This document shows positions 1 to 64,000 of a stretch of 64,000 bases of DNA, in pieces. Both the position numbers and the translations under genes were made by a program. Source of the DNA: Sulfurospirillum arcachonense DSM 9755 (GTDB lineage: Bacteria; Campylobacterota; Campylobacteria; Campylobacterales; Sulfurospirillaceae); assembly GCF_000597725.1 (NCBI RefSeq), contig NZ_JFBL01000016.1, positions 1-64,000 of the forward strand, in the 5' to 3' direction. Under the pieces are notes generated by a model that worked only from the letters and a program-made list of their open reading frames with translations, was not told where the DNA came from and ran no database searches. The number at the start of each line of letters is the position of its first letter. Position 1 is the stretch's first letter.

Positions 1-1063
1 AAAATTCATCATTATTGGTATTGTTTCAATTTTAGTATCAATTCTTATTGTATATTTGATTATTACATTTTCTTTAAAACCATTATCAGATATGAGATTA
101 CATGCTCAAGATTTAGCTAGTGGAAATGGTGATCTTACAAAAGAGTTAAGCACTGAGAGAAAAGATGAAATATCTAAAGTAAGTAAAGAGATAAATAATT
201 TTATTCAAAGAATTAGAAGTGTCATTCAAGAAGCTAAACAGTTAAGTAGCGAAAATTCTTCTGTATCTCATGAACTCTCAACAACATCTTTTCAAGTAGG
301 TGAAAGAGTTGAAAATTCAACATTACTTATATCTGAGACAACTAATATTTCTCAAGATATTAAAACTGAAATAGATAGTTCAATTGAAGAAGCAAATGGT
401 GCTAAAGAAGATATTCAAGAAGCAAATAAATCTTTACAAGAAGCAAAAGATGAAATTGTTTTAATGGCAACAAGCGTAGAAAAAAGTGTACAAACAGAGA
501 TTGAACTTGCTGCAAAAATTGCACAATTAAGTCAAGATGCTGAACAAGTAAAAGAGATTCTTACAGTTATCAATGATATTGCTGACCAAACAAATCTTTT
601 AGCACTCAATGCAGCTATTGAAGCAGCCCGTGCTGGTGAGCATGGACGTGGATTTGCTGTTGTTGCTGATGAAGTTAGAAAATTAGCTGAACGTACTCAA
701 AAATCTCTTATTGAAATCAATGCTACGATTAATGTTATTGTTCAATCTGTTTCTGGTTCAAGTGATGAGATGAATAAAAACTCTGAAGAGATTCAGAAGT
801 TAACTATCTTTGCTGAAAATGCTCAAAGTAAAATTGTTCAAACTACTAAAGTTATGAATAAAGCTACACTAGTGAATGAAAAGATGATTAATAACTATAT
901 CCAAACAGGTAAAAATGTTGATAATATAGTAAGTAAAGTTCTTACCATAAATGAACTCTCTGGTGAAAATACAAGAAGTGTTGAAGAGATAGCAAGTGCT
1001 GCTGAACACTTAAATTCTATGACGGAAAAACTCAATACTACTTTAGGTATGTTTAAAACTTGA
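1..1063 (+). CDS. Methyl-accepting chemotaxis protein (C-terminal part; start lies before the window)
   Basis: The reading frame is open from base 2, so the gene begins outside the window. The first ~20 residues are a hydrophobic membrane segment, followed by a HAMP-like stretch ([20 protein letters not shown]) and a long coiled coil. The hairpin tip carries the chemoreceptor signature ([20 protein letters not shown], then [19 protein letters not shown]), which in this family contacts CheA and CheW. The sensor domain, and therefore the ligand, is not visible. The signalling core is nearly identical to that of the receptor at 40944-42536. It ends 15 bases before a strong hairpin and faces htpG. 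Family assignment is certain. Confidence 0.95.
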
Positions 1064-1077
1064 TTTATAGAAAAAAT

Positions 1078-1107
1078 TTACATGTAAGGATTTTTCCTTA
1101 CATGTAA
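1078..1107. terminator. Bidirectional terminator built from two inverted TTACATGTAA units
   Basis: A perfect 13-bp stem (TTACATGTAAGGA and its complement) closes on a TTTT loop. An A-run precedes it and another follows it, so each strand ends in a U-rich tract. It lies between the convergent chemoreceptor gene and htpG. The same 30 bases recur exactly at 11081-11110. Confidence 0.85.
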
Positions 1108-1125
1108 AAAGTCAGTTTGAAGTTG

Positions 1126-3015
1126 TTATAATGCTTTAGCAATGATTTTGTTTAATCTTTTTGCAAAACCAGTAATGTCTTCTATTTTCATACCTTCACT
1201 TAGTCTTGCTTGATCCATGAGTAGATAAGAAACATCATTTAAAAGTAAGTCATCAGATTTATTTAAAAGCTTTTCAAAAATTTCATGTTTAGGATTAATT
1301 TCAAGAATAGGCTTCACTGTAGGAAGATTATCTTGTCCCATCTGTTTGAGCATTTGTTGCATTTGAAAATCTGGATCATTTTTATCATAAATTAAAACAG
1401 AAGGAGAATCACTTAAACGACTAGAAATCTTAACGTCTTTTGCATCATCTTTTAGGATTTCTTTCATTTTTACTAAAATAGCCTGGTATTTATCTTCGTT
1501 TTCTTTTACTTCTTCTTTATCTTCTTTGATTTCCTCATCAATATCTGAATTATTGACTGGCTTGATAGGTGTTTTATCATATTCTGTTACCATAGGCATA
1601 ATGATACTATCTACATCCTCATCAAGTAAAAGAACTTCAATATCTTTAGCTTTAAATTGCTCAATGAGTGGAGAATGTCTTAAGATAGCTTCTTCTTCAC
1701 CAGTGATATAGTAAATTGATTTTTGCTCATCCTTCATAGCTTCTTTATACTCTTTTAGAGTTATAAGTCCTTCACGTTTGCTTGATTTGAACATAGCAAG
1801 GTCAAGAAGAGCTTCTTTGTTTTCAAAATCACCATAAAGACCTTCTTTAAGAACACGACCAAATGTTTTATAAAATTCAAGATATTTTTCTTTATCTTTA
1901 GTTTGAAGTTTTTTAAGTTCGCTAAGTATTTTTTTTACAGAAGCTTTTTTAATAGTTTCTAAAACAATATTTTGTTGCAGAATTTCACGACTAACATTGA
2001 GTGGCAAGTCTTCAGCATCAATAATACCTTTAACAAACCTTAGGTATACAGGAAGTAATTCTTTTTCGTCATCAGTGATAAAAACTCTTTTAACATAAAG
2101 TTTAACACCTGGTTGATAATCCATACGAAAAAGATCCATTGGTGCAGTTGTAGGGATATAAAAAAGTGTATTATACTCTATAGTTCCTTCTGCTTTTGTG
2201 TGCGTCCAAAGGATTGGGTCAGTACTATCATGTGAAATTTGTTTGTAAAAGTCTTTATATTCATCTTTTTTAATTTCACTTTTATTCATACGCCATAAAG
2301 CAGATGCTTTGTTGACTTGGATATTTTTAATTTCAGTTTTTGAAGGTTCTGTCTCTTTTCCATCATCATCTGTAACAGCAGGAATAGTTTCTTCTTTATC
2401 CATCCAAATACCAAATGGTATATGGTTTGAGTATTTTTTAATAATAGATTCTATTCTATAGTATTCTAAAAATTCTACTTCTTCATCTTTTAAAAAGAGT
2501 TTTATTGAAGTCCCATGAGTATCTTTAGTTGCTTCTACTATTTCGTAATCGCCACCAGCTTCACTTGACCAAGTATATGCTTTATCTTCACCCGCTTTTT
2601 TTGAAGTAACTTCAATTTTATTTGCAACCATGAAGGCTGAATAAAAACCAACACCAAATTGACCTATTAAAGAAGAGTCTTTTTTTTCATCACCACTAAG
2701 GTTTTGTACAAATGATTTAGTACCACTTCTTGCTATTGTACCAAGGTTTTCAACTAAATCTTCTTCATTCATCCCAATACCACTATCACTAAGTGTAAGA
2801 GTTTTTGCTCCTTTATCTATAGCTATATCTATTTTAGGTTTATATTCTAAATTTTTATAATTATCATCAGTCAGTGTTAGATAGTTTAGTTTATCCAACG
2901 CATCTGATGAATTAGATATAAGCTCTCTTAAAAATATCTCTTTATTAGAATATAAAGAGTGAATCATTAAGTCCAAAAGTTGTGTAACTTCTGTTTGAAA
3001 CTGATGTTTTGACAT
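1126..3015 (-). CDS. htpG: Molecular chaperone HtpG (Hsp90)
   Basis: A 629-residue protein, the usual bacterial Hsp90 length. The N-terminal GHKL ATPase domain shows the helix with the catalytic glutamate ([14 protein letters not shown], residues 29-42), the DSGIGM box near residue 77 and the [12 protein letters not shown] lid near 118. The middle domain contains [12 protein letters not shown] and the C-terminal dimerisation domain is complete. It is a cytoplasmic ATP-dependent dimeric chaperone. The start is an ATG with an AAAGGA ribosome site six bases upstream. A TAAAAT -10 box lies at about 3044-3049. No CIRCE or clear HspR operator was seen nearby. Confidence 0.98.
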
Positions 3016-3043
3016 GTATTTATCCTTTAATAAATTTTTTCAT

Positions 3044-3049
3044 ATTTTA
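3044..3049 (-). promoter_or_regulatory. Probable -10 box of the htpG promoter
   Basis: Read on the minus strand this is TAAAAT preceded by a T-run and GC (TTTTTTTGCTAAAAT), the usual form of vegetative promoters in Campylobacterota, where the -35 box is weak. It lies about 30 bases before the htpG start. It was inferred by eye. Confidence 0.5.
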
Positions 3050-3141
3050 GCAAAAAAACTATAAAAAATCGATAAAGTTTAATTTTTATATAGAGTAATC
3101 TTTAGTCTATATGTATCAAGTTTATTAAAAGAAGAAAAGTA

Positions 3142-3528
3142 TTATCTTAGAAAATACTCAATAACTTTAAATCCACTACCAGCTGCTAAAACTGTAGCTA
3201 CTACATTTAATATAATATTTGCAAGGCCTAAAACAAAACTACCTTGATTTAATAACCAAAATGTTTCTAGTGCAAAAGTAGAGTAGGTTGTGAGTGCACC
3301 CATCATTCCAGTAGATAAAAAAGATTTTATTGGTATAGAAAAAAACTGAGTATAAGTAAAAAGAGCAAATAAAATGCCTAAAATAAGACTACCTAAAATA
3401 TTGACACCTAGAGTACCAAAAGGTAAATCATGAGGGACATTACGGTTTATAAGACCATTTATATAAGCACGACTAATGGCACCTATAAAACCGCCACTAC
3501 CTATTGCTAGTATAGTTTGCCAGCTCAT
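3142..3528 (-). CDS. crcB: Fluoride channel CrcB/FluC
   Basis: A four-helix membrane protein of 128 residues (129 if the preceding in-frame ATG at 3531 is used). It has the family marks GGFIGAISRAY near the N-terminus, GTLGVNILGSLILG in the second helix and TGMMGALTTYSTFALE, which holds the polar track and the central sodium site. In this family the protein forms an antiparallel dimer that passively expels fluoride. It overlaps the end of plsC by about 30 bases and is the last gene of the operon. Only one copy is present, so it is probably a homodimer. No fluoride riboswitch can precede it because the gene is embedded in the operon. Confidence 0.95.
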   Translation of the reverse strand: MSWQTILAIGSGGFIGAISRAYINGLINRNVPHDLPFGTLGVNILGSLILGILFALFTYTQFFSIPIKSFLSTGMMGALTTYSTFALETFWLLNQGSFVLGLANIILNVVATVLAAGSGFKVIEYFLR

Positions 3529-4192
3529 CATCTAAGGCCTTTTGCATATTTTCTCTCATGGTTGTAAACCAATTTTCATCCTTTTTTGGGTCAATTATGT
3601 CTAAATATATTACAGAGATATTTCCACTATGAGCAGTTAGCTTTTGTGAATCAAATATATGTTTTGTATTTACTAGAACTACTGGCTGTACTTTTAAATT
3701 GAGTTTTTCTGCTAAAATTTTTCCACCATTATGAAAATCTCCTAATTTTTCTCCTTGACCACGTGTACCTTCAGGAAAGAGGGCAATAGTACGCCCTTGA
3801 TTGATTCTTTCTTTACTAAGTTTAATAATTTTAATAATGGAGCGTTTATCGTTTCGATCAATTGATATCATTTTTGGTGCTGCTATGATATGTCCAAAAA
3901 GAGGAATGTCTCTTAATTCTTGTTTAGCAACCCAGCATAAGTCTTTAGGATAGATTGTTTCTAGAGCTATTATATCAACCAAACTTTGGTGATTTATAAG
4001 GATCAGTTTAGCTTCTGTATTAGGTTCATTTTTTTGAATAATTTTAAAATTCATAAAATAGGTTTGCAGATGTCCCCAAGCTCTTCTTATGGCATGACTA
4101 TTTTTTTGAAATATATAAATTAAAACAACAGTCATAAGAACAGTCATAACAAATTCAATAATAATAAAAAAACCTTTAATTTTTGGTATCAC
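3497..4192 (-). CDS. plsC: 1-acyl-sn-glycerol-3-phosphate acyltransferase (PlsC family)
   Basis: A 231-residue protein with one N-terminal membrane helix (about residues 8-26). The acyltransferase catalytic box NHQSLVDI matches the HX4D motif, and FPEGTRGQGEKLGDF is the glycerol-phosphate binding block. In phospholipid synthesis this family adds the second acyl chain to lysophosphatidic acid at the inner membrane. Its start overlaps the previous gene by 17 bases and its end overlaps crcB, indicating translational coupling. Acyl-donor specificity cannot be read from the sequence. Confidence 0.93.
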   Translation of the reverse strand: MIPKIKGFFIIIEFVMTVLMTVVLIYIFQKNSHAIRRAWGHLQTYFMNFKIIQKNEPNTEAKLILINHQSLVDIIALETIYPKDLCWVAKQELRDIPLFGHIIAAPKMISIDRNDKRSIIKIIKLSKERINQGRTIALFPEGTRGQGEKLGDFHNGGKILAEKLNLKVQPVVLVNTKHIFDSQKLTAHSGNISVIYLDIIDPKKDENWFTTMRENMQKALDDELANYTSNR

Positions 4193-5273
4193 TCTGTTCC
4201 TTTATCCATCCAATTTTTCCATTAGGAAGTAGTATTTTTATATAATCATCTTTAGCATCAAGTTTTTGGGCATACAAGGTTCTATTTGTTGTATAAAAAA
4301 TAGTAGATTTTTTTGTTGGCAATATTTTTATTTTTGTATTTTTGTCTATTCTTATACTATTAAGAGGATTTTTATCAAATGCAAAAAGCACAAATAGCAT
4401 AATTATTAAGATTAAATAAGTTATTTTTCTTCTTCTTATAAATAAAATAATCAAGATAAGTGCAATAACTCCATATGCTCCATCTATATAAATTTGAATG
4501 CTACTGTCTTGTGGGTTTAAGTCTATTTGTGTACTAACACTGTCATCATCAACTACAATAGGAATAGAAAATTTTTCAAATTTGTTGTTCTGTGTATTAA
4601 AGTAAGTAAAATCAAATTTTTTTTCAAAATTAGGGATTATTGCATAATAAAATATTCTATGATAAGGTAAATTGTCAACACTAGAGTCAATACCATCTCT
4701 AGTTACCCATTGGAGTTTAAAATCTTCAAGATTTGATTGTTCTGCTTCTACTTCTAAAACGATAATATAACTTTTATCATCAAATTGACTCATTTTATGT
4801 TTTTTTATTTTAAGTGATTTTGCTATAACATTACTAAAGTATTTTGTACCATTGAGTTTAAATTTTGTAGGATTAAGTGCTTTTATAGTGGCACTATCAA
4901 TTTGTAAAGAGTCTTGATGAATACTCAATGTAATATCAGGTAATTGGCTTGTATTATCATTTATTTTTATATAAAAAGTATTATAAAATATATTATCACT
5001 AAACCATTGCCATTTTGCATCTGGATTGATAACTTTTATATTTTCAGAGTTACTAAAACTGCTAGTAATTTCTTCAAAATTATTATTAGCAATAATAGCT
5101 TTAATTTTAAGGGGAAAAACTTCACCAACATATACTTTTGTGGGAATATTTTCATAGGATAAAAAGATAGATTTTACTTTTTGAGAAGTATTAGTACTAT
5201 TATTAATATCATATTTATTCTGTGCAAGTGAATATGTGATGAAAATAAAAAGTAGTACTAATACTTGTTTCAT
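4176..5273 (-). CDS. Exported membrane-anchored protein with C-terminal SH3-like domain, BatD-like layout, function unknown
   Basis: A 365-residue protein. It starts with a signal peptide (MKQVLVLLFIFITYSLAQ), followed by ~240 residues of predicted beta-rich extracytoplasmic sequence. Two close hydrophobic stretches around residues 265-300 are separated by a basic RRRK turn. The tail is an SH3-like module ending in LLPNGKIGWIKE. The layout of extracytoplasmic beta domains, membrane anchor and small C-terminal domain recalls BatD/oxygen-tolerance proteins, but I see no motif that proves it. It is coupled to purQ by a TAATG stop-start overlap and to plsC by a 17-base overlap. The link to purine synthesis is probably only operon structure. 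Confidence 0.7.
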   Translation of the reverse strand: MKQVLVLLFIFITYSLAQNKYDINNSTNTSQKVKSIFLSYENIPTKVYVGEVFPLKIKAIIANNNFEEITSSFSNSENIKVINPDAKWQWFSDNIFYNTFYIKINDNTSQLPDITLSIHQDSLQIDSATIKALNPTKFKLNGTKYFSNVIAKSLKIKKHKMSQFDDKSYIIVLEVEAEQSNLEDFKLQWVTRDGIDSSVDNLPYHRIFYYAIIPNFEKKFDFTYFNTQNNKFEKFSIPIVVDDDSVSTQIDLNPQDSSIQIYIDGAYGVIALILIILFIRRRKITYLILIIMLFVLFAFDKNPLNSIRIDKNTKIKILPTKKSTIFYTTNRTLYAQKLDAKDDYIKILLPNGKIGWIKEQSDTKN

Positions 5274-5947
5274 TAGCCTTCCATAAGTCCTTGAAGCATT
5301 TTTATGCCGTCATTTGAGCCTAACAAAGTTTCTATAGCACGTTCAGGATGAGGCATCAGTCCAAATACGTTTTTATTTTTGTTACATATACAAGCAATTG
5401 AATCAACTGATCCATTTGGATTCTTATCAATTCCATTTTCATCAGAGTATTTTAATAATACTTGATTATTTGCATATAATTCATCTAAAGCTTTTTCATC
5501 AATAAAGTAGTTACCTTCACCATGTGCAATAGGAATATTAAGAACATCACCAATGTTGAGTTTTTGTAAAAAATCATTTTCGTTATTGACAACTCTTAAG
5601 TGATGGTACTTAGATATAAAATGCACATTAGAGTTTCTTTTCATAGCACCTTCAAGTAATCCCATCTCTAAAAGCATTTGAAAACCATTACAGATGCCAA
5701 GTACTTTTCCACCATCATTTGCAAATCTAATAACATCTTTCATAATAGGTGAAAATTTAGCAATAGCAGCACTTCGTAGATAATCACCATAACTAAAACC
5801 ACCAGGGAGAACTACAAGATCAGTATCATTTGGTAATGTTTCATTTTTATGAAAAACTAATTCAACATCAGCATTTAATTTCTCATAAGCATATTTTGTA
5901 TCCATTTCACAGTTAGTTCCTGGAAATACAACTACACTAACTTTCAT
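5273..5947 (-). CDS. purQ: Phosphoribosylformylglycinamidine synthase subunit PurQ (glutaminase)
   Basis: A 224-residue class I glutamine amidotransferase. It begins with the PurQ-typical FPGTNCEMD, carries the nucleophile cysteine in GICNGFQMLLEMGLL and the histidine/glutamate pair in PHPERA. It releases ammonia from glutamine for PurL in the fourth step of purine synthesis. Start and stop are fused to neighbours by TAATG overlaps, so the stoichiometry with PurS is probably set by coupled translation. The partner PurL is coded at 31635-33836. Confidence 0.98.
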   Translation of the reverse strand: MKVSVVVFPGTNCEMDTKYAYEKLNADVELVFHKNETLPNDTDLVVLPGGFSYGDYLRSAAIAKFSPIMKDVIRFANDGGKVLGICNGFQMLLEMGLLEGAMKRNSNVHFISKYHHLRVVNNENDFLQKLNIGDVLNIPIAHGEGNYFIDEKALDELYANNQVLLKYSDENGIDKNPNGSVDSIACICNKNKNVFGLMPHPERAIETLLGSNDGIKMLQGLMEG

Positions 5948-6186
5948 TATGCTAGCTCAATCTCATAATTTTCGATTACTGTATTTGCAAGTAATTCTTC
6001 ACACATATTGGCTACTTTAGCTTTGATGTCTTGTTCATTTCCTTCATTAACTTGTAAAATTATTTGTTTACCAATTCTCACATCATTTACTTCATTGAAA
6101 CTAAGTGCACTTAATGCATGATGAACTGCTTTCCCTTGAGGATCAAGAACACCTTCTTTAAGTTGGATATTTACTATTACTTTCAT
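5947..6186 (-). CDS. purS: Phosphoribosylformylglycinamidine synthase subunit PurS
   Basis: A 79-residue protein of standard PurS size with the motif LKEGVLDPQGKAVHHALSAL, followed by VRIGKQI. PurS is a small dimeric protein that bridges PurQ and small-type PurL into one complex. It lies 18 bases after purC and overlaps the purQ start by one base (TAATG). Its presence agrees with the short PurL in this window, which lacks fused PurS-like and glutaminase domains. Confidence 0.97.
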   Translation of the reverse strand: MKVIVNIQLKEGVLDPQGKAVHHALSALSFNEVNDVRIGKQIILQVNEGNEQDIKAKVANMCEELLANTVIENYEIELA

Positions 6187-6204
6187 TTTTATTTTCCTAT
6201 ATTT

Positions 6205-6915
6205 TTATTTTAAAATTCTTCTAAGCACTTCTTCATAAGCAACTTTTACATTACCTAGATCTTGTCTAAAAATATCTTTATCTAATTTTTCATTTGTATC
6301 CATATCCCAAAAACGACAACTATCAGGGCTTATTTCATCTGAAAGAAGTATGTTTCCTTCTGCATCAACACCAAATTCTACTTTAAAATCAACTAGACTG
6401 AGTCTTCTTTCAGCAAAAAATCTTTTCATAATAACATTTATTTCGCGACCAAGTCTTTTTAATTCTTCTAAATCAGATTCACTTTTCACTAAATCCATCA
6501 TGATACAGTGTTGATCATTAATTATAGGGTCATTTAAAGAGTCGTCTTTGTAATAAAATTCAACTAAAGTAAAAGGTAGTTCAGTTCCATCTTTTATACC
6601 AAGACGTTTTGTTAATGAACCTGTTGCAATGTTTCTAACAACTACTTCAATAGGAATAATTTTTACAGCTTTTATTAGTTGGTTATTATCATCTAAAGTT
6701 TTAACAAGATGAGTTTTAATCCCACCTTTTTCTAAAAGTGCAAAAAGTTGTGTACTAATCTTACAATTAAGTGCACCTTTGCCTTCTTCACTACCTTTTT
6801 TTGCAGCATTACCAGCTGTTAAATCATCTTTAAATTCTGCAACTAAAAGATTTTCATCTTCAGTTTCATAAAGCCTTTTTGCTTTTCCTTCATATAATAA
6901 ACTTTGCTTTTCCAC
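6205..6915 (-). CDS. purC: Phosphoribosylaminoimidazole-succinocarboxamide synthase (PurC)
   Basis: A 236-residue SAICAR synthetase. [13 protein letters not shown] is the N-terminal nucleotide loop, VVRNIATGS and LVDFKVEFG are family signatures, and the [12 protein letters not shown] segment binds substrate. It ligates aspartate to carboxyaminoimidazole ribotide using ATP. The start codon is GTG, supported by a TAGGAGA ribosome site six bases upstream. The gene starts 13 bases after ctpA and heads the purC-purS-purQ run. Confidence 0.97.
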
Positions 6916-6928
6916 GGTGTCTCCTACG

Positions 6929-8239
6929 TTATTTTTGTTTTATACTTAATACTTTTATAATATCAACTGCACTTTTTAACTGTAAATCTTTTAATATATC
7001 TTCTTCTGTTATAATTGTTTTTTTATCTTTTTTAATCTCTTTTTTCTTTGTTTTACTTTTACCGTCAACTTTTTCTAATTCTTTTTGAAGATGTTGTTTT
7101 AACTCTTTTTCTTTTATCATAAACTCATTTTCTTTATGAGGAACTTTTCCTGGGAAAACAGTAATATCAGGAGTAACACCAACAGCTTGTATAGTTCTTC
7201 CACTTGGCAAATAATATCTTGCAATTGTAAGTCTTAAAGCTTCTTCTTCATTAACAGGTAAAATAACTTGAACACTTCCTTTTCCAAAAGTTTTTTCTCC
7301 CACTATAATAGCACGTTTATGATCTTGAAGTGCTCCACTTACAATTTCACTTGCACTTGCACTTCCTCCATTGACTAAAACAACCAATGGAATATCTGTA
7401 ATGGTACCTACTTTTGTAGCTGAATACTCACTGTTTTGATCTTTATAACGTCCTTTTTGAGAAACTATTACGCCTTTATCTACAAATAAGTCAGTTAATC
7501 CTACAGCTTGATTTAAAAGTCCTCCAGGGTTGTTTCTTAAGTCTAAAACAATACCTTTAATGTCTCTGTTTTTACTTAAAGCTTCTTTTGTTTTTCTTAC
7601 AACTTTTTTATCAAAACTAACAACTCTAAGATAAAGAATATTTTCTTTTTCTATAGTTTTTGTATATACAGAATCTATTTTAATAATATCTCTTGTAATA
7701 GGGATTTTTAAAGGTTTGTTTTCTCCAGTTCTTACAACAGTAAGAGTTAAACTAGTACCAGGTTTTCCCCTCATAATAGCAACTGCTTCATCTATGGTCA
7801 TATTTAAAGTGGATTGTTCATTGATTTTTAGTATAATGTCACTTGCTTTTACACCAGCTTTATCAGCTGGAGTTCCTTCCATAGGAGCAATAATAGTTAA
7901 AGCACCATCTTTCATGCCTATAGTAATTCCCAATCCTCCAAACTCACCTTCGGTTTGAATTTTTAGAGATTTGAAATGTTTTTTATCTAAATAAGAAGAG
8001 TGTGCATCTAAATTTGATAAAAGTCCTTCTATAGATTTGTTAACAATATCATTGACTTTTAAATCATCTACATAATATTGTTCTACCTTGTCTAAAACTT
8101 TTGAAAATTTAGCAAGTGCTGCAAGTCTACTTTGTGCTCCTTTACCTTCATCTTTAGCCATTAAGGTTGATGATAATACAAGTGTTGCCCCAAGTAGGGT
8201 TGTCGCAAAACCTAAACTTACAAATCTAAGATGTTTCAT
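6929..8239 (-). CDS. ctpA: C-terminal processing peptidase, S41 family (CtpA)
   Basis: A 436-residue serine protease, assuming the ATG at 8239, which has a GGGAG ribosome site; the frame extends further upstream but without support. The N-terminal signal or anchor segment ([19 protein letters not shown]) places it in the periplasm. A PDZ domain follows ([19 protein letters not shown]). The protease core contains the serine nucleophile in [15 protein letters not shown] and the lysine base in [11 protein letters not shown]. The tail is lysine-rich and of low complexity. Such proteases trim C-termini of envelope proteins and regulate wall hydrolases. It is the first gene of the purine operon and probably shares its promoter. 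Confidence 0.95.
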
Positions 8240-8253
8240 ATTAACGCTCTCCC

Positions 8254-8277
8254 TTTTTCTGAGTAAATTCAGAAAAA
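8254..8277 (-). promoter_or_regulatory. Hairpin in the ctpA leader just before its ribosome site
   Basis: An inverted repeat with arms TTTTTCTGA and TCAGAAAAA and a 6-base spacer lies directly upstream of the GGGAG site of ctpA. In RNA the stem would end next to the ribosome site. It may tune translation or mark an operator; no function is shown. Confidence 0.4.
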
Positions 8278-8396
8278 AAATCCTCTTACTAAAGTCAAGA
8301 AGTAGAACTTCTATAAGCCTTATGTGCAAAAAGAAATTTATGTTATTTAAAATAGATGTAGATTATATAGAAATTTTACTAAAAAATCTATAAAGT

Positions 8397-8414
8397 CACT
8401 ATTTGTTAATAGTG
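8397..8414. promoter_or_regulatory. Palindrome CACTAT-N6-ATAGTG in the ctpA-clpB divergent region
   Basis: A perfect 6-bp inverted repeat with a 6-base spacer lies about 35 bases upstream of the clpB -35 box. The spacing and symmetry would suit a dimeric regulator. It matches no operator I know (not CIRCE, and not a clear HspR site). Confidence 0.35.
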
Positions 8415-8449
8415 ATAAATTATTATATGAGTTAATATGATAAAGAAAC

Positions 8450-8478
8450 TTGACACTAGTTGACTAAAGTTGTATAAT
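8450..8478 (+). promoter_or_regulatory. Consensus sigma-70 promoter of clpB
   Basis: TTGACA at 8450-8455 and TATAAT at 8473-8478 with exactly 17 bases between match the full consensus at both boxes. It lies about 28 bases upstream of the clpB start. A perfect -35 box is uncommon in this phylum. Confidence 0.8.
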
Positions 8479-8505
8479 TTAATAAAGAAAAAATAGGAGC
8501 ATATA

Positions 8506-11079
8506 ATGAGTAATAAAATTTTTGAAAAACTTACACATCAGATGACACAAACAATAGAAAGTGCAATTAGTTTGGCTTTACATTCAAAAAATAGTGAAGT
8601 TGTTCCTTTACATGTATTTTGGGCACTATGTACTAATAGCAACTCTATTTTAAATCAAGTATTTAATAAAATGAGTGTTGATAAAGCAGCACTTGAGCTT
8701 GAAATAAAAAGTGAAATAGGAAAATTATCAACCTCTTCAAGTATTACAAAAGAGAGTATAAAAATATCTAAACAAATGGTAGAGAGTTTACATGTTGCTG
8801 AAGGTAAAATGAGCCAAATTGGAGATAGTTTTTTAGCTGTAGATACTTGGGTATTATCAAATTTAGACACAAAACCTATAAAAGAGATATTTACAAAATA
8901 TATTGATTTGCTTGAATTTAAAAAGAATTTTGAAGCCTTAAGAGGTGGAAAGAAAATAGATAAACAGACAAGTGATGAGAATTTAGAGGCTTTAGGTAAA
9001 TATGGAATTGATTTAACTGCTATGGCCAATGAAGGAAAGTTAGATCCCGTGATAGGAAGAGACGAGCAGATTCATAGAATGATGCAAATTTTGATAAGAA
9101 AAACAAAAAACAATCCTATTTTAATAGGAGAGCCAGGAACTGGTAAAACAGCAATTGCTGAAGGATTAGCAAGTAAAATTGCAGCTAAAGATGTTCCTCT
9201 AAGTTTACAAAATAAAAGGTTGATTGCTCTTGATATGGCTGCACTCATAGCTGGTGCAAAATATAGAGGTGAGTTTGAAGATAGACTCAAAGCAGTCATT
9301 GATGAAGTAAAAAAAGATGGGAATATTATACTTTTTATTGATGAGATTCATACTATAGTTGGAGCTGGGGCAAGTGAAGGAAGCATGGATGCTGCAAATA
9401 TCCTTAAACCTGCTCTTGCACGAGGAGAACTTCATACTATAGGAGCTACTACGCTAAAAGAGTATAGAAAACATTTTGAAAAAGATGCCGCCCTACAAAG
9501 ACGTTTTTTATCTGTAAAAGTAGATGAACCTAGTATTAATGAGGCTTTACAAATTTTAAGAGGTCTCAAACAAAGTCTTGAAGCACACCATAGTGTAAGT
9601 ATTCAAGACTCTGCTTTAGTGGCTGCTGCAAAATTAAGTGCAAGGTATATAACGGATAGATTTTTACCTGATAAAGCAATAGATTTGATTGATGAATCAG
9701 CGGCTGAGCTGAAAATGCAAATAGAGAGTGAACCTACAGAGTTATCTATAGTCAAAAGGGAGATAAGTTCTCTTATGGTTGAGAAAGAAGCTCTTTTGAT
9801 GGAAAAAAGTAAAAAAAATTCTGATAGATTAGAGATGATTGCAAAAGAGTTAAGTGATGCAAAAGAAAAACAGCAATCTTTAGAGGCACAATTTGAAAAT
9901 GAAAAATCTGTATTTGATAAAATTTCTAATTTTAAGAGTGATTTGGATGCATTAAAGCGTGAAGCTGAAATGGCAAAGAAAAATAGTGATTTTAATAAAG
10001 CTGCTGAAATAGAGTATGGAAAAGTTCCAGAACTTCTTAAAAGTGAAGAAGAGTTAAAAAAGACTTGGGTGAATATGGAAAAAAGTGGCACACTTTTAAA
10101 AAATAATGTAGATGAAGAGATGATAGCTAGTATTGTGAGTAGGTGGACAGGAATTCCTGTTAATAAAATGCTTCAAAGTGATAAACAAAAAGTTTTAGAC
10201 ATAGAGGATAAATTAAGAGAAGAGGTTGTCGGTCAAGATAAAGCTTTAAAAGCTATTGGTAGAGCTATCAAAAGAAACAAAGCTGGACTTGGCTCAACTG
10301 AAAGACCAATAGGTAGTTTTATGTTTTTAGGGCCTACGGGAGTTGGTAAAACTCAAAGTGCAAAAGCTTTGGCTAATTTTCTTTTTGATAGTGAAAAATC
10401 TCTTCTTAGGTTTGATATGAGTGAATATATGGAAAAACATTCAGTATCTCGTTTAGTAGGACCACCTCCTGGGTATGTTGGCTATGATGAGGGTGGACAG
10501 CTTACTGAATTAGTCCGTAGAAAACCATATAGTGTACTTTTATTTGATGAAATAGAAAAAGCCCATCCAGATGTTTTTAATATCTTGTTACAAGTTCTTG
10601 ATGATGGACGTTTAACGGATAATAAAGGTGTTGTAGTTGATTTTAAAAATACTATTATTATTTTAACTTCAAACATAGCAAGTGATAAAATTATGGAAGA
10701 CCCTGAAAATTGTACAGATAGTGTTATGGGTGAATTAAAGAGAAACTTTAAACCAGAGTTTTTAAATCGTTTAGATGATATTGTAATTTTTAATCCTCTA
10801 GGTTTAGAAGAGATTACAGCTATTGTTGATATCTTATTTAGAGAGCTACAAGATAAACTTGAGCAAAAAGATATGAATATAACCCTTTCACTTGAAGCAA
10901 AAGAATTGATTGCAAAAGCAGGGTTTGATCCAGTATATGGAGCGCGACCACTTAAACGTGCTATTTATGAGCTTATTGAAGATAGACTTGCTGATATGAT
11001 TTTAAGTGATGAGATAAACGAAGGTGATAATTTAGAAGTAAATGTGAGTGGAGAAAGTATAGTTATAACTAAAAAATAG
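8506..11079 (+). CDS. clpB: ATP-dependent disaggregase ClpB
   Basis: An 857-residue Hsp100 protein of full ClpB length. The N-domain spans about residues 1-145. The first AAA+ module has Walker A GEPGTGKT (208-215) and Walker [15 protein letters not shown]. The coiled-coil middle domain covers about 400-530. The second AAA+ module has GPTGVGKT near 608-615, [13 protein letters not shown], and the pore loop GYVGYDEGG. It rescues aggregated proteins with the DnaK system in the cytoplasm. The ribosome site is AGGAG. The gene is monocistronic, driven by the consensus promoter at 8450 and closed by the hairpin at 11081. Confidence 0.98.
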
Positions 11080-11080
11080 T

Positions 11081-11110
11081 TTACATGTAAGGATTTTTCC
11101 TTACATGTAA
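11081..11110. terminator. Second copy of the inverted TTACATGTAA terminator
   Basis: Identical in all 30 bases to 1078-1107, again between convergent genes (clpB and a DsbA-like gene). The stop codon of the minus-strand gene (11101-11103) lies inside the right arm, so the element and the end of the gene have co-evolved. Confidence 0.85.
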
Positions 11111-11706
11111 GAGTTAATTTGTTTTAGTATTGCTTTTGGATTATTGTAATCTATAACTATATTGTAGTGATTTTCTTTTATTTGAAGGACTAAAGATGGA
11201 AAACTATTGATTGATAGTTCTCTTCTTTTTTTTAAATCTTCTTGAAATAAGCCTATAATAGTTTTTGATTCTAAATCAGAGGAAAATTTTTTTATATCAA
11301 GCCCTATGTTTTTTGCAGCTTTTTCTAAAGTATCTCTATCTGATGGATTTGAAGCATTTTGATAATATGCTTTTTGTATTGCTTTTATCATTTTATACTC
11401 TTTATTTTGAACTCTTGCAGCTACGCAAGCTTGACATGCTAAATAGGTTGAGCGTCTAGGTTTGCATTTTGTCCAAAAATCAAAGTTAAACTGGGTTCCT
11501 ACTCTTTGTTCAATACTCTCCCATACATTTTGTAACATCTTTTGCATATCATCAGGCATGAGCTCATCACTATGAGGAGCTAATCCTCCATAAATATATT
11601 GTACTTGTAAATTTGAATCAATATTTTCGAGAATTTTTTTCCATGTAGGAGCAAAAGCATAACACCAAGAACACATAGGATCTAGTATATAGTATAAAGT
11701 ATTCAT
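11101..11706 (-). CDS. DsbA-family thioredoxin-fold protein, cytoplasmic (FrnE-like)
   Basis: A 201-residue protein with the redox motif CSWC in LDPMCSWCYAFAPTW close to the N-terminus and no signal peptide, so it acts in the cytoplasm. A helical insertion follows and the thioredoxin fold resumes near residue 165 (INSFPSLVLQI, with the cis-proline). Related proteins are annotated as DsbA-family or FrnE-like disulfide isomerases; the substrate is unknown. Two further cysteines (LACQACVAA) could form a second thiol pair. The start has a strong AAGGA site. It is probably cotranscribed with the small exported protein upstream. Confidence 0.85.
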   Translation of the reverse strand: MNTLYYILDPMCSWCYAFAPTWKKILENIDSNLQVQYIYGGLAPHSDELMPDDMQKMLQNVWESIEQRVGTQFNFDFWTKCKPRRSTYLACQACVAARVQNKEYKMIKAIQKAYYQNASNPSDRDTLEKAAKNIGLDIKKFSSDLESKTIIGLFQEDLKKRRELSINSFPSLVLQIKENHYNIVIDYNNPKAILKQINSYM

Positions 11707-11735
11707 GTTTTTCCTTTATGGAGAATTTATTTTAT

Positions 11736-11939
11736 TTATTGTTGTTTTTTTGTAGATTTTATTTTTTTTGATTGATTATTATCTAAAAAAGAAGATATAC
11801 CAATATTGGGATTTTTTAGTGATTTTTTCTCACCAGAATATAAAGAGGTTTTTTTCCCACCATGCATGTCTATTTTTCCATATTCATTTTGTGCAAAAAT
11901 ACTTGAAATTAACAAAGTTATCATAATAATATAGTTCAT
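11736..11939 (-). CDS. Small exported protein, function unknown
   Basis: A 67-residue product with a clear signal peptide (MNYIIMITLLISSIFAQ). The short basic, glycine- and serine-containing mature part has a KKTSLYSGEKKSLKNPN segment and a lysine-rich tail. A good AAGGA ribosome site sits 6 bases before the ATG. It is followed after 29 bases by the DsbA-like gene. No family is recognised. Export signal and ribosome site together make it likely to be a real gene. Confidence 0.6.
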   Translation of the reverse strand: MNYIIMITLLISSIFAQNEYGKIDMHGGKKTSLYSGEKKSLKNPNIGISSFLDNNQSKKIKSTKKQQ

Positions 11940-12046
11940 ATTTTTCCTTTTATTTAAAATAATTGTATCTATATTTATTTACATATAAAGGATTTTCTTA
12001 TCTTAGTTTTTATATTTTAGAATGTTTTTAATATTGGTTTGAGAGT

Positions 12047-12068
12047 TAGGGATAGTTAGATATCCCTA
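12047..12068. terminator. Possible terminator hairpin downstream of the OB-fold protein gene
   Basis: Arms TAGGGATA and TATCCCTA with a 6-base loop form a perfect 8-bp stem just beyond the stop of the minus-strand gene at 12075. No strong U-run follows on the minus strand, so termination is uncertain. Confidence 0.4.
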
Positions 12069-12074
12069 GTTAAA

Positions 12075-12431
12075 TTATTTAGTAAAACTACTGTTTTCAA
12101 TGAGTGCTCTGTAAAAGTAACCTGAACCTAAATCAACGTTAGCTTTTAGTGTTCCTTTAGCTGTAACAACATCGCCAGGAGCTACATTTGATGTTCCTGT
12201 TTTTACCGTAAATATTATTTTATTTTTTGAATTGTCTTCTACATGAACCCAATCTTTACCCATAATAGCACTTGAAATTTTGACAACTTTACCTTTTGCA
12301 GTAATAGTTTTTCCATTTAAAGCGGTATTATTCGCAAAGAGTTCAGATATTTTATATATTTTATCTGATGCTGTTGCTCCAACTACTCCAAAAAAAAGTA
12401 CTAACAAAGCAACTACTAATTTATTTTTCAT
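12075..12431 (-). CDS. Periplasmic OB-fold protein (NrfJ-like)
   Basis: A 118-residue protein with a signal peptide (MKNKLVVALLVLFFGVVGATA) and a single OB-fold-like domain: GKTITAKGKVVKISSAIMGKDWVHVED, then PGDVVTAKGTLKANVDLGSGYFY. This pattern belongs to small exported OB-fold proteins often annotated as NrfJ-related. They frequently accompany c-type cytochrome or respiratory genes, but none adjoin it here. It has no cysteine and so no haem site of its own. It seems to be transcribed alone. Confidence 0.75.
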   Translation of the reverse strand: MKNKLVVALLVLFFGVVGATASDKIYKISELFANNTALNGKTITAKGKVVKISSAIMGKDWVHVEDNSKNKIIFTVKTGTSNVAPGDVVTAKGTLKANVDLGSGYFYRALIENSSFTK

Positions 12432-12502
12432 CTATGATCTCCTAAAATTTTTGATAATTTTACTATAATCATTCTATGAGTTTGCTTGTATTTAAATAAA
12501 AT

Positions 12503-12853
12503 TTATTTTATAAATATTTTTTTTATTTTATTTAATCCTAGTTGTATTCCACCGTATCTCATAATAGTTGCCAATTTCTTCCATTGAGTCTTTTCATAAC
12601 AAGGATTTGGGCATTTTCTACATCTTGGTTTTTCATCGTGTGGGCATTCTTTGAGTCTTTGATAAGAGTAGACAAAAGTTTCTTTACATGTAGAGCATAA
12701 GTGATATTCTAGTTTTTCATCTAAATTTTCATTGAGGTAGTTTAATTGAAGAGTTTCATAGAGTTTTGTTGCATCTTTATGTTTGTCATCGCAGTATATT
12801 TGTATAAATTTTAAAACAGTAGAACTATCGATTATAAACTTTTCTTTTGTCAA
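12503..12853 (-). CDS. YgbA-type nitrous-oxide-stimulated-promoter family protein
   Basis: A 116-residue protein matching the YgbA_NO family pattern: FIQIYCDDKHK near the start, LCSTCKETFVYSYQRLKECP in the middle, then CRKCPNPCY and IMRYGGIQLGL. The clustered cysteines suggest a bound metal or Fe-S centre. Family members in other bacteria are induced by nitric oxide or nitrosative stress; the biochemical role is poorly defined. The start is TTG, supported by GGGGAGGAAAAAG upstream and by a TTGA overlap with the stop of the lipoprotein gene, so the pair is translationally coupled. Confidence 0.85.
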   Translation of the reverse strand: MTKEKFIIDSSTVLKFIQIYCDDKHKDATKLYETLQLNYLNENLDEKLEYHLCSTCKETFVYSYQRLKECPHDEKPRCRKCPNPCYEKTQWKKLATIMRYGGIQLGLNKIKKIFIK

Positions 12854-13365
12854 TTTCTTTTTCCTCCCCGTTTAGACCATTTGTAGTCGTGATCATTGTT
12901 TATTTTAGAGAAGTATAGTTTTCCTGAATTTCTCCAAGGGTCTATGAGTATTCCCTCATCAAATGAACAACCTTTACATGTAATAACTAAAGAGTTGTGC
13001 TCTTGCCAATAATCATTAATATTTGCTCCACCTATATAATAATCAAAGTTATTTAGATTTTGTTTTTTAGCATGTTCTAGCATATCATAGGCAAAATGCC
13101 AACAAAGACCTCTTTTCTTGATTCCAATGTTGACTAAGAAGTTGTGATATAAAGGAGGGGAAACAAGGTGATACTCTTTTGTTAGTTTTTCTGATTGTTT
13201 TATCATTTGATACGAAAGTGCTTGAGCCTCATTTTTGTCAATTTTATTGTTAAAAGTTAATAGTAGAGTTAATTTATTTAGAGGAATTTTTTTCTTGGTT
13301 GGTCCCTGTGGAGTACTGCATCCGATAAAAATTAAAGATAAGAAGAGGACTATAATATATTTCAT
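12850..13365 (-). CDS. Lipoprotein with a possible Cys-His-Asp (transglutaminase-like) triad
   Basis: A 171-residue protein with a lipobox (SLIFIGC, cysteine 16) that should anchor it to a membrane facing the periplasm. The mature part has C88 in RGLCWHFAYDM, H123 in QEHNSLVIT and D142 in ILIDPWRNSG, in the order and context of papain- or transglutaminase-like catalytic triads. Two more cysteines (VITCKGC) lie between H and D. No named family is recognised. It is the first gene of a pair with the YgbA-like gene, which it overlaps by four bases. The activity is inferred from motif order alone. Confidence 0.6.
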   Translation of the reverse strand: MKYIIVLFLSLIFIGCSTPQGPTKKKIPLNKLTLLLTFNNKIDKNEAQALSYQMIKQSEKLTKEYHLVSPPLYHNFLVNIGIKKRGLCWHFAYDMLEHAKKQNLNNFDYYIGGANINDYWQEHNSLVITCKGCSFDEGILIDPWRNSGKLYFSKINNDHDYKWSKRGGKRN

Positions 13366-13517
13366 TCAAAATTATAGCAAATAAAGAAAATAAATATATA
13401 AATAATTTTAAATATTACAATATAATTACATATATAGTATTAAAATAACTTTTTAAATAAGATATTAGTATATTTTATATATACTCCCTCTTTTTATCTC
13501 TTGATTTTAGGCCAATA

Positions 13518-15425
13518 ATGAAAATATTTTATTTATTTATGTTATTTAGTAGTATACTATTTGCAGATTCCTTAAGTAGTTTACTTCAAAAATATAAAAA
13601 TACTTCTGAAAAATCTTTAAAAACTGTAGATGAAAAATTAGGTCATGTTATTATTTATTCTCAAAAAGAGATTAGATTAATGCAATATAACAAACTTAGT
13701 GATATTTTAAAAGAACTTCCTCTGATGAATTTTAATACAAATAGATATGGACTTACAAGTCCATCTTTAGCAGGAACAAAAACTACTACGAGTGGTTTTT
13801 TTAGATTTTTTATAAATGATCATGAAATAAGTTCAGCATATAGTCAATCAGAAGCTTTATCTTGGGATGATTTACCTTTAGATTTTATCGATCATGTAGA
13901 GATATATTATGGAGATAGCTCATTTGCTAAAGGCAATGAAACGGGTATCTATTTTATAAGAATGTATACGAAATCTGCGCTAAAAGAGAATGCTAATGAG
14001 ATTAAACTAAGAGGCTCCAATAATGGTAGCAATTTACAAAGTGTTATGCAGTCACAAAGTTTTGAGAATGGTTGGTCAACTTTACTTTTTTTCAATAATG
14101 AAAAATCAAATGCAACAATGGATTATGAAGATCAAACTTTGCAAAATAATAGTAATAGAAAGTATCTGTATCTAGATGTAAGTAATGAGAATACAAATAT
14201 AAATATTGGTTATGCAAATATAAAAAAAGATAATTATATGGGTTTATCTTTTGATGTGCAACCTGATGGTGGAGAGATAGAATCAAAAGATTTTTTTGTT
14301 GATATAACACAATATTTTTTAGAAGATAAGTCTATTAAATTGGGGCTTTCTTTTGATATTAATAATCTATACAATGAAGAAAAAAACAAAGAAGGTATAG
14401 GATTAATTCCTGTTTTAGACTTAGCAAGTCTGGGGACTACTATACCAAAAGAATATAATACTGAAGCGCAATTAACTAAAACTAATGTATATTTATCCAA
14501 ATCTTTTCAATACAAAAATAATAATTTTTTAACAGCAATAAATATAAAAAATAAACAATATAAAACTAAACACAGGACAACCGTTAATTTCTTGAATACA
14601 AAAACAGATGTAGGACAGTATAGTGATTTTGATGAAGAGACGGCTTATTCTTTTTTGTTTGAAGATGATTATAGAGTCAGTAAAGACCTTATTTTAATTG
14701 CAAATGCGAAAGTTGATAAATATAACAAAAAAGGTTATCTTGAAGATTCTACAGAAAAATTATTTAGAATAGGGACTATATACACACCTTTTAAAAACTT
14801 TGGATTAAAAAGTTTTTATACAAGCACCTACATCCCTATATCTTTTTACAATACAGATTTAGCAAATAAAAATAGTAAAAATCTTAAATCACAAAAGTAT
14901 AAAATAGCTACATTTGAAGGTGTTTATACTCATGGTGAATCAAAGTTTAGTGTACTTTATCATAATGTTAAGATCCATGATTTTGTGTATTTAACTCCTG
15001 TAGGTTTTATAAATGTTGACCATGATATTAAAACAGAAGGTTTAACTTTTAATTATGAATATCATTTTTCTAATACCAATAAAATAAATCTCAATTATTA
15101 TGCAATGAGATTGAGTGAAACTATAAATAATTCTGATAAGGGTGGTTATATAAAATACATGGGAGAGTATGATAAGTTTTCCTATTTTACTTCTTTGCTT
15201 TATAAAAGTTCTTATGATTATCTTGATATACATGTGAGATCTAGTTTTGATTTGAGTTTAGGAGTGACATATAATTTTAGTAAAGATTTAAGTGCTAGTA
15301 TTAAAGGTTCAAATTTATTAAATAAATCGACTAAATCACTTTATACAAAAGGCTTTCCTGGCGATACCTTTGCGTTAGAAGATCATGATAGAAGTATATA
15401 TTTTAGTCTTAAGTGGGTGTTTTAA
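13518..15425 (+). CDS. TonB-dependent receptor-like outer-membrane protein
   Basis: A 635-residue protein with a signal peptide (MKIFYLFMLFSSILFA) and a plug-like domain at about residues 45-155 (YNKLSDILKELPLMNFNTN, then FIDHVEIYYGDSSFAKGN). About 22 amphipathic beta segments end in a C-terminal aromatic residue (YFSLKWVF), as in outer-membrane barrels. The plug resembles TonB-gated receptors, though no convincing TonB box is visible. Its stop overlaps the next gene by one base (TAATG) and the third gene is a c-di-GMP enzyme, so a signalling role for the receptor is possible. The ligand is unknown. Confidence 0.8.
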   Translation: MKIFYLFMLFSSILFADSLSSLLQKYKNTSEKSLKTVDEKLGHVIIYSQKEIRLMQYNKLSDILKELPLMNFNTNRYGLTSPSLAGTKTTTSGFFRFFINDHEISSAYSQSEALSWDDLPLDFIDHVEIYYGDSSFAKGNETGIYFIRMYTKSALKENANEIKLRGSNNGSNLQSVMQSQSFENGWSTLLFFNNEKSNATMDYEDQTLQNNSNRKYLYLDVSNENTNINIGYANIKKDNYMGLSFDVQPDGGEIESKDFFVDITQYFLEDKSIKLGLSFDINNLYNEEKNKEGIGLIPVLDLASLGTTIPKEYNTEAQLTKTNVYLSKSFQYKNNNFLTAINIKNKQYKTKHRTTVNFLNTKTDVGQYSDFDEETAYSFLFEDDYRVSKDLILIANAKVDKYNKKGYLEDSTEKLFRIGTIYTPFKNFGLKSFYTSTYIPISFYNTDLANKNSKNLKSQKYKIATFEGVYTHGESKFSVLYHNVKIHDFVYLTPVGFINVDHDIKTEGLTFNYEYHFSNTNKINLNYYAMRLSETINNSDKGGYIKYMGEYDKFSYFTSLLYKSSYDYLDIHVRSSFDLSLGVTYNFSKDLSASIKGSNLLNKSTKSLYTKGFPGDTFALEDHDRSIYFSLKWVF

Positions 15426-15889
15426 TGAAAACTATTATATCTTTAATAACTTTAGTATCATTCTCTTATGCGAACCAATATACTTTTTTACTTGATAAGT
15501 ATGATAAAGAGATAGAACTTGAGGCAAAAATTATAGCAAAAATTGCAACAGCGTCGATAAGTAAACAAATAAAACTTTTTATACCACAAATATCTCCTAT
15601 GGAAAAAAAGGTATATTCTAAATTTTTTACTTTAGCAAAAAATTGTCAAACATCAAATTTTGTATTTATGAATAAAACTATAGACAATGAAGAGCTGTGT
15701 GTTAAAACAAATAAACTGTTTTTTACAAATAATTATAAAAAATTATTAGCAGACAATAGATATTATGGAGCATTTTTTTGGTATAAAAGTAGACCAAACA
15801 TTGTTTTTGTAAAAAATAGACTTAAAACAAAAGGCATAGAATTACCTCAAGAATATAATCAGTATATTGAGGATTTGGATGAGAAATAA
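15425..15889 (+). CDS. Small periplasmic protein between receptor and c-di-GMP enzyme (YfiR-like position)
   Basis: A 154-residue protein from the ATG at 15425 (TAATG overlap), preferred over the in-frame start 12 bases earlier. It has a signal peptide (MKTIISLITLVSFSYA) and a mature alpha/beta domain containing two cysteines (AKNCQTSN and EELCVKTN), then GAFFWYKSRPNIVFVKNRL. I do not recognise a named family. Size, export and position resemble YfiR, the periplasmic repressor of the diguanylate cyclase YfiN, but homology is not shown. It overlaps the next gene by about 10 bases. Confidence 0.65.
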   Translation: MKTIISLITLVSFSYANQYTFLLDKYDKEIELEAKIIAKIATASISKQIKLFIPQISPMEKKVYSKFFTLAKNCQTSNFVFMNKTIDNEELCVKTNKLFFTNNYKKLLADNRYYGAFFWYKSRPNIVFVKNRLKTKGIELPQEYNQYIEDLDEK

Positions 15890-17786
15890 GTTTTTTATAA
15901 AAAATCCAATATATTTAATTTACCTTATTGTAACGGTTGTTATTATATTATTGCTTTTATTATACGGGACAATAAAACTAGAAGAAAAAGTTGAAAAAAA
16001 GATGTTTGAAATTTCAACATCTGATGTACTACAAATTGCAAGAAATAATGCAAAGATTATAGGGGCATTTTTAAAAAATAGTAACAATTATGTTAAGGAT
16101 ATAAAATATGATGTTATGTTACGAGGAAAGATAGAAAATCAGATAGAATCTTTGCCCACAAAAAATATAAAATATGCCTATCTTTTATATCGAGATAGTA
16201 AAGGAACATTTAGATTTTTAGCAGATGCATCAAAACCCTCTGAAAAAGCATTTTTAAATCAAAAATTTGATGTAACAAGTTCTAAATGGAATGAAATCTA
16301 TGATAAAAAAGAACCTTTTATAATCAAACAGCCACTTTTAAAAGAGTTATCCATTAGTTACCTAGTTCCTATACTTTATAAAGAAAAGGTAGAGTTAATA
16401 TTAGCAATTGATTTTTCAATTAAAAAAGTAGAAAATATAAATAATATAATTTCTTTAATGAAAAAAGCAATCTTAGCAATGATTGGGGTAATTATTGTTT
16501 TTGGTCTTATTCTTGTAGTACAAACATTTAGGTATTTTATTGTGAAAAAAACTGCTTATGTAGATAAACTAACCAATGTTTTTAATCGAAATTATTTACA
16601 AGAGCTTCAAGAATTTATAAATTTACATGATTATGTATTAGCAACATTAGATATTGATCATTTTAAAAAAGTAAATGATACTTATGGACATAATATTGGA
16701 GATCTTGTTTTAAAAGAAATTGCAAAGCTTATACTAAAAACTTCAAGAAAAAAACATGATATTGTTATTAGATATGGGGGAGAAGAGTTTGTAATCTTAT
16801 TAAAAACTAAACGAAATGATAAATTAAGTGCTTTAAATGTTATAGAAAAAATTTTTACTACAATCCAAGAGAATAAATTTTATATTTCCCCTTTAGAGTA
16901 TATTTATGTAACTGTTTCAATAGGTGTAAATTTAGTTCCATACAAATCAAGAACTTTTTCTGAAGCTTTTAGATTAGCAGACATTGCACTTTATAATGTA
17001 AAAGATAAAGGTAGAAATGCAATAGAAATATATGAAGAAAAGGATAGACGGAAAAATAATGCAAATATGTCTATAAGTGAAATTAATGCAGCTATTGAAG
17101 AAAATAGAGTTATATGTTATTTCCAACAAATTGTTGAAACTCAATCCAAAAAATTGTCTCATTATGAAGCACTTCTTCGTATCATCGATAAAAATGGTAA
17201 TATAATCACACCAGACAAAATATTACCTTCAATAAGAGGAACATTTATTTTACGAAATATTACTAAAATAGTGTTAGATATCTGTTATAAGAGACTATTG
17301 TCCAATGATGATGTTTACATAAATGTAAATTTAAATCCCCAAGATATTGTTAATGAATCTATACTAAATATTTTAAATGATTATGCCCAAATAGATAACA
17401 TTTCTAATAGAATGGGTTTAGAAATAGTTGAAAGTGAAGATATTATTAATTATTCAGATGCAAAAGAAAATCTTTTAATGTTGAAAAAATTAGGATATAA
17501 AATTTTTATAGATGATTTTGGAAGTGGATATTCAAATTTTATATATTTAACAGAAATTCAAACAGATTTTATAAAGTTAGATGGGAATATTATCAAAAAA
17601 ATTGTTGAAGATAAAGTTTCATTTCTTGTTGTCAAAAGTATAGTTAATTTTGCGAAAGAAGCAAATATAAAAGTTATCGCTGAATATGTATGTAATGAAG
17701 AAATATATAAAATAATAAAAACTCTTGGTATTGAATACTCTCAAGGATATTTGTTTTCAACACCAAAATTATTTGAAGAACATTAA
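15879..17786 (+). CDS. Membrane-bound GGDEF-EAL protein with periplasmic sensor
   Basis: A 635-residue protein. ATG 15879 is chosen because a GAGG site lies 6 bases upstream; an in-frame TTG sits 12 bases earlier. Membrane helices at about residues 10-33 and 195-215 enclose a Cache/PAS-like periplasmic domain. The GGDEF domain is intact (LDIDHFKKVNDTYGHN, RYGGEEFVIL) and so is the EAL domain (YEALLRI, NLNPQDIVN, ESED, IDDFGSGYSNF, KLDG, AEYV). It could therefore both make and break c-di-GMP. It is the output gene of the receptor-periplasmic protein-enzyme operon, and its sensor domain faces the compartment of the second gene product. Confidence 0.92.
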   Translation: MRNKFFIKNPIYLIYLIVTVVIILLLLLYGTIKLEEKVEKKMFEISTSDVLQIARNNAKIIGAFLKNSNNYVKDIKYDVMLRGKIENQIESLPTKNIKYAYLLYRDSKGTFRFLADASKPSEKAFLNQKFDVTSSKWNEIYDKKEPFIIKQPLLKELSISYLVPILYKEKVELILAIDFSIKKVENINNIISLMKKAILAMIGVIIVFGLILVVQTFRYFIVKKTAYVDKLTNVFNRNYLQELQEFINLHDYVLATLDIDHFKKVNDTYGHNIGDLVLKEIAKLILKTSRKKHDIVIRYGGEEFVILLKTKRNDKLSALNVIEKIFTTIQENKFYISPLEYIYVTVSIGVNLVPYKSRTFSEAFRLADIALYNVKDKGRNAIEIYEEKDRRKNNANMSISEINAAIEENRVICYFQQIVETQSKKLSHYEALLRIIDKNGNIITPDKILPSIRGTFILRNITKIVLDICYKRLLSNDDVYINVNLNPQDIVNESILNILNDYAQIDNISNRMGLEIVESEDIINYSDAKENLLMLKKLGYKIFIDDFGSGYSNFIYLTEIQTDFIKLDGNIIKKIVEDKVSFLVVKSIVNFAKEANIKVIAEYVCNEEIYKIIKTLGIEYSQGYLFSTPKLFEEH

Positions 17787-17796
17787 GAGATGAGCA

Positions 17797-18276
17797 TTAG
17801 ATTTCTAAAGCTTCTTTAGATGTTATAATACCGTCATTATCAGCATATAAATACTCATTTTGTACTAACTTAACACCTGCAAAATTTAAAGTAATTTCTT
17901 GTTCTCCCTTATTTATAATGGGAGCTTTTTTAGGACAAGTTCCAAGGGCAAAAAGTCCTACATCTATACTTTGAGTATTTATAATATCTCTTACATATCC
18001 ATTAACTATTATACCTGCCCAATTATTTTCTTTAGCAAATGCCATAAGTTTGTCTCCAACTACAGCAATATATTTAGCATCCACATCTACAACACAGACT
18101 CTTTTATCTCCTTTAGTTTTAAGAAGTTTTATAAGCTCAGTATTATTATCGATAAGTTTACATGTAGCTATCTTCCCATAAAACTTATCAATTCCACCGT
18201 ATGAGTTAAAACCAGGGTTTAGCACTTGTACTTTATCGTCATATTTATCGCATAAATCCGCTGTACTAAATGACAT
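17797..18276 (-). CDS. rraA: RraA-family protein (RNase E inhibitor-like / hydroxymethyl-oxoglutarate aldolase fold)
   Basis: A 159-residue RraA-like protein. GDKLMAFAKENNWAGIIVNG followed by YVRD matches the family core, including the arginine-aspartate pair used by the class II pyruvate aldolase relatives. The N-terminal FSTADLCDKY is typical of RraA. Campylobacterota generally lack a canonical RNase E target, so an aldolase or oxaloacetate decarboxylase activity is as likely as regulation of RNA decay. It is divergent from the glutamate mutase operon, with 158 bases between the genes. A C4/C5 dicarboxylate role would fit that neighbour but is speculative. Confidence 0.88.
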   Translation of the reverse strand: MSFSTADLCDKYDDKVQVLNPGFNSYGGIDKFYGKIATCKLIDNNTELIKLLKTKGDKRVCVVDVDAKYIAVVGDKLMAFAKENNWAGIIVNGYVRDIINTQSIDVGLFALGTCPKKAPIINKGEQEITLNFAGVKLVQNEYLYADNDGIITSKEALEI

Positions 18277-18397
18277 TGAATCTCCTAAAATTTTTATTTA
18301 ATTATAACCGGTAAAATTGAAGTTACAATTAATATACTCATCTCTAAATTTTTCTTTCCATTTTAACAAGTTAATTATATACTATAAATAATTTAGA

Positions 18398-18403
18398 TAA
18401 AAT
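18398..18403 (+). promoter_or_regulatory. Probable -10 box of the glutamate mutase operon
   Basis: TAAAAT preceded by TTTAGA lies 31 bases before the glmS start, in the phylum's usual promoter style. No B12 riboswitch is visible: the leader is too short and lacks a B12-box-like element. Confidence 0.45.
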
Positions 18404-18434
18404 TTAGCCCATACTAGAAAAAATGGATAAATAG

Positions 18435-18839
18435 ATGAAAGTTGTAACAGGTGTAGTAGGTAATGACATACATGTAGTTGCAAATAGATTGATTGATATT
18501 TCCTTGCAAGCAAGGGGATTTGAAGTTTTTAATCTAGGCGTAAATACACATTTAGAAGAGTTTATAGATGCAGCTGTAGAGAGTGATGCTGATATAATTC
18601 TCATATCTTCACTTAATGGTGAAGCTGAAGGTTGGTGCAGAGATTTACAATTTTTAAGAGCAGAGTATGCACTTAAAAATGTAGTTTTTGTTATTGGTGG
18701 TAATCTCTCTGTTGGTGAAGCAAAAGATGAAGATATTGTTCCTAAGTATGAATCGTATGGTTTTGATTTGGTATTTCATCAAGTAGATTTGAATACAGGA
18801 TTGGATAAATTAGAAGAATTTTTAGGTAAACGCTCATGA
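18435..18839 (+). CDS. glmS: Glutamate mutase sigma (B12-binding) subunit
   Basis: A 134-residue cobalamin-binding protein of GlmS size. The B12 motif is present as NDIHVVANRL: D11 and H13 (the lower cobalt ligand) are kept, while the family glycine at position 16 is alanine. The further signatures SSLNGEAEGW and VIGGNLSVGEAK match the SL and GG elements of the B12 domain. With GlmE it interconverts glutamate and (2S,3S)-3-methylaspartate by a radical carbon-skeleton rearrangement. It overlaps glmE by four bases (ATGA). The ribosome site is weak. Confidence 0.93.
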   Translation: MKVVTGVVGNDIHVVANRLIDISLQARGFEVFNLGVNTHLEEFIDAAVESDADIILISSLNGEAEGWCRDLQFLRAEYALKNVVFVIGGNLSVGEAKDEDIVPKYESYGFDLVFHQVDLNTGLDKLEEFLGKRS

Positions 18840-20203
18840 GCCTGCATCAAAAAGAGAGAGACATAATAGTCCAAAATGAGTATGTAGATAATTTTGATTT
18901 TTCTGAAATAGAAGAGTTTATCACAAATGCTAGCAAAGATTTGTTTATATCTCATAAGTTTAAAAATAGCAGCACTACCTTAGTGCAACCTCGTGGGGGA
19001 TTTCCTACATACAACAAACAGTATGAGCTTTACGAAGAGTTTGAAAAAGCTGATATTGATGTCATGCCACTGACTATAGACTCTCATACAAGATTAAATG
19101 ACTATGGTAGTGCAAAAAAGATGCTTATGTTGAGTGAAGCAAATGAAGTTGATATGCTTAATGGTTATCCCTTAGTAAATCATGGATACAGAAATACAAG
19201 AAAAATGGTTACTCATTTTAATCGACCAGTAAGTTTAAGACATGGAACACCTGATGCAAGACTTTTAATCGAAACTGCACTTGCAAGTGGTATTTTTGAA
19301 ATAGAAGGTGGACCTATTACCTATCTATTGCCTTATTCTAAAAACTTTCCACTTGATAAAGCCTTTTTATACTGGAAATATGTAGAAAGAGTATGTGCAA
19401 ATTATTCAGGCTTAAATGAACCAATCAATAGAGAATCTTTTGGACCATTAACTGCAACACTTGTACCTCCATGTATTACTATTGTAATTCAACTTTTAGA
19501 GATGCTTTTATCTTTAGAAGAGGGGGTAAAATCTTTTTCAGTAAGTTTTGCTCAGACGGGTTCAGTAAACCAAGATGCAGTAATGGCAAATGTTATAAGA
19601 AAAATGGCAGATTTTTACGCTAAAAAAATTGGTGTAGAAGATGCAACTATAAATTTAGTTTATCATCAATGGATGGGAGCATTTCCAAGAAACAAAGAGT
19701 TTTCAGATTCACTTATTAATACAAGTTCATTTATAGCTAGTTTAGTGAGAGCTGATAAGATAATTATTAAAACAAGAGATGAAGCTTTTGGTATTCCTAC
19801 TATGCAGTGTAACGCTCAATCAGTAGCAAATACAAAGTATACGTTTAAAGTACTTAAGGGTTTACCTCCAATAGTTGACGAAGAAGAAGAGGCTATCTTA
19901 GAAGAGGAAATCCACTCTATCATGGAAGCCGTTTTCAATGATAGTGCAGATACTCTTTGGAGAAAGACTTTTAATTCAATCAAAAATGGAATTATAGACG
20001 TTCCATTTTCACCACATATTATTAACCATAATGCAGTAGTTACTATACGAGATGAGCATAGTAATATAAGAATTATAGAAAAAGGAAATCTTCCTATTAG
20101 TGAGAAGTGTTTTGCATATGAGAAATCAAAAGTAAAATTGAGTGAAGATAAAACAACTGTAATTAATAAGATTATAGAAGATATAGGAGTTATGCATGAG
20201 TAA
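18836..20203 (+). CDS. glmE: Glutamate mutase epsilon (catalytic) subunit
   Basis: A 455-residue TIM-barrel subunit. Residues matching the known active site are all visible: the arginine claw R53 (QPRGGFPTYNKQ), R86 (TIDSHTRLNDY) and R135 (SLRHGTPDARL), plus E157, Y163 and Y167 in EIEGGPITYLLPY. These positions correspond to R66, R100, R149, E171, Y177 and Y181 of the clostridial enzyme, so glutamate should be the substrate. It lies between glmS and glmL with overlaps on both sides. It is somewhat shorter than the clostridial subunit but looks complete. Confidence 0.95.
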   Translation: MSLHQKERDIIVQNEYVDNFDFSEIEEFITNASKDLFISHKFKNSSTTLVQPRGGFPTYNKQYELYEEFEKADIDVMPLTIDSHTRLNDYGSAKKMLMLSEANEVDMLNGYPLVNHGYRNTRKMVTHFNRPVSLRHGTPDARLLIETALASGIFEIEGGPITYLLPYSKNFPLDKAFLYWKYVERVCANYSGLNEPINRESFGPLTATLVPPCITIVIQLLEMLLSLEEGVKSFSVSFAQTGSVNQDAVMANVIRKMADFYAKKIGVEDATINLVYHQWMGAFPRNKEFSDSLINTSSFIASLVRADKIIIKTRDEAFGIPTMQCNAQSVANTKYTFKVLKGLPPIVDEEEEAILEEEIHSIMEAVFNDSADTLWRKTFNSIKNGIIDVPFSPHIINHNAVVTIRDEHSNIRIIEKGNLPISEKCFAYEKSKVKLSEDKTTVINKIIEDIGVMHE

Positions 20204-21401
20204 ACTTTTAATAGATGTTGGAAGTACCTACTTTAAAATTAGCTCTGATGATGGAGTAGAGCAACAATTTCGTGATTTTAGTAAAACTATTTTTGATGAT
20301 TTAACTAGTAAGTTTGGAGATACGATTAATAAGTATAATAAAGAAAGTGTACATATCTGTTCTTCTGCAAATGGAGGACTTAGTACTCTTATTATTGGGC
20401 TTACAAACTCGTTTAGTTTAAAGTATGCAAAAAATATAGCATTTAACTCTGGAATTAATATCATAGATACGGTTTTATATCACCATATAGATAAAAGTGC
20501 AGTTCCTGGTGATCTGTTAGATGTTGTTATAGTTGTAGGAGGAATTGATAGTGTTGGTGGTATATATGACGATAAACTATTTAAATATCTTGAAAAATTG
20601 AGTTACAGCAATATTGTGTATGTAGGAAGTCAAAAAGATGCACAGTATCTTAGCAAAAATATAGAATCATTAGTTGTATTAGAAAATATCATTACAGATA
20701 AACTAAAAATGAAAGAAGAGGCTTTAAAAGAGTACTTAACAAATCTTTATCAACAAGATATCGTTGGAAAAGAAGATATTAAACATTTATATGAGCTTAC
20801 TTCAAATCAAATCTATTCTACACCATATATTGTAAATCAATCTCTTCCTTATGTGGATGCAAGACATGAAGTGATAAATCCTTTTATTGTAGTAGATATC
20901 GGTGGGGCTACGACTGATATACATTATAGTAGAGATTTATCCCGTGAGAATATGTTAAGTGAGAGTGAATACGACAGACTTGTGTTTAAAAAACTTGGTG
21001 TTTATAAGTCAAAAGAGAGTTTGATATTTGCTGCAAAAAATAATGAATTTGTTTATGAGTTGTTAAACTACTTAAATGTAACAGAAAATATACTTGAACA
21101 AACTGATGAAAAAGCGTTAAGGGTATTAATGCAATTATCTATATTTTTAGTACTGTGTAAAGTTTCAACACATAATTCAATGTATATAACACTAAACCTA
21201 CATCTTTTAAAAAGTATAGTTTTAACAGGTGGAATAACAAAAGTTTTAAGTTTTGAAGAAGTTGAAAGTATTGTGCAGTTTTTTTATAAAAAAATACTTC
21301 ATACAACAGCAATACCGACAATATTACTTGATTCAAATTATGATATTTGGACTTTAGGTATGAATGCAATAGAAGATAAAAGGATTGAAAATGTCAATTA
21401 A
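20196..21401 (+). CDS. glmL: MutL/GlmL family protein, glutamate mutase partner ATPase
   Basis: A 401-residue ASKHA-fold protein. LLIDVGSTYFKI is the first phosphate loop and IVVDIGGATTDIHYS the second; VLTGGITKV is the adenosine loop. The family accompanies glutamate mutase genes and is thought to help reactivate or load the B12 enzyme. It is shorter than many MutL proteins (about 450-600 residues), mainly between the phosphate motifs. It overlaps glmE by eight bases and the next gene by eleven, so the four genes form one tightly coupled operon. Confidence 0.9.
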   Translation: MSKLLIDVGSTYFKISSDDGVEQQFRDFSKTIFDDLTSKFGDTINKYNKESVHICSSANGGLSTLIIGLTNSFSLKYAKNIAFNSGINIIDTVLYHHIDKSAVPGDLLDVVIVVGGIDSVGGIYDDKLFKYLEKLSYSNIVYVGSQKDAQYLSKNIESLVVLENIITDKLKMKEEALKEYLTNLYQQDIVGKEDIKHLYELTSNQIYSTPYIVNQSLPYVDARHEVINPFIVVDIGGATTDIHYSRDLSRENMLSESEYDRLVFKKLGVYKSKESLIFAAKNNEFVYELLNYLNVTENILEQTDEKALRVLMQLSIFLVLCKVSTHNSMYITLNLHLLKSIVLTGGITKVLSFEEVESIVQFFYKKILHTTAIPTILLDSNYDIWTLGMNAIEDKRIENVN

Positions 21402-22965
21402 CTGTATGAGATCACTAATAGAAAGAGCAAATAGGAAAACACCAACAAGTATTGCTGTTATAGACTCAAAGCAACAATTAACATATAATGAACTTTTTAC
21501 AAAAGTAAATCAAGTTGCACACTATTTAAGCGAATTAGAACTTTCAAAAGGGAGTCGTATAGGGATTTATTCTTATAAAAATGCTGAACAAGTTATAGCT
21601 ATCCTTGCTATTATGTCAACAGACTATATTTTTGTACCTATTTCAAGATTGCTAAAACCTGAACAAGTTGAACATATTATTAATGATTGTGGCATTACAT
21701 GTATAATCACGGATAAGGCAAAATTGAAAAATATTGATGAGGTAAACTATAACGGAACTATCATTACTTATGAAGCGACTAATAGAGAAATAGTATCGTT
21801 TGAAGAGATTTATAAATGTTGTACAAAAAAATATGAGTGTAACATAGGTGGACACTCAAATGCTACTATTACTTATAGCTTTGGTTCATCTGGATTTCCT
21901 AAAGGTATAGTTATTACGCATAGAAATTTAGTTGATAGTGCTAGAGTTGCATCTCAGTATCTTGAAATTCAAAGTGACGATGTTATCTCAGGAATACTTC
22001 CTTTTACTTTTGATTATGGTTTAAATCAAATTTGTAGTGCAATTTATAAAAGAGCTACCTTAGCAGTTCATAGTATGCTTTTAGCATCTGATTTTTTTAA
22101 TCATGTTTTAAATGATAAAGTAACCATTATACCTCTTATGCCTATACATATAACACAAATGTTTGATGATACAAGTATGAGAGTACCAAATCCACAATTA
22201 CTTGCCAATGTAAGAAAAATAACAAGTTCAGGTGGAAAAATCACAGATAAGATGATAAAAGATATAGATGCACATTATCCAAATGCACAATTTTACTCAA
22301 TGCATGGATTAACTGAAGCTTTTCGTTCTACTTATCTAGATCCAAGTCAATTAAAAATACGTCCAGAATCTATCGGTAAACCAATTCCTGATGTTGAAAT
22401 TTATATTGTCAATGAAAATGGAGAAGAGTGTAAACCAAGAGAAATTGGAGAACTTGTTCATCGTGGAGGATATATCTATAAAGGATATTGGAATGCAAAA
22501 GAACAAACAGATAAGTTATATAAATCTATTAAAGTGTTAGAAAAAGTTGTCAATTTAGAAGGTGACTTAACAGACGAAATTGTTGTCTGTAGTGGTGATT
22601 ATGTATATAAAGATGAGGAAGGCTATATCTATTTTGTATCAAGAAAAGATGATATGATAAAATCATGTGGTTTTAGAATCAGTCCTTATGAAATAGAAAG
22701 AGTTGTTTACAATAATCTCCCTTTTGTAAAAGAGTGCGCAGTTTTTTCAGTAGAAAATGAAAAAATAGAAGAAGAAATAATTATGGCATATAGTGCTTCA
22801 AAAGAGGTAGCAAAAAATGAAATACTTTTTGAATTAAAAAAACACTTACCAAATCATATGATTCCAGTAACTATTTTATATAAACAAAAACTTCCTCAAA
22901 CAAGTCCAAGTAGTGGAAAAATTGATAAAGAAGTATTGAAAAAAGAGGTTTTAGAAGTAGTTTAA
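21391..22965 (+). CDS. AMP-forming acyl/aminoacyl ligase (adenylation domain) of the glutamate mutase operon
   Basis: A 525-residue ANL-superfamily enzyme. The ATG at 21391 with AGGA six bases upstream is preferred to an in-frame TTG. Motifs in order: TYSFGSSGFPKGIVITH (phosphate loop), SMHGLTEAFR (A5), CSGDYVYKDEEGYIYF (A7), SRKDDMIKSCGFRISPYEIE (A8) and the catalytic lysine in SSGKIDKEVL (A10). It activates a carboxylate with ATP and passes it to a thiol, either CoA or a carrier protein. Its coupling to glutamate mutase suggests 3-methylaspartate or a derivative as substrate, as with the adenylation enzymes next to glutamate mutase in vicenistatin-type clusters; this is inference. No carrier protein gene adjoins it. 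Confidence 0.85.
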   Translation: MSINCMRSLIERANRKTPTSIAVIDSKQQLTYNELFTKVNQVAHYLSELELSKGSRIGIYSYKNAEQVIAILAIMSTDYIFVPISRLLKPEQVEHIINDCGITCIITDKAKLKNIDEVNYNGTIITYEATNREIVSFEEIYKCCTKKYECNIGGHSNATITYSFGSSGFPKGIVITHRNLVDSARVASQYLEIQSDDVISGILPFTFDYGLNQICSAIYKRATLAVHSMLLASDFFNHVLNDKVTIIPLMPIHITQMFDDTSMRVPNPQLLANVRKITSSGGKITDKMIKDIDAHYPNAQFYSMHGLTEAFRSTYLDPSQLKIRPESIGKPIPDVEIYIVNENGEECKPREIGELVHRGGYIYKGYWNAKEQTDKLYKSIKVLEKVVNLEGDLTDEIVVCSGDYVYKDEEGYIYFVSRKDDMIKSCGFRISPYEIERVVYNNLPFVKECAVFSVENEKIEEEIIMAYSASKEVAKNEILFELKKHLPNHMIPVTILYKQKLPQTSPSSGKIDKEVLKKEVLEVV

Positions 22966-22999
22966 TTTAAACTTATGGATTGTTTAAGTAAAAAAAAGG

Positions 23000-23005
23000 T
23001 AAAAT
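23000..23005 (+). promoter_or_regulatory. Probable -10 box of the rpmH operon
   Basis: TAAAAT after an A-rich stretch and GG, about 36 bases before the rpmH start. The position fits the head of the rpmH-rnpA-yidD-yidC-jag-mnmE operon. Confidence 0.45.
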
Positions 23006-23041
23006 CTGTGCCTAAAAAACAAATTTAATGAAGGATTTTTG

Positions 23042-23176
23042 GTGAAAAGAACATATCAACCACATAGTACTCCTAGAAAACGTACTCACGGTTTTAGAAC
23101 GAGAATGAAGACTAAGAATGGTCGTAAAGTTATCGCTGCACGTCGTGCAAAAGGTAGAAAAAGATTGGCACTGTAA
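23042..23176 (+). CDS. rpmH: Large ribosomal subunit protein bL34
   Basis: A 44-codon gene. The product starts with the invariant [20 protein letters not shown] and ends in arginine/lysine-rich [13 protein letters not shown], which identifies bL34 beyond doubt. The start is GTG with an AAGGA site seven bases upstream. It is the first gene of the conserved rpmH-rnpA-yidD-yidC-jag-mnmE block. Confidence 0.97.
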
Positions 23177-23177
23177 T

Positions 23178-23499
23178 ATGTTTTGAAAAACTCAAACTAA
23201 CTAGTGAGTTTTCAAACGTTTATAAACACGGGAAGAAATGGCACTCAGATGGTGTTGTTGTCTTTTTCAAAGAAGGTTCAGAAAAGAAGGTTGGTTTTAC
23301 AGCTAGCAAAAAAGTTGGTAATGCTGTCAAAAGAGCTTTAGCAAAACGTAGAATGCGTGCATTGTTTTTTGACAATCAAGATAGATTGGTTGATGGTATT
23401 TATGTATTTGTAGCGAAAGAACGTATGAGTCAGATGTCTTATGAAGCTTTAAAAAAAGGGTATCTTTGGTCTCTTAAGAGACTGGGATGTTTAAATTAA
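23178..23499 (+). CDS. rnpA: Ribonuclease P protein component, with a one-base lesion near the start
   Basis: The product is clear: SNVYKHGKKWHSDGVVVFF, TASKKVGNAVKRALAKRRMR (the RNR-like RNA-binding motif) and a C-terminal helix ending at TAA 23497-23499. It binds the RNA subunit of RNase P and aids tRNA 5' processing. This frame has no ATG, GTG or TTG before the conserved region. An ATG at 23178, one base after the rpmH stop, reads AUG UUU UGA and stops. Dropping one T from the TTTT tract at 23181-23184 gives MFEKLKLTSEF and joins the rnpA frame. A sequencing indel, a +1 shift on UUU-UGA, or a rare AUA (23176) or AUU (23164) start are the options. Confidence 0.85.
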
Positions 23500-23849
23500 T
23501 GAGGCGTCTGGCGCTTTTTGTCCTTAAACTATATCAAAAGTTTTTTACTCTTATGAGTTATGGAAGTTGTAGATATTATCCAACTTGCTCAGAATATGCT
23601 AGATGGCAGATTCTCCATAATGGGTTTTTAAAAGCTTGTTTTTATAGTTTATTGAGAATTTTAAGATGTAATCAGTTATTTCCTGGTGGAATTGACTATC
23701 CAGTTATAACTAAAAATTTTCATTACTCTCTATGCGCTACTCCACACCCACTTTCTGTAAAAATAAAGTTTTGGTTCGTACCAAGAAAACTTAAAAGTTT
23801 TTACGTAATAAAAGCTTTTAATATACACTCTCAAAAGGGAACACCGTGA
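23499..23849 (+). CDS. yidD: Membrane protein insertion efficiency factor YidD
   Basis: A 116-residue protein from the ATG at 23499, which overlaps the rnpA stop (TAATG); an in-frame ATG at 23487 is an alternative with a slightly better ribosome site. The family core CRYYPTCSEYARWQILHNG with its cysteines and the FPGGIDYP end are plain. The ~45-residue basic extension after the core is longer than usual. YidD assists YidC-dependent membrane insertion, and the yidC gene follows with a 4-base overlap. Confidence 0.93.
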   Translation: MRRLALFVLKLYQKFFTLMSYGSCRYYPTCSEYARWQILHNGFLKACFYSLLRILRCNQLFPGGIDYPVITKNFHYSLCATPHPLSVKIKFWFVPRKLKSFYVIKAFNIHSQKGTP

Positions 23850-25432
23850 TAGACAAACTGAGCAATCAGAGTAGAATAATTATAGCAACGGTTTTATCAT
23901 TTTTATTCTTCGCAACATATAACTACTTTTTTATTCCAAAACAAGAAGTTACTGAACAGAAAACACAAGTTGAAAAAGCACAAAAAGTAGGTTCTCAACC
24001 TATAACTTCTGTTGCACCTTCTTCATCTGATATACCAAGTCAAGTAAGTAAAAAAAGTGTAGAAATCATAACAAAAGTACAAGCCGCTTCTTATGAATTG
24101 CATATAGATAGACTGGGACGTATTAGTAAGTTTTATTTAAATGAAACGAAGTATAAAGATGAAAATGGTGATAGAATCGAACTTATTGATTCTGAGTTAG
24201 TTCCATATCCTTTAGAAATTCGTTTTTCAGATGAAAATATAAATTCTCAAGCATTTGCAACATCTTATACTGCAAGTGAAAGTGAAATTAAAGTAGCTGA
24301 TAAAGGTACTAAATTGACACTTACACAATCTTTAAGCGATTTAAAGATTGTAAAAACTTTAACTTTTTTTCCTAATGGTAATTATGACCTTAGTGTAACA
24401 ATGAGTAATCCTAAAGAGTATTTTATAACACCAGGTTTTAGACCAAATGTAGGAATTGATAGTTATACGTTTCACGGATCTTTAATTAAAGAAGCAGATG
24501 AAACATTAAGTGTTATAGATGATGGTGATGCTACAGGTAAAGAAGCATTTGCTAATGCAATTTTTGCGGCTTCTTCAGATAAGTATTACACAACACTATT
24601 TTATAATTTTGATAAAGGACTAGATGTAGTTGTTAGTCCTGTTTATGAAGAATCTCCTCTACTTTTTATAAAAGGGAAAAATAACTTAAAATTAAGTGGT
24701 TATCTTGGACCAAAAGAGCATACAGTACTTGTTGCAATTGATAAAAGATTAACAGATGTTATAGAGTATGGTTTTTTTACCTTTATTTCTAGACCTTTAT
24801 TTATGCTACTTCAATACCTTCATTCAATACTGGGTAACTGGGGTTGGTCAATTGTTTGTATGACACTTCTTATTCGTTTAGTACTATTTCCTTTGACATA
24901 TAAAGGTATGGTATCAATGAATAAATTAAAGGCTTTAAGTCCAAAGATAAAAGAACTTCAAGCAAAATATGGTAAAGATAAACAAAAACTGAATACTCAT
25001 ATGATGGAACTTTATAAGAAACATGGAGCAAACCCTATGGGTGGTTGTCTTCCAATTGTTTTACAAATTCCTGTATTTTTTGCAATTTATCGAGTATTAC
25101 AAAATACGATTGAATTAAAAGCAGCTCCTTGGATTTTGTGGATACATGATTTAGCTGTTATGGATCCATATTTTGTTCTGCCTATTGCAATGGGTTTAAC
25201 AATGTTTTTCCATCAACGAATTACACCAACAAACTTTACTGATCCAATGCAAGAAAAGATTATGAAATTTTTACCACTGATATTTACATTCTTCTTTGTA
25301 TCTTTTCCAGCTGGTTTAACACTTTATTGGTTTGTAAACAACTTATTTTCAATTGCTCAGCAATACTATGTAAATTCACTTTTTGCGAAAGGTCAAAAAG
25401 CAGAAATAACTGAAAAAAAGGCTAAAAAATGA
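23846..25432 (+). CDS. yidC: Membrane protein insertase YidC
   Basis: A 528-residue insertase starting at GTG 23846 (overlap GTGA with yidD). The N-terminal membrane helix (IIIATVLSFLFFATYNYFF) is followed by a Gram-negative type periplasmic beta domain of ~290 residues. The conserved five-helix core begins near residue 330 (LHSILGNWGWSIVCMTLLIR). It contains the cytoplasmic hairpin KLKALSPKIKELQAKYGKD, NPMGGCLPIVLQIPVF and the hydrophilic-groove arginine in TLLIRLVLFP. It inserts and folds inner-membrane proteins with or without Sec. Confidence 0.98.
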   Translation: MIDKLSNQSRIIIATVLSFLFFATYNYFFIPKQEVTEQKTQVEKAQKVGSQPITSVAPSSSDIPSQVSKKSVEIITKVQAASYELHIDRLGRISKFYLNETKYKDENGDRIELIDSELVPYPLEIRFSDENINSQAFATSYTASESEIKVADKGTKLTLTQSLSDLKIVKTLTFFPNGNYDLSVTMSNPKEYFITPGFRPNVGIDSYTFHGSLIKEADETLSVIDDGDATGKEAFANAIFAASSDKYYTTLFYNFDKGLDVVVSPVYEESPLLFIKGKNNLKLSGYLGPKEHTVLVAIDKRLTDVIEYGFFTFISRPLFMLLQYLHSILGNWGWSIVCMTLLIRLVLFPLTYKGMVSMNKLKALSPKIKELQAKYGKDKQKLNTHMMELYKKHGANPMGGCLPIVLQIPVFFAIYRVLQNTIELKAAPWILWIHDLAVMDPYFVLPIAMGLTMFFHQRITPTNFTDPMQEKIMKFLPLIFTFFFVSFPAGLTLYWFVNNLFSIAQQYYVNSLFAKGQKAEITEKKAKK

Positions 25433-26340
25433 TACGTATAGAAGCAGCTACACTTGAAGAAGCATATTCTCAAGCAGCGACTAAATTATCTTGCTCAGTT
25501 ACACAAATTTCATTTAAAGTAATTCAAAATCCAAGCTCTGGATTTTTGGGTATGTTTAAAAAAAGTGCAATAATAGAAGCTAGTCCTAAAGATGCTTCTA
25601 TGACAAATCAATCTACTCCTAATAGTGCATTAGGAGTAGATAAACCTAAAAAAAGTAGAAATAGACGCAATAAAAATAGAAAAAAAGAACACTTAAGTGA
25701 ATCAGTAGACACTAAAGTTGAAGAAAAAGCTCAAACAAATAAGAAACAAGAATCTCATAAAAAACCTCTCCAAAAGAAAAAATTTGAAGAAAAAAAACAA
25801 TCAGAAAAAACAGCTGAAAAACCTATACAAAAAGTATCTAATAGAAGAGAATATACTAAACCAAAAATTGAAATTAGTATAGCAGTAGAAGAAATTAGAA
25901 AAGATATTAACTCACTTTTTACTCATAGTTGTTTTGAGTTAAATGAAATTAAAGTAGAAGTTTATAGTGAAGATACAGTCTTAGTAGAATTTGGTGGAGA
26001 AGATGCAGCTTTACTTATAGGTAAAGAAGGCTATAGATATAAATCTCTTTCATATCTTTTATATAATTGGATAAATTTAAAGTATAATCTAAATGTACGT
26101 TTAGAGATTGCAGAATTTTTAAAAAATCAAGAAGAGATGATTGCCAAATATCTTGTTGGTGTAATTGATCGTATTAATAACACTGGACGTGCTCAAACAA
26201 AAATCTTAGATGGTGTTCTTGTAAAAATTGCTCTAGAAGCTTTGCGTAAAGAATTTCCTAATAAATATGTTGGTATTAAATCAGGTCGTGAAGGCGGTAG
26301 ATTTATCGTTATTAATGATTTTAATAGAAAAAATACATAA
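25429..26340 (+). CDS. jag: Jag/EloR-type RNA-binding protein
   Basis: A 303-residue protein. The Jag N-domain (EAATLEEAYSQAATKLSCS, then GFLGMFKKSA) is followed by a lysine-rich linker of about 80 residues (KKSRNRRNKNRKKEH onward). A KH domain comes next (ALLIGKEGYRYKSLSYLLYN) and then an R3H-like end (ALRKEFPNKYVGIKSGREGG). It binds RNA in the cytoplasm and in other bacteria links to cell elongation. It overlaps yidC by four bases and is followed by mnmE after two bases. Confidence 0.93.
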   Translation: MIRIEAATLEEAYSQAATKLSCSVTQISFKVIQNPSSGFLGMFKKSAIIEASPKDASMTNQSTPNSALGVDKPKKSRNRRNKNRKKEHLSESVDTKVEEKAQTNKKQESHKKPLQKKKFEEKKQSEKTAEKPIQKVSNRREYTKPKIEISIAVEEIRKDINSLFTHSCFELNEIKVEVYSEDTVLVEFGGEDAALLIGKEGYRYKSLSYLLYNWINLKYNLNVRLEIAEFLKNQEEMIAKYLVGVIDRINNTGRAQTKILDGVLVKIALEALRKEFPNKYVGIKSGREGGRFIVINDFNRKNT

Positions 26341-26342
26341 CA

Positions 26343-27680
26343 GTGGATACAATTGCAGCTATTGCAACAAGTCATGGAGTTGGCTCTATAGCGGTTATTC
26401 GCTTAAGTGGGCCAAACTCTTTAGATATTGCGAAAAAACTCTCACATAAAGATAATTTTACTCCAAGACATGCTACACTCTCATCTTTATATGACGATGC
26501 CAATGATTTGATTGATGAATCATTAGTTATATACTTTCAAGCACCTCGTTCATTTACTGCTGAAGATGTTATAGAATTTCAGTGTCATGGTGGGATAGTT
26601 GTTGCTGATTTGATACTAAGTGAAGTATTAAAACATGGTGCAAGATTAGCTCAACCAGGTGAATTTTCAAAACGTGCTTTTTTAAATGGCCGTATAGATT
26701 TAACAGAAGCAGAAGCAATTGCAAAACTCATAGAAACAAAAAGTATAGATGCAGCAAAGATTTTAACTCGCCAAATGAAAGGTGAAGTTAAAGAATTTGT
26801 AGAAAATATTCGTGAAAGTTTAGTTGAAATTTTGGCATTTGTTGAAGTAAATATAGATTATGCTGAAGAAGATTTACCACAAAATTTAATGGATCAAATA
26901 AAAGATAAATTAGATAATTTAAGAATTGAACTAAAAAAAACCTATGATAGCTCAAAAAGACGAGAAGGATTGATAGAAGGTTTTAAAGTTGCCATAGTAG
27001 GAAAACCTAATGTTGGGAAAAGTTCATTATTAAATGCTTTACTTAACTATGATAGAGCGATTATTAGTGATATTGCAGGAACTACAAGAGACACGATTGA
27101 AGAAGAAGTACGAATAGGAACACACCTTATAAAGATAGTTGATACTGCAGGAATTAGAGAAGCAAATGATACTATTGAAAAGATAGGGATAGAACGCTCT
27201 AAAACAGCTATAGAAGAGTCAGATATAGTTATATCTATGTATGATAACTCTCGTGTATTTGATGAAGAAGATGCTCAAATATTGAGTTTATTACAAAGTT
27301 ATGGTAATGATAAAGCTATTTTACATGTAATAAATAAAAGTGATTTAGACTCTAAGTTTCATAATGTAATGATTGCTGAAAAAGCAATCAAATTAAATTG
27401 CAAATTTGGAGCAGAAACAATTGCTTTAGAAATAGAAAAAATTCTAGACAAAAGTTCACTGGATGAAACACTACTTTTGACTTCAAAAAGACAGATGGAA
27501 GCTGTTGAAAATACATATAGTAGTATAGAAATGAGTATTGAACTTTTAAGTGAAGGTGAGTTAGAACTTTTTGCTTTTAATCTTAATGAAGCTATTATGA
27601 GTATATCTTCTATTTCACGAAATTTTGCAAGAACAGAAATCCTAGACAAAATGTTTGGAAGTTTTTGCCTAGGAAAATAA
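26343..27680 (+). CDS. mnmE: tRNA modification GTPase MnmE
   Basis: A 445-residue protein starting at GTG 26343. The N-terminal formyl-THF-binding domain (DTIAAIATSHGVGSIAVIRL) leads to a helical domain into which the G domain is inserted: GKPNVGKSSLLNAL, TTRD, DTAGIRE and NKSD. The C-terminal tetrapeptide is CLGK, the family's CIGK variant with the catalytic cysteine. With MnmG it modifies wobble uridine 34 of several tRNAs. It ends the rpmH operon and faces the phosphate transporter with only two bases between the stops. Confidence 0.98.
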   Translation: MDTIAAIATSHGVGSIAVIRLSGPNSLDIAKKLSHKDNFTPRHATLSSLYDDANDLIDESLVIYFQAPRSFTAEDVIEFQCHGGIVVADLILSEVLKHGARLAQPGEFSKRAFLNGRIDLTEAEAIAKLIETKSIDAAKILTRQMKGEVKEFVENIRESLVEILAFVEVNIDYAEEDLPQNLMDQIKDKLDNLRIELKKTYDSSKRREGLIEGFKVAIVGKPNVGKSSLLNALLNYDRAIISDIAGTTRDTIEEEVRIGTHLIKIVDTAGIREANDTIEKIGIERSKTAIEESDIVISMYDNSRVFDEEDAQILSLLQSYGNDKAILHVINKSDLDSKFHNVMIAEKAIKLNCKFGAETIALEIEKILDKSSLDETLLLTSKRQMEAVENTYSSIEMSIELLSEGELELFAFNLNEAIMSISSISRNFARTEILDKMFGSFCLGK

Positions 27681-27682
27681 CC

Positions 27683-29224
27683 TTATATTCCCATAAGAGC
27701 CTTTAATATAAAGAAAAATATTCCTGATGATATAGCGGCTATTGGTAAGGTGACTACCCATGCTAAAGCTATTGGTTTCATCAAATTCCAGTTTGCATTT
27801 CTATTGAGTATACCAATCCCTATAACAGCACCTATAAGAATATGCGTAGATGATACTGGAATACCCATTTTAGTTGCCATCAAAATAACTGCACTTGCTC
27901 CAAGTTCTGCTGAAAATCCTGTTATAGGCGATATTTCAGCTAATCTTGTTCCTACTGTTTGAATAACTTCTTTACCTAAAAACCATAGACCTACTATAAG
28001 AGAAACTCCAAAAGTAGCCATAGCAACTATAGGAACAGGTGCTTTTGCGTTAATAATACCAGTTTTTAAAACATCTAGAATTGCTGCAAATGGTCCAATG
28101 GCATTTGCTATATCATTTGCACCATGACTAAAAGCAAACGCAGATGCTGTGAAAATTTGTAGCCATGAGAAAATTTTGATGGTTGATTTATCAACATCAC
28201 TTTTTGCCATTAAGTTGACTATTGCAAAACTTATGAGATAAGCGGCCGTTGCAATTACGAAAACAATCCACATTGTTTCAATGGTAGTAACATTTAATTT
28301 AAGATGTTTTAATCCTTTAAACAGTAACATCCCAGAAATAATAGATGCAGCAAAACCACCTACAAGAGGAACATGTTTTTTTAAAAATGCAAATGCATCT
28401 ATGCTTTTTTCTTTTTCTTTTAATTCTTTAATCATTTTTTGATAATCGCTTGATGTTTCAAGTTCATCATCATCTTCCATAAAGGCAAGTTCTGATAACT
28501 CTTTTATCTGTTCTTCTTGAGATTTATCTTTAAGAGTTATCTTATATGCTTCTTTGAGAGTTTTTCTTCTACCTTTTATTCTACTTATTTTAGCAACTGC
28601 TCTTTTTCCTGGAGTTAATATTTTATTTTTTATGTAATAGTAAATTATATAAGATAAAAGTCCACCAAGTAAAGGAGAGACTACCCAACTTATTGCAATT
28701 TGTACTATTTTACTCCAATTTACCATATCTATAACATTATCGTTTGTTGTAAGAACTGTACCTAAAGCTAAACTACTACCAACTATACCACCAACTATTG
28801 AATGGGTTGTAGAGACAGGAAGACCTTTTTTTGAAGCAAAAAGTAACCATAAACCAGCACTTAGTAGTGATGACATCATCACTAAAACAAAAAGCATTGG
28901 ATCAAAATTTACATCAGGAATTTTTACAATCCCTTTTCTAATTGTATTAGTAACTTCACCACCTGCAAATATAGCACCACTTAGTTCAAATATAGCTGCT
29001 ATTACAAGAGCTTGTTTAATAGTTATAGTTTTAGCACCTACACTAGTACCAAAAGAGTTTGCAACATCATTTCCACCAATATTAAATGCCATAAAAATTC
29101 CAAAAATAGATGCAATTGAAAATAACATAAGATGATGAGAAGGTATAATTTTAAATCCCCAAACAAAAAAACCAAGAGTTGATATCAAAAATATGCCAAG
29201 TGCGATAATGTTGTCTTTAGTCAT
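27683..29224 (-). CDS. PiT-family inorganic phosphate transporter
   Basis: A 513-residue membrane protein with the duplicated PiT signature, FNIGGNDVANSFGTSVGAKT in the first half and SHGANDIANAIGPFAAI in the second. Twelve or so hydrophobic segments surround a charged cytoplasmic loop at about residues 205-285 (KRAVAKISRIKGRRKTLKEA, then an acidic stretch). It imports phosphate with protons or sodium; the coupling ion cannot be read. The long charged loop suggests control by a PhoU-like partner, but none is adjacent. The ribosome site is AAGGA. Confidence 0.95.
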   Translation of the reverse strand: MTKDNIIALGIFLISTLGFFVWGFKIIPSHHLMLFSIASIFGIFMAFNIGGNDVANSFGTSVGAKTITIKQALVIAAIFELSGAIFAGGEVTNTIRKGIVKIPDVNFDPMLFVLVMMSSLLSAGLWLLFASKKGLPVSTTHSIVGGIVGSSLALGTVLTTNDNVIDMVNWSKIVQIAISWVVSPLLGGLLSYIIYYYIKNKILTPGKRAVAKISRIKGRRKTLKEAYKITLKDKSQEEQIKELSELAFMEDDDELETSSDYQKMIKELKEKEKSIDAFAFLKKHVPLVGGFAASIISGMLLFKGLKHLKLNVTTIETMWIVFVIATAAYLISFAIVNLMAKSDVDKSTIKIFSWLQIFTASAFAFSHGANDIANAIGPFAAILDVLKTGIINAKAPVPIVAMATFGVSLIVGLWFLGKEVIQTVGTRLAEISPITGFSAELGASAVILMATKMGIPVSSTHILIGAVIGIGILNRNANWNLMKPIALAWVVTLPIAAISSGIFFFILKALMGI

Positions 29225-29388
29225 TTTTATCCTTCGATTGAGTATAGTATCAAGGAATTATCTCATAAAAAATCTTAGCTTTTTCTTGATAAATATTATT
29301 TTGTATCAAATTTGGTGTTATTGTATACTTTAAATTACATTGTACTAGAATGTTTACATGAGTATTTTACTATTATTAAGGAGATACT

Positions 29389-30783
29389 ATGGCAACTGTC
29401 AAGTCATATGGGGCCACTGGAACCGTTACAGGTTCTTGTCATTTAATAAAAATAGGTTCAATTTCTATTCTAGTTGATTGTGGAATGTTTCAAGGTGAAA
29501 ATGAAGATTATAATTATGATGATTTTGAATTTAACCCTAAAAATATTGATTATTTGGTTTTAACTCATGCACACATTGATCATATAGGAAGGGTTCCTAA
29601 ACTTGTAAAAGATGGTTTTAATGGCACAATTATCTTAACAATACCTACTTTTGAAATTGCAGAGATAATGCTTCTTGATTGTGCAGTAATTGCAGAAGAA
29701 GAGTATAAAACGCTCTATAGAAAAGCTCAAAGAATAGGAACTGAACAAAGTATACAAAAACCTTTATATACAAAAGAAGATGTACAAAATGTTTTTAGCA
29801 AAAAGTTTATCAAACTAGATTATAAGGAAAAATATAAAATTTCTTCGATTTTAAATTTAACCTTATACGATGCAGGTCATATTCTTGGAAGTGCTTTTGT
29901 ATCGTTTGATTTTAGAGATGAAAATTTAAAAAAGAGGGTTGTTTTTTCAGGAGATATTGGAAGTAAAAATCGATTAATTTTGGATTCATTAGATTTTTTG
30001 AATAAAGCAGATACCCTTTTTATAGAATCTACATATGGAGATAGAGTACACAAAGATTTGGCTGTAAGTATTGAAGAGTTTAAAAAAGCGATTATTAATA
30101 CTATAAATGCTGAGGGTAATGTCATTATTCCGTCTTTTGCACTGGAAAGAACGCAAGAGATACTGTGGCTTTTACGCTTAATGTATGAAAAAAAAGAGTT
30201 ACCTCGATGTAAAGTGTTTTTAGATAGTCCTTTAGCTATAAAAGCTACATATATTTATGAGAATTTTCCTTGCCATTTAAATGATAAAGTTGGATTATAT
30301 GCTAGTTTAGGAGATAGTCCTTTTATGTTTCCTTGGGTGAAATATTCACAAAAAAAAGCAGATTCAATGAAAATTAATGATGTTAAATCAAAAGCAATTA
30401 TAATTGCTGGAAGTGGAATGTGTAGTGGAGGTAGAGTTATGCATCATTTAAAACAGAGACTTTGGAATCCAAATAATGCGATTATTTTTGTTGGATTTCA
30501 AGTATCTGGTACTTTAGGTCGTGATATTGTTGATGGAGCTAATTTTGTTAAAATCTACACTGATAAAATAGCTGTTAAATCAAAAGTATATACAATAAAT
30601 GGTTTTTCTGCTCATGCAGATAAAAATGATTTATTAGATTGGATGAGCCATTTCAAAAAACTTTCTAAAGTATGTTTAGTACATGGAGAATTAGAAAAGA
30701 TGAAAATTTTCAAAAAAGAAATTTTTACAAAATTAGAAATTAAAGCACATATAATGAAAAAAGCTCAAAGTGTTTTTGTTTAG
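29389..30783 (+). CDS. Metallo-beta-lactamase/beta-CASP RNA nuclease (CPSF73/Ysh1-like)
   Basis: A 464-residue protein with zinc motifs THAHIDHIGRVPK (HxHxDH) and DAGHILGSAF. The beta-CASP part carries IPSFALERTQEIL, GSGMCSGGRVMHHLK and the terminal histidine in GFSAHADKNDL. The family cuts or trims RNA, as a 5'-3' exonuclease or endonuclease, in the cytoplasm. It is not RNase J, which is longer and has another C-terminal domain. AAGGAG lies just upstream of the ATG. Its stop overlaps that of the next, convergent gene by three bases. Confidence 0.93.
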   Translation: MATVKSYGATGTVTGSCHLIKIGSISILVDCGMFQGENEDYNYDDFEFNPKNIDYLVLTHAHIDHIGRVPKLVKDGFNGTIILTIPTFEIAEIMLLDCAVIAEEEYKTLYRKAQRIGTEQSIQKPLYTKEDVQNVFSKKFIKLDYKEKYKISSILNLTLYDAGHILGSAFVSFDFRDENLKKRVVFSGDIGSKNRLILDSLDFLNKADTLFIESTYGDRVHKDLAVSIEEFKKAIINTINAEGNVIIPSFALERTQEILWLLRLMYEKKELPRCKVFLDSPLAIKATYIYENFPCHLNDKVGLYASLGDSPFMFPWVKYSQKKADSMKINDVKSKAIIIAGSGMCSGGRVMHHLKQRLWNPNNAIIFVGFQVSGTLGRDIVDGANFVKIYTDKIAVKSKVYTINGFSAHADKNDLLDWMSHFKKLSKVCLVHGELEKMKIFKKEIFTKLEIKAHIMKKAQSVFV

Positions 30784-31493
30784 CTTAATATATGTGTTGC
30801 AAAATTTTTAAGCACCTTTGCACTGTAGTTAGTATTTTTTACATTGGCAATTAAAGTTTGAAGTTGTGTATGAGAAAAGTTGTTTGTTTTTGAGATTTCT
30901 TCTATATAAGCGGACATAACTTTTGTATTATATTCAGGATGAAATTGAACTCCCCATGCATTTTTCCCTATTTTAAAAGCATGATGTTGATCGTGTTTAT
31001 TTGAAGCTAGAAGAGTAGCATTTTTTGGTAAAGTTAAAACAGTTTGAGAATGTATTGTATGAACTTGAAAATTATTAGGTAAGTTATGAAATAATTGATC
31101 AGTTTTTGCATGTTGATTGAGTGTAATATCTGTAGTTCCTATTTCCATTCCATTTGGATGATAGTCTACAACACCATTCATTGATTTTGCTAAAAGTTGA
31201 TGACCATAACATATACCCAATAGTGGAACTTCATTTTTCATTATGGTTGGAATCCATTTTTCAATTTGAATGCTCCATGGTAACTCATCAGTTGCCATAG
31301 CAGCTGATCCAGTTATTATAATTCCTAAACAGTTTTCTGGAGTTGGGAGATTATCGTTGTTTTGAATATCTATAACACATATATCTAAGTTTTTATTTGC
31401 AATGGTATCAATAATCCATTGATCAAAATCACCTAGCTTATTAAGTATATTTTTAAAAGTAGTTCCAGTTTTTATAATATAAAGTTTTTTCAT
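30780..31493 (-). CDS. Class I glutamine amidotransferase-like protein (GMP-synthase-type domain)
   Basis: A 237-residue stand-alone amidotransferase domain. Nucleophile cysteine in LLGICYGHQLLAKSM, oxyanion region IIITGSAAMATD and catalytic HPE in GVQFHPEYN. It resembles GuaA-like proteins that lack the synthetase domain, and relatives that split gamma-glutamyl bonds. No ammonia-using partner adjoins it, so the substrate is unknown. It is transcribed alone and overlaps the convergent nuclease gene at the stops. Confidence 0.85.
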   Translation of the reverse strand: MKKLYIIKTGTTFKNILNKLGDFDQWIIDTIANKNLDICVIDIQNNDNLPTPENCLGIIITGSAAMATDELPWSIQIEKWIPTIMKNEVPLLGICYGHQLLAKSMNGVVDYHPNGMEIGTTDITLNQHAKTDQLFHNLPNNFQVHTIHSQTVLTLPKNATLLASNKHDQHHAFKIGKNAWGVQFHPEYNTKVMSAYIEEISKTNNFSHTQLQTLIANVKNTNYSAKVLKNFATHILS

Positions 31494-31634
31494 ATTTTCT
31501 CCAATTAAATCATCTAATACAAATGAGTATACTAAATTATGAAGGCAAATAATTTAGAAAGATGATTAATTTAAATACATATTTAGCACTTTTTGAGTAA
31601 AATAAGTCAATTTAATTCATAGGGTACTAAAATC

Positions 31635-33836
31635 ATGGAAAATTTAGAAGAAGTTTTAAAAAAACATAAGCTTACAATGGATGAGTATGAAAACATACTA
31701 AAGATAATGGGACGTGAGCCAAATATGCTAGAAATTGGCATTTTTTCATCTATGTGGAGTGAGCATTGTTCATATAAATCAAGTAAAAAATATTTAAATG
31801 GCTTTCCTACTAAAGCTCCATGGGTTATTCAAGGTCCTGGTGAAAATGCTGGTGTTATTGACATTGGTGATGGAATGGCTGCTGTATTTAAGATGGAATC
31901 TCATAACCATCCAAGTTTTATTGAACCTTACCAAGGTGCTGCTACTGGTGTTGGTGGAATTTTAAGAGATGTATTTACTATGGGTGCTCGTCCTGTAGCA
32001 AACATGAATGCTCTTCGTTTTGGTAATGTTACAAATAGTGATGATATCTCAAAACATCAAAGATATTTAGTACGTGGTGTAGTTGCTGGTATTGGTGATT
32101 ATGGTAACTGTATGGGTGTTCCTACAATTGGTGGTGAAACATCATTTGATGAAAGTTATAATGGAAATATTTTAGTAAATGCTTTTACTCTAGGTCTTGC
32201 AAAAACAGATGAAATTTTTTATGGACTTGCTGAAGGTATTGGAAACCCAGTAGTTTATGTAGGGAGCAAAACTGGACGTGATGGTCTTGGTGGTGCAGTT
32301 ATGGCTAGTGATAGTTTTACTGAAGAAAATAAATCACTTCGTCCAACAGTACAAGTAGGTGATCCTTTTGCTGAAAAACTTTTACTTGAAGCTTGTTTAG
32401 AACTATTTAAACATGATTATATTGTTGGTATCCAAGATATGGGAGCTGCAGGTCTTACTTCAAGTTCATTTGAAATGGCTGGACGTAGTGGCTCTGGTAT
32501 GATTATGAATCTTGATAAAGTTCCTGCTCGTGAAGAAAATATGCAACCATTTGAGTTTATGTTAAGTGAGTCTCAAGAGAGAATGCTTATCTGTGCTAAA
32601 AAAGGTTATGAAGATAAAGTACTTGAAATCTTTAGAAAATGGGATTTAGATGCTGAAGTAATTGGTGAAGTAACGAATACTGGAAATATGGAACTATTCT
32701 GGCATGGTGAAAGAGTAGCAGATATTCCTGTTCTTCCTGTTGGTGAAGAAGCACCTATCTATGATAGACCAGTAGCTCGTCCAGCTTATTTAGATGAAAT
32801 TGCAAATACAACTATAGATGATTTTGATAAAGTTGCAAATCAAGAAGCATTTGAAAAACTTTTTAGTTCGGTTGAAGTTGCAGATAAAGCATGGATTTTT
32901 GAGCAGTATGACTCAATGGTACAAACAAATACAATTAAAGCACCAGGAAGTCTTGATGCGAGTTGTATTAGAGTAAAAGAGAATGGAAAAGCACTTGCTA
33001 TGAGTAGTGATTGTAATCCTCGTTATAACTATATCGACCCTAAAGGTGGAGCTGCTGCAGCTGTTATAGAAAGTGGTAGAAATGTTGCTATGACTGGTGC
33101 TCGTCCTCTTGCTATTACAGATTGTCTTAACTATGGTAATCCAGAAACTCCAGAAATTATGTGGCAGTTTGCTGAGGGTTGTTATGGTATCAAAGAAGCT
33201 TGTGCAAAACTAACTACTCCTGTAGTAAGTGGAAATGTATCTTTATACAACGAAACAAATGGCGTAGGTATTTTCCCAACTCCTGCAATTGCAATGGTTG
33301 GTGTAAATGATGATGCAAATAAAGTTCTTCCAAGTTCTTTCCAAAATGTTGGAGCTTCTCTTTATTTAGTAGGCGATACTACTAGTGAGTTTGGTGGAAG
33401 TCTTTATATGAAAGAGTTATATGGAAAAGTTGAAGGTAAATTACCAAATATTGATTATGATAAAGAGTTAGCTCTTTGGGAACTTATTATTGAAGCAAAT
33501 AAAGCAGATGTCATAAGTGCTGCAAAAGATGTTAATGTTGGTGGTATTGCTATAGCTCTTGCAAAAATGAGTTCAGTAAGTGGAAAAGGTGTTACATGTA
33601 ACATTGATTTAAATGATAGCAGAGATATTTTTTCAGAGAGTTTTTCTCGTGCAATAGTTGAAGTAAAAAATGAAGTTGTATTTGAAAACATGGCAAAACA
33701 ACTAAGACTTAGCATAACAAAGATAGGAAAAGTAGAAGAGAGTGGTTTTACATGTAACGATGTAAAAGCTGACTTAGAAGCTATGAAAAACAGTTACTTT
33801 AATAAATTTCAAGAAGTAATTGAACAAGATATATAA
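31635..33836 (+). CDS. purL: Phosphoribosylformylglycinamidine synthase, small-type PurL
   Basis: A 733-residue protein, the length of small PurL that needs PurS and PurQ. It has [17 protein letters not shown] with the catalytic histidine, [39 protein letters not shown] and a second AIRS-like half ([13 protein letters not shown]). It makes FGAM from FGAR, ATP and ammonia. AGGG precedes the ATG by about 10 bases and a TAAAAT -10 lies further upstream. Two TTACATGTAA motifs occur within its coding sequence. It is monocistronic, with a hairpin after its end. Confidence 0.98.
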
Positions 33837-33843
33837 AAACTAT

Positions 33844-33867
33844 AATAGGGGCTTTATAGCCTCTATT
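33844..33867 (+). terminator. Probable terminator of purL
   Basis: A 10-bp stem (AATAGGGGCT with AGCCTCTATT, one G-U pair) and a 4-base loop lie eight bases after the purL stop. The following tract is pyrimidine-rich (CCTTCTTT) rather than pure T. Confidence 0.6.
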
Positions 33868-33896
33868 CCTTCTTTAAATAAACTTACGGAAAATTT

Positions 33897-34694
33897 ATGA
33901 ATAATTTTATTTTAAAAATAAAACATATTAGAGATTCTAGATGGTTCTCTAATCTAACAACATCTATAATCATTTTTTATGCATCTGTACTTGGTTTTGA
34001 GACACTTGATACTGTGGCACAACCTTTAGGTGATTTTCTTCATGTTTTAGATTCTATTGTAACGGTATATTTTGTGATTGAATTAATTATAAAAATGGCT
34101 GCAGAAGATAAGTTTTTAAACTTTTTTAAAAGTGGTTGGAATATATTTGATTTTATTATTGTTATGATAACTCTTATGCCTTTGGAAAATAGCTCATTTG
34201 CTGCAATTGCAAGACTTTTAAGAATATTTAGAGTTCTTAGACTTTTTACAGCAAGGCCAGAACTTAAAGCTATCATAGATATGCTTATAAAAGCAATACC
34301 TTCTATCGTTGATATAGTAATTTTACTTTTTATAATTTTCTACATTTATGCCATTATGGGTAGTTTTATTTTTGCAGATATGCCCTCAGGTTTATGGGAT
34401 AACTTTTTAGTAGCCATGTTAACACTTTTTAGAGTTTTTACTTTTGAAGATTGGACAGATGTTATGTATGAAACTATGGAAGTATATCCTTGGTCTTGGA
34501 CTTATTTTGTTAGTTTCATAATCATAGCCGCATTTGTATTTTTTAACCTTTTTATTGCAGTCATCATTGGTGAAATGCAAAAAATGCAAGATGAGAAAAT
34601 GAAAGATGAAATCCATGAAGATAGTAAAAAAATCGATATACTTTTAAAAGAAGTAAGAGAACTTAGAAAAATAGTGGATGAAAAAAAAGAGTAG
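33897..34694 (+). CDS. Single-domain voltage-gated cation channel (NavBac family) with calcium-type filter
   Basis: A 265-residue six-helix channel subunit that should form a tetramer in the inner membrane. S4 has four arginines at every third place (RLLRIFRVLRLF, R106-R115). The pore region aligns with NavAb of Arcobacter butzleri. The selectivity filter is T182-F-E-D-W-T-D188, whereas NavAb has TLESWSM and the engineered calcium channel CavAb has TLDDWSD. The two extra aspartates (D185, D188) sit where CavAb has them. S6 (FVFFNLFIAVIIGEM) and a C-terminal coiled coil (KKIDILLKEVRELRKIV) are complete. Calcium selectivity is inference. Confidence 0.92.
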   Translation: MNNFILKIKHIRDSRWFSNLTTSIIIFYASVLGFETLDTVAQPLGDFLHVLDSIVTVYFVIELIIKMAAEDKFLNFFKSGWNIFDFIIVMITLMPLENSSFAAIARLLRIFRVLRLFTARPELKAIIDMLIKAIPSIVDIVILLFIIFYIYAIMGSFIFADMPSGLWDNFLVAMLTLFRVFTFEDWTDVMYETMEVYPWSWTYFVSFIIIAAFVFFNLFIAVIIGEMQKMQDEKMKDEIHEDSKKIDILLKEVRELRKIVDEKKE

Positions 34695-34701
34695 GCCTTT
34701 T

Positions 34702-35451
34702 ATGAAAGATATAAAAATTGCAATACTTTCTGATATTCATGGCAATATATTTGCTCTTGAAGAAGTATATAAAAATGCTAAATCCAAAGGTGTTGATAAA
34801 TTTATAAATCTTGGTGATATTTTCTATGGTCCAATTGAGCCTAAAAAAACATATGATTTTTTAAAAGAGCATGATTTTATAACAATTAGTGGAAATCAAG
34901 ATAGGTTTTTACTAGAAGTAGATAAGCAAGCCATAAGTCAAAATCCTACAATAAAGTTTGTTTTAGATGAGCTTGGTAGTGAAGGTTTAGAATGGATAAA
35001 AAAACTTGATTTTGATTTACATGTAGATAAAGACATTTATATTTGTCATGGTACACCTAGTAATGATGAAGAGTATTTACTAGAAACTTTTGATAAAACT
35101 ATTAAAGAAGATAAAGAAATAAAAAATTCACTAAAAGATATAGATAAATCAGTTATTCTTTGTGGGCATTCTCATAAGCCTAGATTGATTAAATTGAGTT
35201 CAGGTCAAATAGTTATAAATCCAGGAAGTGTAGGATTACCTGCATATAATGATGATGTACCAGTTAAACATACAATGCAAAACTACTACCCTCATGCATC
35301 TTATGCAATCTTAGAAAAAAGTAAGTTTGGTTGGAATGTTGATTTTGTAAAAGTAGCGTATGATGTAAAAAGTGCCGTTGAGAGTACAAAAAAAAGAGAT
35401 AGAGATGACTGGGTATACTATCTAAAACATGGAAAGGGTTTGGTTTTATAA
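34702..35451 (+). CDS. YfcE-like metallophosphoesterase
   Basis: A 249-residue calcineurin-type phosphoesterase from the ATG at 34702; the frame reaches 34678, but that would run into the channel gene and lacks a ribosome site. Metal ligands are visible in order: LSDIHGN, NLGDIFYG, SGNQD, ICHGTP and CGHSHKPRL. It likely hydrolyses phosphodiesters or phosphomonoesters in the cytoplasm; the substrate is unknown. It follows the channel gene by eight bases and is probably in the same operon. A Ca2+/Mn2+ link is conceivable but unproven. Confidence 0.88.
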   Translation: MKDIKIAILSDIHGNIFALEEVYKNAKSKGVDKFINLGDIFYGPIEPKKTYDFLKEHDFITISGNQDRFLLEVDKQAISQNPTIKFVLDELGSEGLEWIKKLDFDLHVDKDIYICHGTPSNDEEYLLETFDKTIKEDKEIKNSLKDIDKSVILCGHSHKPRLIKLSSGQIVINPGSVGLPAYNDDVPVKHTMQNYYPHASYAILEKSKFGWNVDFVKVAYDVKSAVESTKKRDRDDWVYYLKHGKGLVL

Positions 35452-35465
35452 CTTTAAAAATTTAA

Positions 35466-35487
35466 AGTAGTGATTTAATTCACTACT
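35466..35487. terminator. Bidirectional terminator between the phosphoesterase and aminotransferase genes
   Basis: Arms AGTAGTGA and TCACTACT with a 6-base loop. T-rich sequence on the plus side (AAATTTTTTAA) and A-rich on the other give U-tracts on both strands. It overlaps the stop of the minus-strand gene at 35483. Confidence 0.7.
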
Positions 35488-36619
35488 CTAAATTTTTTAA
35501 GGCTTTTTCTATCCTTAAAAGACCTTCTTTTAAAAGTACTTTTGTAGTTCCGAAGTTTAATCTTAAAAAGTTTTTATCTCCAAAAGGCTCACCTTCACTC
35601 AATCCTACACCGTATTTTAAAAAGTATTCATAAGGATTTTCAAGATTTAAGGCACTTACATCAATCCAAGATAAAAAAGTTGCATCTTGATTGAGTAATT
35701 TTAATTTAGGATGTTTTTTGACAAATTCTTGAACTAAATTCAAATTTTCTTTGAGATAGACTCTTAATGCTTCAAGCCATTCATCACATGAGGTATAAGC
35801 AGCTTTTGTAGCTGTAATGGCCAATAGATTTGTTTCACCAGGAAAGCCTGCCATAGCTCTTTTAAAACTCTTTCTAAGTGTTACATCAGGGATGATTGCA
35901 TAAGAGCTTTGTAGACCAGCTATATTGAACGTTTTACTAGGAGCGAGAAGGGTAATGCTTCTTTTTGCAATTTCTTCATTTAAAGAGGCTATTGGTATAT
36001 GCTTGACTTGTGGATTTAAAATCAAATCAGCATGTATTTCATCCGAACAGATGATTAAGTCATGTTTTACACATATTTTGCTTATTTTTTCTAACTCTTC
36101 TTTTGTAAAAACAGTTCCACCAGGGTTGTAAGGATTACAAAACAAAAAAAGTTTACATGTAGGATTTATGGCTTTTTCAAATGCATCAAAATCTATTGTC
36201 CATCTACTATTTTTTTCTACTAGAGGTACTTTAATGAGGTTGAGATTTGCATTGTTTGGAGCTTTTACAAAGTGTGGATATATAGGAGTATTTATGATAA
36301 CATCTTGGGTATCAATAGCCTTACATGTAATATTCATTCCACTTACAACACCAGGAAGCCATACTATCCACTCAGGCTTGACTCGCCAGTTATAATGGCG
36401 TTGTATAAAATCTATGACAGCTTTATTTGTATCTTTATCAATTCCAGTATAACCAAATACACCATGTTCAACTCTGTGTGTTAAAGCATCAATAATAGCT
36501 TGTGGAGATTTAAAATCCATATCAGCAACCCACATAGGGATTACATCTTGATTTTTATATTTATCCCATTTTTCGCAACCACTTTTTGTTCTATCAATCT
36601 GTACGTCAAATAAATTCAA
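35483..36619 (-). CDS. MalY/PatB-type PLP aminotransferase (probable cystathionine beta-lyase)
   Basis: A 378-residue fold-type I PLP enzyme. The start MWVADMDFKSPQAIIDAL is the MalY/PatB signature. LFCNPYNPGGTVFTKEEL binds PLP, ICSDEIHADLI holds the aspartate and APSKTFNIAGLQSSY the Schiff-base lysine. Relatives cleave cystathionine to homocysteine, pyruvate and ammonia, and some have regulatory roles. Two TACATGTA motifs fall in its coding sequence. It is transcribed alone, just downstream of the antiporter gene. Confidence 0.92.
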   Translation of the reverse strand: MNLFDVQIDRTKSGCEKWDKYKNQDVIPMWVADMDFKSPQAIIDALTHRVEHGVFGYTGIDKDTNKAVIDFIQRHYNWRVKPEWIVWLPGVVSGMNITCKAIDTQDVIINTPIYPHFVKAPNNANLNLIKVPLVEKNSRWTIDFDAFEKAINPTCKLFLFCNPYNPGGTVFTKEELEKISKICVKHDLIICSDEIHADLILNPQVKHIPIASLNEEIAKRSITLLAPSKTFNIAGLQSSYAIIPDVTLRKSFKRAMAGFPGETNLLAITATKAAYTSCDEWLEALRVYLKENLNLVQEFVKKHPKLKLLNQDATFLSWIDVSALNLENPYEYFLKYGVGLSEGEPFGDKNFLRLNFGTTKVLLKEGLLRIEKALKNLE

Positions 36620-36666
36620 ATTAACTCCTTATAAAAGCAAAAATTGTAGCATAATTTATGACTCTC

Positions 36667-38259
36667 TTAGCAATTATGTAAAACAGCTTTACTCGTTTCA
36701 ATATTTTCTACAATAATATTTTGGATATTTAACTCTTTTATAGTTGATTTTTCTCTCTTACTATGTACTTTTATGAGAATTTTTTCTCGAGGAATTTCTT
36801 TAACAAGTATGGAGCAAATTTGGTAAAGTTTTTGAGGATTATCGATAGCAACAATAACTTTTCTAGCACTCTTTAAATATGTGTTTTTAAGTACCTCTTT
36901 TTTTACTGCATTTCCAAAGATAATAGGCTCTTTATTTTTTAGACCTTTGTAGTAAGAGTTTATATCATTTTCAACTATAATATAATGCTCATTTTTATCT
37001 TTAAAAGCTTTTGCTACACTTTGTCCAAATTCACCATATCCTAAGATAACAACATGGTCTTTTACTTTGTTGCTAACATGTTCTGATACAATAAAATTTG
37101 CATCTTCTTTTTTGATTACCTTATCTGTGATTTGAGTGAGGTTTTTGAGTATGATAGGTGTTAATATCATTGAGATAACAATAGTTACTATCATTATTTG
37201 ACCGTATGGGGCTACTATAAGTTCACTTGAGCGGGCTAATTCTAAAATCGCTAAAGAAAACTCACCGACTTGAACAAGAGATAACGCTGTTTTAAAACTT
37301 GTTTTACTGTTTTCTTTTAGTTTTACAATAGCAAAAATAATGATAAATTTTAAAATTAAGATGGACAATAGAAGTACAACGATTATATGTAAATATTCAG
37401 CAATAATTAAAAAGTCTATTTGCATACCAACAGTGATAAAAAAGACACCCAAGAGTATATCTCTAAAAGGAACCAAGTCAGCTTCTGCTTGGTGTTTAAA
37501 TTTTGTCTCAGATATAAGCATACCCGCAATAAATGCACCTAGAGAATACGAAAAACCTAATTGATGTGCCAAATAAGATGAACCAATAGCTAAAAAAAGG
37601 ATAGTTCCAACAAAAAGTTCATCAGAATTTGTTTTTGTGATAAGAATAAAAAACTTTTCGAGAACAAATTTTCCAAGTATATAAAGAACCACTAAAAGAA
37701 TGATTGCATTGATAAAAGTAGTCAATAAAATATCTGAAACATTACTACTTTTATTTGCTAAAAAACCTAATAAAAGTAAAATAGGAATAACAGCAATATC
37801 TTGCATAATAAGTATACCAAGGGCACGTTGACCATGTCTTTTGTTGATTTCTCCATTCTCATTAAATGTCTTTAGTATAATTGCTGTAGAGGAGAGAGCT
37901 ATTGCTAAAGCAATGACAATTGACATTTTTTCTGAAATACCAATCATATAAAAACTTATAAGATATACAATAATAGAGGTGATGATGATTTGTGCTGAAC
38001 CAGCTACAAATACTTCATATTTCATTTTTTTTAGGTGTGATATAGAAAACTCTAAACCTATCGTGAACATCAAAAAAACTACACCAAATTCAGCTATTTC
38101 TTTTAGTTCATGATTATGTACAGCATCATGAAGTCCAAATCCATAAGCTATGATAGTTCCTGTTGCTATGTATCCTATGATTGTAGGTAAACCAAACCTT
38201 TTTAATATAATATTACAAACCAAAGATATAAAAAGTGTAAAAACGATAATACTTAGCAT
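36667..38259 (-). CDS. CPA2-family monovalent cation/proton antiporter with TrkA-N domain (KefB/YbaL-like)
   Basis: A 530-residue protein from the ATG at 38259, five bases after GGAG; a GTG two codons earlier is less likely. About 12 membrane segments include GLEFSISHLKKM, ALSSTAIILKTF and GAFIAGMLISETKFK. A cytoplasmic TrkA-N/RCK domain follows at about 400-525 (VILGYGEFGQSVAKAF nucleotide loop). Such proteins export K+ or Na+ against protons and are gated by nucleotide or glutathione adducts. No C-terminal TrkA-C domain is seen. The ion cannot be assigned from sequence. Confidence 0.92.
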   Translation of the reverse strand: MLSIIVFTLFISLVCNIILKRFGLPTIIGYIATGTIIAYGFGLHDAVHNHELKEIAEFGVVFLMFTIGLEFSISHLKKMKYEVFVAGSAQIIITSIIVYLISFYMIGISEKMSIVIALAIALSSTAIILKTFNENGEINKRHGQRALGILIMQDIAVIPILLLLGFLANKSSNVSDILLTTFINAIILLVVLYILGKFVLEKFFILITKTNSDELFVGTILFLAIGSSYLAHQLGFSYSLGAFIAGMLISETKFKHQAEADLVPFRDILLGVFFITVGMQIDFLIIAEYLHIIVVLLLSILILKFIIIFAIVKLKENSKTSFKTALSLVQVGEFSLAILELARSSELIVAPYGQIMIVTIVISMILTPIILKNLTQITDKVIKKEDANFIVSEHVSNKVKDHVVILGYGEFGQSVAKAFKDKNEHYIIVENDINSYYKGLKNKEPIIFGNAVKKEVLKNTYLKSARKVIVAIDNPQKLYQICSILVKEIPREKILIKVHSKREKSTIKELNIQNIIVENIETSKAVLHNC

Positions 38260-38322
38260 GTTCACTCCATAAGCTAAAGGTTTACATTATTTTAGTAAAA
38301 TAAAATAAAAAAGGAATTTAAA

Positions 38323-39075
38323 TTGAGTTGGAGTATTTTTATAGCTGTAGCGATTGTATTTTATTTACTTACAAGAGGGTACAAAACAAGTGATTATCAA
38401 AATATACATGTAAACAAAGTACAGAGACTACAAGGTAAATTAGAAGACCATGAAGCGGGGCTTTTAGTAGCACTTATGGCAAAAGTAGCAAAAGCAGATG
38501 GAAAAGTATGTGAACTTGAAGCGGAACTTTTAAGTCTTACTTTTACTGATATTTCAAAAGTTTTTGATAATCCAAATGAGATTAGAGAAGAGTTAAAAGC
38601 TATATACAAAAAAGAGATGAAAAGTTTTGAAAACACTCTTATAGTTTCAAAAAAGTATTTTGAACTTACAAAAAGAGACTATGCAAAACGACTAAAAGTT
38701 ATGGAGTATCTTTTAAATCTAGCTTTTATTGATCATGATTTTTCAAAAGCTGAGTTTATGATAACAGAAGATATTGCAAATGCATTAGAGATAAAAAAAT
38801 CTGATTTTGAAACTTTAATTGCACAGTTTGAACAGTTTTATGCAAGAGTGCAAACACAAAAAAAATTAACTCTTTCTAAGGCTTATGAGATTTTAGGAGT
38901 AAGTGAAGGAAGTGATTTTGCAATAGTAAAAAAAGAGTATAGAAAACTCGTAAGAGAGCATCATCCTGACATTTTAATGGGGCAAGGGAAAGAGCAATCT
39001 ATCATAGATGAAGCAACAAAAAAACTCCAAGAAATTAATGAAGCATATGAGCTTATAAAAAACAATAAAAAGTAA
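38323..39075 (+). CDS. DjlA-like co-chaperone: membrane anchor, TerB domain and J domain
   Basis: A 250-residue protein starting at TTG 38323 with AAGGA six bases upstream. One N-terminal membrane helix (SIFIAVAIVFYLLT) is followed by a TerB/DjlA-type helical domain at about 45-165 (LLVALMAKVAKADGKVCELE). A C-terminal J domain comes last (KAYEILGVSEGSDF, then REHHPD with the essential HPD). It should recruit DnaK to the inner membrane surface. It is divergent from the antiporter gene and transcribed towards purH. Confidence 0.9.
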   Translation: MSWSIFIAVAIVFYLLTRGYKTSDYQNIHVNKVQRLQGKLEDHEAGLLVALMAKVAKADGKVCELEAELLSLTFTDISKVFDNPNEIREELKAIYKKEMKSFENTLIVSKKYFELTKRDYAKRLKVMEYLLNLAFIDHDFSKAEFMITEDIANALEIKKSDFETLIAQFEQFYARVQTQKKLTLSKAYEILGVSEGSDFAIVKKEYRKLVREHHPDILMGQGKEQSIIDEATKKLQEINEAYELIKNNKK

Positions 39076-39102
39076 TTTATCATTTTTAAAACAAAGTTTT
39101 AG

Positions 39103-39108
39103 TATAAT
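39103..39108 (+). promoter_or_regulatory. Probable -10 box of purH
   Basis: A perfect TATAAT preceded by TTTTAG lies about 100 bases upstream of the purH start. It implies a transcribed leader of roughly 90 bases, which holds two palindromes and a mini-ORF. Confidence 0.6.
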
Positions 39109-39128
39109 CGCGTATTAATCTCAGCTTG

Positions 39129-39170
39129 CTGAAGCTTCAGTGAGAGGAATTGAGTTTGAACAAGTTCAAA
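39129..39170 (+). promoter_or_regulatory. Two palindromes in the purH leader
   Basis: CTGAAGCTTCAG (39129-39140) is a perfect 12-base palindrome. TTTGAAC-AA-GTTCAAA (39155-39170) is a perfect inverted repeat that could act as an operator or an RNA hairpin. Both lie between the -10 box and the first ribosome site. They do not match the known purine riboswitch. Confidence 0.45.
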
Positions 39171-39186
39171 TTCAAGGAGAAATAAA

Positions 39187-39207
39187 ATGTCTACATGTAA
39201 GGGTTGA
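39187..39207 (+). other. Six-codon leader ORF (MSTCKG) before purH
   Basis: An ATG with an ideal AAGGAGA site (39174-39180) opens a six-codon ORF whose TGA ends just before the purH TTG at 39210. It contains a TACATGTA motif. It may be a coupling or attenuation leader, or a by-product of the motif; nothing shows that it is made. Confidence 0.4.
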
Positions 39208-39209
39208 AT

Positions 39210-40742
39210 TTGAGAGCATTAATTAGTGTAAGTGATAAGACGGGCGTAGTTGAGTTTGCAAAAGATTTAGAATCTTTAGGTTATGAAATAGTATCAACTG
39301 GTGGTACTTTTAAGCTTTTAAAAGCTGAAGGTATTAAAGCTATTGAGATTGATGAAGTGACTAAATTTCCTGAGTGTTTTGAAGGAAGAGTAAAAACTTT
39401 AAATCCATATGTACATGGTGGAATTTTATACCGTCGTGATAAAGAGTCTCACATAAATCAAGCAAAAGAGTTAGGTGTTGAAGGTATTGATTTGGTATGT
39501 GTAAATCTTTATCCATTTAAAGAGACTATTTCTAGAACTGATGATTTTGATGAGATTATTGAAAACATAGACATTGGTGGTCCAGCTATGGTTAGAAGTG
39601 CTGCAAAAAACTTTAACAGTGTATTAATAGTAACTGACGTAACTGATTTTGATACTGTTATAGATGCTCTTAAAAATGACAAAAACACAGTAGAGTTTAG
39701 ACGTGATTTGATGATAAAAGCGTATGAGCATACAGCAGCATATGATAGTATGATTGCAAATTATATGAACCAAAGATTTAATGGTGGTTTTGGTGATAAA
39801 CAATTTATTGTTGGTACAAAAGCATTTGATACGAGATATGGAGAAAACCCACACCAAAAAGGTGCTTTATATGAGTTTGATTACTTTTTCTCAAACAACT
39901 TTAAAACACTCAAAGGTGAAGCAAGTTTCAATAATATGAATGATATCAATGGAGCTGTAAAAATAGCCGCTTCTTTTGGTGAAGCACCAGCAGTTTCTAT
40001 AATCAAACACGCAAATCCTTGTGGTTTTGCTATTGGTGATAATTTACTTGATGCATATACTAAAGCATTAAAATGTGATCCTGTTTCTGCATTTGGTGGA
40101 GTTGTAGCGGTAAATGGTACTTTAGATGTTGCACTAGCTGAAAAAATAAACGAAATTTTTGTAGAAGTTATCATCGCGGCAAATGTAGATGAAGAAGCAT
40201 TAAAAGTATTTGAAAAGAAAAAAAGAATTAAGATTTTTACACAAGAGAGCAAATATTTAGTACTCAATAATGATGAACATGACTTTAAACATGTTGATGG
40301 TGGTTTTGTTTATCAAAATAGTGATAAAGTTGAAGATGATGAAGTAAAAAATGCAGTATGTAAAACAACAAGAATTGCAAATGAGCAAGAGATGAGTGAT
40401 TTAGAGATTGCTGTAAAAGTAGCAGCTCTAACAAAATCAAACTGTATTGTTTATGTAAAAGATGCTGCAATGGTGGCCATTGGTATGGGTATGACAAGTC
40501 GTGTTGATGCTGCAAAATCAGCACTTAGAAAAGCAGAAGATATGGGTTTAGATGTAACAGGGTGTTCAATGGCAAGTGAAGCATTTTTTCCATTCCGTGA
40601 TTCTATTGATACAGCTGCCCAGGCTGGTATAAAATCTATAATAGAGCCTGGTGGTAGTATGCGTGATGATGAAGTTATTGATGCTGCAAATGAACATGGA
40701 ATAGCACTCTATTTTACAGGAACTAGACACTTTTTACATTAA
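39210..40742 (+). CDS. purH: Bifunctional AICAR transformylase/IMP cyclohydrolase (PurH)
   Basis: A 510-residue protein from the TTG at 39210, chosen because AAGGG lies six bases before it and the product then starts [18 protein letters not shown] as in relatives; another TTG sits six bases upstream. The IMP cyclohydrolase domain (about 1-195) has STGGTFKLL and [13 protein letters not shown]. The transformylase domain has [14 protein letters not shown] with the catalytic lysine-histidine pair, and the end [20 protein letters not shown]. It performs the last two steps to IMP. A strong hairpin terminator follows it. Confidence 0.97.
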
Positions 40743-40768
40743 GATATATTGATCTTTAACTCTTTTTT

Positions 40769-40814
40769 AACACTTGCGATATCATTATAAGTTATCGTAA
40801 GTGTTGATTTTTTC
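40769..40814 (+). terminator. Rho-independent terminator of purH
   Basis: A 13-bp stem (AACACTTGCGATA with TATCGTAAGTGTT, one G-U pair) and an 11-base loop are followed by GATTTTTTC. It lies 26 bases after the purH stop. Confidence 0.85.
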
Positions 40815-40943
40815 TCCCTATTTTTAAGTAAGTATTATGTTTTAACAAAGTAGTAAGAATAAATAATTGTGTGTCAAATAAAGTGTTATATAAGCTAATA
40901 TGTATTAATATTATCTTTAAGATAAAGACTTAAAGGCAGATAG

Positions 40944-42536
40944 ATGATTCGAAAAAGTATTGGTTTAAAAATAGCATTTACCTTAATTCCTGTTTTGCTT
41001 ATAAGTTTTATTGTCTTACAATTTGTTATAGTTAATGAGTTTGAAAAATCTTCAGTTTCTCAAAGTAAAAGAAATTTAGATTCTTTTAGTCAATCAGTTT
41101 TTCAAACAGTAAGAGTTGCTATGAATCTTGGTGATCCAGCCTTAATTAAAAAGTCTTTAAAAGATGCAGCAGCTATGGAAGGTATAACAGAACTTAAAAT
41201 CCATAAATCTCAATCTGTAATTGATACATTTGGTATGAACGCTAAGCCAAGTGATGAAAAATTAATTAAAAATTTATTAGTAAATCCTGAAGTAAAAAGT
41301 ATGACTTTAAATGATGAAAAAGGACATAGACTAAGATTTCTTAGACCTCTTATTGCAACGGCAGACTGTCTAGCCTGTCACGCTATGAATAAAGAGAAAG
41401 ATGTTCTTGGAGTAATGGATATGACATACTCTTTTAAAACAATAGATGAAAATATTCATAACAGTAGTTTAAAATTTTTAATTATTTTTTTAATTTCACT
41501 AGTTCTAACAGCAGTAATTGTTATGTTAGTATTAAAAAGAGTTGTGGGAAATCCAATAAAAATATTAAAAGCAAAAGTTGAAGATTTATCTTATGGGGAA
41601 GGTGATTTAACTTCTAAAATTGAAGTTGGAAGTCAAGATGAATTAGGTGAAGTAGCAAATTTTATAAATAAATTTATTAAAAAAACAAGAGATATCATAA
41701 GATCATCACAATCTTCATCAATTGGTGTTAAAACTACAGATGATAAGTTAAACGAAGATGTAGAAAAAATAACTCAAAGTGCTATCAAACAGACAAAAAA
41801 TATTAGTGAAACTTTTGAAATAACGAAAAGTGTTGAAAGCCATTTAAATATTTCTGAAAAGCTTTCTAAAAAAACAGCGCAAGGTAATATAGAAGCATTT
41901 GAAATTTTAGATGCAATGAGTATATCTTTAAATAGTGTTGTAGAAAATATTATAAAATCAAGCGAAAATGAGCAAGAAATGGCAACACAGATTAATACAG
42001 TTGTTGCTCAAACAGAGCAAATTAAAGGTGTATTAGATATGATTAAAGATATAGCAGAGCAAACTAATCTTTTAGCATTAAATGCAGCAATAGAAGCAGC
42101 TCGTGCTGGTGAACATGGTCGTGGTTTTGCGGTTGTTGCTGATGAAGTAAGAAAACTTGCTGAACGTACTCAAAAATCTTTAGCTGAGATTGACACCACA
42201 ATAAGTGTTATTGTTCAAGGTGTATCTCAATTAAGTACTAGTATGGAACATAATGCAACAGTCATGATAGAAGTTTCAAATAATGCAGAAAAAGTAAGAA
42301 GTGAATCTGAACATACTAAAGAAAAAACATTAGAATCTATAGAATCTTCAAAAGAAGCATCAAAAAAAGTAGTAGAAATTTTACATCTTACAAAAGTTAT
42401 GACAGAACAAATGAAGGGTACATTAGAAATATCAAATACCAATCAAAAAACAGCAGAAAGTTTAGATAAAATATCACATGCTATGACAAAAATAGCAAGA
42501 GATTTAGATCATACTCTTGCAACGTTTAAAGTGTAA
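40944..42536 (+). CDS. Methyl-accepting chemotaxis protein with a haem-c motif in its sensor domain
   Basis: A 530-residue receptor. Membrane helices at about residues 11-30 and 175-198 flank a periplasmic domain. At its end this domain carries C142-L-A-C-H146, a CxxCH haem-attachment motif ([15 protein letters not shown]), as in Tll0287/DUF3365-like haem sensors. A HAMP region ([20 protein letters not shown]) and the signalling coiled coil follow, with the conserved tip ([20 protein letters not shown]). Covalent haem suggests sensing of redox state, oxygen or NO; the ligand is inferred. The gene is monocistronic and followed by a hairpin. Confidence 0.92.
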
Positions 42537-42540
42537 AAAT

Positions 42541-42560
42541 AAGGGGAAATTATTCCCCTT
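42541..42560. terminator. Bidirectional terminator between the chemoreceptor gene and uup
   Basis: An 8-bp stem (AAGGGGAA with TTCCCCTT) and an ATTA loop, with A-rich sequence before and T/A sequence after. It spans the end of the minus-strand uup gene (stop at 42550). Confidence 0.75.
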
Positions 42561-44487
42561 TATTGATTAACTCTACTTTTTCTTCAATTTCTAAATATCG
42601 CTCAATAATAGGTTCTAATTCAGCTTCTTTTTTATTAAGACTTTCACTAAGTTTTGTTAGTCCCAGTTTTTGATAGCATTCTGGATTTTGCAAACATGCT
42701 TTTATTTCTTCAATTTCTTCTTCTAACGCTTCAATCTTTTTAGGAAGAGATTCATACTCTAACTTTTCTTTATAGCTTAGCTTTAGACTTCTATTAGTTG
42801 TTATTTGTATTTTTTCTTTTTGTTCCGCTTTAGAAATAGTTTCAATTTCTTTTAACTCTTTTTCAATTGCCAAATATTCACTATAGCTTTGGTAACTCTC
42901 TTCAATTTTTCCATCACCTTTGAAAATATAGAGTTTTTTGGCAATCTTGTCTACAAAATATCTGTCATGGCTTACAAATATAACGGCACCTTGAAAACTT
43001 TGAATATACTCTTCAAGTATATTTATTGTTGGAATATCCAAGTCATTGGTAGGCTCATCTAAAATAAGACAGTCTATATCTTTCGTAAAAAGTAAAGCCA
43101 AAGCTACTCTATTTTTTTCTCCGCCACTAAGAAGTTCTATTTTTTTATTGAGGTATTCTTTTGGAAAAAGAAAGTTTTTAAGGTATCCAAAAACATGCAT
43201 ATTTCTTCCACGAACATCTACTCTATCTCCACCATTTGGACAGAAGGTTTCTATAAGATTTTTACTATCATCAAGTGCAGTTCTTTGTTGGTCAAAATAG
43301 GCTATTTTAAATTCACCTTTTTTAAATGACCCACTATCTACTTCCAATTCTGTTAAAAATATTTTTAACAGAGTAGATTTTCCTGCACCATTTTTACCAA
43401 CAATAGCAATTCTGTCATTTTGTAAAATACGACCACTAAATGATGTAATCAGTTCTTTATTGCTTAATTTTTTATGTATATCATACATTTCAAAGAGCAT
43501 TTTTTGTCTATTTATTGATTTGTCTTGATTGAAGTTTTTTTGTTCTCTCTCTAATTCTAGTTTCATCTTATTAATTAATGATGGGTTTTTCTTTGCATTT
43601 TCTCTTAGCTCAAATACTCTTTGTTTTCTTCCCTCATTCCTTTTTAAACGAGCTTTTACCCCACGTCTTAACCACTCTTCTTCACTTTTTAAATGTTTTA
43701 AAAGTGTATCATGACTTTTACTAAGACTAAGCATAAGAGCTTCTTTTGCACTTAAGTATTGCTCATACCCACCTTTATAAGTTCTGAGTTTATGCTCATC
43801 AATCTCAACAGTTTTTGTGGCAATATTATCTATAAAGTATCTATCATGAGAGATAAAAACTAAAGTAAATTTTTCTTTTAAAAGCATCTCTTCTAAAAAC
43901 TCAACCATATAAACATCTAAATGATTTGTAGGTTCATCAAGCAGTAAAATATCTGGTTTTTTAAGAATGAGACCAGCTAAAGTTACTCTTCTTTGTTCCC
44001 CACCACTTAACATATTAACAGGATTATTTTCATACTCTTTGAGTTGGAATTGCACTAAAACTCTTTCTATTTTATCATCTAAATTCCAAGCATTATGAGT
44101 ATCTAAAAAATTTGTTAGTGTTTCTTGTTTTTTTAATAAATCTTTATTTTCAAAATCATTTTCTAGTTTTACTAGAGTGTCTTCATACTCTAATCTAGCA
44201 TTTTTTAGTTCACTTAACTCTTCTTCTATAGCTTCTTTAACACTGATGTCTTCATCAAAAGAGGGAGATTGGCTTAACATATCTATTTTTACACCATTTT
44301 GTATAATACGCCTACCTCCATCATAATCTAAAGTTCCATTGATGATTTTCATGAGTGTTGATTTACCACCGCCATTTTTTCCTATAATACAAATTCTTTC
44401 ACCTTTTTCTACAAAAAAATCAATTTGCGAGAGTATTTTTTGTGATTCATATGCTTTGCTAATATCTAAAAGGTCTAATAGTGCCAA
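42550..44487 (-). CDS. uup: ABC-F family ATPase Uup
   Basis: A 645-residue soluble protein with two ABC domains: Walker A GKNGGGKSTL and GKNGAGKSTL, signatures LSGGEQRRV and LSGGEKNRV, and Walker B LLLDEPTNHLD and LILDEPTNDLD. The interdomain linker is rich in arginine and lysine (RRGVKARLKRNEGRKQR), and a C-terminal coiled coil (about 560-640) is the Uup hallmark. It binds ribosomes or branched DNA rather than transporting. No resistance context is seen, so a housekeeping role is likely. It is divergent from the GGDEF-EAL gene. Confidence 0.92.
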   Translation of the reverse strand: MALLDLLDISKAYESQKILSQIDFFVEKGERICIIGKNGGGKSTLMKIINGTLDYDGGRRIIQNGVKIDMLSQSPSFDEDISVKEAIEEELSELKNARLEYEDTLVKLENDFENKDLLKKQETLTNFLDTHNAWNLDDKIERVLVQFQLKEYENNPVNMLSGGEQRRVTLAGLILKKPDILLLDEPTNHLDVYMVEFLEEMLLKEKFTLVFISHDRYFIDNIATKTVEIDEHKLRTYKGGYEQYLSAKEALMLSLSKSHDTLLKHLKSEEEWLRRGVKARLKRNEGRKQRVFELRENAKKNPSLINKMKLELEREQKNFNQDKSINRQKMLFEMYDIHKKLSNKELITSFSGRILQNDRIAIVGKNGAGKSTLLKIFLTELEVDSGSFKKGEFKIAYFDQQRTALDDSKNLIETFCPNGGDRVDVRGRNMHVFGYLKNFLFPKEYLNKKIELLSGGEKNRVALALLFTKDIDCLILDEPTNDLDIPTINILEEYIQSFQGAVIFVSHDRYFVDKIAKKLYIFKGDGKIEESYQSYSEYLAIEKELKEIETISKAEQKEKIQITTNRSLKLSYKEKLEYESLPKKIEALEEEIEEIKACLQNPECYQKLGLTKLSESLNKKEAELEPIIERYLEIEEKVELINKGE

Positions 44488-44571
44488 AATATCTCCATAG
44501 TTTTATTTAATAGGTGTAATTTTAACAAGATTTTGCTAGAATTGACTTGAATATACAATTAGGGGTAATTT

Positions 44572-45837
44572 TTGGATATAGAAAAACTAAAACATGAATT
44601 AGAGAGTACTAAACTTAAACTTATGGATCAATTTTATGTTGATTATCTTAGTTCTTTACCTAATTTATATAAGCTTCGTAATGATTTAGAAAATAATTCA
44701 GATTTCACACTTATTATGTTAAATATTGATAATTTTAAAATACTCAATGACTTTTATGGTTTTATAGTAGGCGACTTTATCCTCGAGTCAGTTGCTAATA
44801 AATTACAAAACTTTTTTAAAGGTGAACAAGTTTATAGAGTATCAAGTGATGAATTTGCAATCGTTCTTAATAAAAGATTGAGTTTTTATGAGCTTAAAGA
44901 TTACCTCGTCGAACTTTCAAAAAAAATATCCCATTTAGAATTTAATTATTCTAAGATAGATATATTTGTTGATTCTACACTATCGAGTTCTGCTAGTAGA
45001 TCAAATGACAATATATTTTCTAAAGTAAATATGGCTTTGAAATATGCAAAAGAAGAGGGTTTGAAATTTTGGATATATGAAGATAATATGAATTTAGGCA
45101 ATGAATACGAAAGTAATTTAAAATTTGCTATTAAAGTAAGAAAAGCTTTAAATAATGCTGGATTAATACCTTATTTTCAACCAATTGTAGATAACAAAAC
45201 AGAAAAAATTGTTAAGTATGAAGCACTTTCAAGGTTAGTTGATAGTGATGGGATAGTTTATCCACCTGAAAAATTTATCCCTGTTTCAAAAAAAATCAAA
45301 GTATATGACAAGGTCACAAAAGAGGTTATAAATAAAACATTTGAAATTTTTAAAGATAATGATTTGGAATTTAGTATAAATTTATCTTTTGAAGATATTA
45401 TGAATCAAGAAATTTATCAGTTTATTATCAATAAGTTAAAAAAATCAGATATTGGTCCACGTGTAACTTTTGAGCTATTAGAATCAGAAAAAGTGCAAGA
45501 TTTTCAAAAAGTAGTTCGCTTTTTTGATGAAATAAAAAGACATGGAGTAAAAGTTGCAATAGATGATTTTGGAAGCGGTTTTTCAAATTTTTCCTATATG
45601 ACTAATTTGAGTCCGGATTATATTAAAATAGATGGTAGTCTTATTAGAAATCTTGATGTTGATGAAAATGCACAAATAGTAGTAGAAACTATAGTAAGTT
45701 TTTCTAAGAAACTTGGTATTAAAACTGTTGCAGAGTATGTTCATTCGAGTACTATTCTTTCTACAGTTAAAAATATGGGCATAGATTATTCACAAGGTTT
45801 TTATATAGATCAGCCTAAACCTCAAATAACATTTTAA
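44572..45837 (+). CDS. Cytoplasmic GGDEF-EAL protein with degenerate GGDEF site
   Basis: A 421-residue protein starting at TTG 44572 with AGGGG upstream. It has no membrane or sensor domain. The N-terminal GGDEF-like domain (about 25-160) has SSDEF in place of GGDEF (YRVSSDEFAIVL), so it should not make c-di-GMP. The EAL domain (about 185-420) is intact: YEALSRL, NLSFEDI, ELLESEK, IDDFGSGFSNF, KIDG and AEYV. It probably acts as a c-di-GMP phosphodiesterase, perhaps gated by GTP binding to the inactive domain. It is transcribed alone. Confidence 0.9.
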   Translation: MDIEKLKHELESTKLKLMDQFYVDYLSSLPNLYKLRNDLENNSDFTLIMLNIDNFKILNDFYGFIVGDFILESVANKLQNFFKGEQVYRVSSDEFAIVLNKRLSFYELKDYLVELSKKISHLEFNYSKIDIFVDSTLSSSASRSNDNIFSKVNMALKYAKEEGLKFWIYEDNMNLGNEYESNLKFAIKVRKALNNAGLIPYFQPIVDNKTEKIVKYEALSRLVDSDGIVYPPEKFIPVSKKIKVYDKVTKEVINKTFEIFKDNDLEFSINLSFEDIMNQEIYQFIINKLKKSDIGPRVTFELLESEKVQDFQKVVRFFDEIKRHGVKVAIDDFGSGFSNFSYMTNLSPDYIKIDGSLIRNLDVDENAQIVVETIVSFSKKLGIKTVAEYVHSSTILSTVKNMGIDYSQGFYIDQPKPQITF

Positions 45838-45877
45838 TTTGGTATAATTTCATCAAAAATTAATAGGATAGATTTTT

Positions 45878-47077
45878 ATGTTTGAAATTATATTAATCAT
45901 ATATACACTTTACACAATCGCAAAGGTTTATATTAGTATAGCAGAGTCTAATTTTGTTTTAAAAGCAAAAGAAAAAAAAGCGATTATATTAAGTGAGAAA
46001 AATTATAAAGAAGCAGCAGAATATAAAATAGAAACAAGTAAGATTTCGATTGTAAATTCATTATATGATTTATTACTATTTTTTGCTTGGATAGGTTTTG
46101 GCTTCAAGGCTTTAGATGGTTTATTAAACTTTGATAATAGTATGATATATACAATTACTTTCATACTTTCTTTTATTGCAATAAATTATATATTAGGACT
46201 TCCTTTTGAGTTATATCAAACATTTAACCTTGATAAACGATATGGTTTTTCTACTATTGATGTTAAAACGTATATTATTGACCAGATAAAAGGAGCAGTA
46301 ATGTTCTTAGTTTTTGGATCTCTTCTTATTTGGTTATTAGCTTTTATCATTGGAAGTTTTGAAAATTGGTGGATTTGGGGATTTGGCGCTGTATTTATAG
46401 TGATTTTATTTATAAATATGATTTATCCAACACTCATAGCTCCTATTTTTAATAAATTTTCACCACTTGATAATGAAGAATTACAAAGTTCAATTGAAAA
46501 TCTTTTGAGTAAAGCAGGCTTGAAAAGTAGTGGAGTTTTTAAGATAGACGCTAGTAAACGTGATAAAAGATTGAATGCATACTTTGGGGGATTGGGAAAA
46601 TCAAAAAGAGTTGTGTTATTTGATACGTTGATAAAAAAGCTTGAAACTAAAGAGCTTTTAGCAGTACTTGGGCATGAATTGGGCCATTTTAAGCATGGAG
46701 ATATTGTAAAGAATATTGGAGCAAGTGCTTTGATGCTGTTTGTTATGTTTGCTTTTTTTGGGAATATTCCATTAAGTATTTATGAAGGAATAGGAGTTGA
46801 AGAAAGTGCTCATATGACTCTTATACTGTTTTTATTGCTTTCTCCTGTCTTATCATTTTTAATGATGCCTCTGTTTGGATTGTTGAGTCGTCACAATGAA
46901 TATGCAGCGGATGAGTATGGAAGTGAATGTGAGAGTAAAGAGGCACTTGCTAGTGCATTAACAAAGTTAGCAGATGAAAATAAAAGTTTTCCTCTCTCTC
47001 ATCCTTTAACTGTAGCTTTTTATCATACTCATCCAGGACTTGTAGAAAGACTTGAGAGATTAGGTGTTAATGTATAG
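45878..47077 (+). CDS. M48-family zinc protease (Ste24/CAAX protease type)
   Basis: A 399-residue integral membrane protease with about six or seven membrane segments. The zinc site is in LGHELGHFKHGDIV (HExxH), with the third ligand glutamate in NEYAADEYG. The region LYQTFNLDKRYGFS is typical of Ste24 homologues. In bacteria this type degrades or trims damaged membrane proteins; prenylated substrates are not expected. It overlaps prmC by eight bases, so the two are cotranscribed. Confidence 0.93.
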   Translation: MFEIILIIYTLYTIAKVYISIAESNFVLKAKEKKAIILSEKNYKEAAEYKIETSKISIVNSLYDLLLFFAWIGFGFKALDGLLNFDNSMIYTITFILSFIAINYILGLPFELYQTFNLDKRYGFSTIDVKTYIIDQIKGAVMFLVFGSLLIWLLAFIIGSFENWWIWGFGAVFIVILFINMIYPTLIAPIFNKFSPLDNEELQSSIENLLSKAGLKSSGVFKIDASKRDKRLNAYFGGLGKSKRVVLFDTLIKKLETKELLAVLGHELGHFKHGDIVKNIGASALMLFVMFAFFGNIPLSIYEGIGVEESAHMTLILFLLLSPVLSFLMMPLFGLLSRHNEYAADEYGSECESKEALASALTKLADENKSFPLSHPLTVAFYHTHPGLVERLERLGVNV

Positions 47078-47885
47078 TGTAAAAGAGGCTTTAACTAAAG
47101 CTACACAACAGATAAAAGGTATAAGTGATATACCAAATAAAGAGGCTAGAATACTTTTAGCCTCATACTTAAAAAAAGACCAACTTTGGCTTATAACGCA
47201 TGACGGTGAAGAAATTGTAGAAGAGGGGTACTTTAAGCTCATTGAGAGACGTTTTAACAATGAACCAATAGAATATATAACTAATAGTGCAAGTTTTTAT
47301 GGTAGAGATTTTTATGTTGATTCAAATGTACTCATACCTAGACCAGAAACAGAAATACTTGTAGATGAAGTTATCTCTACATGTAAAGGTATAAAAAGAC
47401 CAACTATAGTTGAAATAGGTACTGGTAGTGGAATTATATCTATTGTCTTAGCTCTTTTAATTCCAGATGCTATAATAACAGCTATAGATATTAGTAAAGA
47501 AGCTTTAAAAGTGGCACAAAAAAATGCTGAGAAATATGAAGTTGATGATAGAATAGAGTTTATTCATAGTGATTTATGTGAGAATTATAAAAAGAAAAAT
47601 TTTGATATGTTAGTATCGAATCCTCCTTATATTGCTAATGATGAGAGTTTACATATAGGACTCTCTTATGAGCCAAGTATGGCACTCTATGGTGGTAAAG
47701 AGGGAGATGAAATTCTTAAAAATATTATAAATATTTTTATAGAAAAAAACGTAAAAAATTTAGCTTGTGAAATGGGCTATGATCAAAAAGATGCAATAAC
47801 AAATTATTTGAAAGATTTTAACTTAAAAGCAAATTTTTACAAAGATTTAGCTAGATTAGATAGAGGATTTGTCATAAATAAATAA
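47070..47885 (+). CDS. prmC: Release factor glutamine methyltransferase PrmC (HemK)
   Basis: A 271-residue protein from ATG 47070 (TTAGG upstream; an in-frame GTG lies six bases earlier). The N-terminal helical domain is followed by the SAM motif IVEIGTGSGIISIVLA and the catalytic NPPY in LVSNPPYIANDE. The motif VLIPRPETEILVDE is the HemK signature. It methylates the GGQ glutamine of RF1 and RF2. A TACATGTA site occurs in the coding sequence. It is coupled to the upstream protease gene. Confidence 0.96.
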   Translation: MYSVKEALTKATQQIKGISDIPNKEARILLASYLKKDQLWLITHDGEEIVEEGYFKLIERRFNNEPIEYITNSASFYGRDFYVDSNVLIPRPETEILVDEVISTCKGIKRPTIVEIGTGSGIISIVLALLIPDAIITAIDISKEALKVAQKNAEKYEVDDRIEFIHSDLCENYKKKNFDMLVSNPPYIANDESLHIGLSYEPSMALYGGKEGDEILKNIINIFIEKNVKNLACEMGYDQKDAITNYLKDFNLKANFYKDLARLDRGFVINK

Positions 47886-47896
47886 AAGGAAACATT

Positions 47897-48517
47897 ATGG
47901 AAATTATATCATTGGTATTTATACTTACATCTGTGGTTATTATATTAACTCCTGGACAAGATATGGTTTTAGTTATGTCACGATCAATTTCGCAAGGTCA
48001 AAAAGCAGGTATTATGACAGCACTTGGAGTTAGTATAGGTTTGATGGGACATACTCTTCTTGCAACATTAGGACTTGGTGCACTACTTATGACCTCAGAA
48101 TGGCTATTTAACACTATAAAATTTATAGGAGCAGGATATCTTCTTTATATTGGTTATCAGTTAATAACAAATAAAGAACATAAGCTTTCGATGAAAGACT
48201 TACCAAAAATCTCTTATAAAAAAATGTTTTTTCAAGGTGCTTTATCAAATATAAGCAATCCAAAAATAACTATATTTTATTTTTCTTATTTACCTCAATT
48301 TATAGTTCCAAATGGCGGCAGTGAAACATTTCAGCTTTTTATACTTGGAAGTACTTTTGCTGCTATAACATTTTTTATAAAAGGGCCAGTTGGATATATC
48401 GCAGGAATATTATCTGTATATATTAAATCACGTCCAATAATATTAGAATATATTCACAAAACAAGTGGTGCGATTTTGATTTTACTTGGTTTAAAACTAG
48501 CTTTAGAAAAAAGATAA
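47897..48517 (+). CDS. LysE/RhtB-family amino acid exporter
   Basis: A 206-residue six-helix membrane protein. The N-terminal LTPGQDMVLVMSRSISQGQK and LGVSIGLMGHTLLATLG are the LysE/RhtB family signature; GALSNISNPKITIFYFSYLP is the second conserved block. It exports amino acids or similar metabolites; the substrate cannot be assigned. AAAGGA precedes the ATG, 11 bases after prmC, so it is probably in the protease-prmC operon. A hairpin follows immediately. Confidence 0.92.
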   Translation: MEIISLVFILTSVVIILTPGQDMVLVMSRSISQGQKAGIMTALGVSIGLMGHTLLATLGLGALLMTSEWLFNTIKFIGAGYLLYIGYQLITNKEHKLSMKDLPKISYKKMFFQGALSNISNPKITIFYFSYLPQFIVPNGGSETFQLFILGSTFAAITFFIKGPVGYIAGILSVYIKSRPIILEYIHKTSGAILILLGLKLALEKR

Positions 48518-48520
48518 TAG

Positions 48521-48542
48521 AAGAGGGCTAAAAAGCCCTCTT
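48521..48542. terminator. Bidirectional terminator between the LysE-type gene and ftsZ
   Basis: A 9-bp stem (AAGAGGGCT with AGCCCTCTT) and AAAA loop between convergent genes. A short T-rich stretch follows at some distance, so efficiency is uncertain, but the stem is strong and well placed. Confidence 0.75.
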
Positions 48543-48563
48543 AAGAGAAGATTTTGAGGAAGT

Positions 48564-49691
48564 TTAGTCCATTTGATGACGGATATAAGTTGGGATATCA
48601 AGATAATCTTCTTGACCTTCATAACCGCCACTTACTTTTTTAAGGCGTGTAATACGCTCTTTTTTAACTGCTTCTTGGTTTTCATTTAGAAGTTTTAATT
48701 CTTTTGTTTTTTCAATTTTATTTTCAAATCCAGTTGCAACGATAGTAACTTTAACACTATCATCAGCCATATTTTCATCTGTAGTTGTACCAAAGATAAC
48801 ATCGGCATCTTCATCAGCACTATCATACACAACACCCATAGCTTCACTTATTTCTGAAAGTGGGCAAGCTGAAGGAATGTGAAAGTGTATAAGAACACCT
48901 AAAGCACCATTAATAGACATATTATCTAAAAGAGGAGATTCTATGGCACTTTTAACAGCTTCACTTGCAGCTCCTTCGCCACTACTTTCACCAACACCCA
49001 TAAGAGCCATACCTCTATGAGACATAACTGTTTTAACATCAGCAAAGTCAACATTAATATCACTTTGACCTGAAGAGAGTACAACTTGACTCATACCACC
49101 AACAGCACGACTTAGAACATCATCAACAATTTTAAAACTGTCTTTGATTCCTAAGCTTTTATCTACGATTGATAAAAGTTTATCATTAGGAATAACTACT
49201 ATGGAGTCACTCTCTTTTTTAAGTTCATTTAGACCAGCTTCTGCTAGTTTCAATCTTTTTCTACCTTCAAACATAAAAGGTTTTGTTACAACTGAAACTG
49301 TTAAAGCTCCAATTTCTTTTGCAGCTTGAGCAATAATAGGAGCAGCACCAGTACCAGTACCACCACCAAGACCTGAAGCTACATATACGATATCTGCATT
49401 TTCTAAAGCACTTTTTATCTCTTCATAACTCTCTAGTGCAGATTCTTTACCAACTTCTGGTTGCATTCCTGCTCCAAGACCTTTAGTCTTTTTCTCACCA
49501 AGTTGTATTTTTGTAGTCGCTAAAGAATGTTCGAGTGCTTGAGCATCAGTGTTAGCAACGATTAAGTCGATACCACTTACTCCTTGGCTTATCATATGGT
49601 TAACCATATTCCCACCGCCACCACCAACACCGATGACTTTTATTTTTGCACCATAAACGCTTTTAGTTTCTTCTATTGTAAAACCACTCAT
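48564..49691 (-). CDS. ftsZ: Cell division protein FtsZ
   Basis: A 375-residue tubulin homologue. GVGGGGGNMVNHMI binds nucleotide, GLGGGTGTGAAPIIA (about residues 105-119) is the GTP signature, and the T7 region NVDFADVKTVM completes the active site. The C-terminal tail DIPTYIRHQMD is the conserved peptide that binds FtsA. It polymerises into the division ring at midcell. AGGAGAGAAG precedes the ATG. It lies 86 bases downstream of ftsA. Confidence 0.98.
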   Translation of the reverse strand: MSGFTIEETKSVYGAKIKVIGVGGGGGNMVNHMISQGVSGIDLIVANTDAQALEHSLATTKIQLGEKKTKGLGAGMQPEVGKESALESYEEIKSALENADIVYVASGLGGGTGTGAAPIIAQAAKEIGALTVSVVTKPFMFEGRKRLKLAEAGLNELKKESDSIVVIPNDKLLSIVDKSLGIKDSFKIVDDVLSRAVGGMSQVVLSSGQSDINVDFADVKTVMSHRGMALMGVGESSGEGAASEAVKSAIESPLLDNMSINGALGVLIHFHIPSACPLSEISEAMGVVYDSADEDADVIFGTTTDENMADDSVKVTIVATGFENKIEKTKELKLLNENQEAVKKERITRLKKVSGGYEGQEDYLDIPTYIRHQMD

Positions 49692-49779
49692 CTTCTCTCC
49701 TGATTGTAATTTTCATTTTTATATTTATTTTACGAAATAAAATTCCGTAAATTTTCTCGTTTTGAAGCTATAGTAGCTT
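49692..49779 (-). promoter_or_regulatory. ftsA-ftsZ spacer with two inverted repeats
   Basis: AAGCTA-TAG-TAGCTT (49765-49779) overlaps the ftsA stop. TTTACG...CGTAAA (49729-49751) lies nearer ftsZ. They might attenuate or separately start ftsZ transcription and so set the FtsZ:FtsA ratio. No clear promoter was recognised. Confidence 0.35.
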
Positions 49780-51145
49780 AAAACAATTGAGTCATACGGT
49801 TCCAAATTTTGGACAATAAACCATCTGAACTCTTTTTTTCTTTTATATCCGCAATGCTTGCTAGTTTATCCCTAGCACTTTCTATTCCACTTTCTTCATT
49901 TAAAAGCGTATCGTTATCTGATCCATCAAGAATATTTTGAACATTTTTGCTAGGAGATATTGCTTCATCTTTATATCTTAGTTTTTTATTTGAATCTATT
50001 TCATAAGGTGTAAAATGACCTGCACCATAAAGAACTAAACCAATAGCCGTAGAATATCCTGGATCTCTTAATGTTTCAAAAAGGCCATCCATTTCCCTTG
50101 GTTTTGCTACTCTTATAGGCATGTTGTCAAATATAGCAGATGCTAATTCACGGATACCTTCTAGTTTTGTCATACCACCAGTTAATACAATACCAGCTCC
50201 AAGTTGGTCTTTATATCCACTATCTTCAAGAGCTTTAGCTAGTATCATAAGTGTCTCTTCTACACGAACATAAATTACATTTGAAACAATATCAAGTGAA
50301 ACTTCATGTGTTGAGCCATCATCTCCTATAACTGGAAGTTCTATAAGGTCATTTGCATTTCCGTGAAGTGAGCCATAGTTGATTTTGATATTTTCTGCTG
50401 CACCTAGTGGAGTATGTAGTGCTGTAGATAAGTCATTTGTAATATTGAGTGAGCCAACACCTAAAAAGTCGTTAAATCGTATAGAATTACCTGTATGAAC
50501 TACAAGGTTACATGTAGCTCCACCAACATCAACTACACAAACACCAAGCTCTCTTTCATCTTCATTAAGAACAGCAATACTAGATGCATATCCACCTAAT
50601 ACTATATTGTCTATCTCAACACCAGCTGATTTTACAGCTTTTTCAAGATTGCTTAGTGATGATTTTTGAGCAGTTATAATGTGAACTTGTACTTCAAGTC
50701 TTGCACCATTCATTCCTAAAGGATCATCAATAAATTCTTGATCGTCGACTTTAAAATTATATGGAAGTATATGTAGCTTTTCATATTCATTGGGTATATT
50801 TGCATTGTGATCTGCCATTTGCATTGCACGATTTATTTCTCTTATACCAATATCACGATTAGGAATATTTACTACACCACTACTATCTATACTTTTAGTA
50901 TAAGCACCAGAGATAGAAACAATAACTTTTTCATATTGTGTTCCCGCTACTCTTTTAGCATCATTTAGTGCATTTTTTATAGACTTTGAAGCAAGTTCTA
51001 TATTTGTAATAATCCCTTTTTTAAGTCCTTGTGACTTTGCAATACCAGCTCCAAGAATCTTTATATCATCATTATCACTTTTTTCTGCGATAATAGCACA
51101 AATTTTACTCGAACCAATGTCAATACCTAAAATCGTAGTACTCAA
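49778..51145 (-). CDS. ftsA: Cell division protein FtsA
   Basis: A 455-residue actin-like protein. GIDIGSSKICAIIAE is the phosphate-1 loop, VVDVGGATCNLVVH the phosphate-2 loop and GIVLTGGMTKLEGI the adenosine loop. The C-terminal amphipathic helix (LSKIWNRMTQLF) is the membrane anchor that ties FtsZ to the inner membrane. It starts one base after the PpiD-like gene ends. A TACATGTA site lies inside the second phosphate motif and codes for the TCN of GGATCN. Confidence 0.97.
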   Translation of the reverse strand: MSTTILGIDIGSSKICAIIAEKSDNDDIKILGAGIAKSQGLKKGIITNIELASKSIKNALNDAKRVAGTQYEKVIVSISGAYTKSIDSSGVVNIPNRDIGIREINRAMQMADHNANIPNEYEKLHILPYNFKVDDQEFIDDPLGMNGARLEVQVHIITAQKSSLSNLEKAVKSAGVEIDNIVLGGYASSIAVLNEDERELGVCVVDVGGATCNLVVHTGNSIRFNDFLGVGSLNITNDLSTALHTPLGAAENIKINYGSLHGNANDLIELPVIGDDGSTHEVSLDIVSNVIYVRVEETLMILAKALEDSGYKDQLGAGIVLTGGMTKLEGIRELASAIFDNMPIRVAKPREMDGLFETLRDPGYSTAIGLVLYGAGHFTPYEIDSNKKLRYKDEAISPSKNVQNILDGSDNDTLLNEESGIESARDKLASIADIKEKKSSDGLLSKIWNRMTQLF

Positions 51146-52606
51146 TTAGTTTCCTTTATAGTATTGTTCAATCTTATATCTTTTTTTAAGCTCTTTAATA
51201 AGGTTGTTACTTATCTCGGCTTGTTTCATTTGGCTAATATTTTCATTAACTAAATCAGAATATTTTTTTAATTTACCTTTTTCAAGCAACTTTTGTTCCT
51301 TTATTTGGTATAAAACAGCCTTGTTATCGATGATTTTATAATTTCTCATTTTATTATTATCAAAAATAAAATTGATTAATTCTAAACTTTGTGCTTCTGT
51401 AAGTCCAGGGATTGTTGTAACAGTATCTCGACTTACAAACCCAATATCTTTTCCTTCAAATAAATTTAGTCTAGCTTCTGCTTTTTCTTTAAGTGCTTTA
51501 GTTTTATTGTCAATTTGCAATTGAGCTAAAACAGCAGGTTTAGCATCTGCATAAGATTTTGGCAAAGGATTATTTACTTTTTTAATTTTAACAATAATAT
51601 ATCCATTTTCTGTAGCAATTGGCTTTAAGACTTCACCAACTCTTGTAGTTGTTAGTTTATCTATAGGAAAAGTTGTATCACTTATTTTTACGTTTTTCTT
51701 TCCTGTTGCTTCCATTTGATCTTTTTTAAATAGTAAATAATTTTCAAGTGCTACTCTTTTTGTTGCTTTAAGACGAAAATCTTTTTCAACTTTAGCTCTT
51801 GCATCTTTTAATTTTAGGATTTTACCTTCACTATTTTTGTAATTATATTTTTTTTCTTGATAAAATTCTTTTAGTTTAGTCTCATCTATAGGCTCATCCG
51901 TCAGTGCTACTGTTATGGTGTCTAAATCATAGCTTTTTTCGCTAAGGTATTTTGTTTTGTTTTCATTCCAGTATTTTTTTATTTGATCTTCACTTACTTC
52001 TGCTTCACCTGGTGATAAAGTTATAATATCTACAGAAAGTTTATCTTTCATGAACATTGATGCTACAAACATCTCTTTTTCATTTTTTGTTGGAGGGAGT
52101 TTTAAAAACTTTTGTACTTTGTCAAGTAAAAGTTGTTTTTTTAACCTAATTTCATAATCTTTTGCTTTAATCCCTGAGTTTTTAATAACTCTATAATAAG
52201 CATCTTTATTAAATACTCCATCAACTTTAAAGGAATCATCATTTACTAACAAATTTTTAACTTCACTCTCTTGTACTCTTAAACCAATTTCATCTGCATA
52301 ACTTAAAAAAAGTGTTTGGTTGATAACATTTTCTAAAACCATTTTTTGTAAACCCATTTGGTCAGCTTTTTCTTGAGTTAATTTTCCACCTAAAATATTA
52401 TTATAATAACTATAGTAATTAGAATACGCTAATTGAAACTCTTGGACAGTTATTTTTCTATCACCAACTTTAGCTACAGCAGAAGCTCTGTCTGAATTCA
52501 AATCATACGCTCCCCAACCAACAAAACCAGCACCAATAAACGCAATAACGCTTATCCAAATTGTAACAACTAAATATTTTTTATGATGTTGCATCCACGT
52601 AATCAT
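51146..52606 (-). CDS. PpiD/SurA-like membrane-anchored peptidyl-prolyl isomerase or chaperone
   Basis: A 486-residue protein with one N-terminal membrane helix (LVVTIWISVIAFIGAGFVGW) and a SurA_N-type chaperone domain (VGDRKITVQEFQLAYSNYY, then LENVINQTLFLSYADEIGL). A weak PPIase-like domain lies at about 225-345. The layout is that of PpiD, anchored in the inner membrane with the bulk in the periplasm. The parvulin residues are poorly conserved, so chaperoning may be its main activity. Its adjacency to ftsA-ftsZ suggests co-regulation with division. Confidence 0.88.
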   Translation of the reverse strand: MITWMQHHKKYLVVTIWISVIAFIGAGFVGWGAYDLNSDRASAVAKVGDRKITVQEFQLAYSNYYSYYNNILGGKLTQEKADQMGLQKMVLENVINQTLFLSYADEIGLRVQESEVKNLLVNDDSFKVDGVFNKDAYYRVIKNSGIKAKDYEIRLKKQLLLDKVQKFLKLPPTKNEKEMFVASMFMKDKLSVDIITLSPGEAEVSEDQIKKYWNENKTKYLSEKSYDLDTITVALTDEPIDETKLKEFYQEKKYNYKNSEGKILKLKDARAKVEKDFRLKATKRVALENYLLFKKDQMEATGKKNVKISDTTFPIDKLTTTRVGEVLKPIATENGYIIVKIKKVNNPLPKSYADAKPAVLAQLQIDNKTKALKEKAEARLNLFEGKDIGFVSRDTVTTIPGLTEAQSLELINFIFDNNKMRNYKIIDNKAVLYQIKEQKLLEKGKLKKYSDLVNENISQMKQAEISNNLIKELKKRYKIEQYYKGN

Positions 52607-52647
52607 TAAAATCCCTTTAGGCTCAGGAAAGCCTTTTATATTTTTGT

Positions 52648-52653
52648 TATAAT
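52648..52653 (+). promoter_or_regulatory. Probable -10 box of bioA
   Basis: A perfect TATAAT preceded by TTTTTGT, 51 bases before the bioA start. A small hairpin (AGGCT...AGCCT, 52619-52634) lies just upstream, close to the ribosome site of the divergent PpiD-like gene. Confidence 0.6.
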
Positions 52654-52704
52654 TCTATCTTTATTGATATTAAACGACCATAAAATCGAATATTTGGAGA
52701 ATAA

Positions 52705-54015
52705 ATGAATAAAATAAGTGAAAATTTAACAAAAAAAGATTTAGAACATATCTGGCATCCTTGTACACAGATGAAAGATTATGAAAAATTACCTCTAATT
52801 CCTATAAAAAAAGGGAAGGGAGTTTATCTCTATGATTATGAAGATAATAAATATATTGATTCAATAAGTTCATGGTGGGTAAATATGTTTGGTCATGCAA
52901 ATGAATATATCAACCAAAAACTAAAAGAACAAGTTGATGCGTTAGAACACGTTATACTAACATGTTTTACTCATGAACCTATTATAGATCTTTCACGAAG
53001 ACTAGTAGAAGTTACACCAAAAGGTTTAAATAGAGTTTTTTATGCTGATAATGGTTCGAGTGCTGTTGAAGTTGCTTTGAAAATGAGTTATCAATATTAT
53101 GTTAATAAAGGTGAAAAAAGAACATGTTTTTTATCTTTAGAAAATGGATATCATGGTGAGACTATAGGAGCTTTATCTGTTAGTGATGTAGGGTTATATA
53201 AAGATACTTTTGACCATATACTGCTTAAAACTGTACAAGTACCAGTACCTAGTGATATGAGTGAGAGCTCTACATGTAAAGCTATTGATGCACTTGAAGA
53301 GGTATTGAAAGACAAAGCAAATCAGATTGCAGGTTTTATACTAGAACCACTTATCCAATGTGCTGGTAATATGCATATGTATTCCCCTCTTTATTTAACA
53401 AAAGCACGAGAACTTTGCGATAAATATGATATTCATTTTATAGCGGATGAAATAGCTGTTGGATTTGGTAGAACAGGGACTATGTTTGCTTGTGAACAAG
53501 CTGGTATTACTCCAGATTTTATGACGTTATCAAAGGGTTTAACAGGAGGATATCTTCCACTTTCTTGTGTTATGACTACAGATAAAATATATGATGCGTT
53601 TTATTGTGACTACAATGAAAATAAAGCATTTTTACATTCTCACAGTTATACAGGTAATCCTCTTGCTTGTAGTGTTGCAAATGCTACTTTAGATATATTT
53701 GAGAATGATGATGTTATAAACGAAAATAAGAAAAAAAGTGCATATATAGCTCAAAAATTAGAAAAGTTTAAAGAGTTAAAAAATATAGCAAGTATAAGAC
53801 AAACAGGTATGGTAGCTGCGATGGATATAATAGGTTATAAGCCAAGTGATAGAATAGGTTTAAAAGTATTTGATTATGCACTTGAACAAGGGGTATTTTT
53901 AAGGCCTTTAGGTAATGTTGTTTATTTTATGCCACCTTATGTTATTAACTATGAAGAGATTGATAAAATGATGGATACTGCATATCAGGCTATAAAAAGT
54001 TTAAATAATGGATGA
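52705..54015 (+). CDS. bioA: Adenosylmethionine-8-amino-7-oxononanoate aminotransferase (BioA)
   Basis: A 436-residue class III aminotransferase. HIWHPCTQMKDYEKLP near the start and SSWWVNMFGHANEYIN are BioA signatures. SLENGYHGETIGALS, the PLP aspartate in FIADEIAVGFGRTGTMFACE and the Schiff-base lysine in TLSKGLTGGYLPLS complete the site. It makes 7,8-diaminopelargonate in biotin synthesis. GGAG precedes the ATG. No other biotin genes adjoin it. It overlaps the next gene by eight bases, and one TACATGTA site codes for STCK. Confidence 0.95.
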   Translation: MNKISENLTKKDLEHIWHPCTQMKDYEKLPLIPIKKGKGVYLYDYEDNKYIDSISSWWVNMFGHANEYINQKLKEQVDALEHVILTCFTHEPIIDLSRRLVEVTPKGLNRVFYADNGSSAVEVALKMSYQYYVNKGEKRTCFLSLENGYHGETIGALSVSDVGLYKDTFDHILLKTVQVPVPSDMSESSTCKAIDALEEVLKDKANQIAGFILEPLIQCAGNMHMYSPLYLTKARELCDKYDIHFIADEIAVGFGRTGTMFACEQAGITPDFMTLSKGLTGGYLPLSCVMTTDKIYDAFYCDYNENKAFLHSHSYTGNPLACSVANATLDIFENDDVINENKKKSAYIAQKLEKFKELKNIASIRQTGMVAAMDIIGYKPSDRIGLKVFDYALEQGVFLRPLGNVVYFMPPYVINYEEIDKMMDTAYQAIKSLNNG

Positions 54016-54544
54016 TATATTTGAAAGAAAAAAAATACTTGAAGCATATATTAAAGGGAAAGATGAAGATAAATTTCAAATACTTGAAAATATATATTTA
54101 GATACAGCACAATTGTTATTTAAAATAGACTCAGATAATATATCCTTTCCTTCTGAAGTCGAGGGAAATAAAACAATAGCTAAAGTCTTGTCAAAAGATT
54201 TTAATCAAAAGTATGACAATGTTAAAACGTATTATTTATCAGATGATTTTTCTAAGCAAAAATGGCTTGTATTAATGAGAGAAAAAGAAAATGAAAATAT
54301 TAGAGTAGGTTGCGGATATTATGATTGGGAATTTATAAGGCAAAGGGATAATGAGTTAAAAATTAAAAGTCATACAATTTATATTCACGAAATGTTAAAT
54401 CTCAATGATAAACCATTGGAATATTTATTAAATATGCAAAAATCGTTTGCATATCCATGGGCAGATAAAAACAGATTAATAGAAGTCTTTGAAAAATTTA
54501 AAGAGTTAGTAGCAGTTACAAATTATTTAAAAATTAATCCATAG
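54008..54544 (+). CDS. Conserved cytoplasmic protein of unknown function (possibly NTF2-like)
   Basis: A 178-residue protein without a signal peptide or membrane helix. It starts within the end of bioA (8-base overlap) and so is translationally coupled to it. The pattern of an N-terminal helix, NKTIAKVLSKDFNQKYDNVK, then WLVLMREKENENIRVGCGYY and HTIYIHEMLNL suggests a compact alpha-beta domain reminiscent of NTF2-like folds. No catalytic residues are recognised. It overlaps the convergent gene by 11 bases. I do not know its function; the bioA link may be positional only. Confidence 0.65.
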   Translation: MDDIFERKKILEAYIKGKDEDKFQILENIYLDTAQLLFKIDSDNISFPSEVEGNKTIAKVLSKDFNQKYDNVKTYYLSDDFSKQKWLVLMREKENENIRVGCGYYDWEFIRQRDNELKIKSHTIYIHEMLNLNDKPLEYLLNMQKSFAYPWADKNRLIEVFEKFKELVAVTNYLKINP

Positions 54545-55610
54545 AACGTAAAAGTTGTTCTATAGTATTTATATCTTCTATAGTGATTTTATGAGATGGG
54601 GTTACCATACGTAATATATGAAAAACTTCTGTAATAGATATGCCTTTAGTATCTTTTTTTACTATGCGAGCTTTATTGTTTTCAATGACAATGTTGAGAA
54701 GTTTTTTTCTACTGTATTGCATAAAATAGGTTAAAAGAAGTATATCATTATGGTTTTTTTCAATTGCTACAGCTACTTTTTCTGTCACATCAGGTATTTC
54801 TGGGTAAAGATTTTCAAAATCTTTTTTTTCTATATATCCTATATAAACTTTTGTAAATAGATCAATATACCTTGTACAGGTTTCTGATTTTAAAAAATTC
54901 ATATTTAATACTGTGTTTGGATTAGAACGGAGCTTGTGCAACATCCAACTTAAAGAATTATAGTATCTAAATGGAGATGTTTGTAACTTTGACGCACTCA
55001 CTAGATTTGGAGCAACTGGAGTTAAAAATGGTTTTCTTTTTCTTCTATTTTTTGATTTTAGCCAATTAAATATGTTCGAAACATCAAAAGATTTTGTTAA
55101 CCATACAGTGCAATACTCTGGCAACCTTTTTCTACCACTTACACCTTGATTTAAAATAATAAGAGCTTTTATATTATGATTTGGAAATAAAATTTCTAAG
55201 AGTGCTTTTTTCTTTCTTAAACGGCGTCTTAAGTTTGTTACTGATTTAATTAAGGTCATTTCTATAAATATTATTTCTTTGTCATTAAAGAAAAGACCAT
55301 CAAATTCGTTTATCTCAATAGCTCGAGTTTTATAAATAATTTGACCTTTATTATTTACATGTAAAGCATTTGATTGAGTATTTGTTTTATGAGCGTGAGG
55401 ACCTTTGAGTATAAAATTACCTATTCGAGGGTTTTGTTTTGCATAAAGTAAAAGTTTTTCATAAAGATAATTTTCGTAAACAATACCAGCAAAAGAGTGA
55501 TAAGCACTAAGGTAGTCTGGAGATTCTTTATCAACTTGTGCAGCTTCAAGCTTAATAAGATGTTTGATGTTATAGTGATAATATAATAAGTTGTCACTTA
55601 TATCTTCCAT
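54534..55610 (-). CDS. Unknown protein with a PD-(D/E)xK nuclease-like motif
   Basis: A 358-residue soluble protein of no family I know by name. An early helix contains E45 (AGIVYENYLYEKLL). The segment AIEINEFDGLFF has N101, E102 and D104, and IIFIEMTLIKS has E117, T119 and K122. This strand-turn-strand pattern with D-x12-E-x-T and a following basic helix (RRRLRKKK) is typical of PD-(D/E)xK nuclease cores. The C-terminal half is helical and unassigned. It stands alone and its end overlaps the bioA operon by 11 bases. The nuclease idea needs structural support. Confidence 0.5.
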   Translation of the reverse strand: MEDISDNLLYYHYNIKHLIKLEAAQVDKESPDYLSAYHSFAGIVYENYLYEKLLLYAKQNPRIGNFILKGPHAHKTNTQSNALHVNNKGQIIYKTRAIEINEFDGLFFNDKEIIFIEMTLIKSVTNLRRRLRKKKALLEILFPNHNIKALIILNQGVSGRKRLPEYCTVWLTKSFDVSNIFNWLKSKNRRKRKPFLTPVAPNLVSASKLQTSPFRYYNSLSWMLHKLRSNPNTVLNMNFLKSETCTRYIDLFTKVYIGYIEKKDFENLYPEIPDVTEKVAVAIEKNHNDILLLTYFMQYSRKKLLNIVIENNKARIVKKDTKGISITEVFHILRMVTPSHKITIEDINTIEQLLRSMD

Positions 55611-55739
55611 TTCTAGATTTGCGATACTTTGAGGCAGTTTTAAAATTATTTTTCCTAATTATATATTTTTTTATTACTCTAAGTATATCAAAGCTAACTT
55701 AGATAGGCTAGTGTTGTGTTTTTATTTATTCTTTTTTTG

Positions 55740-55762
55740 TATACTTTGAACATTAAAGTATA
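55740..55762 (+). promoter_or_regulatory. Perfect inverted repeat directly before a ribosome site
   Basis: TATACTTT-N7-AAAGTATA ends one base before the GGAG ribosome site of the DUF3817 gene. It could be an operator for a dimeric repressor or an RNA hairpin next to the ribosome site. Confidence 0.5.
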
Positions 55763-55774
55763 TGGAGATTTGAT

Positions 55775-56089
55775 TTGTTTAGTTCATCTTTAAAACGTTT
55801 TAGAATAATTACTTTTGTTGAGGGAGTTTCTTTTTTAACACTTTTGTTTATAGCTATGCCTATAAAATATATTGGGGGAAATCCCATACCTGTAAAAATA
55901 GTTGGTATGGCACATGGATTACTTTTTTTTGTATTTTTATTTTGTTTGTATCAAGCAGCAGTAGAGTATAAGTGGAGTAAAAAGTTTAGTTTTTTTGCTA
56001 TTGTATTTTCTTGTATACCTTTTGGTACATTCATTTTAGATTCTGATTTGAAGAAAAAACAGTTAATATTGGCTCAACAAAAGAAGTAG
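55775..56089 (+). CDS. DUF3817 family inner-membrane protein
   Basis: A 104-residue protein with three hydrophobic segments. The family pattern is FRIITFVEGVSFLTLLFIAM, then GNPIPVKIVGMAHGLLFF and FGTFILDSDLKK. It starts at TTG 55775 with GGAG seven bases upstream. DUF3817 proteins are small membrane proteins of unknown function. An inverted repeat lies just before the ribosome site. It faces the aldolase-like gene with three bases between the stops. Confidence 0.85.
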   Translation: MFSSSLKRFRIITFVEGVSFLTLLFIAMPIKYIGGNPIPVKIVGMAHGLLFFVFLFCLYQAAVEYKWSKKFSFFAIVFSCIPFGTFILDSDLKKKQLILAQQKK

Positions 56090-56092
56090 TTT

Positions 56093-56674
56093 TTATCTGC
56101 CTCTATTAAATTCATGAGAATAGTATAGAAGTTGACAACTGTTTTCTAGTAAAGCAATAGTTTTTGCAAGTTGAAGCATATCTCTGTCATATGCGTAAAG
56201 ACCATATCCTTTTATAACTATAATATTAGTATTTTTCTCTCTTAAATATCTATATATTTCGATATCAGCTCTTTCATACCAATCTTCAAATTGTTTTGGG
56301 TCATAAACAGGAATAGAATCAAAATGCATAGAACCAAAATAGTCTTTGGGTGTAATTGTATCGTGCATTAAAGAGTAGGCCATGATAAAGGGAGGCATTG
56401 CATAACAAATATATTTTGCTTCATTTATATTTTTGTAAATATTAAGATGAATATCTGCATCAAGACTTGCTTCATTCCATCTATAATCTTTTTTAGAATA
56501 TAACTCTATAAAATCTTCATCTTTTATATCATCAAATATAGTATCTTTTTTGTTAATAAAAAATTTTGTTTGTTCGATTCTTGCAGAAAGTGAACCATGA
56601 AATATACCAATAAAATCTTTTCTAAACATAGATAAAGAGATATGTTTTAAGTCTTTAAGTAGATACTTTTGCAC
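56093..56674 (-). CDS. Class II aldolase/adducin-like protein lacking its metal-binding histidines
   Basis: A 193-residue protein with the class II aldolase layout: IFHGSLSARIEQTKFFINKK, the acidic residue in NEASLDADIHLNIY, then CYAMPPFIMAYS and VIKGYGLYAYDRDM. In active relatives the last two blocks read HTHPP and RGHG and supply three zinc-binding histidines. Here these are Y91, M93 and Y157. The fold seems kept but the usual metal site is gone, so it is probably not an aldolase in the usual sense. It may bind a sugar phosphate or act as a regulator. It stands alone. Confidence 0.75.
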   Translation of the reverse strand: MQKYLLKDLKHISLSMFRKDFIGIFHGSLSARIEQTKFFINKKDTIFDDIKDEDFIELYSKKDYRWNEASLDADIHLNIYKNINEAKYICYAMPPFIMAYSLMHDTITPKDYFGSMHFDSIPVYDPKQFEDWYERADIEIYRYLREKNTNIIVIKGYGLYAYDRDMLQLAKTIALLENSCQLLYYSHEFNRGR

Positions 56675-56735
56675 AAATTAACCTTTTTTTATTACATAGT
56701 TTGGTATTATAACAGAAAATATAGCAGGACAGAAA

Positions 56736-57638
56736 TTGAATATACCTCATATACCCGTATTGTTAAATGAAGTCAAAGAAACTTTTAAAGATATAAATGA
56801 TGGATATATTGTTGATTGTACAGTAGGTTATGGTGGGCATAGTGAAGCTTTATTAGAACAAAATCCAAATATAAAATTGATATGTTGTGATCAAGATGCA
56901 GAAGCAATAGCATTTAGTAAAAAAAGGCTTGAAAAGTTTGGTGAAAGAGTTATCTTTGAGCATGCAAAATTTTCTACTGTGATCGAAAAGTATTTAGATT
57001 ATCCAATTCATGGTATTTTGGCTGATATTGGTGTTTCTTCATTGCAACTTGATAAAAAAAGTAGAGGTTTTGGTTTTGAGAGTGATACTCTTGATATGAG
57101 GATGAACCCAGAAAATCCAATTAGTGCAAAAAATGTTGTAAATGAATATTCTCAAGAGCAATTAGAAGAAATTTTAAGAGAATATGGTGAAATGAGAGAT
57201 TTTAAAAGAGTTGCTAAGACAATAGTAGACAATAGACCTTTTGAAAGTTCACGAGAATTAGCTACAGTTTTAAAAAAACTGGGAGGAAAACCAAAGATTC
57301 ATCCAGCGACTCTACCTTTTCAAGCTATTAGAATTGAGGTCAATAATGAGCTTGGAGAATTAGATGAGTTATTAGAATCAATTTACAATTCTAAACTCAA
57401 AAATTCTTTAGTAGCAATTATCTCTTTTCACTCTTTAGAAGATAGAATAGTGAAAAAAACATTTAAGCTTTGGACACAAAACTGTATATGCCCCGCAGGT
57501 GTTATGAAGTGTGAGTGTGGCAATAACCATTCTCTTGGTAAAGTGATAACTAAAAAGCCAATAATCCCTACAAAAGAAGAGGAAAAAATAAATCCTCGTA
57601 GTAGAAGTTCTAAAATGAGAGTGTTTAAATTAAAATGA
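56736..57638 (+). CDS. rsmH: 16S rRNA (cytosine(1402)-N(4))-methyltransferase RsmH
   Basis: A 300-residue protein starting at TTG 56736 with AGGAC upstream. HIPVLLNEVKETF, the SAM motif DCTVGYGGHSEALLE, ILADIGVSSLQLDKKSRGFG and LVAIISFHSLEDRIVK are all standard RsmH blocks. It methylates C1402 of 16S rRNA in the decoding centre. It overlaps the ftsL-like gene by four bases (ATGA), the usual head of the division-wall gene cluster, here reduced to two genes. Confidence 0.97.
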   Translation: MNIPHIPVLLNEVKETFKDINDGYIVDCTVGYGGHSEALLEQNPNIKLICCDQDAEAIAFSKKRLEKFGERVIFEHAKFSTVIEKYLDYPIHGILADIGVSSLQLDKKSRGFGFESDTLDMRMNPENPISAKNVVNEYSQEQLEEILREYGEMRDFKRVAKTIVDNRPFESSRELATVLKKLGGKPKIHPATLPFQAIRIEVNNELGELDELLESIYNSKLKNSLVAIISFHSLEDRIVKKTFKLWTQNCICPAGVMKCECGNNHSLGKVITKKPIIPTKEEEKINPRSRSSKMRVFKLK

Positions 57639-57931
57639 ATAGTGATAAGTCAGAATTATTAGAAGAGTATGATGAAGAGCAACAAAAAGAGAAAAATTTA
57701 GATTTTAAGTTTTTATTTCTTGTTTATCTCTCTTTAGCAGTTGCTTTTTCAATAGTTTTACCAAAAATTTATATTAAAAACCAAATTTATTATATCAGTA
57801 GAGATATTCATAAGTTATATTCTGAATACTCCGTACTCCAAGAAGAAAACATATATTTAAATCAAAAATTAGAATCTATTCGGTTTAAAAATCAGGTTTT
57901 AGATTCAGTTTTTATTGAATTAAAGGAATAA
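57635..57931 (+). CDS. ftsL: FtsL-like cell division protein
   Basis: A 98-residue bitopic protein. An acidic cytoplasmic N-terminus of ~25 residues precedes one membrane helix (FLFLVYLSLAVAFSIVLP). A periplasmic coiled coil with heptads of leucine and isoleucine follows (SEYSVLQEENIYLNQKLESI). Size, topology and position after rsmH identify FtsL, which links FtsB to FtsQ and FtsW/FtsI. No ftsI follows; instead an RND pump gene starts two bases later. Confidence 0.8.
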   Translation: MNSDKSELLEEYDEEQQKEKNLDFKFLFLVYLSLAVAFSIVLPKIYIKNQIYYISRDIHKLYSEYSVLQEENIYLNQKLESIRFKNQVLDSVFIELKE

Positions 57932-57933
57932 AA

Positions 57934-60900
57934 TTGATCCGAGCATTTGTAAAATTTGCAGTTGATAAAAATGTACTTAACCATATATTTCTAATATTTC
58001 TTATAGTATTAGCAGTTTTTTCTTATAATCAAATTCCAAAAGAAATATTTCCTCCTTCAAATTTAGATGCAATTTCAATTACAGGTAGTTACACAGGAAC
58101 TAGTCCTGATGTGCTTGATAAGATTGCTGTAAAAAATATAGAAGATGACATAGTAAATTTAACTGATATTGATCGTATAGAGAGTGATATTATCAATGGA
58201 GCTTTTAACATAGTTGTATATCTTAAAAGTGGAGCTAATCGTGGAGAAATTTTAGATGATATTAAAGATGTCATTTCTTCAAGAAGAACAGATTTGCCTA
58301 GTGACATGGATGAACCTGTTGCAAAGATATTAACTACAACTTATCCCTTAGTTTCTATTGCTATAGCAAGTAAAAATAGTTCTAAAAGTAAGATGCTTGA
58401 AGTTGCCAATGAAATAAAGTCTAAACTTTCTAAAATAGAAGATTTGAGTGATATTAGTATTAGAGGTGATTCAGATAGAGAGCTTGTTTTTAAAATAGAT
58501 GATAAAAAGCTGAGTGCTTATGGAATTGCTACGAGCGAGTTTGCCACTGCTCTTGCCTCTTTGAGTGAAGTTTTTCCTGTAGGTATTATTAAACAAAAAG
58601 GAGATCATCTTTTTATTAGTACATATGCAGGTGAAAAAGATATAGATAAGCTAAATAATACAATATTAAATATAAGTGGTAAAAAAATTTATCTTAAAGA
58701 TTTAGCAAATGCTGAGTTTACATATGCTGATGTCACAGAGTTATCTCATTTTGATGGAAAACCAAATTTATCGATTAGTATTAATAAAGCAAAAACAGGA
58801 AATGCTATAGCCTTAGTAAAAGATATTAAAAAAATTCTAAAAACATATGAGAAAAAATATACAGACTTGACATTTAAAACTTACTCAGATTCTTCTATTT
58901 GGATTAGAAATCGTTTAAATACTGTTATTTCAAATATTATTTTTGGTCTTATCTTAGTAGGATTTTCTGTTTGGATTTTTATTAGTGGTCGTATAGCTTT
59001 TGTTGTAACTTTAGGAATTCCTGTAAGTTTTATGATAGGTTTGGTTGCTGCTGAATTTATAGGGTATAGTCTCAATATGCTTTCACTTTTAGGTGCTCTA
59101 ATAGCCTTAGGAATGCTTGTGGATGAAGCGATTGTTGTTGCTGAAAATATATATAGGCATCTTGAAAAAGGTGATTCACCTAGAGAAGCTGCAATAAATG
59201 GAAGTGTTGAGATGTTTCCTGCTGTTTTAACAGCAACAATAACCACTGTATGTGCTTTTTTACCACTTCTTATTATGAGTGGAGAGATGGGCGTGTTTAT
59301 GCGTTTATTACCTATAATGATATCAATTCTTCTCATTAGTTCATTATTTGAAGCATTTTATTTTTTGCCTCTCCATGCTAAAGATTTTTTAGTAGTTAAA
59401 AATAAAACTAAGAAAAATGAATCTTTTTGGTTAGTTTTAAATGATCGATATTCAAAAATATTAAATTTTTTATTACACCATCAAAAAGTAGTTTTAAGTC
59501 TCTTTTTGATTGTTGTTATCTCTTCTATTGTAGTTTTAGGTAAAAAAAGTAAGTTCCAATTGTTTCCCGATTTTGATACAACACAAATCTATGTAAGCGG
59601 AAAAGTAAATATAAACAATGATATTGAAGATACACAAAAAATAGTAAATAAAATAGAAAAAATACTTCTTACAAAACTAGAAGATGATGATATATCATCG
59701 ATAGCCTCAGTATCTGGTTTTATGCTTGATGCTAAGTATGAACCTCATGTTGCAGAGAATAACTTTCATATTTTTATTGATCTTCATGATAGAGTTGCAG
59801 AAAATGTTTTTAATAAATACATCAATCCTTATCTTTCACCAGAGTATGATGATAGTGATATGATAAGAAATAGAAGTGCTAATGAAGTTTTGGAAGAGAT
59901 TAAAAAATATACTTTAGAATTATCAAAAAATGGTGAATTTGAAGAGTTTAGAGCTATAGTGCCAGGGGCTGGTATAGTTTCGAGTGATGTTGAAATTGCT
60001 CTTAGTGGTGGTGATAATAAACTAATCAAAAAAGCTGTTGATAAACTGACCCTTGCTATGAAAAAAGAAAAAGGTGTTTTTAATGTTGATAATGATTTAA
60101 AATTAGGTAAAAAAGAGTTAAAACTTAGAGTAAATCAATATGGACAAGTATTAGGTTTCAATGAAAAGATAATATCTTCTATATTAAGACCATATTTTTT
60201 CAAAGCAGAAGTCTCAAAGATGTTTTATAATGGTGAATTAATCAAAATACGTTCTCAAGAAAAGATGAAAGATACTTATGAATCAATATCTACCTTTTAT
60301 GTCAATATCCCTGGTTCACAGAAAAAAGTTCGATTGAATGAAGTTGTAGATTTTGAATTTAAAGATGGATATTCTAATATATATAAAGATGGCGGTGTAA
60401 GAATTAGTTCTGTATTTGGTTCATTAAAAAAAGCAGAGATTACTTCAAATGAGCTTTTAGCAAAGCTGGAGCCTTTACTTGATGAGTTTAGAAAAGAAGG
60501 ACTCAATGTTATAATAAAAGGCGAAGCTCAAGAAAATGAAAAAATACAAGAAGAGATGGGTAAAGCAGCAGTTATAGCAATATTTCTTATCTTTTTAGCA
60601 CTTATTTGGATGTTTGATTCTGTTATCCTTTCAGTGATACTTTTAACAACCATACCTTTGTCTTTACTTGGAGTTTTAGGTGGACATATCATCATGGGAT
60701 TAAATCTAACTATGCCAGGACTTTTGGGCATAGTAGGACTTAGTGGAGTTGTTGTGAATGATGGGATTATTATGATGGATTTTATAAAAAAAGCCACAAG
60801 TATAAAAGATATCGTAAAATTTGCTACTATGAGACTTAGACCAATTCTTTTAACATCGATTACAACTATATTAGGTTTATCTACACTTATCTTTTTTGCA

Positions 60901-61035
60901 GCAGGGCAGGCTGTGATACTCCAACCAATGGCAGTATCACTTGGTTTTGGTTTGGCTTGGGCTACTGTATTGAATCTTTTGTATCTACCAGTCTTATATA
61001 CAATAGTCAAAGGACGTAAATTAGATGCAAATTGA
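57934..61035 (+). CDS. RND-superfamily efflux permease (AcrB-like)
   Basis: A 1033-residue inner-membrane protein starting at TTG 57934. An N-terminal helix and a large periplasmic domain are followed by helices around residues 335-480, with GALIALGMLVDEAIVVAENI (helix 4 acidic residues). The layout is then repeated, with GIVGLSGVVVNDGIIMMDFI near residue 935. It should form a proton-driven trimer that exports drugs, metals or lipids. No adaptor or outer-membrane channel gene adjoins it. It is coupled to ftsL (2 bases) and rmuC (11-base overlap), an unusual place for a pump. Confidence 0.94.
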   Translation: MIRAFVKFAVDKNVLNHIFLIFLIVLAVFSYNQIPKEIFPPSNLDAISITGSYTGTSPDVLDKIAVKNIEDDIVNLTDIDRIESDIINGAFNIVVYLKSGANRGEILDDIKDVISSRRTDLPSDMDEPVAKILTTTYPLVSIAIASKNSSKSKMLEVANEIKSKLSKIEDLSDISIRGDSDRELVFKIDDKKLSAYGIATSEFATALASLSEVFPVGIIKQKGDHLFISTYAGEKDIDKLNNTILNISGKKIYLKDLANAEFTYADVTELSHFDGKPNLSISINKAKTGNAIALVKDIKKILKTYEKKYTDLTFKTYSDSSIWIRNRLNTVISNIIFGLILVGFSVWIFISGRIAFVVTLGIPVSFMIGLVAAEFIGYSLNMLSLLGALIALGMLVDEAIVVAENIYRHLEKGDSPREAAINGSVEMFPAVLTATITTVCAFLPLLIMSGEMGVFMRLLPIMISILLISSLFEAFYFLPLHAKDFLVVKNKTKKNESFWLVLNDRYSKILNFLLHHQKVVLSLFLIVVISSIVVLGKKSKFQLFPDFDTTQIYVSGKVNINNDIEDTQKIVNKIEKILLTKLEDDDISSIASVSGFMLDAKYEPHVAENNFHIFIDLHDRVAENVFNKYINPYLSPEYDDSDMIRNRSANEVLEEIKKYTLELSKNGEFEEFRAIVPGAGIVSSDVEIALSGGDNKLIKKAVDKLTLAMKKEKGVFNVDNDLKLGKKELKLRVNQYGQVLGFNEKIISSILRPYFFKAEVSKMFYNGELIKIRSQEKMKDTYESISTFYVNIPGSQKKVRLNEVVDFEFKDGYSNIYKDGGVRISSVFGSLKKAEITSNELLAKLEPLLDEFRKEGLNVIIKGEAQENEKIQEEMGKAAVIAIFLIFLALIWMFDSVILSVILLTTIPLSLLGVLGGHIIMGLNLTMPGLLGIVGLSGVVVNDGIIMMDFIKKATSIKDIVKFATMRLRPILLTSITTILGLSTLIFFAAGQAVILQPMAVSLGFGLAWATVLNLLYLPVLYTIVKGRKLDAN

Positions 61036-62194
61036 TAATACCGTTTTATTGTTTGTTTTGATAGGAATCACTCTTATTTCAGCACTTACAATAGTTTTTT
61101 TGATTAAAAATTTATTTGAAAAACAAAAAGAATTTTTATATACAAAAATCGAGCAAATAGATAGACGAGTTTTAGAAAATGCAAAAAATACAACTTCACA
61201 AATAGAAAAAAATGCGGAGCTTTTTATAAAGATATCAAATTCTCAACAACTTATGCGAAATGAGCAACAAAAAAGCTTATATGAGATGAGTAAAGAGATA
61301 AAAGAACAAAGTTCTAAAGATATGGAAAAACTATCTTTAAAAGTTGAGGAAAACTTACAAAATATTAATGAAAAAGTGGAAAAAAGACTTGAAAAGGGTT
61401 TTGAAAATATAGATAAAACCTTTAAAGATATTATTGTAGGAATTGCTAAAATAGGGGAAGCACAGAAAAAAATAGAGACTTTAAGTACAGATGTAAACTC
61501 TTTACAAAATGTTCTAACTGATAAAAAATCACGAGGTATTTTTGGTGAAGTACAACTAGGCTCTATTTTAAATTCTATTTTTGGTGAAAAAAGAGATTTA
61601 TATGATTTGCAATATAGTTTTACAAGTGGTGTTATTGTAGATGCTGTTGTAAAAGCACCAGAGCCATTAGGGCTTATTGGTATAGATTCAAAATTTCCAA
61701 TGGAAAATTATACCCGTATGGTTGAAGATAAAACTTTTACGAGTGATTTTAGGCAAAATATTAAAAAACATGTAAATGATATAGCTTCAAAATACATCAT
61801 AAAAGGAACTACTGCCGACATGGCAATACTTTTTTTACCAGCTGAAGCAATATTTGCAGAGATTAATGCTTATCATGAAGAGTTGATAGATTATGCAAGA
61901 AAAAAAGGTGTTTGGATAGCTTCACCAACTACTATTATGGCACTTTTAACAACAATAACAGCAATTGTGAGAGATATAAAAACACAAGAACAAGCTAAAA
62001 AAATTCAAGAAGAGCTTTTAAAACTTTCATCAAACTTTAAATTGTATAAAAAGAGATGGGATAACCTTTCTAAGCATATCGAAACAGTAAATAAAGATGT
62101 AAAAGAGATTACCACTTCGACGAATAAAATATCAAATGAGTTTGAACGAATAGAGAGGGTTGAATTTGAAGATGATATTAAGTTGCCTTTATAA
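61025..62194 (+). CDS. rmuC: DNA recombination protein RmuC
   Basis: A 389-residue protein. An N-terminal membrane helix (LLFVLIGITLISALTIVFLI) is followed by a long coiled coil (about 40-165). The RmuC core follows: KSRGIFGEVQLGSILNSIF, IGIDSKFPMENYTRM and ILFLPAEAIFAEI. The core has a restriction-endonuclease-like fold with the DSK motif. It limits DNA inversions and can oppose foreign DNA. Its start overlaps the RND gene by 11 bases. Confidence 0.95.
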   Translation: MQIDNTVLLFVLIGITLISALTIVFLIKNLFEKQKEFLYTKIEQIDRRVLENAKNTTSQIEKNAELFIKISNSQQLMRNEQQKSLYEMSKEIKEQSSKDMEKLSLKVEENLQNINEKVEKRLEKGFENIDKTFKDIIVGIAKIGEAQKKIETLSTDVNSLQNVLTDKKSRGIFGEVQLGSILNSIFGEKRDLYDLQYSFTSGVIVDAVVKAPEPLGLIGIDSKFPMENYTRMVEDKTFTSDFRQNIKKHVNDIASKYIIKGTTADMAILFLPAEAIFAEINAYHEELIDYARKKGVWIASPTTIMALLTTITAIVRDIKTQEQAKKIQEELLKLSSNFKLYKKRWDNLSKHIETVNKDVKEITTSTNKISNEFERIERVEFEDDIKLPL

Positions 62195-62281
62195 AAAAAA
62201 TTATAAAAGTATATTTTAGGATTTATATAGGTAAATAGAACAAATAAATCTATTTTAAATATGGTTATTTAAAGGAATTTT

Positions 62282-62631
62282 ATGAGAAAAAAATTTTATA
62301 GATTTAGACGTTGGAAATTTTTTTATAAAAGCATATAAAAGATTGGGCGTATGAAAAAGAGTATCGTTTAATTTTAAATAGTGTATTAAATCATAAAATA
62401 GAAGAAAAAAATAGATACTTAAAGTATAATTTTAGTAGCTTAAAAGGATTGATTTTTGGTATTAAAACTTCTATCGAAGAAAAAATAAAAGTCATAGAGA
62501 TTATTGAAAAAAAATGTAAAATAGAAAATAGAAATGATTTTGAGTTTTATCAAGCTTATTATTGTCATAGAAATAAAAATATACAACATCGAAAAATGAG
62601 TTTTATAAAATTTGATAAAATAAACGTATAA
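62282..62631 (+). pseudogene. Remnant of a DUF2971 gene (start and C-terminal part, middle deleted)
   Basis: The 448-base stretch between rmuC and the wall-hydrolase gene holds this relic and otherwise only AT-rich spacer. An ATG at 62282 with AAAGGA upstream opens 18 codons (MRKKFYRFRRWKFFYKSI) and stops. In another frame from 62329, KHIKDWAYEKEYRLI, LKGLIFGIKTS and FEFYQAYYCHRNKNI match the C-terminal part of DUF2971 proteins (W-x-YEKEYR, viFG). About 150 central codons appear lost. DUF2971 genes are often found near mobile or defence genes. The stretch is even more AT-rich than its surroundings. Confidence 0.65.
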
Positions 62632-62642
62632 TCTTTTTATAA

Positions 62643-64000
62643 CTAATCAATAGTATCGAATAACTCCGGTCTATATTCAAAGTGCATGGTATCGTAGTGG
62701 TACCATCTTCCTCCCCAAATAAAACCGTATTTTTCAAAGATTTCAACAATTTCTTTTGGAATTTTATTTTTATATACCAAGTTTTTATCCCATCTCCAAT
62801 ATGCTGAATTTTTTACATTGATATCTATACTAATCCCAAAACTATGAGGACTTAGTCTTTTTGTTCCTGCAATATTTCTATAAGTAAATGTACCAGAAAT
62901 ATTTTCTAAGTATTTTTTATCTTCTTGTGGAAGTTTTTTTAGCTCAGTTATTACTTTTTCAAGCTGAACTGAGGCATTTTGTTTTTTGTTAAAAAAGAGT
63001 GTTGATCCATCTATCCAACTAATAGGTACCAAGTTTTGTTTTATTTCTTGTTCATTTTTTCCATAAAGTTTTTTTAGTAATGCTTCATTTCTAAATCTTC
63101 CTGGATCAAAGTTCTTTTGTGGAGCTGTAATCTCTGCAAATGCAGGATAACGTACTCTAAGAGTATCTTTTATACTTGGATGCTCAATCATTGTTTGAAA
63201 GTCTTTTTGTACATAGTCGTGATATTCTAGTGTAGTGTTATCATCAAAATAGAGTAGATTGTTTTCTACTTTTTCTATGCTAGGGTATGCTTTTGTAAGA
63301 TTATGATAAACAAAAGAGGGCATATCAGGTTTTATAACAATCCCTTTAGCTTTTGAAATGAGAAGAGCTTCTTTAGGTACATTGTTTTGGTTTTCACCTA
63401 AGTGTAAATCTGAAAAGATAGTTTTTCCAACGATAGCTCGACTTTCCACATCATCTTTGTATGTTTTTATTCCCCATGTGTTATGCATGACCATGGCTTT
63501 GCCTTCAAACTCTCCTGCATAGAGCATAATATGTCCTTGTAGATATATTAAACTCAAATAAGCGATACCTTGACTGAGTATCATTTTCTCTTTCTCCTCA
63601 TTGTTTAGACCTTCAAATGAGATATATTCTCCACTTTGCTTTTGTCCAAATGAGTTTCTTGGAAGCCAAAGTCCAAAAGGTGTAAAAAAATCTTTTGTAA
63701 AAGCAGAACAGTCTCTATTATCTAAGTAACCGCCCCAACCATATTTTTCTCCCAATAATTCATTGCTTACATGTAAGAGGTTTTCTTTGTTGTAGACTAA
63801 AGGCATTGTATGGGCAACTGCTTTTGGGATTGTTACATGTAAAGCTTTATTTGTTTGATTAAACATATCTTTATAGATATATGAATAGTAAAAGTTTTCA
63901 TCTTCATTGATTATTGGAAATAGGGCTCCAAGCTTTACATGTAAGAGATACTGTTGTTTGTCTGTGTAAAGTGCTGTATTATCTGTGGTAATAACTATTT
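62643..64000 (-). CDS. Cell-wall hydrolase: SH3-like region, NlpC/P60 peptidase and M15 peptidase (5' end outside the window)
   Basis: The frame is open to the window edge, so the ATG at 63866 is internal. The visible part gives an SH3-like segment (ALYTDKQQYLLHVKLGALFP) and then an NlpC/P60 domain with cysteine in NRDCSAFTKDFF and histidines in LQGHIMLYAG and MVMHNTWG. The C-terminal half is an M15-type peptidase with HSFGISIDIN (HxxxxxxD) and HYDTMHFEYRPEL. It should cut peptide stems of peptidoglycan in two ways, as D,L-endopeptidase and D,D- or L,D-peptidase. Three TTACATGTAA motifs lie in its first 80 visible codons. The signal peptide is not visible. Confidence 0.9.
   Translation of the reverse strand, partial: IVITTDNTALYTDKQQYLLHVKLGALFPIINEDENFYYSYIYKDMFNQTNKALHVTIPKAVAHTMPLVYNKENLLHVSNELLGEKYGWGGYLDNRDCSAFTKDFFTPFGLWLPRNSFGQKQSGEYISFEGLNNEEKEKMILSQGIAYLSLIYLQGHIMLYAGEFEGKAMVMHNTWGIKTYKDDVESRAIVGKTIFSDLHLGENQNNVPKEALLISKAKGIVIKPDMPSFVYHNLTKAYPSIEKVENNLLYFDDNTTLEYHDYVQKDFQTMIEHPSIKDTLRVRYPAFAEITAPQKNFDPGRFRNEALLKKLYGKNEQEIKQNLVPISWIDGSTLFFNKKQNASVQLEKVITELKKLPQEDKKYLENISGTFTYRNIAGTKRLSPHSFGISIDINVKNSAYWRWDKNLVYKNKIPKEIVEIFEKYGFIWGGRWYHYDTMHFEYRPELFDTID

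Follow-up and report, generated by a model that had tools for sequence, protein, structure and literature searches.

The closest described systems are summarized here. Uptake codes based on an enriched motif have been discussed for Neisseriaceae (PMC3630211) and Pasteurellaceae (PMC12616744). The DUS of Neisseriaceae occur as dialects with a constant inner core, lie in permissive regions and form inverted pairs at terminators (PMC3630211). The USS of Pasteurellaceae, which are non-palindromic and have a predicted minor pilin as the receptor, combine a core with outer segments of lower conservation and likewise have dialects (PMC12616744). In H. influenzae and N. gonorrhoeae, uptake sequences with mismatches also exceed expectation (PMC1939737). 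In cyanobacteria, HIP1 is a frequent octameric palindrome, with other palindromes (alternate HIPs) in some lineages; deviations from HIP1 concentrate at its ends, and HIP1-rich genomes without a CGATCG methyltransferase exist (PMC4390886). Uptake by C. jejuni needs a methylated RAATTY motif (PMC10046745).

On balance, the palindromic 8-mer TACATGTA with its soft flanks is slightly more likely than not a DNA-uptake-signal-like self tag of Sulfurospirillaceae, and a self tag is unusual both in this palindromic form and in this phylum. Within the window (the whole stretch of 64,000 nt that was analysed), TACATGTA was present in 25 copies and the 10-mer TTACATGTAA in 13, with 2.66 and 0.33, respectively, expected from base composition; both counts and every start position given in the preliminary description were exact. 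In an own-genome sample of 464 kb (the window together with 20 further stretches, each of 20 kb), 214 copies of TACATGTA and 113 of TTACATGTAA were counted against 10.1 and 1.23 expected by an order-3 Markov model, and the two had the highest z-scores among the 8-mers and the 10-mers scored, respectively, the ranking being limited to k-mers with a two-strand count of at least 20. The complete genome contains 567 copies of TTACATGTAA and 3 of the reversed control. Among the relatives, 17 of the 24 genomes of genus g4 carry 840-1496 copies, 1496 being the maximum among Sulfurospirillaceae (Campylobacterota), and at most 10 copies were found in 276 of the 281 sampled genomes of the same class outside this family. 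A short motif strongly over-represented across the genome, as in DUS and USS, is therefore present here.

Two inverted pairs of the 10-mer lie in the window. The pair at 1078..1107 (8-mers at 1079 and 1099) forms a hairpin in the convergent gap of genes 56-1063 (+) and 1126-3015 (-, HSP90/HtpG, Pfam PF00183), with an RNA fold of -18.7 kcal/mol (z -5.1) that is terminator-like on the - strand. The same 30 bases recur at 11081..11110 (8-mers at 11082 and 11102), where the ends of 8506-11079 (+, read as ClpB-like) and 11101-11706 (-) converge; the fold there (-18.4, z -6.7) is terminator-like on both strands. TACATGTA is read in the Thr-Cys frame at 12685..12692 in the YgbA-like gene 12503-12853 (Pfam PF11756), at 18159..18166 in the RraA-like gene 17797-18276 (Pfam), at 21696..21703 in 21385-22965, at 36154..36161 in the aminotransferase gene 35483-36619 (Pfam), at 47378..47385 in prmC (47064-47885, Pfam), at 50509..50516 in 49778-51145 (FtsA in the preliminary description) and at 53271..53278 in 52705-54015 (BioA in the same description). 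The full TTACATGTAA stands in this frame at 12974..12983 in 12850-13365 (described earlier as a lipoprotein; no Pfam match), at 33592..33601 and 33748..33757 in purL (31635-33836, Pfam and homolog comparison for the first site and homolog comparison for the second) and at 36321..36330 in the same aminotransferase gene. The His-Val frame is used by TACATGTA at 8609..8616 in 8506-11079, 18469..18476 in 18435-18839, 35018..35025 in 34678-35451 and 38405..38412 in 38323-39075, and by TTACATGTAA at 27321..27330 in mnmE (26343-27680, Pfam), 55355..55364 in 54534-55610 (no Pfam match), and 63767..63776 and 63833..63842 in the hydrolase gene 62643-63866 (Pfam). A further TTACATGTAA at 63935..63944 is upstream of this hydrolase gene or inside its N-terminal extension, and the TACATGTA at 39192..39199 is intergenic. 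Altogether, 11 window sites are Thr-Cys, 9 His-Val (one of these, 63936, falling in the upstream extension of the hydrolase frame), 1 Tyr-Met and 4 intergenic. The frames named earlier agree with this assignment; the earlier frame list omits the sites 8609, 11102, 18469, 21696, 35018 and 38405.

The own-genome sample and that of a relative, G017, define the unit as an 8-bp core that is strict, flanked by softer positions. Perfect 8-mers in the G017 sample numbered 572 (two-strand count) against 5.45 expected, with one-base variants of the 8-mer at expectation (107 against 109.5) and core variants of the 10-mer at 22 against 11.3. The flank signal is slight beyond about 4 bases in the own-genome sample, apart from a weak T-richness at 6-9 bases outside the core that is seen in both samples; the flank pattern proposed earlier, (C/T)TACATGTAA(A/G)G, comes near these soft flanks as measured. 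CATG outside the motif is depleted to 0.74 of expectation in the own-genome sample. Across lineages, different spellings surround a constant CATG, namely TTACATGTAA, CTACATGTAG (117-225 copies in 7 of 70 genomes) and TATCATGATA (166 versus 2 in G010). Lineage dialects around a constant inner core are thus shared with DUS and USS, and the constancy of CATG, like that of the inner core of DUS dialects, supports the uptake reading. The one-mismatch 8-mers are not enriched, unlike the mismatched uptake sequences of H. influenzae and N. gonorrhoeae, which was counted against this reading; an excess of mismatched forms that falls with mismatch number, absent from G017, is a trend described for those two species and not part of the definition of DUS or USS.

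With respect to placement, sites in the three codon frames of the own-genome sample numbered 98, 60 and 9, with codon expectations of 6.2, 4.75 and 0.93, respectively. All three frames being enriched and the sites outlasting their flanks between G017 and a second relative, G015, the earlier claim that selection seems to act on DNA and not on protein was supported. Strict intergenic site density is 4.1/kb (own) and 5.7/kb (G017) between convergent genes, and 0.33/kb and 1.9/kb, respectively, between divergent ones. Close site pairs number 25 in the own-genome sample against 7.0 expected; together with the hairpins and the gene-end bias, they correspond to the permissive positions and inverted terminator pairs of DUS and USS. 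Of the pairs at most 30 bp apart, 6 of 16 (own) and 4 of 11 (G017) are in convergent gaps, a low proportion for the uptake reading. Three long site-free stretches, as read from protein starts, resemble clusters of par-atp-tol and of polysaccharide type and a signalling stretch; one of the longest, the par-atp-tol-like one, is a core cluster and not foreign DNA, which was also counted against uptake.

Conservation among related genomes, proposed earlier as a check, was found as sites kept in place between G017 and G015 and nearly all lost in G021. Between G017 and G015, which are 82% identical in DNA, 50 of 66 sites have stayed intact against 12.8 expected, and a second tally gave 50 of 53 against 10.2. 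In G021, where the motif is almost lost, 1 of 65 G017 sites is intact (9.7 expected, p 0.0007), and of the 38 sites that are probably ancestral because G017 and G015 have them in common, 2 are intact (4.9 expected, p 0.22), the counts 1 and 2 coming from different alignment-mapping rules. Loss faster than neutral was rejected for G021, the ancestral-site difference not being significant, and decay near the local rate suffices.

We infer for the uptake reading natural transformation in Sulfurospirillaceae, biased uptake, a reader and the symmetry of this reader. The reader would be symmetric, probably part of a type IV pilus or Cts-type competence machine, and would favour DNA with the palindrome; recombination of the tagged DNA into the chromosome would restore and spread the sites (uptake drive). 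Sites would be gained mostly where they do little harm, for instance at the ends of genes and in tolerant codons; lineages altering the outer bases would give dialects around the constant CATG, and lineages losing the bias would let their sites decay. ComEC was found in 50 of 51 genomes and T2SSE-family ATPases, the pilus-type ATPases, in 40 of 40. The competence machinery is therefore present, though not carrier-specific; both markers are uninformative, being nearly universal, and do not co-vary with the motif, since genomes without it have them too. The PilT-like gene of the motif-poor G021 has an internal stop, a break that seems recent because the gene is otherwise well conserved. It looked like a cause of the motif loss but was not relied on, for this reason and because the same gene is interrupted by an insert in G018, which nonetheless has 1484 sites; the G018 interruption was counted against the uptake reading as well. 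Relatives of the PilT-like protein were absent from a viral-contig search, and a portal match as prophage marker was obtained in 0 of 21 genomes. A crude prepilin-pattern scan of the own-genome sample gave one hit, with no convincing pilin and no usable receptor candidate; that no reader gene was found was counted against the uptake reading. So was the lack, among the matches listed in literature searches, of a paper on transformation of Sulfurospirillaceae, and no description of the motif appeared in titles or abstract starts among the matches listed, a set mostly outside the subscription literature.

Of the four roles considered in the preliminary description, each unproven, the uptake signal fits best and a HIP1-like repeat fits in form; a chromosome-organising site and, in this genome, a solitary methyltransferase site are disfavoured. 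An unlikely alternative to uptake is that a dimeric DNA-binding protein of the cytoplasm (a nucleoid protein, a factor for nucleoid occlusion or for replication/repair, or a global regulator) binds the motif throughout the chromosome. The palindrome would mirror a homodimer and the dialects would track protein drift, consistent with the perfect symmetry, the independently varying flanks (113, 57 and 3 observed against 110.9, 55.5 and 6.9 expected), the sites conserved in place between G017 and G015, and an extended consensus with the outer pattern TNTTT...AAANA. This outer pattern is also found in parS and Noc sites; the best match of a parS scan of the own-genome sample had two mismatches. 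Density is, however, uniform along the complete G017 chromosome (25 stretches, chi2 21.2, 24 df, p 0.63), with no bias to origin or terminus as in parS, Noc, matS or KOPS, and it is this uniformity in one relative that disfavours a chromosome-organising site. Moreover, 500-1500 sites exceed the known Noc or matS sets, a promoter-bound regulator is ill-suited to 0.33/kb in divergent gaps against 4.1/kb in convergent ones (own), and G021 persists nearly without sites.

Less likely still is a HIP1-like iterated palindrome with no role in uptake that DNA methylation generates or maintains, for instance by way of methyl-directed mismatch repair. It would account for an 8-bp palindrome that has a preferred extension, is spread uniformly and gives way to other palindromes in certain lineages, all of which is described for HIP1 and alternate HIPs (PMC4390886). 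Methyltransferases were searched as D12 (PF02086, 70 genomes), N6_N4 (PF01555, 52) and C5 (PF00145, 19), and none of these three families is common to all carriers tested, which weighs against a HIP1-type origin and led to the rejection of restriction-modification. No match to any of the three was obtained in G168 (340 sites), none to PF02086 or PF01555 in G000, and none to PF00145 in G016, G023 and G156. The missing enzyme is not decisive, because HIP1-rich genomes without the CGATCG methyltransferase exist. Variants at the first base of the 8-mer are not raised in G017 (ratios 1.20, 0.92 and 0.94). ACATGT outside TACATGTA is at 0.73-1.18 of expectation in 5 of 7 samples (66 against 57 expected in the own-genome one), ruling it out as the enriched unit in the own genome and four other samples, and is raised in the samples of two relatives, G221 (28 against 7.9, 3.56-fold) and G002 (14 against 5.4, 2.60-fold). 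The latter increases, with the enzyme-free HIP1-rich genomes, raise the HIP1-like explanation and slightly lower the uptake reading. Against a solitary ACATGT methyltransferase in the own genome stand the 8-mer as the unit and the absence, in the three families, of a gene common to the carriers tested.

A transcription-terminator module spread as a repeat, with the genic copies secondary, is improbable. Three hairpins with identical 30 bases in the 464 kb own-genome sample, two of them in the window, their strong folds and the richness of convergent gaps speak for it, and the three identical hairpins are the exception to an otherwise absent REP/MITE pattern of intergenic copies with homology beyond the core. 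Against it, the sites are mostly single and genic (150 of 214 more than 40 bp inside genes) in all frames, the flanks hold little signal beyond about 4 bases, and terminator-like sites in window positions 1-20000 are in no clear overall excess (8 against 5.7 in shuffles, sd 2.2). Codon-pair usage or mutational bias, to which the frequent His-Val and Thr-Cys readings might point and the first of which the preliminary description had named as its possible refutation, can practically be dismissed, since sites in every frame exceed the independent-codon expectation 9.7- to 15.8-fold, the intergenic density is 3.8 times the genic one and one-base variants are at expectation.

Returning to the uptake reading, it is quite conceivable, though somewhat doubtful, that the motif represents a third, independently evolved code for self-DNA uptake, in Campylobacterota, with at least three dialects in one family and a separate occurrence in a second family; being built on a palindrome, it would have a symmetric reader unlike the minor-pilin receptors of DUS and USS. 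If so, an uptake code in another phylum with dialects, near-total loss and a palindrome would allow a comparative test of why such codes evolve, and motif-bearing donor DNA could be of practical use in Sulfurospirillum genetics. Should the motif have another role, its more than 1000 maintained copies, with no known reader, would still need explaining.

As compared with the known systems, the Sulfurospirillaceae motif resembles DUS in its very many copies, constant core with lineage dialects, permissive positions and inverted terminator pairs; DUS, in contrast, are non-palindromic, with a demonstrated uptake effect and the receptor ComP, whereas this motif is palindromic and its uptake effect and receptor are putative. 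With USS it shares a core, softer outer parts and dialects, and its weak T-richness 6-9 bases out recalls the USS segments, but USS are asymmetric and this motif is symmetric. The uptake reading has against it that neither DUS nor USS is palindromic and that in both a single minor pilin is the receptor, known or predicted; asymmetry, which the motif lacks, is a property of the known members and no stated criterion. HIP1 is alike as a frequent octameric palindrome replaced by others in some lineages, and different in that HIPs usually have cognate methyltransferases, no gene of the three tested families being common to the carriers here, and in the bias of variants to the first and last base, which is absent from G017. 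C. jejuni belongs to the same phylum (Campylobacterota), and its need for the RAATTY motif was counted in favour of the uptake reading. Its RAATTY system is similar as a choice of self-DNA in transformation by a related bacterium, and differs in that the 6-bp site is degenerate and has to be methylated.

All 25 copies of TACATGTA, a palindromic 8-mer core, and all 13 copies of its 10-mer form TTACATGTAA reported for the window in the preliminary description were found at the coordinates claimed, versus 2.66 and 0.33 expected from base composition, respectively (window G+C content, 29.3%). The window spans bases 1-64000 of contig 16 of the source genome (2.66 Mb in 42 contigs), whose nearest named relatives based on PurL were metagenome assemblies of Sulfurospirillum or Sulfurospirillaceae (92% protein identity). 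In the whole source genome, TTACATGTAA occurred 567 times and its reversed control 3 times. In a 464-kb sample of this genome, made up of the window and 20 segments of 20 kb each, TACATGTA ranked first among 8-mers (214 counted, 10.1 expected from an order-3 Markov model), as did TTACATGTAA among 10-mers (113 versus 1.23). The motif is a real, strong and lineage-specific feature. A second and weaker over-represented word, the non-palindromic AAGAGTTA/TAACTCTT with its extensions, was enriched about 2.5- to 6.7-fold according to length in the same sample, where there was also strong avoidance of GATC, at 0.36 of expectation, and milder avoidance of CTAG (0.63).

No description of the 10-mer itself was obtained by full-text literature search at the level of titles and abstract starts. 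At the same level, the motif was undescribed among the matches listed for Sulfurospirillum combined with natural transformation, DNA uptake, or palindrome or over-represented terms, and in the literature found for an uptake sequence or signal in Arcobacter or Epsilonproteobacteria. It was also unmentioned in the search-matched passages of PMC8308473, PMC8865925, PMC9938260 and PMC2147049. This is not proof of its absence from print, since subscription journals were mostly outside the search.

The motif is composed of a strict core and soft flanks. In the source genome, with the profile symmetrised over both strands, the first base 3' of the core was A (72%) or G (18%), the second A (68%) or G (17%), the third G (45%) and the fourth A (46%), giving an extended consensus of approximately TCTT-TACATGTA-AAGA with weak T-richness at 6-9 bases outside the core. 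The two flanks were independent of each other (observed 113, 57 and 3; expected 110.9, 55.5 and 6.9, respectively). In G017, a motif-rich relative with a complete genome of 3.03 Mb, the first flanking A reached 93% and TACATGTA was counted 572 times on two strands in the sampled stretches versus 5.45 expected, and its one-base variants, pooled as twelve classes, were not enriched (107 versus 109.5). CATG outside the motif was below expectation in the 464-kb sample (0.74) and in G017, G015 (also motif-rich) and the motif-poor relative G021 (0.69-0.70). ACATGT outside TACATGTA was at 0.73-1.18 of expectation in the source genome, G017, G008, G156 and G168, and was raised in G221 (28 versus 7.9, 3.56-fold) and G002 (14 versus 5.4, 2.60-fold). 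In some lineages, then, recognition may involve a shorter core.

Among 44 members of the Sulfurospirillaceae, TTACATGTAA ranged from 6 to 1496 copies per genome; in genus g4 of this family, 17 of 24 genomes had 840-1496 copies and the other seven 49-608. Class-wide, 298 genomes were counted (17 in the family and 281 outside); 276 of those outside had 0-10 copies and the remaining five, all in a second family (f8), had 31-367. Some TTACATGTAA-poor members of the Sulfurospirillaceae carried a different spelling instead. CTACATGTAG occurred 117-225 times in G002, G003, G004, G008, G009, G011 (together with 265 TTACATGTAA) and G039; the remaining 63 of the 70 genomes counted had 62 copies or fewer. 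In G010, a single contig of 2.38 Mb, the family motif was replaced by TATCATGATA (166 versus 2 for the control; 1-39 in the other 43 members). G001, G006 and G040 were low in all three spellings. When words were ranked per genome in samples of 40-100 kb, the picture was the same: the top 10-mer was CTACATGTAG in G002 and G008, TATCATGATA in G010 and TTACATGTAA in G017, G168 and G156; G221 showed TACATGTA with loose flanks, G201 a weak signal, and the samples of G021, G280 and G226 no comparable top word. The f8 members G168, G156 and G221 carried TACATGTA, which was missing from most of the relatives sampled; this may reflect a separate gain, or transfer, of a putative reader.

Site density in the 464-kb sample was 0.39/kb in genes and 1.47/kb between them, as called by our own longest-ORF scheme. 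Genic sites were read as His-Val (98 versus 6.2 expected from independent codon use, 15.8-fold), Thr-Cys (60 versus 4.75, 12.6-fold) and Tyr-Met (9 versus 0.93, 9.7-fold); the raw counts in G017 were 125, 50 and 15, respectively. Strictly intergenic density between convergent, co-directional and divergent genes was 4.1, 1.6 and 0.33/kb, respectively, in the sample and 5.7, 1.95 and 1.9/kb in G017, with convergent exceeding divergent density at p 3e-6 (source genome) and 2e-4 (G017). Sites less than 80 bp apart accounted for 25 of 193 gaps in the sample (7.0 expected) and, as a raw count, 25 of 261 in G017. Pairs at most 30 bp apart lay between convergent genes in 6 of 16 and 4 of 11 cases, respectively, and otherwise in co-directional or divergent gaps or within genes. 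Both pairs in the window were located at convergent gene ends, with 13- or 14-bp hairpins as the predicted fold, and three hairpins in the sample had all 30 bases in common.

Conservation in place was compared with expected values computed separately for every site from the sequence flanking it. In a 111-kb alignment with 81.8% identity, 50 of 66 G017 sites were perfect in G015 (12.8 expected) and 50 of 53 G015 sites were perfect in G017 (10.2 expected), with p below 1e-22. Only 1 of 65 G017 sites was perfect in G021 (9.7 expected; 140 kb, 80.8% identity), whose 490-kb sample held 15 TACATGTA versus 5.4 expected. In a single-gene tree of the PilB-like gene, rooted by us, G021 (49 copies) and G029 (238) were nested within the motif-rich group, with a support of 0.989 at the split of G021 and G017 from G015 and weak support on some other branches (one 0.216); the motif was therefore probably lost there. 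Of the 38 sites that were common to G017 and G015 and lay in sequence aligned with G021, 2 were intact there (4.9 expected, p 0.22), with identities of 0.70 in the core and 0.75 in the flanks, which fits decay at roughly the local rate after maintenance had ended. In PurL, compared by eye, carriers often had Thr-Cys at both sites, and relatives without the site mostly had Ile-Cys, Val-Cys, Lys-Cys or Lys-Leu; the exceptions were L027, L046 and L069, with Thr-Cys and the site missing at one position, and the carrier L025, with neither site.

An origin through a methyltransferase, like that put forward for HIP1 in the available text of PMC4390886, is disfavoured because each of three methylase families was missing from some carriers: PF02086 had no match in the source genome, G025 and G168 (70 genomes searched), PF01555 none in the source genome, G012-G018, G156 and G168 (52 searched) and PF00145 none in G016, G023, G156 and G168 (19 searched), leaving the carrier G168 with none of the three. 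Such absence is not decisive, since HIP1-rich genomes without the CGATCG enzyme exist according to the same text and the search covered these three families. A chromosome-organising role is disfavoured because site density was uniform along the G017 chromosome (286 sites in 25 stretches of 20 kb, mean 11.4, chi2 21.2 on 24 df).

The motif would work most like a DNA-uptake tag, a candidate role to which we give slightly better than an even chance. Counted against it are the palindromic form, the lack of enrichment of mismatched 8-mers (compare the part of PMC1939737 available) and the failure to find a reader gene for the motif. ComEC was found in 50 of 51 genomes and T2SSE-family ATPases in 40 of 40, non-carriers included in both cases, and a putative PilC-like gene, identified by reading, adjoins the PilB-like gene in the source genome and G017. 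The PilT-like ATPase gene of G021 (L233, 10465-11667) contains an in-frame stop near residue 190 of 400, which is absent from the gene in G015, G017, G022, G029 and G034. In G018 (L238, about 8900-9830) a roughly 0.9-kb insert, with frames that look transposase-like by reading, breaks the same gene. The phage portal family PF04860 had no match in any of 21 carrier genomes. Self-recognition exists in a related bacterium in another form, since DNA uptake by C. jejuni makes use of a RAATTY motif that is methylated (PMC10046745, in the portion available). The motif combines a constant inner core and dialects, a preference for gene ends where pairs form hairpins, permissive positions, conservation in place and loss in single lineages, a combination that the accessible parts of PMC3630211 and PMC12616744 describe in part for known uptake sequences.

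Follow-up and report, generated by a model that had tools for sequence, protein, structure and literature searches.

The mutase operon and its divergent neighbour

The window analyzed here is a 64,000-nucleotide stretch of the Sulfurospirillum arcachonense DSM 9755 genome (contig NZ_JFBL01000016.1). It contains, on the forward strand, genes for the two subunits of a glutamate mutase, for a reactivating ATPase and for a stand-alone activating enzyme of the ANL superfamily (here called the ligase), and, on the reverse strand, a divergently oriented gene of the RraA family. The features are as follows.

17797 to 18276, reverse strand: rraA-subfamily gene, class II pyruvate aldolase/oxaloacetate decarboxylase type (PF03737), divergent from the operon
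18277 to 18434, no strand assigned: divergent intergenic region between rraA and glmS, without an Rfam match
18435 to 18839, forward strand: glmS, B12-binding subunit (PF02310, PRK02261 equivalog)
18836 to 20203, forward strand: glmE, glutamate mutase catalytic subunit (PF06368)
20196 to 21401, forward strand: glmL, reactivating ATPase, short form with ATPase motifs retained (PF13941)
21391 to 22965, forward strand: ANL-superfamily stand-alone activating enzyme (PF00501 and PF13193)
21871 to 21906, forward strand: degenerate A3 P-loop of the ANL enzyme, T163 to G174, with Phe at 166 (homologue alignment)
22012 to 22017, forward strand: Asp210-Tyr211 of the ANL enzyme substrate pocket, equivalent to GrsA D235 and A236 (alignment)
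22918 to 22920, forward strand: Lys512, the A10 lysine of the ANL enzyme (Lys in 77 of 120 homologues)

Each of the four operon reading frames was found to overlap the next in an open-reading-frame check of the window. These coordinates and the family searches agree with the preliminary description, which had reported an overlapping operon of glmS, glmE, glmL and an AMP-forming ligase. The start of the ligase was placed at the ATG at 21391 and not at the TTG at 21385, because its homologues begin with M-[ST]-[IVL]-N; residue numbers of the ANL enzyme are counted from the TTG. An Rfam search of positions 11000 to 30000 of the window detected neither a cobalamin riboswitch nor any other Rfam RNA, and scans for promoters and terminators returned signals at chance level only.

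GlmS exceeded the cut-offs of both PF02310 and the PRK02261 equivalog. GlmE matched PF06368 at 3.7e-117 and scored 365 bits against TIGR01503, below the cut-off of 390; its identity to plasmid-borne fermentation-type proteins is about 35%. Alignment to the solved glutamate mutase of Clostridium cochlearium placed GlmE residues R53, R86, R135, E157, Y163, Y167, K312 and E316 at the clostridial positions R66, R100, R149, E171, Y177, Y181, K326 and E330, respectively, whose roles toward the substrate and the radical we take to be those known from the clostridial structures. All eight positions lie within the set conserved in at least 97% of 113 GlmE sequences, which bears out the earlier statement that the catalytic residues are complete. 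The subunits, the GlmE catalytic residues and the GlmL ATPase motifs are thus shared with the clostridial system, from which the present one differs, besides the identity and score of GlmE given above, in three respects. First, GlmS carries DxHxxA instead of DxHxxG, with Asp and His kept and Ala replacing Gly in 105 of 105 sequences. Second, GlmL is short (about 390–430 aa). Third, methylaspartate ammonia-lyase (PF07476) was not found anywhere in the genome of the window by a search that was positive in control genomes, as the preliminary description had supposed from the window. Mesaconase and citramalate lyase were likewise not recognized near the operon.

Distribution and co-inheritance

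Glutamate mutase is known from fermentation, from the haloarchaeal methylaspartate cycle and from actinomycete natural products. In a survey of 397 Campylobacterota genomes, glmE was detected in 57, about one in seven; a GlmE match in genome G383 (E 3.9e-4, 26%, residues 301–440) was discarded as spurious. The ligase was present in 56 of the 57 glmE-positive genomes, the exception being G382, and in none of the 340 glmE-negative ones, counts that are not phylogenetically independent. The same families of Campylobacterota hold both glmE-positive and glmE-negative genomes. One locus (L046) contains glmS-glmE without an adjoining glmL or ligase. The campylobacterotal loci include those of Sulfurospirillum, Arcobacter, Sulfurimonas, Sulfurovum and Hydrogenimonas, among others. 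The idea of a non-fermentative, stand-alone pairing of mutase and activating enzyme, put forward from this one locus, is strengthened by this distribution; a neighbourhood survey had been suggested alongside it.

The association of rraA with glmE is also close: at E <= 1e-15, rraA was found in 57 of 57 glmE-positive genomes versus 3 of 340 glmE-negative genomes (Fisher p ~7e-66, uncorrected for phylogeny). In some glmE-positive genomes rraA is unlinked to the operon, so the association exceeds an inherited neighbourhood. One of the three rraA-positive, glmE-negative genomes (G244) was observed to hold a remnant, rraA-glmS-ligase, from which glmE and glmL have been deleted (locus L239).

A scan of genome contigs located the operon also in Colwellia, Thalassotalea, Neptuniibacter, Haliea, Litorirhabdus, Vibrio hannami, Granulosicoccaceae and others, and on one short contig labelled Desulfobulbaceae. 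Ligases from loci outside Campylobacterota, mainly of marine Gammaproteobacteria, are about 60–63% identical to that of the window. The order glmS-glmE-glmL-ligase is kept in more than 100 fetched loci from two phyla and in varied surroundings (some loci are from the same genome), indicating that the cluster is not due to chance. Neither the occurrence in marine Gammaproteobacteria nor the co-inherited rraA had been recorded in the preliminary description. A literature search, itself incomplete, returned no paper on a system of glutamate mutase and activating enzyme.

In Arcobacteraceae, rraA adjoins three other genes: ovoA, one for a 738-aa protein without a Pfam match, and a ChaC-like one. 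A link to ovothiol was rejected, as ovoA also occurs in operon-free genomes and is missing from some operon-bearing ones.

Substrate pocket and ATP site of the activating enzyme

In addition to PF00501 and PF13193, the nearest family of the ligase is TIGR03098, at 468.6 bits and thus below the cut-off of 592.35. A structure model (pLDDT 84) returned the generic ANL fold in a fold search, with no specific partner. TIGR03098 is the exosortase A-associated ligase, which is paired with the PLP decarboxylase TIGR03099. The ligase shares 33% identity and the TEAFRST motif with plasmid-borne members of this family, which have a canonical P-loop and NGK as well as neighbouring ACP and PLP decarboxylase genes, whereas the glm clade has the mutase instead. 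In these alphaproteobacteria, the genes next to the ligase relative encode a LysA-like PLP decarboxylase and an ACP; most of the loci are polysaccharide clusters. The TIGR03099 decarboxylase was recognized in no mapped locus.

Asp210, Tyr211 and Ser281 of the ligase align with positions 235, 236 and 301 of GrsA, and these three residues and Arg314 are invariant in the homologue alignment. The loop that follows the TE motif is 1–2 residues shorter than that of LgrA. According to a review of adenylation domains, VinN is distinguished by D230, F231 and S299, and by a beta13-beta14 loop that is one residue short and holds K330 and R331 (PMC11253843). Counted from the TE motif, and not by direct alignment to VinN, Arg314 of the ligase matches VinN R331, and Phe313 occupies the position of VinN Lys330. 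These residues suggest a pocket of the amino-acid type and probably of the beta-amino-acid type. A beta-amino-acid substrate would fit the predicted pocket; with Phe313 in place of the Lys, the fit of a carboxylate side chain is less clear.

The ATP site is unusual. The P-loop consensus in 120 ligase homologues is mostly Y-S-F-G-[LSVIM]-[ST]-G-x-P-[KRN]-G, the next hydroxyl position after the replaced Ser being mostly hydrophobic, and the canonical A3 P-loop was found in 0 of 107 distinct ligase sequences (for a motif table of ANL enzymes, see PMC8388817). Phe replaces the P-loop Ser in 117 of the 120 homologues, the P-loop Lys is kept in 82 and the catalytic A10 Lys in 77, versus 94% for the Ser, 97% for the P-loop Lys and 100% for the A10 Lys among 374 ANL enzymes (PMC6122825). 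Four exosortase-type relatives retain the canonical P-loop and A10 motifs. The A5/A7/A8 nucleotide and thiolation residues E311, D405 (the ribose-binding Asp), R420, K426 and R431 are conserved in the ligase clade, the lysine and salt-bridge roles of K426, R431 and E311 in the thiolation step being assigned after PMC11253843. The adenylation side of the enzyme has drifted and the AMP and thiolation side has not. Such a site may reflect altered or lost use of ATP; alternatively, a lysine at a shifted position may stand in. With the P-loop and the A10 Lys degenerate, ordinary ATP-dependent adenylation is not to be assumed; the label of adenylating enzyme given at first is itself uncertain.

Has the enzyme lost ATP-dependent adenylation altogether? 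The replaced P-loop residues, the canonical motifs of the exosortase-type relatives and the conserved AMP, substrate and thiolation sites would be consistent with a transferase whose substrate is a preformed adenylate or thioester, or with a binding partner of the mutase, instead of an ordinary activation pathway. However, Lys512 is present in the window, and although 9 of the 120 homologues have no Lys between 508 and 514, 111 have one somewhere in this segment, so that a shifted Lys may serve; phosphates can also be bound by the backbone amides of the P-loop. To our knowledge, neither the transferase role nor the binding-partner role has a precedent. This loss of adenylation is rated as rather unlikely, if a serious possibility. 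The same tentative rating applies to the broader proposal that an ANL enzyme without ordinary ATP-driven adenylation acts with an RraA-type aldolase on the product of the B12-dependent glutamate mutase, in a new pathway to a 3-methylaspartate-derived metabolite common to Campylobacterota and marine Gammaproteobacteria.

A putative B12-dependent methylaspartate module

What might the five genes do together? The explanation that we prefer, with the chances for and against it about evenly balanced, is that rraA, glmS, glmE, glmL and the ANL enzyme gene form a conserved, non-fermentative, B12-dependent methylaspartate module. This reading draws on the co-inheritance of the ligase and of rraA, unlinked copies included, with glmE, on the gene order common to two phyla, on the conserved GlmE residues and on the genome without a PF07476 match. 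L-Glutamate would be rearranged to (2S,3S)-3-methylaspartate by the adenosylcobalamin-dependent GlmS/GlmE pair, which GlmL would reactivate. Asp210 of the ANL enzyme may hold 3-methylaspartate in a beta-amino-acid pocket like that of VinN, and the enzyme may activate it there for transfer to CoA, the housekeeping ACP or an amine. Activation would pull the mutase equilibrium, which alone favours glutamate; given the altered ATP site, it may follow a chemistry other than ordinary adenylation. The VinN-like step is suggested by the match of D210, Y211, S281, R314 and the short loop to the VinN hallmarks (PMC11253843), and by the plasmid-borne relatives whose neighbouring decarboxylase and ACP recall the logic of VinN and VinO. 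Against the module as a whole stand Phe313, the degenerate P-loop and A10 Lys, the want of a common carrier or decarboxylase (see below) and the exceptions G382 and L046.

The part of the RraA-type enzyme is more weakly drawn. According to work on the HMG/CHA aldolases, one of two aldolase motifs is found in most RraA homologues, which are likely to be pyruvate aldolases of class II and to decarboxylate oxaloacetate as well (PMC5065237). The protein of the window belongs by its [DE]-x20-R-D motif to the HMG/CHA aldolase-RraA family: R96-D97 is present in all rows of the island subfamily and Asp or Glu at position 75, Asp in the window. It differs from the rest of the family in being tied to glutamate mutase. 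Gammaproteobacteria with the island rraA usually have another, more distantly related RraA too, and the two are split in the tree with 100/100 support. The RraA-type enzyme might act on 3-methyloxaloacetate, formed by transamination of methylaspartate, in a clean-up or a later step.

If that reaction were the main one, the module would yield 2-oxobutyrate, from glutamate through 3-methylaspartate, transamination and RraA-type decarboxylation of 3-methyloxaloacetate, as an alternative route to a precursor of isoleucine or propionyl-CoA. The presence of rraA in every glmE-positive genome, the oxaloacetate decarboxylase activity of RraA-type aldolases (PMC5065237) and an aspartate/aromatic aminotransferase gene beyond rraA in 13 gammaproteobacterial loci are in keeping with this route. 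It would, however, leave no role for the co-inherited ligase, and the aminotransferase is missing from the mapped campylobacterotal loci. Threonine ammonia-lyase, ilvA, was found in 26 of 26 genomes tested, operon-bearing or not, on which ground an isoleucine bypass was rejected as the main role. The 2-oxobutyrate route as such is considered improbable.

The five-gene module resembles the vicenistatin system of VinN, VinO and VinL in its glutamate mutase and stand-alone ANL enzyme, and in the Asp, bulky residue (Tyr here), Ser and short loop of the pocket. It differs in the degenerate ATP site, in the Phe at the position of VinN Lys330 and in the lack of a polyketide cluster, a dedicated carrier and a common VinO-like decarboxylase. 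In 6 of 18 operon-bearing genomes searched, the single PF00550 carrier is the fatty-acid ACP, as judged by context or score; in the genome of the window, a second ACP adjoins a ketosynthase gene. In 16 of the 18 genomes, all PF02784 decarboxylases are of LysA or SpeA size; G256 has one further member of 458 aa, and G361 a weak one. Thus, a distant carrier protein or PLP decarboxylase, for which a search had been advised, is common to these 18 genomes in neither case, and the acceptor would be CoA, the housekeeping ACP or something unrecognized. The vicenistatin analogy originally drawn finds some support in the pocket and none in the partners. A pathway that loads methylaspartate on a carrier protein and leaves its decarboxylation to a PLP enzyme whose gene lies elsewhere, leading to a peptide, lipid or glycan, gains from the VinN-like pocket and from the exosortase relatives with both partners adjoining; it is nonetheless decidedly improbable, in view of the six genomes with the fatty-acid ACP alone, the sizes of the PF02784 proteins and the mapped loci, none of which contains a carrier or decarboxylase gene. 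Ordinary methylaspartate fermentation, or glutamate assimilation via mesaconate, agrees with a mutase that is genuine by family and catalytic residues but is contradicted by the genome without the ammonia-lyase and by the lack of pathway partners beside any mapped copy, unlike in Rhizobium sullae, and retains hardly any probability.

If the five-gene module is as proposed, it would represent a further chromosomal, non-fermentative use of glutamate mutase, found in roughly a seventh of Campylobacterota genomes as well as in marine Gammaproteobacteria. Bacteria of environmental importance such as Sulfurospirillum, Arcobacter, Sulfurimonas and Colwellia would thereby gain a B12-dependent trait, and an RraA subfamily now annotated as a regulator of RNase E would be given a role. 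The activating enzyme with its altered ATP site is directly assayable.

Genes flanking the glm operon

The glutamate mutase–ligase (glm) operon, glmS-glmE-glmL-ligase, is followed immediately downstream in Sulfurospirillaceae by rpmH-rnpA-yidD-yidC-jag-mnmE. Flanking features include:

window 23041-27680, rpmH-rnpA-yidD-yidC-jag-mnmE, conserved housekeeping cluster
locus L156, 3168-4355, aromatic/aspartate aminotransferase gene (PRK09257), beyond rraA and upstream of the glm operon

This aminotransferase gene was found beyond rraA, the co-inherited RraA-type gene, in 13 gammaproteobacterial loci (L156 and 12 others). In Arcobacteraceae (L120:1516-6897), rraA is preceded by ovoA, by a ChaC-like gene and by a gene whose 738-aa product matches no Pfam family; the distribution of ovoA does not track that of the glm operon. 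The rraA copy accompanying the operon is split over two frames at L310 (G423:C3:210377-210777), in the genome holding the Colwellia maritima locus L167.

Incomplete and interrupted loci

In genome G244 (L239:6266-7476), rraA and glmS persist but the ligase is reduced to a short fragment; the locus is an operon remnant from which glmE and glmL have been deleted. Genome G382 (L112:5530-9864) contains glmS-glmE-glmL, with no ligase found 3' of glmL, and G047 (L046:2137-3938) contains glmS-glmE without adjoining glmL or ligase. In G003, glmS and glmE are separated by two small ORFs (L050:3873-4599), which by eye look like an MNT nucleotidyltransferase and HEPN pair. In G268 (L096:6344-15417), the ligase gene is set apart from glmS-glmE by about 5.7 kb that hold other genes; glmL was not seen in the stretch.

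Exosortase-A ligase relatives

At four loci (L128, L129, L130 and L131), an ACP lies close to an exosortase-A ligase paired with a PLP decarboxylase (TIGR03098/TIGR03099), an arrangement resembling VinN-VinO-VinL of vicenistatin biosynthesis. The pair may function in amino acid loading and decarboxylation for polysaccharide decoration.
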